Source: Candidatus Tectimicrobiota bacterium
GTDB taxonomy: Bacteria > JACPSX01
Assembly: GCA_016193065.1 (NCBI GenBank)
Contig: JACPSX010000219.1
Coordinates: 1-28,088, forward strand
Reading direction: 5' to 3'
DNA: 28,088 nt
Part shown: positions 1-28,088 of the stretch, one piece after another
How the letters are laid out: every line of letters starts with the position of its first letter
How positions within the stretch are numbered: the stretch's first letter is position 1
Position numbers and translations under genes: made by a program
The notes under the pieces: model-generated
The model's database searches: none
What the model saw: only the letters and a program-made list of their open reading frames with translations
What the model was told of the DNA's origin: nothing

Positions 1-933
1 ATTGGCCCCCGTGGCCTGGACATAGATTTCCTGCCCCTCGTAGCTCAGAATCCAGTTCACGTAGAGCTTGGCGGCAAAGGGGTGCGCCGCCTTCTTTAGA
101 ATCTGGATGTTCCCCAAACCCACGGGCAGAGGCTCAACGGCAAAGAAGTCAACAGGTCCCCCCTGCTTGGCGACCCCGTAGACGTTGTACTCCGAAAGCG
201 GTATGGCAATCTTGAACTCCCCCGCAGCCAGCAACACGACCGCTGCATCAGCCCCCTCGGTGCGGAACTGGGCCTTATTCCTGGCAAAGCCCGCCATGAG
301 CTTTGTGGTCCTCTCAGCACCCAGGCTGTTCCACAGGGGATTGAGCCAGACGCCGGCGGTAATACTGTTAAACGCTACCTGGCCGCTCCACTTGGGGTCC
401 AGAAGGTCCTCCCAGGTCTTGGGCAGGTCCTTCTTGGAGACGAGGTTCGTGTTGTAACCCAGGCTGTAATAGCGCTTACGAAAAGCGATGGACGTAGTGC
501 CGTATTTCAGATCACCGGAATAGGTCCGCCAGGCGGGCAGATCGGTCAATTCGGCCAGTGCCTGGGCATCTAAATAGTTCTTCAGGGCTCCGCCGATTCC
601 CGTGACAATGTCTGCGATGGGTGCTCCCTGGCGGGCGGTAAAAAGAAGCTTCTGGTAGCGCACCTCGGTGGAGGCTAATGTGTAATCGACCTTCACGAAC
701 GGGTATCTTTGGTTAAACGCCTTGAGAACCTCCGCGTGCTCCCGGACAGTATCCGTGGAGTACACGCTGACTTTCCCCTCTGCTCTAGCCTTCTCCAGCC
801 AATCCTTGGGAACCGCCAGCTCGGCGTCAACTCCCTCCGCTCCCGCCGCGGCGACTGTCCTCTCCGCCGATGTCAGGAGCAATAAAGGAGCAATGACCGC
901 CACCAGGATAGCTGCCATCTTGTTTGTCTTCAC
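1..933 (-). CDS. ABC transporter substrate-binding protein, FbpA-like (SBP-D2), C-terminus beyond window
   Basis: This is a periplasmic binding protein of an ABC importer. Reading down from a GTG at 933 gives 311 codons without a stop, and the frame leaves the window at base 1. The GTG follows GGAGG with suitable spacing, and the identical MKTNK start of the full-length paralog at 12194-13294 supports it. A hydrophobic signal peptide (VAVIAPLLLLTSAERTVAAA) is followed by a mature domain with EGKVSVYSTDT, RYPFVKVDY, LGYNTNLVSKKDLPKTWEDL and AHPFAAKLYVNWILS, the usual blocks of this iron(III)/spermidine-like family. By comparison with the 366-residue paralog about 55 residues lie outside. It lies 99 bp downstream of a two-domain permease and probably serves it. 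The position of the FbpA tyrosine pair reads LSEYNVYGVAKQGG, with no adjacent tyrosines, so iron as ligand is doubtful. The family is clear but the substrate is not. Confidence 0.9.
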   Translation of the reverse strand, partial: MKTNKMAAILVAVIAPLLLLTSAERTVAAAGAEGVDAELAVPKDWLEKARAEGKVSVYSTDTVREHAEVLKAFNQRYPFVKVDYTLASTEVRYQKLLFTARQGAPIADIVTGIGGALKNYLDAQALAELTDLPAWRTYSGDLKYGTTSIAFRKRYYSLGYNTNLVSKKDLPKTWEDLLDPKWSGQVAFNSITAGVWLNPLWNSLGAERTTKLMAGFARNKAQFRTEGADAAVVLLAAGEFKIAIPLSEYNVYGVAKQGGPVDFFAVEPLPVGLGNIQILKKAAHPFAAKLYVNWILSYEGQEIYVQATGAN

Positions 934-1032
934 CGTGCTCCCTCCAATCCCTTTTTCTCCTCGCGGGCCAGGAGCGACGAGAGCCTCGCGTCTCTCTCTC
1001 CAACCAGTGCCACCTGTCTCAGAGAACTGCCT

Positions 1033-2772
1033 TCAGCGTCGCCCTCCGACTTCCCGGAATCCCAGGCGACGCATCCCCATTGCCACCATGAAAAGGAACA
1101 GGATCGTAAGGACGCCAATACCGGAGACCGCCCCCATCTGACCGTCGTCCCACATCATCCAGATAAACACGGAGAGCACCTGGTTCTCGGCCCCTTCGTA
1201 AAGCATCAACGGCAGACCCGTCAGACGCACCGAAAGAAACATGGACCAGATCCCCAGGCCAACGAACGCGGGGATCAGGAGGGGGAAATGGATGCGTCGA
1301 AATGTCTCCAGCAGGGTCGCCCCGCTCAAGTACGCCGCCTCTTCCAGCTCCCGGTGAATTTGCAGCAGCGAGGCGGTCATCGCCCGTGTCCCGTAGGCCA
1401 TAAAGCTCATCATGAAGCCCAGGGAGATCAGCCAGATCGTACCGTAGATGGGAACGTAGGGCTTCAGCATCAGAAAGATCCAGATTAGGGCCAAGGCCAT
1501 GACGATGCCGGGAATCGAGCGGGGCAGAAAGGCCAGCATGTCCATGAGCCTTCTCCCCCAAAACCGCGTGCGCACCAGGACCCAGGAGATCATGAAGGAG
1601 AGAAGGATCGTGCCGACGGCCGTGACGGCAACCATGAGAACCGTGTTTTTCAGCACCTTCCAGGTGGCCCCGTAAATGGCGATGGTGCGGTAATTGTCCA
1701 GGGAGACGAGGGAGAGGCTTTTCGCCGTCGGCAAGGTCGGAAAGGGGATCAGAGAGGTCCACAAGAGCACCAGCAAGGGCAAGACCAGGGTCAGGAGAAG
1801 GTAGAGCACAACGGCCCCAAAAGCCACATATTTCCAGCGCCCCAGGTCCAGCCGCTTGGGCTTATAGTCCCGGCCGCTCACCACGGCGAACTTCTCGGCC
1901 CGGCGGATCGCCTTGGAGTAGAGAACAACTCCGACGGCCGCCAGGAGCACGTAGGCGACGGAGAGGGCATTGGCCTGCCCGTAGTCGGGGGTCTCCAGAC
2001 CCTGGGTTACGGCGTAGATCTTCGTGCTGAACACGTAGATCCGGGCCGGCAGGCCCAGGATCCCCGGAATCTCGAAGGTCTCCAACACCGTGATTGTCTC
2101 GTAGATGAGAACCGCCACGATCCCCGAAGAGAGGACGCGCAGCGTGATCCGCCGCAGGCGGGAAAAGGGCCCCGCTCCGGAGACGGCGGCCGCTTCCTCC
2201 AGGGCCGGATCCATGTTCCGGAACAGGGGGACCATGAGCAGGAAGGAGGTCGGCACCACCCGCAGGGATTCCAGGATGATCATCCCCGGCAGGGTATAGG
2301 TGTTAAACGGCGCCGTGCCGAGACCGAAGAGACTCATCAGCCAGCGATTGATGTATCCCATGCGCGGGCTAAACAGCATGACCCAGGCAATGGCGTGCAA
2401 GACCCCGGGAATGGCCAGGGTCAGGGGGATGGCGGCAAAGGCGATCCCCCGACACGGGAGGTTGGTGCGCTCCACAAGCCAGGCCATCACTAGAGCCAAA
2501 CTCACCCCCAGAAGCACGCTCCCCGCCGTCAGAATCAGGGTGTTTCCCAAGATGACCATTGTGGATTTCCGCAGGTAGGCCCGGGCATAATTTTGCAGAC
2601 CGGGGTTTTTAAACTCCCCGATGGCCGTGGAGTTGCTGAAGCTGCCCAGGATCAGGGTCAACAGGGGAACCAACGTAAAGGCAAGCAGAAACAGCAGGAG
2701 AAGCGTGGCCCCAGGATGGCGGATCCTCACACCGCGGAAACGACTCATACCCAAGGTACCGGCTAGCTCCAT
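1033..2772 (-). CDS. ABC transporter permease, two fused permease domains (iron/thiamine type)
   Basis: This inner-membrane permease forms the translocation pore of an ABC importer. It has 579 residues when started at the ATG at 2772, which has AGGAG six bases upstream. A TTG at 2793 is in frame but has no such site. Two complete permease modules are fused, as in FbpB and ThiP. Each has about six membrane segments and one cytoplasmic EAA loop that contacts the ATPase: EEAAAVSGAG near residues 192-215 and EEAAYLSGATLL near 477-501. A polar linker (KYKPKRLDLGRW-like, near 300-315) joins the halves. A binding-protein gene follows 99 bp downstream. The nearest ATPase gene (3338-4435) is separated by about 565 bp holding a UbiD remnant and is coupled to a different permease, so this one may share that ATPase. 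A weak promoter candidate lies at 2884-2912. Confidence 0.93.
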   Translation of the reverse strand: MELAGTLGMSRFRGVRIRHPGATLLLLFLLAFTLVPLLTLILGSFSNSTAIGEFKNPGLQNYARAYLRKSTMVILGNTLILTAGSVLLGVSLALVMAWLVERTNLPCRGIAFAAIPLTLAIPGVLHAIAWVMLFSPRMGYINRWLMSLFGLGTAPFNTYTLPGMIILESLRVVPTSFLLMVPLFRNMDPALEEAAAVSGAGPFSRLRRITLRVLSSGIVAVLIYETITVLETFEIPGILGLPARIYVFSTKIYAVTQGLETPDYGQANALSVAYVLLAAVGVVLYSKAIRRAEKFAVVSGRDYKPKRLDLGRWKYVAFGAVVLYLLLTLVLPLLVLLWTSLIPFPTLPTAKSLSLVSLDNYRTIAIYGATWKVLKNTVLMVAVTAVGTILLSFMISWVLVRTRFWGRRLMDMLAFLPRSIPGIVMALALIWIFLMLKPYVPIYGTIWLISLGFMMSFMAYGTRAMTASLLQIHRELEEAAYLSGATLLETFRRIHFPLLIPAFVGLGIWSMFLSVRLTGLPLMLYEGAENQVLSVFIWMMWDDGQMGAVSGIGVLTILFLFMVAMGMRRLGFREVGGRR

Positions 2773-3046
2773 GCCCTTCTCCTGGAGAAACAATCCGGAT
2801 GCTGCAGAGTCACAGGCTCAATCGCCAGACAATTTCATTCGGAACTCTGTTGACCTTAAAGCTTGAGGTTTGGAGTTAGCGCTTCTATATCACACCGGCT
2901 CCAGGGAAACAACCTTCTTTTCCCAGCCGGCCGGGTGAACTCTTAAATGCCCGATCTTCCGACTCAGGGAACCCGTCAAAAATCCTGCCCAATCCCTGAA
3001 ACCGCACAAAGTGCCCGGAGAAACGGCGGGATCCGCCCTGCGATGC
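2773..3046. other. Non-coding stretch between permease and UbiD remnant
   Basis: With the remnant at 3047-3233 and the bases up to 3337, this forms the largest gap without an intact gene (about 565 bp). I see no protein-family similarity in 2773-3046 in any frame. It contains the weak promoter candidate at 2884-2912 reading toward the permease. Bases 3234-3337, next to the ATPase stop, likewise show nothing I recognise, apart from a few codons that may extend the UbiD remnant upstream in yet another frame. Confidence 0.5.
2884..2912 (-). promoter_or_regulatory. Weak sigma70-like promoter candidate before the permease at 1033-2772
   Basis: On the minus strand TTGTTT (2912-2907) and TATAGA (2889-2884) are separated by 17 bases. 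That is 3 of 6 and 4 of 6 matches to the sigma70 consensus, reading toward the permease start about 110 bases away. The long gap and the unrelated remnant upstream make an independent promoter sensible here, but the match is weak. Confidence 0.25.
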
Positions 3047-3233
3047 TTACTCCAGCCTCTTTCTCTCTCCTTCCCCCAGCTTGGCCCCCGTCTTGTAGTG
3101 TTCTCCCCGAATCGCCAGATCCGCCTCCTCTTCGTGTCTTCTGGTCCAATAGCCCGGGGGTAGCCATGCCATGGCACCTTCGGGTCAACTTCTCCCACCG
3201 CTCCTCTTCCCAAACCTTCAGGGCTCGTTCCAT
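3047..3233 (-). pseudogene. C-terminal remnant of a UbiD-family decarboxylase, frameshifted twice
   Basis: Three reading frames in succession give the end of a UbiD-family protein. The first frame starts at 3233 and gives MERALKVWEEERWEKLT. The second gives PKVPWHGYP. The third gives GYWTRRHEEEADLAIRG followed by EHYKTGAKLGEG and a TAA at 3047-3049. The order ALKVWEE, PWHGYP, GYWTEE-like, EEADLA-RG-YYKTG is the typical tail of one UbiD subfamily (prenylated-FMN-dependent (de)carboxylases). It takes two frameshifts to join, and the rest of the gene (about 400 residues) is missing. It therefore cannot code for an enzyme. It differs from the tail of the UbiD gene at 13322-14643, so it is not a copy of that gene. 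The family is recalled from its C-terminal pattern rather than from a search. Confidence 0.6.
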
Positions 3234-3337
3234 ACATCTTCGGTATCCCGTCTTTGATCTTCCCTTGGTCAGCAGGCATGGAACTGCAGTGCGAAGGAAC
3301 CGGACCCGCTAAGCTCTTGGACGACGGTAATCGCGTT

Positions 3338-4435
3338 TCACGCTTTCCTTGACAAAGAAGACAGTTCTCTATTGTAGAACACCCTGATCCTGTCCTTGGA
3401 AATCTGGAAATATGCCTTCCCGGGTGCAATGGGACTTCCCATCGCTTTCTTCAATATCCTCTTACTGGTTCGGGTCTGGACTTGATACAGGCTGTAGTCA
3501 CCCAAAAAAGTAGTACTAACTATCTCTCCCTCGAACTCATTGGCATTGCCTGAGGGGGAAGCGCTTAGTTGAATGTCCTCGGGCCTGATTGCGATGACCA
3601 CTTGAGAACCGACGCTGCTCGCCGAATCCGCATGTAGCGTTCCGATCTCGGTTTTTATGACTCCTGCCTCGGTAATTCTGCCCTCTAACCAGTTCACGGA
3701 GCCGAAGAACTCAGCCACAGTGACATTGACAGGCTGGTGATAGAGTTCCTGTGGATGCCCCACTTGCAGAATGACTCCATGATCCATCATGGCGGTTCGA
3801 TCAGCCAAGGCCATGGCTTCTACCTGGTCGTGTGTCACATAGAGAACGGTGACGCCGATCTTTTTCACCAGCTCTCGTAACTCAGAACGGACATCCTCCC
3901 GTAAACGGGCATCCAGGTTGCTGAGGGGTTCGTCCATGAGGAGGGCCTGGGGTTTAATCGCCAGGGCTCGAGCGAGGGCGACTCTTTGTTGCTGGCCCCC
4001 GCTCAGCAGTGGGGCAGGTCTTTTCTCCAGTCCTTCCAGTTGGACCAATTGGAGCGCTTCCCTGACCCTATCCTGAACCACTTGCTTGGAAAGTTTTCTT
4101 TTGGCTTGCGTCAAAGGTAATGCCACGTTTTCGAAAACCGTCAAGTGAGGCCAAATGGCGTAGGATTGAAACACCATGCCCAACTCTCTCTCCTGGGGCG
4201 GCACGAAAATCCGCTCGCAGTCAGAGAATACCACCTTTCCTGCCAAGGAGATTTGGCCGGTATCGGGCTTTTCCAATCCTGCCAAGCAGCGCAGGAGGGT
4301 CGTTTTGCCTGATCCACTCCGCCCCAACAGGACGAATATCTCTCCTCTCTCCACCTGAAGATCAATGCCCTGGAGCGCCTGAACCGTTCCCTGCTTCGTG
4401 TGGAATTTCATGGTGACGTTTCGAATGGCAATCAT
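3338..4435 (-). CDS. ABC transporter ATP-binding protein (FbpC/PotA type)
   Basis: This is the ATPase that powers the importer, 365 residues from the ATG at 4435. That ATG shares the sequence ATGA with the TGA stop of the upstream permease, a four-base overlap that indicates translational coupling. The same frame is open further upstream to 4567, but that part lies inside the permease gene. All ATPase motifs are present: Walker A GRSGSGKTT (38-46), Q-loop FQSYAIWPH (Q90), signature LSGGQQQR (144-151), Walker B ALLMDEP (164-170) and switch histidine in YVTHD (202). A TOBE-like regulatory domain occupies the last ~120 residues and contains VVIAIRPEDIQLS. It works with the permease at 4432-6168 and binding protein E at 6258-7346. 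Motif positions match those of the second ATPase at 15097-16203 exactly, so the two are related copies. Confidence 0.95.
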   Translation of the reverse strand: MIAIRNVTMKFHTKQGTVQALQGIDLQVERGEIFVLLGRSGSGKTTLLRCLAGLEKPDTGQISLAGKVVFSDCERIFVPPQERELGMVFQSYAIWPHLTVFENVALPLTQAKRKLSKQVVQDRVREALQLVQLEGLEKRPAPLLSGGQQQRVALARALAIKPQALLMDEPLSNLDARLREDVRSELRELVKKIGVTVLYVTHDQVEAMALADRTAMMDHGVILQVGHPQELYHQPVNVTVAEFFGSVNWLEGRITEAGVIKTEIGTLHADSASSVGSQVVIAIRPEDIQLSASPSGNANEFEGEIVSTTFLGDYSLYQVQTRTSKRILKKAMGSPIAPGKAYFQISKDRIRVFYNRELSSLSRKA

Positions 4436-6168
4436 AGGGTCCGCTCCATGGCTGTAGCGCGTCTTCCCACATACCAATAGAGGAAGACGAGGGGGACCAT
4501 GACGGCAACGACCAGCAAGGCCGCGGCGGCAGCTTTTGGATAAAGTCCCGACAGCCAGATTCCCCACATGGCGGCCGGGAGCGTGATATTACGCGTGGTA
4601 GCCAGAATTGACGCCACGGTAAGCTCCCGGTAAGTCAATAGGGCAACCCATAACCAAGTGTTCAGCAATGCCGGACCGAGCAGGGGCAACAAAATCTTCC
4701 GCAGAATCCGTAATAGCGGGATGCCGCTGACCGCTGCCGCTTCCTCGAGTTCCTTGTGAATTTGAATCAGAGCGCTGTTTAGATTCCGCGTTGCAAAGCT
4801 GAGCCACACCAAGGTATAGACCGCCATGAGGAGATAGATTGTACCGTAAATGGGAAGGAACCCACTGAGAAGAAAGATGGACACATAGGCTGCGCTTACA
4901 GCGAAAATAATATGGGGAACGGCATGGGGAAGGAAAGAGAAGACGTCAAAGAAAAACCTGCTCCGAAATCCTGAACGAACCACCACCCAGGAAAGTCCTA
5001 GACTGAATAGCAGCGTTAACGTGGGCACTGAAACGGCCAAGATGAACGTATTTTGCGCCCCGATCAACAGTTGGTGGATCGGGAGCGCCCTGAAGTTATT
5101 CAGGGAGACATGACCCAGGGCGCTCAGAGAGGGTACCTGCGGATAGGGAAGTAGGGCATTCCAAACGAGCATGGATAGTGGCAACAGCTGGCCCAGAAGG
5201 AAATAACCTCCGAGAAAGGCCCAAGCCCAAGGCTTCCAACGGCCCAACTCCACCTGCCTCGGCCGGTACGACTGGCCGGTGACCACGGCATAGCGGTGGC
5301 TCGACTTCAGCGCGCGGTAGTACCAACAAAGGAAGAGAAGGGAGATGCAAATCATCAACACGGCGGAGGCGCCGGCCAGGTCGTGCCTCGGCAAACCGTC
5401 CAGCGGCTGGACCTGAATGTAAAGAAAGGTGCTGAAGGTGAACACGCGATTCGACAGGCCGATCACAGCCGGGATATCGAAGGCGGCGACACCGATCATA
5501 AAGATATAAATTGCCGCCGCTAATACTCCGGGATAGGCGAGTGGCAGGGTCACTTTGTGGAGGGTCTGGAAAAACCTAAGGCCATGGACCTCAGCGGCCT
5601 CCTCGAAGACAGGGTTCATCGCTCGAAACGTCGGCGACACCATGATGAAGGCCACGTTTGCCAGGCCAAGACCCTGGATGATCCCCATTCCCGGCGCTGT
5701 GGCCACGTTGATACGGGCCCACTCCATCCCCGGGATCCCGGTAATGAGCGTATTGATGATACCGATCCGGGGGTTAAGCAGGAAAACCCAGCCCATGCCG
5801 GTGAGAAAGCTGGGAATCAGCAGACCCAAAACCATAAGGGTCTGGGGAATTTCTTTGGGGCGCAGGTCAGTTCTCTCCACAAGCCAGGCAGCCGGGATAC
5901 CAAATAATAAGGCCACCGCCACCGTTATCAGAGAAAAGACGGCGGTGTTCAGCAACGCCTTGTACGTGAAGGGGTCCAAGTACAGCTCCCGATAGGCATC
6001 GAGACTGTAACCGGCGGCAGCGCCCGCCAACTGCCGGAAACTTATCCAGACAATTACACTGACCAGGACAGTCAACGCAGCAACGGGAATCAGTGAAATG
6101 CCGACCAAAACCGTACGGCGATCAAGCAGCGGGCCGATCACCAGTCTACGAAGAACCGCTCTCCGCAT
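4432..6168 (-). CDS. ABC transporter permease, two fused permease domains
   Basis: Inner-membrane pore component of 578 residues with two tandem permease modules. The first has the loop FEEAAEVHGLRFFQT and the second LEEAAAVSGIPLLRI, each followed by the LP-rich segment that docks on the ATPase. The linker SYRPRQVELGRW separates the halves. Many hydrophobic segments are evident, beginning with VLVGISLIPVAALTVLVSVI. The ATG at 6168 has only a weak GGGAA before it, so translation may depend on coupling to the upstream binding-protein gene, which stops 89 bp away. The stop overlaps the start of the ATPase by four bases. Binding protein E, this permease and the ATPase form the only complete importer operon in the window. 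Confidence 0.94.
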   Translation of the reverse strand: MRRAVLRRLVIGPLLDRRTVLVGISLIPVAALTVLVSVIVWISFRQLAGAAAGYSLDAYRELYLDPFTYKALLNTAVFSLITVAVALLFGIPAAWLVERTDLRPKEIPQTLMVLGLLIPSFLTGMGWVFLLNPRIGIINTLITGIPGMEWARINVATAPGMGIIQGLGLANVAFIMVSPTFRAMNPVFEEAAEVHGLRFFQTLHKVTLPLAYPGVLAAAIYIFMIGVAAFDIPAVIGLSNRVFTFSTFLYIQVQPLDGLPRHDLAGASAVLMICISLLFLCWYYRALKSSHRYAVVTGQSYRPRQVELGRWKPWAWAFLGGYFLLGQLLPLSMLVWNALLPYPQVPSLSALGHVSLNNFRALPIHQLLIGAQNTFILAVSVPTLTLLFSLGLSWVVVRSGFRSRFFFDVFSFLPHAVPHIIFAVSAAYVSIFLLSGFLPIYGTIYLLMAVYTLVWLSFATRNLNSALIQIHKELEEAAAVSGIPLLRILRKILLPLLGPALLNTWLWVALLTYRELTVASILATTRNITLPAAMWGIWLSGLYPKAAAAALLVVAVMVPLVFLYWYVGRRATAMERTL

Positions 6169-6257
6169 CGAAATTCCCAGATCCGCTTTCCGGCAGACCT
6201 TCCCCTCTTCGCATCCCCGAGTATTTACTCTGACCTCCTGTTCCTGAGGTCGCTCCC

Positions 6258-7346
6258 CTAACGACCGGCCAGAACTTTCGCAAACTCGGTAGCGGCCTTG
6301 CTGAGGATGGCTCCTTCTTCCCCCCTCCAGGAAGCGGCCGTGAATCTCAATGTTTTCATACTCTTCGCCTCCGCTTCCTTGTATTGCTTATGGGCTGGAG
6401 TCCCTTCCACCGAGGCCGAGGACCAACCCACCACCCGGGAAAGGATGTCTTGGCCTTCCTTGCTCATGAGAAAGCCGACCAAGAGAGTGGCCAGGTTCGG
6501 ATGTGCCGAGTGCGCGGGAACTACAAAATAGAAGGAGTCAATCAACGAGGGATCCTCCTCCCATACCGTGCCCACAGGTCCGCCGGTCTGTCGAGCATAG
6601 GCATCTCCGCCATAGTTCCCGCAGTTCTTAACCAGCATCAGAAACTCTCCGCTGGCGATCCGGGACTCTTCCCCGCACCGGATCAAACCACCGATCTGGC
6701 GGCTCAGGGCCTGGACAAATTCCAAGGCTTTGTCGTAACCCCACGCCCGGTTGGAGGCCAAGAAATAGAGTCCCGATGCATAGGGAGTGGAAGCGATCTT
6801 CCCCTTCCATTTCGGGTTCAGGACATCTTGAAGCCGGCGCGGCGCTTCCGCCGTCTTAATCTCGCGGGTGTTGTAAGTAATCCCGTGGAATACGTCCACA
6901 AACCGGATTAACTGTCCTTCGGCCTCTACGGTATCCCCCGGAACGTGGGGAAAAACCTCCCGCCAGGGATAAGGTCTCGTCACTCCTTTCCCCAAAACCA
7001 TGTTGACGGGGCGCGCGTTGGCCACAAGAATATCCGTGTCCGACTTCACACCCGCCTGGCGCGTCTCTATGACACGGCCTGTCATAACGGGCATTGCAGG
7101 CCCGGCGGCGTAACGGATCCTTATATTGAGACCGTATTTCTTGTTGAGCGCGTCCTGGATGATCCTGACACCCTCTGCCTCTCCCCAAGTTCCGCCCCCT
7201 GCCACCAGATTGAGCTCGCCCTCAGCCTGCGCCGCTTTGATCAGCTCATTAAGCCTCTGCGCAGGCCCCTGCTGAGCATATCCGATTGGAACCGACACGA
7301 TCATCACGGCAAACACGCAGCCCAACCACATCATCCTCTTGCGCAT
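6258..7346 (-). CDS. ABC transporter substrate-binding protein (SBP-E)
   Basis: Periplasmic binding protein of 362 residues, first gene of the complete importer operon (binding protein, permease, ATPase). A clear Sec signal peptide (WLGCVFAVMIVSVPIGYA) is probably cleaved before QQGPAQRLN. The mature part has AAQAEGELNLVAGGGTWG, ITYNTREIK, LNPKWKGKIASTPYAS and AHPNLATLLVGFLMSKEGQ, the usual blocks of FbpA-like proteins. It is more distant from the other binding proteins of the window than they are from each other. Cysteines near 216 and 232 (LIRCGEE, VKNCGNYGG) could form a disulphide in the periplasm; this is a guess. The iron-site region reads KNCGNYGGDAYARQTGG, without the adjacent tyrosine pair of FbpA. 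The ligand is unknown. Confidence 0.93.
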   Translation of the reverse strand: MRKRMMWLGCVFAVMIVSVPIGYAQQGPAQRLNELIKAAQAEGELNLVAGGGTWGEAEGVRIIQDALNKKYGLNIRIRYAAGPAMPVMTGRVIETRQAGVKSDTDILVANARPVNMVLGKGVTRPYPWREVFPHVPGDTVEAEGQLIRFVDVFHGITYNTREIKTAEAPRRLQDVLNPKWKGKIASTPYASGLYFLASNRAWGYDKALEFVQALSRQIGGLIRCGEESRIASGEFLMLVKNCGNYGGDAYARQTGGPVGTVWEEDPSLIDSFYFVVPAHSAHPNLATLLVGFLMSKEGQDILSRVVGWSSASVEGTPAHKQYKEAEAKSMKTLRFTAASWRGEEGAILSKAATEFAKVLAGR

Positions 7347-7392
7347 GGCTCATTTCCTCCTTTGCAGCCTCCTAAACACACGGTTGCCCTGG

Positions 7393-8388
7393 TCAGACTT
7401 CTCCGCGCAGCAAACCACTCTCCTTGTAGTACGATTCGGCTCCCGGGTGGAGGGGAACCGGCATAGTTTTCCATACCTCTTCGGGTCGAATTGGATAATG
7501 AAGGGGGCTCTCCATGACCGGCATGTGCCGGTATTTGACCTCGAAATCATCCCGGTCTTCGATGAGAACCTGAGCCATCAGACGGGCCACCCGGTCCGGC
7601 ATGTCGCCGCGGACCAAGACGATCCATTGGCTCCAATCCACGGTGGTCACCGCGCGATCAAGCCCGAAAAATTCCCCGGCCTCAATGGTCTCCGCTTGAT
7701 ATCCATAGTCTTTGTTTAAACTCTGCAATTGCGGCTCGTCGATGGAAAGAAAGCGCATCGGCCGCCGATCCGTAAATCGGTGCCAGGTCATGATAGCCTC
7801 ATAAAAGATGGCATCGGCCTCCCCGGAGACCAGGAGTTTGGGGGCTTTGGGGGGGCGTTCAAATTCGATCCATTTCCCTCCCCACTTCGGGATGTCGCCC
7901 CATTCGATGCCGTAGGCATTCAGGATGCGCTCGGCGACAAATCCGATGTGATTAATCCCGTCGTTCAGTCCCGTCACGATCCTGAGGGGGGGCTTCTTCT
8001 CGCGCAGGTCGTGAAACGAGCGGATCCCATAGCGCTGAGCCACATCCTCGGCGATGGCCAGAACCATGCGGTCCCTGTGAGGCAGGGCCGCGATTGCCCG
8101 CAGATCAGGATAGGCGCGTTCGAACATTCCCCTGCCTTCCAAGGCCTGCGCCGCCGTGACGATCGGTGTCGTGACCGCCATATCCACAAGCCCCTCCGCG
8201 ACCGAAAGGACATTATCCTTGTATCCTCGGCCCGTGTGAATTACAAAGGTTGAAGTCTTGGCCGTCCTCCATCGCATGCCCGTAGCGATCCAACCACAGA
8301 GGCTCGTCAAGTTCGTTATGCCCCAATCCCCCATAAGGCGCAGATGAACTTCTAAATCGCTTTTTCCCCATTCGGCTTCCACATCCAT
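7393..8388 (-). CDS. TAXI-family (NMT1/TRAP-type) solute-binding protein without a visible signal peptide
   Basis: The protein has the type II binding fold of TAXI-family receptors. Visible blocks are STFVIHTGRGYKDNVLSVAE, EGLVDMAVTTP, PDLRAIAALPHRDRMVLAIA, IRSFHDLREKKPPLRIVTG, IPKWGGKWIEFE and LLVSGEADAIFYEAIM. I chose the ATG at 8388 (331 residues) because AGAGGA lies nine bases upstream. An ATG at 8397 and a GTG at 8412 are also in frame. From none of these starts does a hydrophobic signal segment appear, although TAXI receptors are normally exported. No TRAP permease (DctQM) gene is in the window. The gene lies 46 bp upstream of binding protein E and 61 bp downstream of an LLM gene, so it is probably co-transcribed. 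It may act as a cytoplasmic binding or sensing protein, or as a THI5/NMT1-like enzyme; the role is open. Confidence 0.85.
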   Translation of the reverse strand: MDVEAEWGKSDLEVHLRLMGDWGITNLTSLCGWIATGMRWRTAKTSTFVIHTGRGYKDNVLSVAEGLVDMAVTTPIVTAAQALEGRGMFERAYPDLRAIAALPHRDRMVLAIAEDVAQRYGIRSFHDLREKKPPLRIVTGLNDGINHIGFVAERILNAYGIEWGDIPKWGGKWIEFERPPKAPKLLVSGEADAIFYEAIMTWHRFTDRRPMRFLSIDEPQLQSLNKDYGYQAETIEAGEFFGLDRAVTTVDWSQWIVLVRGDMPDRVARLMAQVLIEDRDDFEVKYRHMPVMESPLHYPIRPEEVWKTMPVPLHPGAESYYKESGLLRGEV

Positions 8389-8449
8389 GATGTCCATTCC
8401 TCTGTTGAGCACGTATAATGATCAATTCAGTCCGTTGAATCTCCACGTT

Positions 8450-9439
8450 TCAAATTTTCGGCAAGATTTCCTTCTCGATCCGCTTGAGCTGAGTTGCCGG
8501 ATCTACGGAATGAATATAAAACACAATCCGCTCGGGGCCCAACGCCCACAATTCCTTCATCTTTTCAATTAACGGCCCCGGAGGACCGTAGAAGTTGGCC
8601 GCGAGCTTGTATTCGGTCAACCGGACTCCTTCGATCTCCTTACCCATGCGCTCCCAGTGATACTTCATCTCCTCTATGGCCTTGTTGCGATCCTCGTTTA
8701 TGTTTATATGCAACACAAATGAATACCTTACGGATTTCGGGTCTCTGCCCAATTCCCGGCAATATCCCCACAACGTCTGAAGTCGCTCCTCGGGTGACCA
8801 GGGTTTATAGTCTTCCAGGGCTCCCTTGTAGCTCCAGGTGGGAGCCACCAGAGTTTCATAGTCCGCACTCCATCCATCCATCATTCTCGCCACCCTTTGC
8901 AGAGCCCTGTCCCCCCAGCCTCCATACCATATAGGAGGGTAAGGCTTTGTATAGGGTTTCGGGTAAAAGACCATGTCTTTGAACTGATAGAATTCGCCAT
9001 TGTGCGTAACCGATTCCTCGGTCCAGAGTCGTTTGATCACCGCAATCGATTCTTCAAACCTGCGTCCCCGGCTTTTCCAGTCTATCTGCAGGGTTTGAAA
9101 CTCCCGCTGGACCCCTCCCAATCCCACGCCAAAGATGAACCGACCTTCAGACATTATGTCCAGGGTTAATACACGCCTGGCAATATCGATGGGATGCCTT
9201 AAGGGAACCTGAAAAACATCGGTGCTGAACTTTATCCGTTTCGTCCTTGCTATCAAAGCCCCCAGGAATACTGTCGTCTCGAGACGCGGGAAATACCGGC
9301 CGATGGAATCAGGAACAGCGATTAAGTCGAGACCAATAGCCTCTGCCCTTTCTGCCACCTCCAAGTGCTGATGGAAAAAATCTACTTCCCTGCCGTATCC
9401 TCTGCTAGGCGCCAGCTCAATTCCAATCTTCATGTTCAT
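8450..9439 (-). CDS. LLM-class flavin-dependent oxidoreductase (luciferase-like), copy 1 of a tandem pair
   Basis: A cytoplasmic luciferase-like monooxygenase or F420/FMN-dependent oxidoreductase (PF00296 type), 329 residues. The ATG at 9439 (MNMKIGIELAPSRG) has GGGAG seven bases upstream and matches the start of the tandem copy; the frame is open to 9613 but that part has no family resemblance. Family marks are RHPIDIARRVLTLD (81-94) followed by SEGRFIFGVGLGG (97-109), the loop near the flavin, and YPPIWYGGWGDRALQRVARM. Counting differences by eye, it is about 90% identical to the protein at 11053-12036, with GlmL between them. The organic substrate is not readable from sequence. Neighbours suggest it acts on something brought in by the importers. 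Confidence 0.93.
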   Translation of the reverse strand: MNMKIGIELAPSRGYGREVDFFHQHLEVAERAEAIGLDLIAVPDSIGRYFPRLETTVFLGALIARTKRIKFSTDVFQVPLRHPIDIARRVLTLDIMSEGRFIFGVGLGGVQREFQTLQIDWKSRGRRFEESIAVIKRLWTEESVTHNGEFYQFKDMVFYPKPYTKPYPPIWYGGWGDRALQRVARMMDGWSADYETLVAPTWSYKGALEDYKPWSPEERLQTLWGYCRELGRDPKSVRYSFVLHININEDRNKAIEEMKYHWERMGKEIEGVRLTEYKLAANFYGPPGPLIEKMKELWALGPERIVFYIHSVDPATQLKRIEKEILPKI

Positions 9440-9575
9440 GGCTTTTCTCCCGTCAATCCCGTCATTCTGTGTTGCCGCAAGACTGCCAGCCTTTTCCGCC
9501 TTCAATGCAGCCTCTGTTGTCCTCCTCCCTCCGCAGCAGGATTCCCTCCGCTGCTTACTCCAAATCCGAGCCCGT

Positions 9576-11021
9576 CTATTCCACCCGGCGCAGGCTTTCC
9601 CGAGCAATGGCAAACGCAGTGCCCGGAGCGGCCTCCTGAAGGAGACCCGCGGCCCAAAGAAGGTAACCGGAGTCCAGGTGGAGCGCCGGACTCACAGGGG
9701 ACAGCACCCCGTCCCCTTGGTTTTGGAGAGATCTGCGCAACAAATCCGCGGCTCTCTCCTGGTAGGAGAAAATCCCTCCGGTTCCGATCAGATGCGGGAC
9801 TTCCCTGAGGTCTTTTCCGCGCTGGATGAGGAACGGCTTCATGGCCATCGAGGAGTGAATTTCGCCGATCATCCTCCCCGCATGACGATTCAGGGCGATC
9901 CTCAGGCAGACGCTGGCCAGGGCAAAATCAACCTCTCTTTCCCACGGCGTCTCCGGGAGACGGGTAGTGTCCCGAGACAGCAGATTAACATGGTGGAGGA
10001 GTTCCGCCTCCGATGAGGGGCCGGAATCCCCGGCAAAACACCCCAATTCCTCCTGCACTGCCGGTAATCCCATATGGCCCACGATCGTGCTCGCGTTGCA
10101 GCGAATCCCCAGATCCCCTTCCACGGTTCTCTTCGCAAAGGGCTCCTCCAATCCTTCCATCACCACCCCCCCATGCTTCGGTTTACCCCAGGCAATCGAA
10201 TGGACGTCGGTCGTGGCCCCGCCAACGTCCAGAACGATGAGTTCCCCCAGCCCGGGGGCATCACTCGTTCCCTGGGAGAGGATCGAGGCTCCCTGGAGGA
10301 CTGCCATGGGGGTGGGCATGATGACAGGAAACCATTGCTTGACGACTTCCAGGCCCTTGGCTTCGGTGATCCGCTCAAAGAAAACGTCCCGGATCTCCTT
10401 GCCGGCCGAAACCGGATTCAGTTTCAGCAGATCCGGCATCACGTTCTCCGCGGTTCTAACCTCCTTCCGCCCGCTCTGCAGGATGTGGGCAACCTCCCCC
10501 GCACATTCCCGGTTTCCTGACGCGACCACAGGGCAGCAAATCTTGGAAAGGGCCACAGCCATAGCGTTGTGAAGTATGGTGTCCCTGTCTCCTCCATCCG
10601 TCCCTCCGGCCAGGAGGATGATGTCGGGCGAGAGCTCCTCGATCCGGGAGATCTCCTGCGGACCCAGCTTGTCACCGAAACCTCCAATTACTTTGGCGCC
10701 GGCTCCCAGCGCAGTCCGCCTCCCGGCCTCCACCGTGAGGGAGGCGACCAGGCCGATGACGACCATGCGCAGCCCGCCCGCGGCGCTGCTGCTGGCAAAC
10801 AGATGCCCGAACGGCGAGAGCCCTTCTTTCAGAGAACTCACCGGTTCACCCGTGAGCCTCCTCAATGCCTCCAGAAGCCCGTGCTGTACCCCTCGCCCCA
10901 CGGTGCTCGGAGCCGCGCTCCGGCCGACGACGAGATTGCGCCCGATATCGACCGAAATCATCTTTGTGTAGGTGCTGCCGATGTCCACCAGAAGGGCAAG
11001 CTCGCTATTCACGCCGTCCAT
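9576..11021 (-). CDS. glmL: GlmL/MutL-family ASKHA ATPase (glutamate mutase L-like)
   Basis: A protein of 481 residues with the ASKHA (actin/hexokinase/Hsp70) ATPase motifs of the MutL/GlmL family, not related to the mismatch-repair MutL. Motifs are LLVDIGSTYTK (10-20, phosphate 1), LLAGGTDGGDRDT (136-148), MPTPMAVLQGASIL (235-248), LIVLDVGGATTDVHS (261-275, phosphate 2) and LIGTGGIFSY (411-420, adenosine). In clostridia glmL lies in the operon of the B12-dependent glutamate mutase, where a reactivating or chaperone role has been proposed. No mutase subunit is seen in this window, so the partner is unknown. The start is uncertain: ATG at 11021 or GTG at 11051, the latter directly after the stop of the upstream LLM gene. 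It is sandwiched between two nearly identical LLM genes. Confidence 0.88.
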   Translation of the reverse strand: MDGVNSELALLVDIGSTYTKMISVDIGRNLVVGRSAAPSTVGRGVQHGLLEALRRLTGEPVSSLKEGLSPFGHLFASSSAAGGLRMVVIGLVASLTVEAGRRTALGAGAKVIGGFGDKLGPQEISRIEELSPDIILLAGGTDGGDRDTILHNAMAVALSKICCPVVASGNRECAGEVAHILQSGRKEVRTAENVMPDLLKLNPVSAGKEIRDVFFERITEAKGLEVVKQWFPVIMPTPMAVLQGASILSQGTSDAPGLGELIVLDVGGATTDVHSIAWGKPKHGGVVMEGLEEPFAKRTVEGDLGIRCNASTIVGHMGLPAVQEELGCFAGDSGPSSEAELLHHVNLLSRDTTRLPETPWEREVDFALASVCLRIALNRHAGRMIGEIHSSMAMKPFLIQRGKDLREVPHLIGTGGIFSYQERAADLLRRSLQNQGDGVLSPVSPALHLDSGYLLWAAGLLQEAAPGTAFAIARESLRRVE

Positions 11022-11052
11022 ATTTCCCAATTCAAAAGGAAAACCCTCCACC

Positions 11053-12036
11053 TCAAATCTTAGGCAAGATTTCCTTTTCGATGCGCTTTAGCTGAGTCGC
11101 CGTGTCTACCGAGTGAATATAGAAGACGATCCGCTCCGGGCCCAGCGCCCACAATTCTTTCATCTTTTCAATTAATGGCTCCGGGGGGCCGTAGAAGTTC
11201 GCAGTGAGCTTATATTCGGTCATTCGGACTCCTTCGATCTCCTTCCCGACACGGTGCCAAAAATACTTCATTTCCTCTATAGCCTTGTCGCGATCTTCAT
11301 TTATATTGACATGCAAAACAAATGAAAATTTCACAGATTTGGGATCCCTTCCCAATTCCCGGCAATATCCCCACAGCGTCTGCAGCCTTTCTTCGGGTGA
11401 CCAGGGCTTATAATCCTCCAGGGCTCCTTTGTAGCTCCAGGTGGGAGCCACCAGAGTCTCATAATCCGCGCTCCACCCATCCGCGATTTTCGCCACCCTT
11501 TGCAGGGCCTTATCCCCCCAACCGCCGTACCATATTTCAGGGCAAGGTTTCGTGTAGGGCTTCGGATCCATCACCATGTTTTTGAACTGATAGAATTCAC
11601 CATGGTGAGTCACCGAGTCCTCGGTCCAGAGTCTTTTGATCACCTCGATCGATTCGTCAAACCGGCGCCCCCGACTCTTCCAGTCCACTTGCAGAGTTTC
11701 AAACTCCCGTTGCACCCCGCCTAACCCGACCCCAAAGATGAACCGCCCTTCGGACATGATGTCCAGGGTCAATACGCGCCGGGCAATGTCGATGGGATGC
11801 CTCAGGGGGACTTGGAATACATCCGTGCTGAACTTGATCCGCTTGGTCCGCGCCACCAGCGCTCCCAGAAACACCGATGTCTCCAAGCGCGGAAAATAGC
11901 GCCCGATGGAATCTGGCACCGCAACCAAATCGAGCCCGATGGCGTCCGCCCTTTCCGCTACCTCCAGATGCTGATGAAAAAAATCCACCTCTCGCCCGTA
12001 TCCCCTCGAAGGCGCCAATTCAATTCCCAATTTCAT
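11053..12036 (-). CDS. LLM-class flavin-dependent oxidoreductase, copy 2 of the tandem pair
   Basis: Flavin-dependent luciferase-like oxidoreductase of 327 residues with a GGAGGAG site six bases before the ATG at 12036. It carries MKLGIELAPSRGYG at the start, RHPIDIARRVLTLD and SEGRFIFGVGLGG in the flavin region, and ends IHSVDTATQLKRIEKEILPKI-like, as in copy 1. I count roughly 31 substitutions over 327 positions against copy 1. Several cluster in MVMDPKPYTKPCPEIWYGG and RVAKIADGW, a segment that in this fold lies near the active-site mouth. The copies may therefore differ in substrate. The gene lies 157 bp downstream of binding protein D and directly abuts the GlmL gene, so all probably share a transcript. 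Confidence 0.93.
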   Translation of the reverse strand: MKLGIELAPSRGYGREVDFFHQHLEVAERADAIGLDLVAVPDSIGRYFPRLETSVFLGALVARTKRIKFSTDVFQVPLRHPIDIARRVLTLDIMSEGRFIFGVGLGGVQREFETLQVDWKSRGRRFDESIEVIKRLWTEDSVTHHGEFYQFKNMVMDPKPYTKPCPEIWYGGWGDKALQRVAKIADGWSADYETLVAPTWSYKGALEDYKPWSPEERLQTLWGYCRELGRDPKSVKFSFVLHVNINEDRDKAIEEMKYFWHRVGKEIEGVRMTEYKLTANFYGPPEPLIEKMKELWALGPERIVFYIHSVDTATQLKRIEKEILPKI

Positions 12037-12193
12037 CCACGTCTCCTCCTCGGCATTACATCTTTCTGCCCGCGACCAACCATCCGCCAGTGCCGGCCTC
12101 TCCTCCTCCGCCCCGTGACTTCATCCTGTCGCGTCACTTCCCCTGCAGCGCGCCCGAAGTCCGAGAGCACACTCTTGTTCCCAAGTCAGGAAT

Positions 12194-13294
12194 CTAAAAT
12201 CCCCCCAGAGCCACCTTCTGCCAGAGCTTCACTCCCGCGTGATCCGCTCCCCACCCCATTTCCATGTCTGTCCGCAGGACGACCTGTTTCTTTCCTTTAA
12301 CTCTTTGGGCCAAGTCGGGAAAATTGAAGCTCTTTGCCTGGAGGTCGGGATGCACCGGATTGGCCCCCGTGACCTTCGCATAGACCTCCTGCCCTTCCTC
12401 GCTCAAGATCCAATTCACGTACAGCTTGGCGGCAAAGGGGTGAGCCGCCTTCCTCAGAATCTGGATATTCCCCAGGACGACGGGTAGAGGGTCAACAGCA
12501 AGCCAGTCCACGGGCCCCCCTACCTTGGCCACCTCATAAGCGTTGTATTCCGAAACCGGGATCGCGAATTTGTATTCCCCCGCGGCCAGAAGCTTGACCG
12601 AGGCATCGGCTCCTTCGGTGCGGAATTGGGCCTTGTTCCGCGCAAATCCGTCCATGAGTCTTGCGGCCCTCTCGGGGCCCAGACTGTGCCACAAGGGGTT
12701 GAGCCAGACGCTGCTGGCAATGCTGTTGAACGCCACCTGGCCGTTCCATTTGGGTTCCAATAGGTCTCCCCAGGTTCTCGGAAGATCCTGCTTGGAAACG
12801 AGGTTCGTGTTGTAGGCCAGGCCGTAGTAGCGCTTGCGGAATCCAATGGACATGGCGCCATGCTTGAAATCTTCGGAATAGGTCCGCCAAGCGGGGAGAT
12901 CGGATAATTCCGCCAGAGCCTGGGCATCCAGATAGTTCTTCAGTCCCCCGCCGTTGATTCCCGTGACGATGTCGGCAACGGGGATTCCCTGCCGGGCGGT
13001 CAGGAGAACCTTCTGATAGCGAACCTCCGTAGGCGCCTTCAGGTAATCTACCTTCACGAACGGGTATCTCTGGGTAAACCGCTTCAGGATCTCCGCCTGC
13101 TGTTGTGGAGTATCCGTGGAGTACAGGACAAGCTTCCCTTCAGTCTTCGCTTTTTCCAGCCAATCCCTCGGAACCGCCAGATCGGCGTCAACGCCCTTCG
13201 CTCCCGCAGCGGCGACTGTTCTCTCCGCCGATGCAAGGAGCAATAAAGGGGTGATGAATGCCACCAGGACAGCAACAATCTTGTTTGTCTTCAC
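12194..13294 (-). CDS. ABC transporter substrate-binding protein, FbpA-like (SBP-D1)
   Basis: Periplasmic binding protein of 366 residues starting at a GTG (13294) preceded by GGAGGAAGCAGG. The signal peptide is VAVLVAFITPLLLLASAERT, with cleavage probable after ASA or in the following AAA. Family blocks are EGKLVLYSTDTPQQQ, RYPFVKVDYLKAPTEVRYQK, GLAYNTNLVSKQDLPRTW, LEPKWNGQVAFNS and HPFAAKLYVNWILSEEGQEV. It is the full-length paralog of the truncated gene at the left edge, and the two signal peptides are almost identical. It stands 27 bp downstream of the broken UbiD gene and 157 bp upstream of an LLM gene; the nearest ATPase is at 15097. The tyrosine-pair region reads PVSEYNAYEVAKVGG without adjacent tyrosines. 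Confidence 0.94.
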   Translation of the reverse strand: MKTNKIVAVLVAFITPLLLLASAERTVAAAGAKGVDADLAVPRDWLEKAKTEGKLVLYSTDTPQQQAEILKRFTQRYPFVKVDYLKAPTEVRYQKVLLTARQGIPVADIVTGINGGGLKNYLDAQALAELSDLPAWRTYSEDFKHGAMSIGFRKRYYGLAYNTNLVSKQDLPRTWGDLLEPKWNGQVAFNSIASSVWLNPLWHSLGPERAARLMDGFARNKAQFRTEGADASVKLLAAGEYKFAIPVSEYNAYEVAKVGGPVDWLAVDPLPVVLGNIQILRKAAHPFAAKLYVNWILSEEGQEVYAKVTGANPVHPDLQAKSFNFPDLAQRVKGKKQVVLRTDMEMGWGADHAGVKLWQKVALGGF

Positions 13295-13321
13295 CCTGCT
13301 TCCTCCATTCTCTCTCTTTGC

Positions 13322-14643
13322 TTACCCGCCTTCTCCCTCTGATTCTGCGGATTTGAATCCTCTTGGTTCCCTAACAGGCTCGATTTCACCCGCCCACTTT
13401 TCCAAAATCCGCTCCATGAGATCCCGGTTTACCCCGTTTGCGGGCGGAAAGCGGTCGCGCCACGTGTAGGGCCGGCAGGCGTTGATTAATACCTTGCTGG
13501 CCGTCAGGTCGCCTTGCCGCCTGCGGTCCGGATGAACGATGGGATCAATCTCCGTTGTCCAGGTATCCCGCAAAATCTCTATGTCGGTGTTCGGGTCGAC
13601 TCGCGTGGTCAACGCCCACATGACTTCATTCATGTCGCAGATGTTGATGTCGTCATCCACGGTCACGAAGTAACGCATGACGGAGGATTGGCCGCGGGCG
13701 CCGGCGGCCGCCACGAGAGCCTGCCGGGCATGGGCCGCGTACTGCTGGCGCAAGCTGATCACCACGAAGAGGGTATTGCAGTATGCCCAAACCCCCTGCA
13801 CGTCCGTAATCCCGCAGACTTCCAGGTGATCCCAGATGGTGGCACCCACAAAGGGGAATCCTTTTCCTTCCAGATACGGGCGCACGTTTCGCCAGCCCGT
13901 CAGGATCGGATCCGGGCAATGGTAGACGGCCTCGACTTCGACCACCGGTTCCGGGCGAGACGACGAGGCCAGATAGCCGGGCCACTCGGGAAAAGGCCCC
14001 TCCATCCGGCACTTCTCGGCCGGCGGCGGCATGAACCCTTCCACGGCAATCTCCGTCGTGGCGGGGACGGGCAGGCCGCTGATCGGCAAGCGCACGAGAT
14101 CGACCGGCTCCTCCCGAATCCAACCGGCCAGATCAAACTCGCCCCGGCCCACCGCCGCTCCCATGGAGGCCGCCAGCCAGATTGCGGGCTCCTGTCCGAA
14201 GGTCAGGGCGATGGGGCACGGCTCGCCCCGGCTCCAGTAGCGCTGGGCCAGCACCTGTCCATGATGGCCGGCCGCAATGAAGATCCCCAGCGTCCTCTCG
14301 TCGTGAACCATCGACCGGTACACACCGGCGTTGACCCACTCGCTCTCGGGGTCCTTGATGATGACCATGCTTCCCGTGCCGATGTATCGTCCTCCGTCCA
14401 TTTCCCCCCACTGCGGAACGGGGAACTTGAGCAGGTTCGGGAAGCCAGGAACAAGGTGCACACCCTGTACCCTTCCGGGTAGCCGGGGATACGGTCGAAG
14501 AGGAGGGAGGGATTGCGCTGTTGCCCGGCATACCATTCCGTGAGCGCGCCGATTTCCAGGTTCCAATCTGCGCCGTAAATTGTCTTGAGCTCTCCGATGC
14601 TTTCCACCGCGCCGAGAAATTCACGCAGGCTCGCGTACGCCAT
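13322..14643 (-). pseudogene. UbiD-family decarboxylase gene with internal deletion and frameshift
   Basis: UbiD-family enzymes use prenylated FMN to (de)carboxylate aromatic or unsaturated acids. The first frame, from ATG 14643 with GGAGGAGGG upstream, gives the usual N-terminus (LREFLGAVESIGELKTIYG, DWNLEIGALTEWYAG, FDRIPGYPEGYRV). Near 14430-14450 similarity jumps to another frame, beginning LLKFPVPQWGEMDGGRYIGTG and running to a TAA or TGA-type stop at 13322. Homologs have roughly 60-70 residues between these blocks, so a deletion and a frame change are combined. The catalytic part is otherwise intact. VNAGVYR matches the spacing of Asn168/Arg173 of Fdc1, and the second His of AAGHHGQ falls where His191 would be. 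TEIAVEGF and TVDDDINICDMNEVMWA are also present. As written, no full protein can be made. An assembly error is the main alternative. Confidence 0.8.
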
Positions 14644-14672
14644 CTTCCCTCCTCCCTCGGCGGCAAAGACGC

Positions 14673-14822
14673 TTTTTCAGAGCACCCTGAACTTAAGGAG
14701 GATGCTGAAAAACCCTCCATTCACCCTTCGACCGGGTACCCGGCTTCCGGGTGAGGGCGAACGGAGGAAGTCTTGAAATTGCCGATGATTTCCCGTTCGT
14801 GGTGAGCTTGTCGAACCACGAA
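14673..14822. repeat. Palindromic intergenic repeat tract
   Basis: Three inverted repeats lie in the ~200 bp between the UbiD start and the binding-protein remnant. TTTTTCAG (14673-14680) pairs with CTGAAAAA (14705-14712). CCGGGTACCCGG (14732-14743) is a perfect 12-base palindrome. TTCGTGGT (14796-14803) pairs with ACCACGAA (14815-14822) around the loop GAGCTTGTCGA. The motif with GAGCTTGTCGAA resembles dispersed intergenic palindromes known from many high-GC environmental genomes. No gene is encoded. The tract could act as a terminator-like hairpin region, a REP-type element, or a site of recombination. Confidence 0.6.
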
Positions 14823-14843
14823 AAAGACTTCTTCAGTATCCTA

Positions 14844-15067
14844 TTAGAGCCCCTTCAGCACCAGCCGGCTCCAGGCGTTTTCCACCGGGCTGCCCCCGGG
14901 CTTGGTGGCTTCGTACTCTTGCTCCAGCGTGCGGATGGCCTTTCTCTTTCCCGCCATGCGCCTTGACCAGTCCTTGAAGTTGGGCGTCATGTCGGCCAGC
15001 TTCGGGTGATGAGAACTCCCAGCAGCAGAAAAAGTCCCGCCATCCGAAACCGCAACCCAGGAGACAT
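14844..15067 (-). pseudogene. Deleted substrate-binding protein gene: signal peptide plus last ~55 residues
   Basis: Just after the ATPase stop, AGGAGG and an ATG pair (15070 and 15067) begin an export signal, MSPGLRFRMAGLFLLLGVL, followed by ITRS and a stop at 14988 in that frame. From about 15005 another frame gives the end of an FbpA-like binding protein: HHPKLADMTPNFKDWSRR, RKAIRTLEQEYEATKPGG and VENAWSRLVLKGL, with a stop at 14844. The final VKGL-type ending matches that of binding protein C (EVTMKGL). Roughly 280 residues of the ligand-binding domain are therefore missing. A long open frame from 15122 covers the tail but begins inside the ATPase gene. Real decay and an assembly collapse cannot be told apart from this sequence alone. 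Confidence 0.6.
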
Positions 15068-15096
15068 CATCCTCCCTCCTCATCCCGCCAAACTCC

Positions 15097-16203
15097 TCAT
15101 TCCTGTACCGACTCAACGGCAATGCAATGCTCGGGCGGGACCCGCAAGTAGACCTCGGCGCCGTCCTCCAGGGCCAGAGCCGCCGGGGCCTTCACCTGTA
15201 TCAACCGCCCCTCCACCTCCACCTGACAGTCCAGCGTCTCCCCCAAAAACAGCAGGTTCGACACCTTCCCCCTCAGCACATTGACCGCCCCCTCGGGCTC
15301 CCGCAACGAAACCTCAAAATGCTCCGCCCTCACCGCCAGCACCACCGCACTCCCAAGGCCCAGCCCCTCCGGCAATACACAGCGCAGCCTCCCTACCCCC
15401 ACGTCCACCACGGCAGCCTCCCCCGGGCCGCCAACACTGAGAACCTGCCCCTCCCAAAAATTGCTCGTCCCGATAAAGCCCGCCACAAACCGGTTTTTGG
15501 GCTTGCGGTACAGATCCCGCGGACTACTGACCTGAATGATCTTCCCCCCGTGCATGACCGCCACCTGATCCGACATCGTCAACGCCTCGAGCTGATCGTG
15601 CGTCACATAGAGCGTCGTGATCCCCAGCCGCTTGACCAGGCTCTTCAGCTCAAAGCGCATCTCCGCCCGCAACTGCGCATCCAGATTACTCAGCGGCTCA
15701 TCCAGCAGCAGCACCTTGGGCTCCCTCACAATGGCCCGCGCCAGGGCCAGCCTCTGCTGCTGACCCCCGCTTAACTGCGGCGCCGGCCGCTCCTCCAACC
15801 CGTCCAGATGCACCAGCGAGAGGGCTCTGTGCACTTTCTCCCGGATCACCCGCTTGGAGGGCCGCTCCTTCATCTGGGTCAACGGAAACGCCACATTCTC
15901 AAACACGCTCATATGGGGCCAGATCGCGTAGGACTGGAACACCATCCCGATGTCCCGCTGGTGCGGGCGCACGAAGACCCCCCGGCGCACCGAGCTCACC
16001 ACCTGTCCGTCGATCTCGATCTCCCCCTCGTCGATCATCTCCAGGCCCGCCACGGAGCGCAGCGTCGTCGTCTTGCCGCAGCCGCTGGGACCCAGCAGCG
16101 TGAAGAACTTCCCCTGGGGAACCTCAAAGTCCACGCCCCGCACGGCCTGCACATCTCCGCTCTCGACCTCATAACGCTTGACCAGTCCCCGCACCTTCAC
16201 CAT
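15097..16203 (-). CDS. ABC transporter ATP-binding protein (FbpC/PotA type), second copy
   Basis: ATPase of an ABC importer, 368 residues, started at ATG 16203 with a near-perfect AAGGAGG eight bases upstream. Motifs are Walker A GPSGCGKTT (38-46), Q-loop FQSYAIWPH (Q90), signature LSGGQQQR (144-151), Walker B VLLLDEP (164-170) and switch histidine YVTHD (202). A C-terminal TOBE-like domain contains VVLAVRAEHFEVS. It has the same layout as the ATPase at 3338-4435. Its natural partners would be the permease at 17377-19128, two genes upstream with an LLM gene between, and the binding protein whose remnant follows 27 bp downstream. Its C-rich plus strand gives this gene a visibly higher GC content than its neighbours. 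Confidence 0.95.
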   Translation of the reverse strand: MVKVRGLVKRYEVESGDVQAVRGVDFEVPQGKFFTLLGPSGCGKTTTLRSVAGLEMIDEGEIEIDGQVVSSVRRGVFVRPHQRDIGMVFQSYAIWPHMSVFENVAFPLTQMKERPSKRVIREKVHRALSLVHLDGLEERPAPQLSGGQQQRLALARAIVREPKVLLLDEPLSNLDAQLRAEMRFELKSLVKRLGITTLYVTHDQLEALTMSDQVAVMHGGKIIQVSSPRDLYRKPKNRFVAGFIGTSNFWEGQVLSVGGPGEAAVVDVGVGRLRCVLPEGLGLGSAVVLAVRAEHFEVSLREPEGAVNVLRGKVSNLLFLGETLDCQVEVEGRLIQVKAPAALALEDGAEVYLRVPPEHCIAVESVQE

Positions 16204-16314
16204 CGAGAAGACCTCCTTCTACAAAGCCTAGATATAAGACCAATGGAACCCGCAAGATCCCCCTTGCTTCCGCGTCCCTCCTCTGCTCCCTGAGCATCTC
16301 CTCATCGAGCCGTG

Positions 16315-17307
16315 TCAAATCCTGGGCAGGACTTCGCTTTCAAGGCGACGGAGTTGGGTCTTGAGATCAAAAGAATGCAGATGAAGGATGACGCTGTTGA
16401 CCCCCAGCGCTTCGATTTCCTTGAGCTGATCCACCAAGGCCTCGGAAGGCCCATACACACCGTATTCCTTTTTGACCCCGAAGGGCATCGCACCCTCGAT
16501 GGAGCTTAACTGCAGTTGCCAGAACTGTGCCGCTTCCCGGCGAGCCTCCTCTTCATCCGGATTCAGGTTGACCTTGAGGCAAACGGAGACGTGCATCGGC
16601 TCCCCTCCCCGCCCTTCCTCTTTCATGAGATCCTTGAGCCTGGCGAGGGCCGCGGGAAACGAACCAAACACCAAGGCCGCCATCTCCAAGCTGGCCGCCC
16701 AGCCGCTTGCAAAGCGCGCCGTGCGTCGCAGCGCCGCCTCGCTGTTCCCGCCAACCCAGATGGGCGGGTGAGGTTTCTGATAAGGTTTCGGCTCAAAAAC
16801 GACGTTTTCAAACTGGAAGTACTTGCCGCGAAAGCTCGCGGAGGGCTGGGTCCACAGGATCCGCAGGGCCTCCAGAATCTCGTTCGTGCGGCCTCCCCGC
16901 TCCTGCCGCGGGATCCCCACGTCCACGAACTCTTTGTGATACACGGAAGTTTCCGCTCCCTGGGGTTTTTCCCCGCCGCCCAGGCCCGCCGCGAAGATGA
17001 ACCGCCCTTTGGAGAGGTGATCCACAGTGACAATTCTCCGCGCCAGCTCGATGGGATGGCGCAGCGGCGTCACGAACACATGGGTCTTCATGCGGATCTT
17101 TTGGGTGCGCAGCGCCAGGGCCGCCATGAGGGTGAGGGTGTCAAATCGCGGCACGGGCCTGGACACCCGATCCGGAAGCGCCAGGTATGCAAGTCCGCTT
17201 TTATCCGCCCATTCGGCCGCCTCCAGGAGATCCCAAGGCCGGATCTCCTGCGACTCGCCGCTTCTCAGTTCGAACAGGCAAATACCCAACTCCAGTTTCC
17301 CTGCCAT
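16315..17307 (-). CDS. LLM-class flavin-dependent oxidoreductase
   Basis: Flavin-dependent luciferase-like oxidoreductase of 330 residues. The ATG at 17307 has AAGGAG seven bases upstream; an open frame reaches 17349 but lacks such a site. Family marks are TPLRHPIELARRIVTVDH (80-97) and SKGRFIFAAGLGGG (99-112), then KPHPPIWVGGNSEAALRRTA and the end LHSFDLKTQLRRLESEVLPRI-like. It has a short insertion after the glycine-rich loop (GEKPQGAETSVYHKEFVDVG). It belongs with the LLM pair at 8450 and 11053 rather than with the three LLMs further right. Its position between permease and ATPase, with short gaps, ties it to that importer. Confidence 0.92.
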   Translation of the reverse strand: MAGKLELGICLFELRSGESQEIRPWDLLEAAEWADKSGLAYLALPDRVSRPVPRFDTLTLMAALALRTQKIRMKTHVFVTPLRHPIELARRIVTVDHLSKGRFIFAAGLGGGEKPQGAETSVYHKEFVDVGIPRQERGGRTNEILEALRILWTQPSASFRGKYFQFENVVFEPKPYQKPHPPIWVGGNSEAALRRTARFASGWAASLEMAALVFGSFPAALARLKDLMKEEGRGGEPMHVSVCLKVNLNPDEEEARREAAQFWQLQLSSIEGAMPFGVKKEYGVYGPSEALVDQLKEIEALGVNSVILHLHSFDLKTQLRRLESEVLPRI

Positions 17308-17376
17308 GGCTGCTCTCCTTGTGGCCGTCTCTTGCCCTGTGCGTTTCACCGGATCAGATGATCCCCCCGGCCAAAC

Positions 17377-19128
17377 TCAGCGCAGTTCCATCCCGTACAG
17401 GATCCTTTTCGCCATCCTCTGCAATCCCAGCAGCAAGAGCATGATGGTGAAGAACATGACCACTCCCAGGGCCGCCGCATCGGCCGGGTTGTTGGAATCC
17501 CAGAGATTCCAAATGGCGGTCGACAGGACCTGGTTGCGAGGACTCTGCAGAAAGAGCGCCATGGTCACTTCCCGGTAGGAAAGCAACGCAACCCACAGCC
17601 CCGTATAGAACAAGGCAGGGGCAAGCAAGGGGAGGATCACACGGCGCAGGGCCACGAGCCTCGACCCTCCACTGGTAAAGACGGCCTCCTCCAGGTCACT
17701 GTGGATCTGAATCAATGTTCCGTTCACTGTCCGCGTGCCAAAGGCAATGAAAGCGATGCTGTGGCTGACGACGATGGCCGCCAGGGTGCCGTAGATGGGA
17801 ACACCCCTGGCGATGTACAGTCCCACGAAGGAAAGGGCAAAGGCGAAGGCTAGGTGCGGTATGGCCATGGGCAATGTGACCACAGCGTCAACACCTCCAC
17901 GGCCCCGCATCCGGGTTCTGACAATGATCCAGGAGGTAATCGTGCTGAAGAGCAGCACCACTGCCGGAACGAAGATCATGAGCAGGCCCGTGTTGATGAG
18001 GGGCCTGCCGGACAACGTGGTGAGAGCCCTGCGGTAACTTTCCAGCGTCAGGGCCGAGAAAGCGGCTCTGGAGGGGAGTTGCATGTAGGGGAGCAGAGAG
18101 GTCCACACCAGGACGAAAAAAGGTAAAACCAGGTTCAAGAACAAATACGCGCACACGAAGGCGACCCCGGCGTATTTCCACCTTCCCAGGTCCGTTAACT
18201 TCGCCCTGTACCCCTTCCCCGAAACCACGGAATAGCGCTGGCCCTGTCTCATGAGCTTCTGGTAGTAGTGGACGGCAATCAGGCTGGGCAACGCCAGGAG
18301 AACCCCGTAGACTCCCGCCACTCCGTAGCGGGGCAGGCCCACGCTGGTCTGCACGGTGTAAAACATAAGTGTGCTTAGCACCTGGATCCGGCTCGTCGTT
18401 CCCAGCAGGGCCGGAATCTCGAACAAGGCCACGGCGGTCATGAAATTGTAAATCGCTGCCCCAGCCAGCGCCGGCAGGATCAGCGGCCCCGTAACGCGCA
18501 GAAAGACGGCCGTACGGCCGGCGCCTGAAACCTCGGCGGACTCCTCCAGTTGAGGGTCCACGGCGCGGAATGCGGCGGCACACATGAAGAACATCACCGG
18601 CGTCAGCATGAGCCCCTGAACGAAGGAGATTCCCGCCAGGTTGTAAACGCTCAGGGGGCCTTCCTCGACGGGAATGAAGCTCCGCAGAAACTGGTTCAAA
18701 AGACCTACCCTCGGGCTCAACAGGAGGATCCAGGCGATGCCCTTGAGAAAGCCCGGGATGACGATGCCCAGCCCCATAAATGTGACCAAAATCGTCTTCA
18801 AGGGCAGGTTCGTGCGGTAAATAAGCCAGGCAGACGGCAGGGCAAAGAACAAATTGACCAGTACGGTGCCGGCCGCCACAAGGAAGCTGTTGAGCATGGC
18901 GCGATAGGTCTCACCCGAGAGAAAAACCTCCCGGTAGTTTTCCAGGGTCAAGGAGGTGCCGGCTCCCGGCATCCCTGCCTGGAACGTGGACCAGAAAACG
19001 ATCAGCAGGAGAAAGAGAATCAGGAGACAAAACAGGCTGCTGCCGATGAACAAGAGATGTTCCCCGCGCAGGTCGAAGAGCCTTCTGGTCCTGCGGGACA
19101 GCGCCGGGTAGGAGATCTCACCGTCCAT
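17377..19128 (-). CDS. ABC transporter permease, two fused permease domains
   Basis: Inner-membrane permease of 583 residues; GAGGAG lies eight bases before the ATG at 19128 and overlaps the stop region of the upstream LLM gene (12 bp gap). After a short cytoplasmic N-terminus the first membrane helix is LLFIGSSLFCLLILFLLLIV. The two ATPase-docking loops are LEESAEVSGAGRTAV in the first half and LEEAVFTSGGSRLVAL in the second. The first loop has Ser in place of the usual second Ala of EAA. The linker KGYRAKLTDLGRWKYAG matches those of the other two permeases, so all three are homologous. Partner ATPase is most likely 15097-16203; candidate binding proteins are those encoded just upstream. Confidence 0.94.
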   Translation of the reverse strand: MDGEISYPALSRRTRRLFDLRGEHLLFIGSSLFCLLILFLLLIVFWSTFQAGMPGAGTSLTLENYREVFLSGETYRAMLNSFLVAAGTVLVNLFFALPSAWLIYRTNLPLKTILVTFMGLGIVIPGFLKGIAWILLLSPRVGLLNQFLRSFIPVEEGPLSVYNLAGISFVQGLMLTPVMFFMCAAAFRAVDPQLEESAEVSGAGRTAVFLRVTGPLILPALAGAAIYNFMTAVALFEIPALLGTTSRIQVLSTLMFYTVQTSVGLPRYGVAGVYGVLLALPSLIAVHYYQKLMRQGQRYSVVSGKGYRAKLTDLGRWKYAGVAFVCAYLFLNLVLPFFVLVWTSLLPYMQLPSRAAFSALTLESYRRALTTLSGRPLINTGLLMIFVPAVVLLFSTITSWIIVRTRMRGRGGVDAVVTLPMAIPHLAFAFALSFVGLYIARGVPIYGTLAAIVVSHSIAFIAFGTRTVNGTLIQIHSDLEEAVFTSGGSRLVALRRVILPLLAPALFYTGLWVALLSYREVTMALFLQSPRNQVLSTAIWNLWDSNNPADAAALGVVMFFTIMLLLLGLQRMAKRILYGMELR

Positions 19129-19140
19129 CCGCTGAACTCC

Positions 19141-20187
19141 TCAAGGCTGGACCGGGCTCCCGGGATCCCTCAGCTTCAAGAGCGGGCGCACTTCATGGTG
19201 AAAGCGCTCGAGCTGGCCAATGGGGTCCAGCGAGGCGATCATCAGAATGATCCGTTTGAGGGCCGGAACTGTGTGTTCGTAGCTCAACCATTCGTTGACC
19301 TTCTCGGCGATCATCTCCGGAGGACCGAAACAGCCTCGCTCAAGCCAGGTGTCCAGATCGGGATTCCCCTGAACCTGGTAGAACCCTCCGGCGACCCTCG
19401 ATCCATAAAAATCCCGAGCTTCCTGGCGGGCGGCCGCAACGGACTCCCCCACGGTCAGATAACCCGACTCGAGCGTGAGGTCGAACTCCGCATCCCGGAT
19501 CTCCCGGCCGATCTCCTGGGCAGCCCGCTTGATACGCTCCATGCCTTCCAGGAGCTCCTCCGCAATCATGCCCGAGACGCTGATCCAGCCGTCCCCGAAG
19601 CGGGCGATCCTGCGAATGGCTCCCAGGCTCCACTTGGATTTCTCGGCGGCGCCCGGCGCTCCCCGGGTGATCCCGTGGTAGCCGCCTCCCACGAGGATCT
19701 TGATCCGGGGTCTCTGCACGGGTTTTGGTTCCAGGACAACCTCACGGAGCTTGTAATACTTGCCCTCGAAAGTCACTTCCGGCTCTGTCCACAGTTTCTC
19801 CAGGATCTCCAGAGCTTCCACGGTTCGCGCGGACCGTTCCTGGTACTCCACTCCGAGATTACTGAACTCCTTGGGGATGAAACCAATTCCGACCCCCAAG
19901 ATGAGACGGCCGTCGGAGAGATGATCCAGCGTCACGAGGCGCCGGGCCAGGTCCACAGGCTGGTAAAGGGGCACCTGCAAGACCGCAGTACCCAAGCGGA
20001 TTCTCTTGGTGCGGGCCGCCACGGCCGTAAGAATCTCCAGCGAATCAAAGGCATAAATGTCCCGTGAAACGATGTGGGGAAACCAGAAGGACTCGTAACC
20101 CAATTCCTCGAGTCTCTCGGCAAATCGAGGTCTGACGGAGGCGGGTATACCGGAGCCGATGGGGAGACGAAAGCCGATGCGAATCAT
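19141..20187 (-). CDS. LLM-class flavin-dependent oxidoreductase, subgroup with RGAPGA insertion
   Basis: Flavin-dependent luciferase-like oxidoreductase of 348 residues. The ATG at 20187 (MIRIGFRLPIGSG) has AAGGAG six bases upstream and aligns with the start of the paralog at 23530. Marks are YQPVDLARRLVTLDHLSDGR and LILGVGIGFIPKEF. A stretch of about 17 residues (YHGITRGAPGAAEKSKW) is inserted after the GG of ILVGGG, relative to the LLMs at 8450, 11053 and 16315. The same insertion occurs at 22508 and 27551. It stands between binding protein A1 (58 bp away) and the permease (12 bp), clearly in one operon. Confidence 0.92.
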   Translation of the reverse strand: MIRIGFRLPIGSGIPASVRPRFAERLEELGYESFWFPHIVSRDIYAFDSLEILTAVAARTKRIRLGTAVLQVPLYQPVDLARRLVTLDHLSDGRLILGVGIGFIPKEFSNLGVEYQERSARTVEALEILEKLWTEPEVTFEGKYYKLREVVLEPKPVQRPRIKILVGGGYHGITRGAPGAAEKSKWSLGAIRRIARFGDGWISVSGMIAEELLEGMERIKRAAQEIGREIRDAEFDLTLESGYLTVGESVAAARQEARDFYGSRVAGGFYQVQGNPDLDTWLERGCFGPPEMIAEKVNEWLSYEHTVPALKRIILMIASLDPIGQLERFHHEVRPLLKLRDPGSPVQP

Positions 20188-20245
20188 GTGACACTCCTTC
20201 GCGGATGCTCTTATCCGCGCTGTAGACAAGCAGAAGAGAACCGCC

Positions 20246-21316
20246 TCACTGCGCCCGCAAGATCCTCGTCATTTCTTTCGCCAGATCCTCGGAGGCCTTC
20301 GTGCCCATGAACTCCAGGGCTCCCGGCCACTGCGACCAGTTGAAAATCTTGAGACCCGATTTTTGGGCTTCCTGGCTCAGTTTATGCTCGTAGGAATCCG
20401 GGTAAAAGGCGTTCCCGTTGCCGATCTCGTTCTCCCAGATCCGGTGAGCCTCCGGCCCGGACATGTAGGCGATCAGGAGCCTGGCCGCGTTCGGGTGTCT
20501 CGCCCCTTTGCGGACTCCCAGTTGATGAATCGTCACGTAGGCGAAATCCAGACTCTTGAAGCGGGCCGGAATCCCTTTCTTCACGGCCTGAGAGTAGAAT
20601 GCTGAAGTAATCAGGATCATGGGATACTCTCCCACCGTAAACCGCCGATACTCGTTGGGGTAAGTGTCCACCACGGCGCCATTGTTCATCATGGCTTTCA
20701 AGTCGGTCAGGATGCGGGCATTGTCATAGATGCGCGAGTAGGCGCTGTAGAGGTCGGTGTAGGGGAAAATGACGAACTTCCCCTTCCACTTGGGCTTCCC
20801 CAGATCGCTCAAGGAGACTGGAGCGTCCTGAGGGGAAATCACTTGAGGGTTATAGAGCAGTCCCACGTGTCCCGTGTAAATTGCCACACTTTCCCCGCCA
20901 AATTGCACGACCTGCGGCGGCGTTCCTTCCGGTAGCAGGGGCCCCCAATCCACCTTTTCCAGGACTCCCGCCCGGACGGCGTCAAACATGTTGCTGTCGG
21001 AAGAGACGTGGAGATCGTAGGAAGGGGTCACTTTGGCCCGGAACTCGGAAATCGCCTGGGCGGTCAACTGGGGATAACTACGGGCCGGAGTATAGTTAAT
21101 CTTCAAACTGACCCCGTACTTCGCAGCAATTGCCTTCTCAACCTTACTGACCCCTTCGGGAGTAAGGCTGGAGGGGAGAACGACATCCACCGCCCCCTCT
21201 TTTTTTGCCCCTTCAATCACCCGTGTCAGCGCATCACTGGCAGCCCGTGCCCCCGGCGCAGACACCAGAGCCCCAAGAGACATCAACAGCACCGCCAGCA
21301 CAATCCCTCTTTTCAT
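20246..21316 (-). CDS. ABC transporter substrate-binding protein (SBP-A1)
   Basis: Periplasmic binding protein of 356 residues. The ATG at 21316 (MKRGIVLAVLL) has GGAGG eight bases upstream; a GTG five codons earlier overlaps that site. The signal peptide ends ...APGARA, with cleavage before ASDALTRV. Features are EGAKKEGAVDVVLPSSLTPE, GVSLKINYTPARSYPQLTAQ, HVGLLYNPQVISPQ, GKPKWKGKFVIFPYTDLY and HPNAARLLIAYMSGPEAHRI. It is a close paralog (roughly 80% identical by eye) of the protein at 26372-27451. In place of the FbpA tyrosine pair it has LITSAFYSQAVKKG. It lies between binding protein C and an LLM gene. Confidence 0.94.
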   Translation of the reverse strand: MKRGIVLAVLLMSLGALVSAPGARAASDALTRVIEGAKKEGAVDVVLPSSLTPEGVSKVEKAIAAKYGVSLKINYTPARSYPQLTAQAISEFRAKVTPSYDLHVSSDSNMFDAVRAGVLEKVDWGPLLPEGTPPQVVQFGGESVAIYTGHVGLLYNPQVISPQDAPVSLSDLGKPKWKGKFVIFPYTDLYSAYSRIYDNARILTDLKAMMNNGAVVDTYPNEYRRFTVGEYPMILITSAFYSQAVKKGIPARFKSLDFAYVTIHQLGVRKGARHPNAARLLIAYMSGPEAHRIWENEIGNGNAFYPDSYEHKLSQEAQKSGLKIFNWSQWPGALEFMGTKASEDLAKEMTRILRAQ

Positions 21317-21358
21317 CCTTGCATCCTCCACAGCGTGGAAAGAACCTGAACCGCGAGG

Positions 21359-22447
21359 TTACAAACCTTTCATCGTCACCTCAATCCAGACCTTCTCCAG
21401 CGGGCTGTTGCGGGTCAGGAGCTTTTCCACCATGTCCATGGTCCGCACGATGACTTTACCGCTCTTGATCTTCTCCCGGATCTTCTCCGGGTAGGCGATC
21501 AGTTCTCCCCTCAACTCGGGGTGAGCCGGGGCGATTGCGGTCGCCTTCGAATAGGCCCTCTGCCCCTCCTTGGAAAGAAGCCAGTTCAAGAACACCTTTG
21601 CCGCGTTGGGGTGCGGGGTCGAGCGCAGGATGACGATCATGTCAGCGGCGGCCAGCAACGGATCGAGAGCCACCCAGCTCACCGGCACCCCCTTCTGTTC
21701 ATTCTTGAAAGTTTCCTTCTCCATGGCGGGGATCACGAACTTAAGCTCCCCCGCCGCCGTGAGCTTGAGGGCGGCATTCGTCCCTTCGGAGCGGAACTGG
21801 GCGTTGGCCGAGAAGAGCTTCCTCATGTAATCGGTCGTTTTCTCGGCCCCCCAGGCCGTCCACAACTGGGGGAAGATAACCGCGTTGGCCGTGCGGGTGA
21901 CCCCGATGACCCCCTTCCACTTGGGGTCGAGCAGATCCTCCCAGGTTTTCGGAAGATCCCGCTCGCTGACCAAATCCCGGTTATAGGCCACACTCCAGTA
22001 TTTGATGACAAACCCGATAAAGTGATCTTGCTTCAAATCCGCCGGATATCGCTTCCATATGGGAAGGTCGCGCAAATCCATGAGGACGCCGGCCTTGATG
22101 TAGTCTTCAAGGTTTCCGAGACTGGAGATCAGGTCGGTAATGGCTTCCCCTCGTTTGGCGGCAAAAAGCACCTTATCCCTGCGCACCTCTGTGGAGGCCT
22201 CCAGATACTCGACCTTGACGAACGGATATCTCCGGTTGAAGACCCGCACCACCTCGCGAATCTCCAGGGGCCGATCGCTGCCGTAAAAAACGACCTTCCT
22301 CTCCTTCTTGGCGCCCTGGACCCAGGATTCCGGCACGGCAAATTCCGCCTCGTCCGCCGAGGTCTGCGCCTTGACAACCCCGCACGCGAGAACTGCCAGA
22401 AACGCCGCGGCCACCGCCAGCGCACCCCCATTCCGCTTCCACTTCAT
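21359..22447 (-). CDS. ABC transporter substrate-binding protein (SBP-C)
   Basis: Periplasmic binding protein of 362 residues from ATG 22447, with GGAGG five bases upstream; an upstream in-frame start at 22501 lies close to the preceding LLM stop and lacks support. The signal peptide is followed by VKA/QTSADEAE, the likely cleavage point; VLAC just before could instead serve as a poor lipobox. Blocks are KKERKVVFYGSDRPLE, RYPFVKVEYLEASTEVRRDK, AYNRDLVSERDLPKTW, LDPKWKGVIGV and HPNAAKVFLNWLLSKEGQRA. It is closer to the SBP-D pair than to A or B. The region of the iron-binding tyrosines is PAMEKETFKNEQKG, with none. Two binding-protein genes in tandem (this and A1) suggest that one permease accepts several receptors. 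Confidence 0.93.
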   Translation of the reverse strand: MKWKRNGGALAVAAAFLAVLACGVVKAQTSADEAEFAVPESWVQGAKKERKVVFYGSDRPLEIREVVRVFNRRYPFVKVEYLEASTEVRRDKVLFAAKRGEAITDLISSLGNLEDYIKAGVLMDLRDLPIWKRYPADLKQDHFIGFVIKYWSVAYNRDLVSERDLPKTWEDLLDPKWKGVIGVTRTANAVIFPQLWTAWGAEKTTDYMRKLFSANAQFRSEGTNAALKLTAAGELKFVIPAMEKETFKNEQKGVPVSWVALDPLLAAADMIVILRSTPHPNAAKVFLNWLLSKEGQRAYSKATAIAPAHPELRGELIAYPEKIREKIKSGKVIVRTMDMVEKLLTRNSPLEKVWIEVTMKGL

Positions 22448-22507
22448 GGCACCCTCCAGAGCGCCCCTACGAGTCAACGTTTGTAGGAGAGCCTCAACCA
22501 CTGCGCT

Positions 22508-23530
22508 TCACATGTCCAGCAAGGGCTGAACTTCATCGTGAAACCGCTCCAGTTGCTGCACCGGATTCAAGGAAGCAAACATGATCACGATGCGATTCAA
22601 GGCGGGAACGGTTCTTTTGAACGAGAGCCAGTTGTTGACCACCTCGGCCACTTTCTGCGCAGGACCGTAGCAGCCGCTCCGCCTCAAGTCCTCAAAGGAG
22701 GGGTTCGCCTGCACCTGATAGAATCCCTTGCGCAGTCTGGTGTTATAGAAGCGCTCCGCCTCGTGCACGGCTTTCTCCCCGTCCCCGTCGATATTGAACT
22801 GTCCGAAACTGCTCAGCGTCAGGTCAAAATTCTCGTCCTCCAGGGTGCGCCCCTCTTTTCCGGCCACCTCCTTGAGAAGTTCCATCCCCTCCCGGCATAC
22901 GTTCAGATCAGGCCGTCCTCCGGGGATCCAGCCCGTGGCAAATCGGGCGGTCCGCCGGATGCCCGGATGGTTCCACCCTCCTTTGCGCGCGGCTCCCGGA
23001 GCGCCCCGCTGGATGTTGCTGTGGAGACCGCCCATGAGGATCCCGGGATAGGGTTTCTGGACGGGCTTCGGATCCACGATGATCTCTTTCAGGCGATAAT
23101 ACTTGCCCTCGTACGTGACCTCGTCTTCGGTCCACAGCCGGGTCAAGATGTCCAAAGCCTCCTCCATCCGGGCTCCCCTCTCCTGAAACGGAATCCCCAT
23201 CCCGGCGAACTCAGCGGGGATAAATCCGATCCCGACTCCGAGGATAAACCGGCCGCCGGAGAGGTGATCCAGGGTCACCACGCGCCGGGCCAGATCCACC
23301 GGCTGGTAGAGGGGAACCTGCAGCACGTCCGTTCCCAGCTTGATCCTGCTCGTCCTGCCCGCCACCGCAGCCAGCGTGTCCAGCGCGTCAAAACCATCCA
23401 CGTCCCTGGCGATGAAGTGCGGCAACCAGAAAGATTCGTAGCCGAATTTCTCCACTTGCTCGGCAAATTGCAGGCGCACGGAGACCGGAATCGTAGACCC
23501 GATAGGCATCGCAAATCCCAGTTGCACCAT
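22508..23530 (-). CDS. LLM-class flavin-dependent oxidoreductase, subgroup with RGAPGA insertion
   Basis: Flavin-dependent luciferase-like oxidoreductase of 340 residues with GGAGG seven bases before the ATG at 23530. Marks are YQPVDLARRVVTLDHLSGGR followed by FILGVGIGFIPAEF, and the inserted HSNIQRGAPGAARKGGW after ILMGGL. It ends MFASLNPVQQLERFHDEVQP. About three quarters of positions agree with the partial LLM at 27551 over the shared C-terminal 175 residues. It is 21 bp downstream of binding protein B1 and about 60 bp upstream of binding protein C. The enzyme and receptors are thus very likely made together. Confidence 0.93.
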   Translation of the reverse strand: MVQLGFAMPIGSTIPVSVRLQFAEQVEKFGYESFWLPHFIARDVDGFDALDTLAAVAGRTSRIKLGTDVLQVPLYQPVDLARRVVTLDHLSGGRFILGVGIGFIPAEFAGMGIPFQERGARMEEALDILTRLWTEDEVTYEGKYYRLKEIIVDPKPVQKPYPGILMGGLHSNIQRGAPGAARKGGWNHPGIRRTARFATGWIPGGRPDLNVCREGMELLKEVAGKEGRTLEDENFDLTLSSFGQFNIDGDGEKAVHEAERFYNTRLRKGFYQVQANPSFEDLRRSGCYGPAQKVAEVVNNWLSFKRTVPALNRIVIMFASLNPVQQLERFHDEVQPLLDM

Positions 23531-23551
23531 CGCAAGCCCTCCTCTTATGAC

Positions 23552-24664
23552 TTATTTGCGGGTTAACAAGCGGCCGATTTCTCCCTCCCAGGCTTCCGCT
23601 TCCGGAGTGGACATGTAGCGCACGCGCTCCGGGGTCCACAACCAGGGGCGGACTCCCTCCCACTCCGGCCCCAGTTCAAATAGGGATTGACCTCTATAGT
23701 GCAGATTCGGGGCACTGGCGACCTCTTGCCAGATCTTCAAAGCTTCGGGTCCGGCCAGAAAGGCAGCCAGCAGCTTCGCCGCATTGGGATGGCGAGCACC
23801 GGTTCGAACCGCGACATTGTGCTGGTTCATAAGAGCAACATCCATCGGCCTAAAGCCCGCGGACAATCCCTTGGCCTTCAACTGATGCGCAAAGGTTTCG
23901 CTGATCAGGGCCACTATGGGATATTCCCCCAGGGTGAAACGGTTGATGGCAGTGGGCCATTCGGCCACCACGGCACCGTTCTTCATGATCCCCTCCACCA
24001 CCGAAAGACTCGTTTGGCGCCCGAGGGGAATCACCAGTGGCATCCATACCAGGGGATAGGGAGGCACGAGAACCTTCCCACGCCACTTCGGATTCGTAAG
24101 ATCCCTGAGACTTGCAGGCGCCTCCTGGGGAGACACCACCTTGGGGTTATACAGGAGACCGAGGTACGTTGTGTTGACGACCAGGCCGGACCCGCCAAAA
24201 ACCACGACTTCCCGTGGCGTCTTTGAGACGAGATAGGGTCCCCAGTCCACGCGCTCGACGGCCCCTGCCTCGGCCAGAGCGAAGAGGCGGAAGTCCTCTA
24301 AAGTGATGAGATCGTGGCTCGGTGGGGTCCCGGCCTTGTGCTCCGTCAAGGCTTGCGCCTGGATTCTCGGATAGCTTCGGGTCGGAGTGTAATTGATTTT
24401 CAGGTCAACGCCGTACTTTTTGCGGATTCCCTCCTGAATCGCCGCTACCCCTTGTGGAGTGAGTGAGGATTGCAGCGCCACGTCCACAACTCCTTCCCGC
24501 TTGGCTCCTTCCACGATGCGGGCCAACGGGTCTGCGGCCGGCGCTCCCCCCGGGGAGGCCGCCGCCGCCCCCTGGGGATACAACCAGGCCCCAGCCCACA
24601 AGATTCCCAAAAACCCCAGCATCCGCGCACAAACCCGCCATCCGGTTCTGAATCCGCAGTGCAT
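23552..24664 (-). CDS. ABC transporter substrate-binding protein (SBP-B1)
   Basis: Periplasmic binding protein of 370 residues. The ATG at 24664 has GGGAG seven bases upstream and is followed by a signal sequence (VCARMLGFLGILWAGAWL then GAAAASPGG); the frame is open to 24775 but that part lies in the promoter region. Blocks are EGAKREGVVDVALQSSLTPQ, YGVDLKINYTPTRSYPRIQA, GAVERVDWGPYL, YLGLLYNPKVVSPQEAPASL and ARHPNAAKLLAAFLAGPEAL. The pair B1/B2 shares most of its sequence, including the ending EGEIGRLLTRK / EQEIGRLLIRK. The tyrosine-pair region reads LISETFAHQLKAKG. This is the first gene behind the promoter at 24794-24822. Confidence 0.93.
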   Translation of the reverse strand: MHCGFRTGWRVCARMLGFLGILWAGAWLYPQGAAAASPGGAPAADPLARIVEGAKREGVVDVALQSSLTPQGVAAIQEGIRKKYGVDLKINYTPTRSYPRIQAQALTEHKAGTPPSHDLITLEDFRLFALAEAGAVERVDWGPYLVSKTPREVVVFGGSGLVVNTTYLGLLYNPKVVSPQEAPASLRDLTNPKWRGKVLVPPYPLVWMPLVIPLGRQTSLSVVEGIMKNGAVVAEWPTAINRFTLGEYPIVALISETFAHQLKAKGLSAGFRPMDVALMNQHNVAVRTGARHPNAAKLLAAFLAGPEALKIWQEVASAPNLHYRGQSLFELGPEWEGVRPWLWTPERVRYMSTPEAEAWEGEIGRLLTRK

Positions 24665-24793
24665 AATTTCACTCCCGTTGTCCCGCTGGTGAAAACAATA
24701 TCTCTCCCTTAGCCACATTGCCGCCCGGGCTAGAGGCAAGCAGAGGATACGTGCCCCGCTCTCACTGGAAAACATGAAGTATTGATATTCGAT

Positions 24794-24822
24794 CTTCTAA
24801 CATTGCCCGGAATTGCTGTCAA
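24794..24822 (-). promoter_or_regulatory. Sigma70-like promoter before SBP-B1
   Basis: On the minus strand a perfect -35 box TTGACA (24822-24817) is followed after exactly 17 bases by TAGAAG (24799-24794), 4 of 6 matches to TATAAT. The surrounding bases are AT-rich compared with the rest of the window. Transcription would start near 24787, leaving an untranslated leader of about 120 bases before the ATG at 24664. It would drive SBP-B1, LLM, SBP-C, SBP-A1, LLM, permease and perhaps more. This is the best promoter I find in the window. Confidence 0.55.
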
Positions 24823-24858
24823 GGGATATTCGAGGCAATGGGCAGAGCGTTCAGAGTC

Positions 24859-24946
24859 AGCACTCAGCTATCAGCCTGAGACCCGGGGGAGAATCAGGAA
24901 ATTCTGCCCTCCAGAGCTGACAGCTGATCGCTGAAAGCTGAGAGCT
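24859..24946. repeat. Inverted repeat of CAGCT-rich units between two operons
   Basis: AGCACTCAGCTATCAGC (24859-24875) is nearly the reverse complement of GCTGAAAGCTGAGAGCT (24930-24946), 15 of 17 bases matching. The right arm is preceded by further units of the same kind (AGAGCTGACAGCTGATC). Repeats built of TCAGCT/AGCTGA words are common between genes in several environmental lineages. It lies just after the stop of SBP-B2 (24959) and before the promoter of SBP-B1, so it may end transcription of the upstream operon. No run of T follows, so a classic intrinsic terminator is not shown. Confidence 0.6.
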
Positions 24947-24958
24947 ATCCTTGTCTCT

Positions 24959-26095
24959 CTACTTGCGGATCAACAAGCGACCGATTTCTTGCTCCCAGGC
25001 TTGCGCTTCCGGGGTGGACATGAAGCGCAGGCGCTCCGGAGTCCAGAACCAGGGCCGTACTCCATTCCACTCCGGCCCCAGGTCAAAGAGGGATTGGCCT
25101 CGATAATAAAAGTTGGGGTTGCTGCCAATCTCCTGCCAGATCTTCAAGGCATCGGGGCCAGCCAGGAAAGCAGCCAGCAGCCTTGCCGCATTGGGATGAC
25201 GCGCATTTCTCCTCACCGCGACGATGCGCAGGCCCAGGTTGGCGGTATCCAACGGCCTGAACCCCACGGCCATGCCCCGCGCCTTGACCTGACCGGCATA
25301 GATTTCGCTGATCAGAGCCACCAGGGGATACTCTCCCAAGGTAAAGCGGGTAATCGCAGTGGGCCATTCGCTCACCACGGCCCCGTTCTTCATAATCGCC
25401 TCCACCCCCGAGAGGCTCGCCTGCCGACCCATAGGAATCGCCAGGGTCATCCACGTCGAGGTGTAAGGGGGAATCAGGATCTTTCCTCGCCACTTGGGAT
25501 TGGCCAGATCTTTCAAGCTTGCCGGAGCTTCCTCGGGACGGATCACCTTGGAGTTGTACAGGAGACCCACAAACGCCGTGTTCACCACAAGACCCGAGCC
25601 CTCATAGACCACGCTCTCCGGAGGAGTCCCGGGAGGAAGCAAGGGTCCCCAGTCCACGCGCTCGACGGCCCCAGCTTCGGCCAAATCAAATATATGAGTT
25701 TCCGCACCGGTGATAAGATCGAAGCTTGGAGGGACCCCAGCCTTGTGCTCCGTGAGAGCTTGCGCCTGGATTCTCGGAAAACTCCTGGTGGGGGAATTAT
25801 TGATTTTCAGATCGACACCGTATTTTTTCCGGACGGCTTCTTGAACCGCCGCTACTCCCCGGGGGGTGAGTGAGGATTGCAGCGTTGCATCCACAACTCC
25901 TTCTCGTTTGGCCCCCTCAATGACACGGGTGAGTGAGTCTGCAGATGAGGTCCCTCCCGGCGAAGCGGCCGCAACTCTGTCTGTCTTCTGTGCCGCCACC
26001 GCCGCCGGATGCAGCAAAACGCCGGCGCACAAAATCCATACGGCCACGAGGAACAGCGTACATGCCAGGCACCCGGCACTGATTCGACGGACCAT
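24959..26095 (-). CDS. ABC transporter substrate-binding protein (SBP-B2)
   Basis: Periplasmic binding protein of 378 residues from ATG 26095, which follows GGAGGAGG at five bases; an in-frame start at 26131 has no such site. The signal peptide is long (CLACTLFLVAVWILCAGVLL), cleaved probably after AVAA before QKTDRV. Blocks are EGAKREGVVDATLQSSLTPR, YGVDLKINNSPTRSFPRIQA, GAVERVDWGPLLPPGTPPES, FVGLLYNSKVIRPEEAPASL and ARHPNAARLLAAFLAGPDAL. It is the paralog of SBP-B1 (23552-24664). The tyrosine-pair region reads LISEIYAGQVKARG. It lies downstream of the LLM remnant and SBP-A2. Confidence 0.93.
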   Translation of the reverse strand: MVRRISAGCLACTLFLVAVWILCAGVLLHPAAVAAQKTDRVAAASPGGTSSADSLTRVIEGAKREGVVDATLQSSLTPRGVAAVQEAVRKKYGVDLKINNSPTRSFPRIQAQALTEHKAGVPPSFDLITGAETHIFDLAEAGAVERVDWGPLLPPGTPPESVVYEGSGLVVNTAFVGLLYNSKVIRPEEAPASLKDLANPKWRGKILIPPYTSTWMTLAIPMGRQASLSGVEAIMKNGAVVSEWPTAITRFTLGEYPLVALISEIYAGQVKARGMAVGFRPLDTANLGLRIVAVRRNARHPNAARLLAAFLAGPDALKIWQEIGSNPNFYYRGQSLFDLGPEWNGVRPWFWTPERLRFMSTPEAQAWEQEIGRLLIRK

Positions 26096-26173
26096 GATTT
26101 CCTCCTCCCTTTTTTCCTTACTCGATCCCACGGCCTTCCGAGGAGATCCGAGATGGGGAAAGCAGTGGACATC

Positions 26174-26287
26174 CTACATGCAAGGGAGAACCGTCTTCTC
26201 CAGCCGATCCACCTGGGTTTTGATGTCGAAAGTGTGGAAGTAGAGAACGATTCTTTCGGCACCGTAACCCCAGAAGCAATGCAGTTT
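26174..26287 (-). pseudogene. C-terminal remnant of an LLM-class oxidoreductase gene
   Basis: Thirty-seven codons ending in TAG (26174) read KLHCFWGYGAERIVLYFHTF then DIKTQVDRLEKTVLPCM. This matches the end of the LLM proteins of the window, for example ELWALGPERIVFYIHSVD and ATQLKRIEKEILPKI at 8450-9439. The resemblance stops abruptly upstream, at about 26290, and no start codon or flavin-binding part is present before the stop of SBP-A2 at 26372. The remnant belongs to the subgroup of 8450, 11053 and 16315, not to the LLM gene just upstream. The remaining bases of 26096-26371 hold nothing else I recognise except a perfect palindrome AGGATTCGAATCCT. Confidence 0.7.
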
Positions 26288-26371
26288 CCATTCTCGCTCA
26301 CTCTTGCTCAGGCGACAGTGCCAGAAGGATTCGAATCCTCTCCTCCCGCTCTCTCAGGGAGAGGAGGCACT

Positions 26372-27451
26372 TCACTGTCCCTGCAAGATTCTGGACACTT
26401 CTTTTCTCAGGTCGTCCGCCGCCTTGGTACCCTGGAATTCGAAGGCGCCCGGCCAATGGGACCAGCTGAACGTCTTGAGGCCTGCTTTCTGGGCCTCCTG
26501 AGCCAATTTATGGTCGTAGGAATCCGAATAGAAAGAGTTCCCGTTGCCAATCTCGTTCTCCCAGATCCGGTGAGCTTCCGGCCCGGACATGTAGGCGATC
26601 AGCAGCTTGGCCGCATTGGGATGCCTGGCTCCTTTGCGGACTCCGAGTTGATGAATCGTCGCGTAGGCAAAATCCAGACTCTTGAAGCGGACCGGAATCC
26701 CCTTTTTCACAGCCTGCTCATAGAACGCCGAAGTGATCAGGATCAGGGGATACTCTCCCACTGTAAACCGGCGGAACGCGGAGGGGTAAGTATCCACCAC
26801 GGCTCCATTGTTCATCAGAGCCTTCAAGTCGGACAGAATTCGGGCCTTGTCGTAGACGAGCGAGTAGGCGGTGTAGAGGTCCGTGTAAGGAAAAATGACG
26901 AACTTGCCCTTCCATTTCGGCTTTCCCAGATCGCTCAGTGAATTTGGCACGTCCTGAGGAGAGACCACCCGGGGGTTATAGAGCAGTCCCACATGCCCCG
27001 TGTAAATGGCCACGCTTTGCCCACTAAACTGCACGACCTCCGCAGGTGTTCCTTCCGGCAGCAGGGAGGCCCAATCAACTTTCTCCAGGATTCCCTCCCG
27101 GACGGCACCATATATGGTGCTGTCCGAGGAGACATGGATATCGTAGGAAGGAGTCACCCTGGCCCGGAACTCGGAAATCGCCTGAGCGGTCAACTGGGGG
27201 TAATTGCTGGTCGGAGCATAATTAATTTTCAAATTGACCCCGTACCTTGCAGCGATCCCCTTTTCCACCTTATTGGCTCCTTCGGGAGTAAGGCTCGCGG
27301 GGAGAACAGCATCCACCACCCCCTCTTTTTTTGCCCCCTCAAGCACTCTGGTCAGCGCCTCACTGGCAGCCCAAGACCCAGTCGTAAGCACCAGAACCCA
27401 GAGGCTCGTCACGAGCCCGCCGGCCACAACACTCCACTGCTCTCTCCTCAT
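26372..27451 (-). CDS. ABC transporter substrate-binding protein (SBP-A2)
   Basis: Periplasmic binding protein of 359 residues with GGAGG eight bases before the ATG at 27451. The signal peptide VVAGGLVTSLWVLVLTTGSW is probably cleaved before ASEALTRV. It aligns with SBP-A1 along its whole mature length: EGAKKEGVVDAVLPASLTPE, GVNLKINYAPTSNYPQLTAQ, HVGLLYNPRVVSPQ, GKPKWKGKFVIFPYTDLY, HPNAAKLLIAYMSGPEAHRI. The signal peptides, in contrast, are quite different. The tyrosine-pair region is LITSAFYEQAVKKG. It lies 100 bp downstream of an LLM gene related to the one upstream of SBP-C and SBP-A1, which supports duplication of an LLM/SBP-A unit. Confidence 0.94.
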   Translation of the reverse strand: MRREQWSVVAGGLVTSLWVLVLTTGSWAASEALTRVLEGAKKEGVVDAVLPASLTPEGANKVEKGIAARYGVNLKINYAPTSNYPQLTAQAISEFRARVTPSYDIHVSSDSTIYGAVREGILEKVDWASLLPEGTPAEVVQFSGQSVAIYTGHVGLLYNPRVVSPQDVPNSLSDLGKPKWKGKFVIFPYTDLYTAYSLVYDKARILSDLKALMNNGAVVDTYPSAFRRFTVGEYPLILITSAFYEQAVKKGIPVRFKSLDFAYATIHQLGVRKGARHPNAAKLLIAYMSGPEAHRIWENEIGNGNSFYSDSYDHKLAQEAQKAGLKTFSWSHWPGAFEFQGTKAADDLRKEVSRILQGQ

Positions 27452-27550
27452 CTGAGCATCCTCCCTAACATGAAAAGAATTTTTGATCTCATGAGTTCCT
27501 CCCCCTTCTACGGGCCGCTGCTTAGGAAGGAACTTTGCCCTGCAATAGCT

Positions 27551-28088
27551 TCACAAGCCCAGCAAAGGCCGAACTTCATTGTGAAACCGCTCCAGTTGCT
27601 GCACGGGGTCCAGGGAAGCAAACATGATGATGATTCGCTTTAGCGCCGGCACCACCTTCTTGAACCCGATCCAGCGATTGATAACCTCCGCTACCTCCTC
27701 CGCAGGGCCGTAACAGCCGCTCGCCTTCTGGGATTCGAAAGATGGATTCCCCTGGAGCTGATAGAAGCCCTTGCGGACCCTCGTGTTGTAGAAGCGCTGG
27801 GCTTCGCTGAGCGCCTTGTTGCGGTCGCCATCAATGTTGAACTGGCCGTAGCTGGTCTGCGTCAGATCAAACTCCTCATCTTTCAGGGAACGCCCCTCTT
27901 TGCGGGCTGCTTCCTTAAGAAGTTCCATCCCTTCCCGGCAGACCTCCAGGTCAGGCCTTCCTCCGGGTATCCAACCCGTGGCGAACCGGACCGTCCGCCG
28001 GATCCCCCGCTGGTTCCATCCTCCCTTGCGGTCGCTTCCCGGAGCGCCCTGCTGGATGTTCGTATAGAGACCCCCCATCAGAATCCCG
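27551..28088 (-). CDS. LLM-class flavin-dependent oxidoreductase, N-terminus beyond window
   Basis: C-terminal part, about 179 residues, of a luciferase-like flavin oxidoreductase. The frame is open through the right edge of the window, so the ATG at 28078 is internal: the preceding codons (GIL) and the following MGGLYTNIQQGAPGSDRKGG align with the middle of the protein at 22508-23530. It keeps the RGAPGA-type insertion (here QGAPGS), then RFATGWIPGGRPDLEVCREG, FNIDGDRNKALSEAQRFYNT and the end MFASLDPVQQLERFHNEVRP. About 165 residues with the flavin-binding GRFILGVGIG region are outside. It is followed by SBP-A2. Confidence 0.9.
   Translation of the reverse strand, partial: GILMGGLYTNIQQGAPGSDRKGGWNQRGIRRTVRFATGWIPGGRPDLEVCREGMELLKEAARKEGRSLKDEEFDLTQTSYGQFNIDGDRNKALSEAQRFYNTRVRKGFYQLQGNPSFESQKASGCYGPAEEVAEVINRWIGFKKVVPALKRIIIMFASLDPVQQLERFHNEVRPLLGL

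Follow-up and report, generated by a model that had tools for sequence, protein, structure and literature searches.

ABC importers are encoded together with oxidoreductases of the luciferase-like (LLM) fold in the SsuABC-SsuD(E) and MsuD-type sulfonate systems, and in EDTA and NTA degradation (EmoA with the Epp importer; NtaA) an uptake receptor for organic anions likewise accompanies an LLM enzyme. The sulfonate systems and the locus described here have the LLM fold in common, and importer-LLM pairs are well known among FMN enzymes: SsuD and MsuD are FMN monooxygenases that work with a flavin reductase, and the EDTA/NTA systems also use FMN. FGD, Adf and Mer are F420-dependent luciferase-like hydride transferases (TIGR03619), none of which, to our knowledge, is encoded in an ABC-importer cassette. 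FbpABC, PhnSTUV and MctA-type importers share a receptor fold, a permease and a TOBE-type ATPase with the locus described here.

The role of F420 in bacteria outside Actinobacteria had not been addressed by experiments; a review asks why newly identified F420 producers make it, and treats the role of F420-dependent hydride transferases in non-actinobacterial producers as open (PMC8498797).

Here we analyze a 28-kb window, the whole stretch of DNA under study, which is one complete contig of a 2.9-Mb, 86%-complete draft genome of Candidatus Tectimicrobiota bacterium. By analogy, its logic resembles that of SsuABCD and EmoA/Epp with a differing cofactor, probably F420 where SsuD and MsuD use FMN. 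It departs from the SsuABC and MsuD-type systems in its FbpA-type receptors, fused permeases and many duplicated receptors and enzymes, and from the EDTA/NTA systems, which have another receptor family and no paralogue array. The window LLMs share both fold and top family model with FGD, Adf and Mer, and a host genome with F420 biosynthesis genes and NpdG fits enzymes of that kind. Within the set of papers searched, none describes such a receptor-LLM cluster. Our preferred reading, at a probability of roughly 55%, is that ABC uptake of small organic anions feeds F420-dependent luciferase-like enzymes.

Gene content of the window

All genes in the window lie on the minus strand, as an earlier note on this DNA had claimed, and gene calls and family searches recover its counts of one TAXI-like gene, three permeases (all fused), two ATPases, one GlmL and seven LLM genes or remnants (six genes and one 3'-end remnant). 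Its nine FbpA-like genes or remnants become eight ORFs (Pfam SBP_bac_6/8/1) and, at best, a short C-terminal remnant scoring 6.7 bits, while its two UbiD remnants proved to be halves of one frameshifted gene (14643-13322). In the list below, C37 and C48 are other contigs of the host genome and L017 is a locus on contig C125 of a distant genome, G041.

1..933, minus: SBPa1, FbpA-like solute-binding protein clipped by the contig end (Pfam SBP_bac_8, 3e-15); duplicate, 77% amino-acid identity to SBPa2
1033..2793, minus: perm1, ABC permease, two domains fused (BPD_transp_1, two stretches)
3338..4432, minus: ATPase1, ABC ATPase with TOBE domain (Pfam ABC_tran and TOBE_2)
4432..6168, minus: perm2, fused ABC permease (top NCBIfam model PhnU2, far under cut-off; 49% to C37 permease)
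6258..7346, minus: SBPd, FbpA-like binding protein (SBP_bac_6, 1.6e-13; 35% to C37 receptor)
7393..8412, minus: TAXI/NMT1_3-like protein (NMT1_3, 3e-20; 42% to C37 TAXI)
8450..9433, minus: LLMc1, luciferase-like oxidoreductase (Bac_luciferase, 2.8e-49; 91% amino-acid identity to LLMc2, dN/dS 0.04)
9576..11051, minus: GlmL/MutL family protein, apparently orphan (TIGR01319, 340 bits, above cut-off)
11053..12036, minus: LLMc2 (Bac_luciferase, 1.1e-50)
12194..13294, minus: SBPa2, FbpA-like binding protein (closest solved sequence MctA, 7f6s)
13322..14643, minus: UbiD decarboxylase pseudogene (frameshift and deletion)
14847..14990, minus: possible SBPa-type receptor C-terminal remnant, weak (aligned end to end with the SBPa C-terminus)
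15097..16203, minus: ATPase2, ABC ATPase with TOBE domain
16315..17349, minus: LLMb
17377..19128, minus: perm3, fused ABC permease (46% to permease of L017)
19141..20187, minus: LLMa1
20246..21331, minus: SBPb1, FbpA-like binding protein (model nearest metal-citrate receptor MctA)
21359..22501, minus: SBPa3, FbpA-like binding protein (SBP_bac_8, 2.5e-20)
22508..23530, minus: LLMa2 (block with SBPc1 recurs on C48)
23552..24775, minus: SBPc1, FbpA-like binding protein
24959..26131, minus: SBPc2, FbpA-like binding protein
26183..26353, minus: LLM 3'-end remnant (83% DNA identity over 101 bases to an LLMb-like gene end on C48)
26372..27451, minus: SBPb2, FbpA-like binding protein (78% amino-acid identity to SBPb1)
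27551..28088, minus: LLMa3, C-terminal half, clipped by the contig end

The ORF of LLMc1 may start further upstream, reaching 9613. The TAXI-like protein matches Pfam NMT1_3 and narrowly misses TIGR02122 (80.3 bits, cut-off 84.35). GlmL matches its family at the level of the family model, and no GlmE partner for it was found in the 86%-complete genome.

Duplicates within the window share 81% (SBPb), 81.5% (LLMc), 79% (SBPa), 77% (LLMa) and 75% (SBPc) DNA identity; all five pairs go back to old duplications and evolve under purifying selection (dN/dS 0.04-0.19). The SBPc-LLMa pair was copied as a contiguous 2.3-kb block, present in the window and on C48. UbiD is broken in the window: relative to the UbiD on contig C68 it is short of roughly 70 residues, in addition to the frameshift. 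Receptor and LLM genes copied in tandem or as blocks would have enlarged the array, with some copies (UbiD, one LLM and perhaps one receptor) decaying.

Cofactor of the LLMs

The window LLMs have the Pfam PF00296 (Bac_luciferase) domain and a luciferase-type fold. The earlier note had allowed reduced flavin or F420 as the cofactor; the F420 half of that statement is the better supported, and reduced flavin is less likely. The F420-dependent model TIGR03619 was the top family model for all five LLMs scanned, four from the window and one from C37. Against its cut-off of 166.9, LLMa1 (169.9) and LLMb (168.2) scored above, and LLMa2 (163.0), LLMc1 (159.1) and the C37 LLM (164.7) below, so that only two of the four scanned window LLMs pass and the other two fall 4-8 bits short.

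The LLMs could instead be classical FMNH2-dependent monooxygenases, as SsuD, EmoA and SfnG are, in a cluster of FMN type that scavenges organosulfur or amino-carboxylate compounds. The familiarity of importer-LLM pairs among FMN enzymes speaks for this, as does the LLMa2 structure model, which matches FMN luciferases (Z 33) slightly above F420 enzymes (Z 30) and has EmoA among its matches, although this fold match does not separate FMN from F420 enzymes. Against it stand the unanimous family-model result, a window in which no gene for a flavin reductase was seen, and the F420 biosynthesis genes and NpdG that adjoin a paralogous cluster. We consider the FMN reading unlikely, if still one to be taken seriously.

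That paralogous cluster, on C37, runs on a single strand in the order permease-ATPase-SBPd'-LLMa'-TAXI'-FrhB-like-CofD-CofC-CofE-NpdG-CofG-CofH. Each of its permease, ATPase, receptor and TAXI genes has its closest counterpart in a run of neighboring window genes at 3338-8412 (perm2, ATPase1, SBPd and the TAXI-like gene, respectively), and the cluster leads directly into the F420 biosynthesis genes. CofG, CofH, CofE and NpdG score above their NCBIfam cut-offs, and CofC and CofD are fragments of genes frameshifted in this assembly. None of 20 F420 loci in other genomes had a receptor or ABC permease beside the F420 genes, so the C37 linkage is a single case. The neighborhood of this paralogue, on which the F420 link for the window LLMs rests, suggests together with the family models that they probably use F420.

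Association between LLMs and receptors

The earlier note had proposed receptor-LLM cassettes, an idea to be judged by whether the two families are scattered relative to each other in related genomes. For one LLM clade (99% support) it largely holds: the clade adjoins FbpA-like receptors at 4/4 loci, compared with 0/18 for other LLM loci, although three of the four loci come from one genome. The host lineage is distant (rpoB 61% identical to G041), and close relatives are therefore lacking from this comparison. Within the host genome, LLMs occur at 3/8 FbpA-like loci, more than expected if genes were placed at random (p about 0.001-0.006). The arrangement recurs on C48 and C37 and, outside the host, at L017 (G041:C125).

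The suggestion that receptors and enzymes diversify together stands for some neighbors and fails for others. Across five host pairs in which the receptor lies immediately upstream of the LLM, identities covary (r 0.86, the best of 120 permutations), a rule chosen post hoc on few pairs; adding the G041 cassette weakens the correlation (9-12 of 720 permutations). The upstream neighbor of LLMa3 is lost beyond the contig end. The block copy of SBPc-LLMa also fits joint diversification, whereas the divergence of downstream receptor neighbors does not track that of the LLMs.

Receptors and LLMs might also have amassed by independent duplication, with importers and LLMs acting on unrelated substrates. 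Such a history would agree with the untracked downstream receptors and with the 60 receptor loci in genomes G041-G075, where a permease is present in 49/60 and a same-strand LLM within 3 kb in only 2/60, a scarcity that in part bears out the refuting condition set by the earlier note; the stable unit in other genomes is receptor-permease-ATPase. It sits poorly with the 4/4 association, which includes a distant genome, with the block copy and with the parallel divergence of upstream pairs, and we regard it as improbable.

Receptors and importers

The window receptors are FbpA/MctA-fold type-2 receptors with an SBP_bac_6/8 domain and a periplasmic-binding fold. Among solved structures the SBPb1 model matches MctA, a receptor for citrate and metal-citrate, best (Z 29.5), but fold matches at 15% identity do not reveal what a receptor binds. 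Equivalogs for 2-aminoethylphosphonate (PhnSTUV) score far under their cut-offs (SBPd 27.7 against 395.3; perm2 80.8 against 593.25). An iron or metal uptake locus of the FbpABC kind with unrelated oxidoreductases nearby is highly improbable: ferric-binding proteins do rank first for SBPb and SBPd in a sequence search of solved structures, but the fold family also includes citrate, sugar-phosphate, PLP and polyamine receptors, eight divergent receptors are unexpected for a single metal, and the consecutive Tyr-Tyr iron ligands of FbpA are absent from the aligned receptors (SBPa types left out), where the HitA stretch NNYYWY pairs with SEIYAG/SAFYSQ-type stretches holding one Tyr or none. Iron transport was rejected on these ligand residues.

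The eight receptors outnumber the three permeases and two ATPases. Several receptors therefore probably share one translocator, with the receptors setting the substrate range.

Discussion

The reading we prefer, organic-anion uptake feeding F420-dependent enzymes, would make the cluster a lineage-specific, duplicated catabolic or salvage system. The FbpA-fold periplasmic receptors would capture small organic anions rather than iron and hand them to a small number of ABC importers used in common, built from a fused two-domain permease and an ATPase of TOBE type. Once in the cytoplasm, the imported compound would be either oxidized or reduced with F420/F420H2 by a single clade of luciferase-like hydride transferases, and the F420 would be made by the cell itself and coupled to NADPH via NpdG. 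The same-strand genes may be co-transcribed.

More tentatively, the locus may represent a kind of F420-dependent nutrient acquisition that has not been described before. Its many receptors would supply common ABC importers and a clade of F420 hydride transferases dedicated to the imported compounds; receptors and enzymes would diversify in pairs, and the system would be physically linked to the genes for F420 biosynthesis. We hold this possible and somewhat doubtful.

The window is a clear example of receptor number outgrowing translocator number through gene duplication. It also offers specific, testable gene sets, in which receptors open to ligand-binding screens neighbor LLMs amenable to cofactor measurements. 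The cluster hints at a role for the rare cofactor F420 in such bacteria, the handling of imported organic acids, and an F420-dependent acquisition system of this kind, if true, would give F420 a concrete role in an uncultured non-actinobacterial lineage.

Composition and layout of the array

The window makes up the whole of contig C162, and all recognisable genes in it lie on the minus strand. FbpA-like receptors (SBPa to SBPd) are interspersed with luciferase-like oxidoreductases (LLMs, subgroups LLMa to LLMc), fused ABC permeases and ABC ATPases, transcribed in this order:

First part (minus strand): LLMa3 (cut), SBPb2, LLM remnant, SBPc2, SBPc1, LLMa2, SBPa3, SBPb1, LLMa1
Middle (minus strand): perm3, LLMb, ATPase2, possible receptor remnant, UbiD pseudogene, SBPa2, LLMc2
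Last part (minus strand): GlmL, LLMc1, TAXI-like, SBPd, perm2, ATPase1, perm1, SBPa1 (cut)

Neighbouring genes are mostly separated by fewer than 160 bases, a spacing that would fit a single operon or a small number of them. An earlier note counted nine FbpA-like receptor genes or remnants and two UbiD remnants; eight receptors stand, the ninth being a weak remnant at best, and the UbiD remnants are two halves of a single gene, with a frameshift and about 70 residues absent relative to the UbiD on contig C68 of the same genome. A GlmL-family gene (9576-11051) sits between two near-identical LLM genes; its partner GlmE was not found in this draft genome (2.9 Mb, 294 contigs, 86% complete).

One LLM lineage clusters with receptors

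In a tree of 59 LLMs (quick search, SH-aLRT support), all six window LLMs fall in a single clade (99% support) with two from contig C48 and three from contig C37 of the same genome, and one from locus L017 of Deltaproteobacteria RIFCSPLOWO2_12_FULL_60_19 (G041). A same-strand FbpA-like receptor lies within 3 kb at 4/4 clade loci versus 0/18 other LLM loci (Fisher p = 1.4e-4). This comparison counts loci, not genes; a single genome supplies three of the four clade loci, and several of the 18 other loci lie on short contigs. One C37 member of the clade has no such receptor nearby. Starting instead from 60 receptor loci in genomes around G041, we found a permease at 49 and an ATPase at 37, but an LLM within 3 kb at only two on the same strand (eight on any strand). 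LLM density at these loci was about twice background (14 observed, 7 expected, p = 0.014), the background being derived from first-look LLM counts. The importer is thus the conserved unit, with the LLM added in one LLM lineage, and the receptor-LLM cassette proposed earlier largely holds, but for that clade only. Receptor-like genes are very abundant in genomes G041-G075 (up to 233 first-look candidates per genome), and this group of receptors is mostly absent from further relatives (G076 onwards).

Duplication and paired divergence

Five window gene pairs could be aligned as DNA, at 75-82% identity. Nei-Gojobori dS is lowest for SBPb (0.66) and highest for LLMc (1.45), which points to old copies that probably arose in more than one event. 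A dN/dS of 0.04-0.19 across the five pairs indicates maintenance by selection. A contiguous 2.36-kb stretch of C48, containing LLMa, SBPc and their spacer, is 73% identical in DNA sequence to window 22508-24824, and the LLM remnant at 26183-26353 matches the end of an LLMb-like gene further along C48 (83% over 101 bases). An LLM-SBPc-LLMa block therefore existed and was copied.

Receptors and LLMs had also been proposed to diversify in pairs. Across five pairs from this genome with the receptor immediately upstream (SBPc1-LLMa2, SBPb1-LLMa1, SBPa2-LLMc2 and one pair each on C48 and C37), LLM and receptor identities correlate (r = 0.86), the actual pairing being the best of 120 permutations. 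With the G041 cassette added the correlation is weaker (9 or 12 of 720 permutations equally good), and the divergence of downstream receptor neighbours does not track that of the LLMs. Because the upstream rule was chosen after the data had been seen, co-divergence is suggestive, not proof.

Receptor ligands

The SBPb1 model (pLDDT 88) best matches MctA, a citrate/metal-citrate receptor (Z 29.5, 15% identity), followed by HitA, AfuA (sugar phosphate) and polyamine receptors; MctA is also the closest solved sequence to SBPa2. HitA binds iron through adjacent tyrosines, which the aligned SBPb, SBPc and SBPd do not conserve. Organic anions seem the likeliest ligands. UbiD, now broken, would fit carboxylic acids had it once belonged to the system. 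On C68 (locus L076, 1-10652), UbiD adjoins a permease, an FbpA-like receptor and an ATPase, with two Pup-ligase family genes (a proteasome-like tagging system) upstream. Downstream of an SBP-permease-ATPase-LLM cassette in G041 (locus L084, contig C125, 11988-16492) lie M24 peptidase and hydantoinase B genes, possible hints of an amide or lactam substrate.

F420 or flavin as cofactor

Either reduced flavin or F420 had been suggested. The F420-dependent subfamily TIGR03619 is the top NCBIfam model for each LLM scanned; LLMa1 and LLMb exceed its cut-off, and the remainder fall 2-8 bits under. For LLMa2, structure prediction (pLDDT 87) gave a model about as close to FMN luciferases (Z 33) as to F420 glucose-6-phosphate dehydrogenases (Z 30), and the fold does not discriminate between them. 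C37 carries a paralogous cluster whose permease and ATPase are each 49% identical to their window counterparts, perm2 and ATPase1; its receptor shares 35% identity with SBPd, its LLM 50% with LLMa and its TAXI gene 42% with the window TAXI-like gene. Behind this cluster, in the same orientation, come an FrhB-like gene and then CofD, CofC, CofE, NpdG (NADPH-F420 reductase), CofG and CofH. Frameshifts split both CofC and CofD (locus L070, 11750-13287) in this otherwise complete F420 gene run, and may reflect assembly indel or sequencing errors or recent decay. Among 36 genomes checked, 31 encode F420 ligase; at 20 such loci in other genomes neither a receptor nor an ABC permease lay nearby, so the importer-F420 linkage is so far a single case. 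A review reports the F420 pathway in Tectomicrobia and Rokubacteria and notes that experiments have yet to address its role outside Actinobacteria (PMC8498797).

Proposed function

A literature search of open-licence papers found no published description of such a cluster. The SsuABCD and EmoA/Epp systems combine an importer with an LLM enzyme. The window follows the same logic, but its receptors belong to another family, its LLMs probably use F420, and the array is unusually expanded. Composition, duplication, selection, clustering and the presence of F420 genes are established. The three permeases and two ATPases would be common to several receptors, imported organic anions would be oxidised or reduced by F420-linked LLMs, and NpdG would couple F420 to NADPH.
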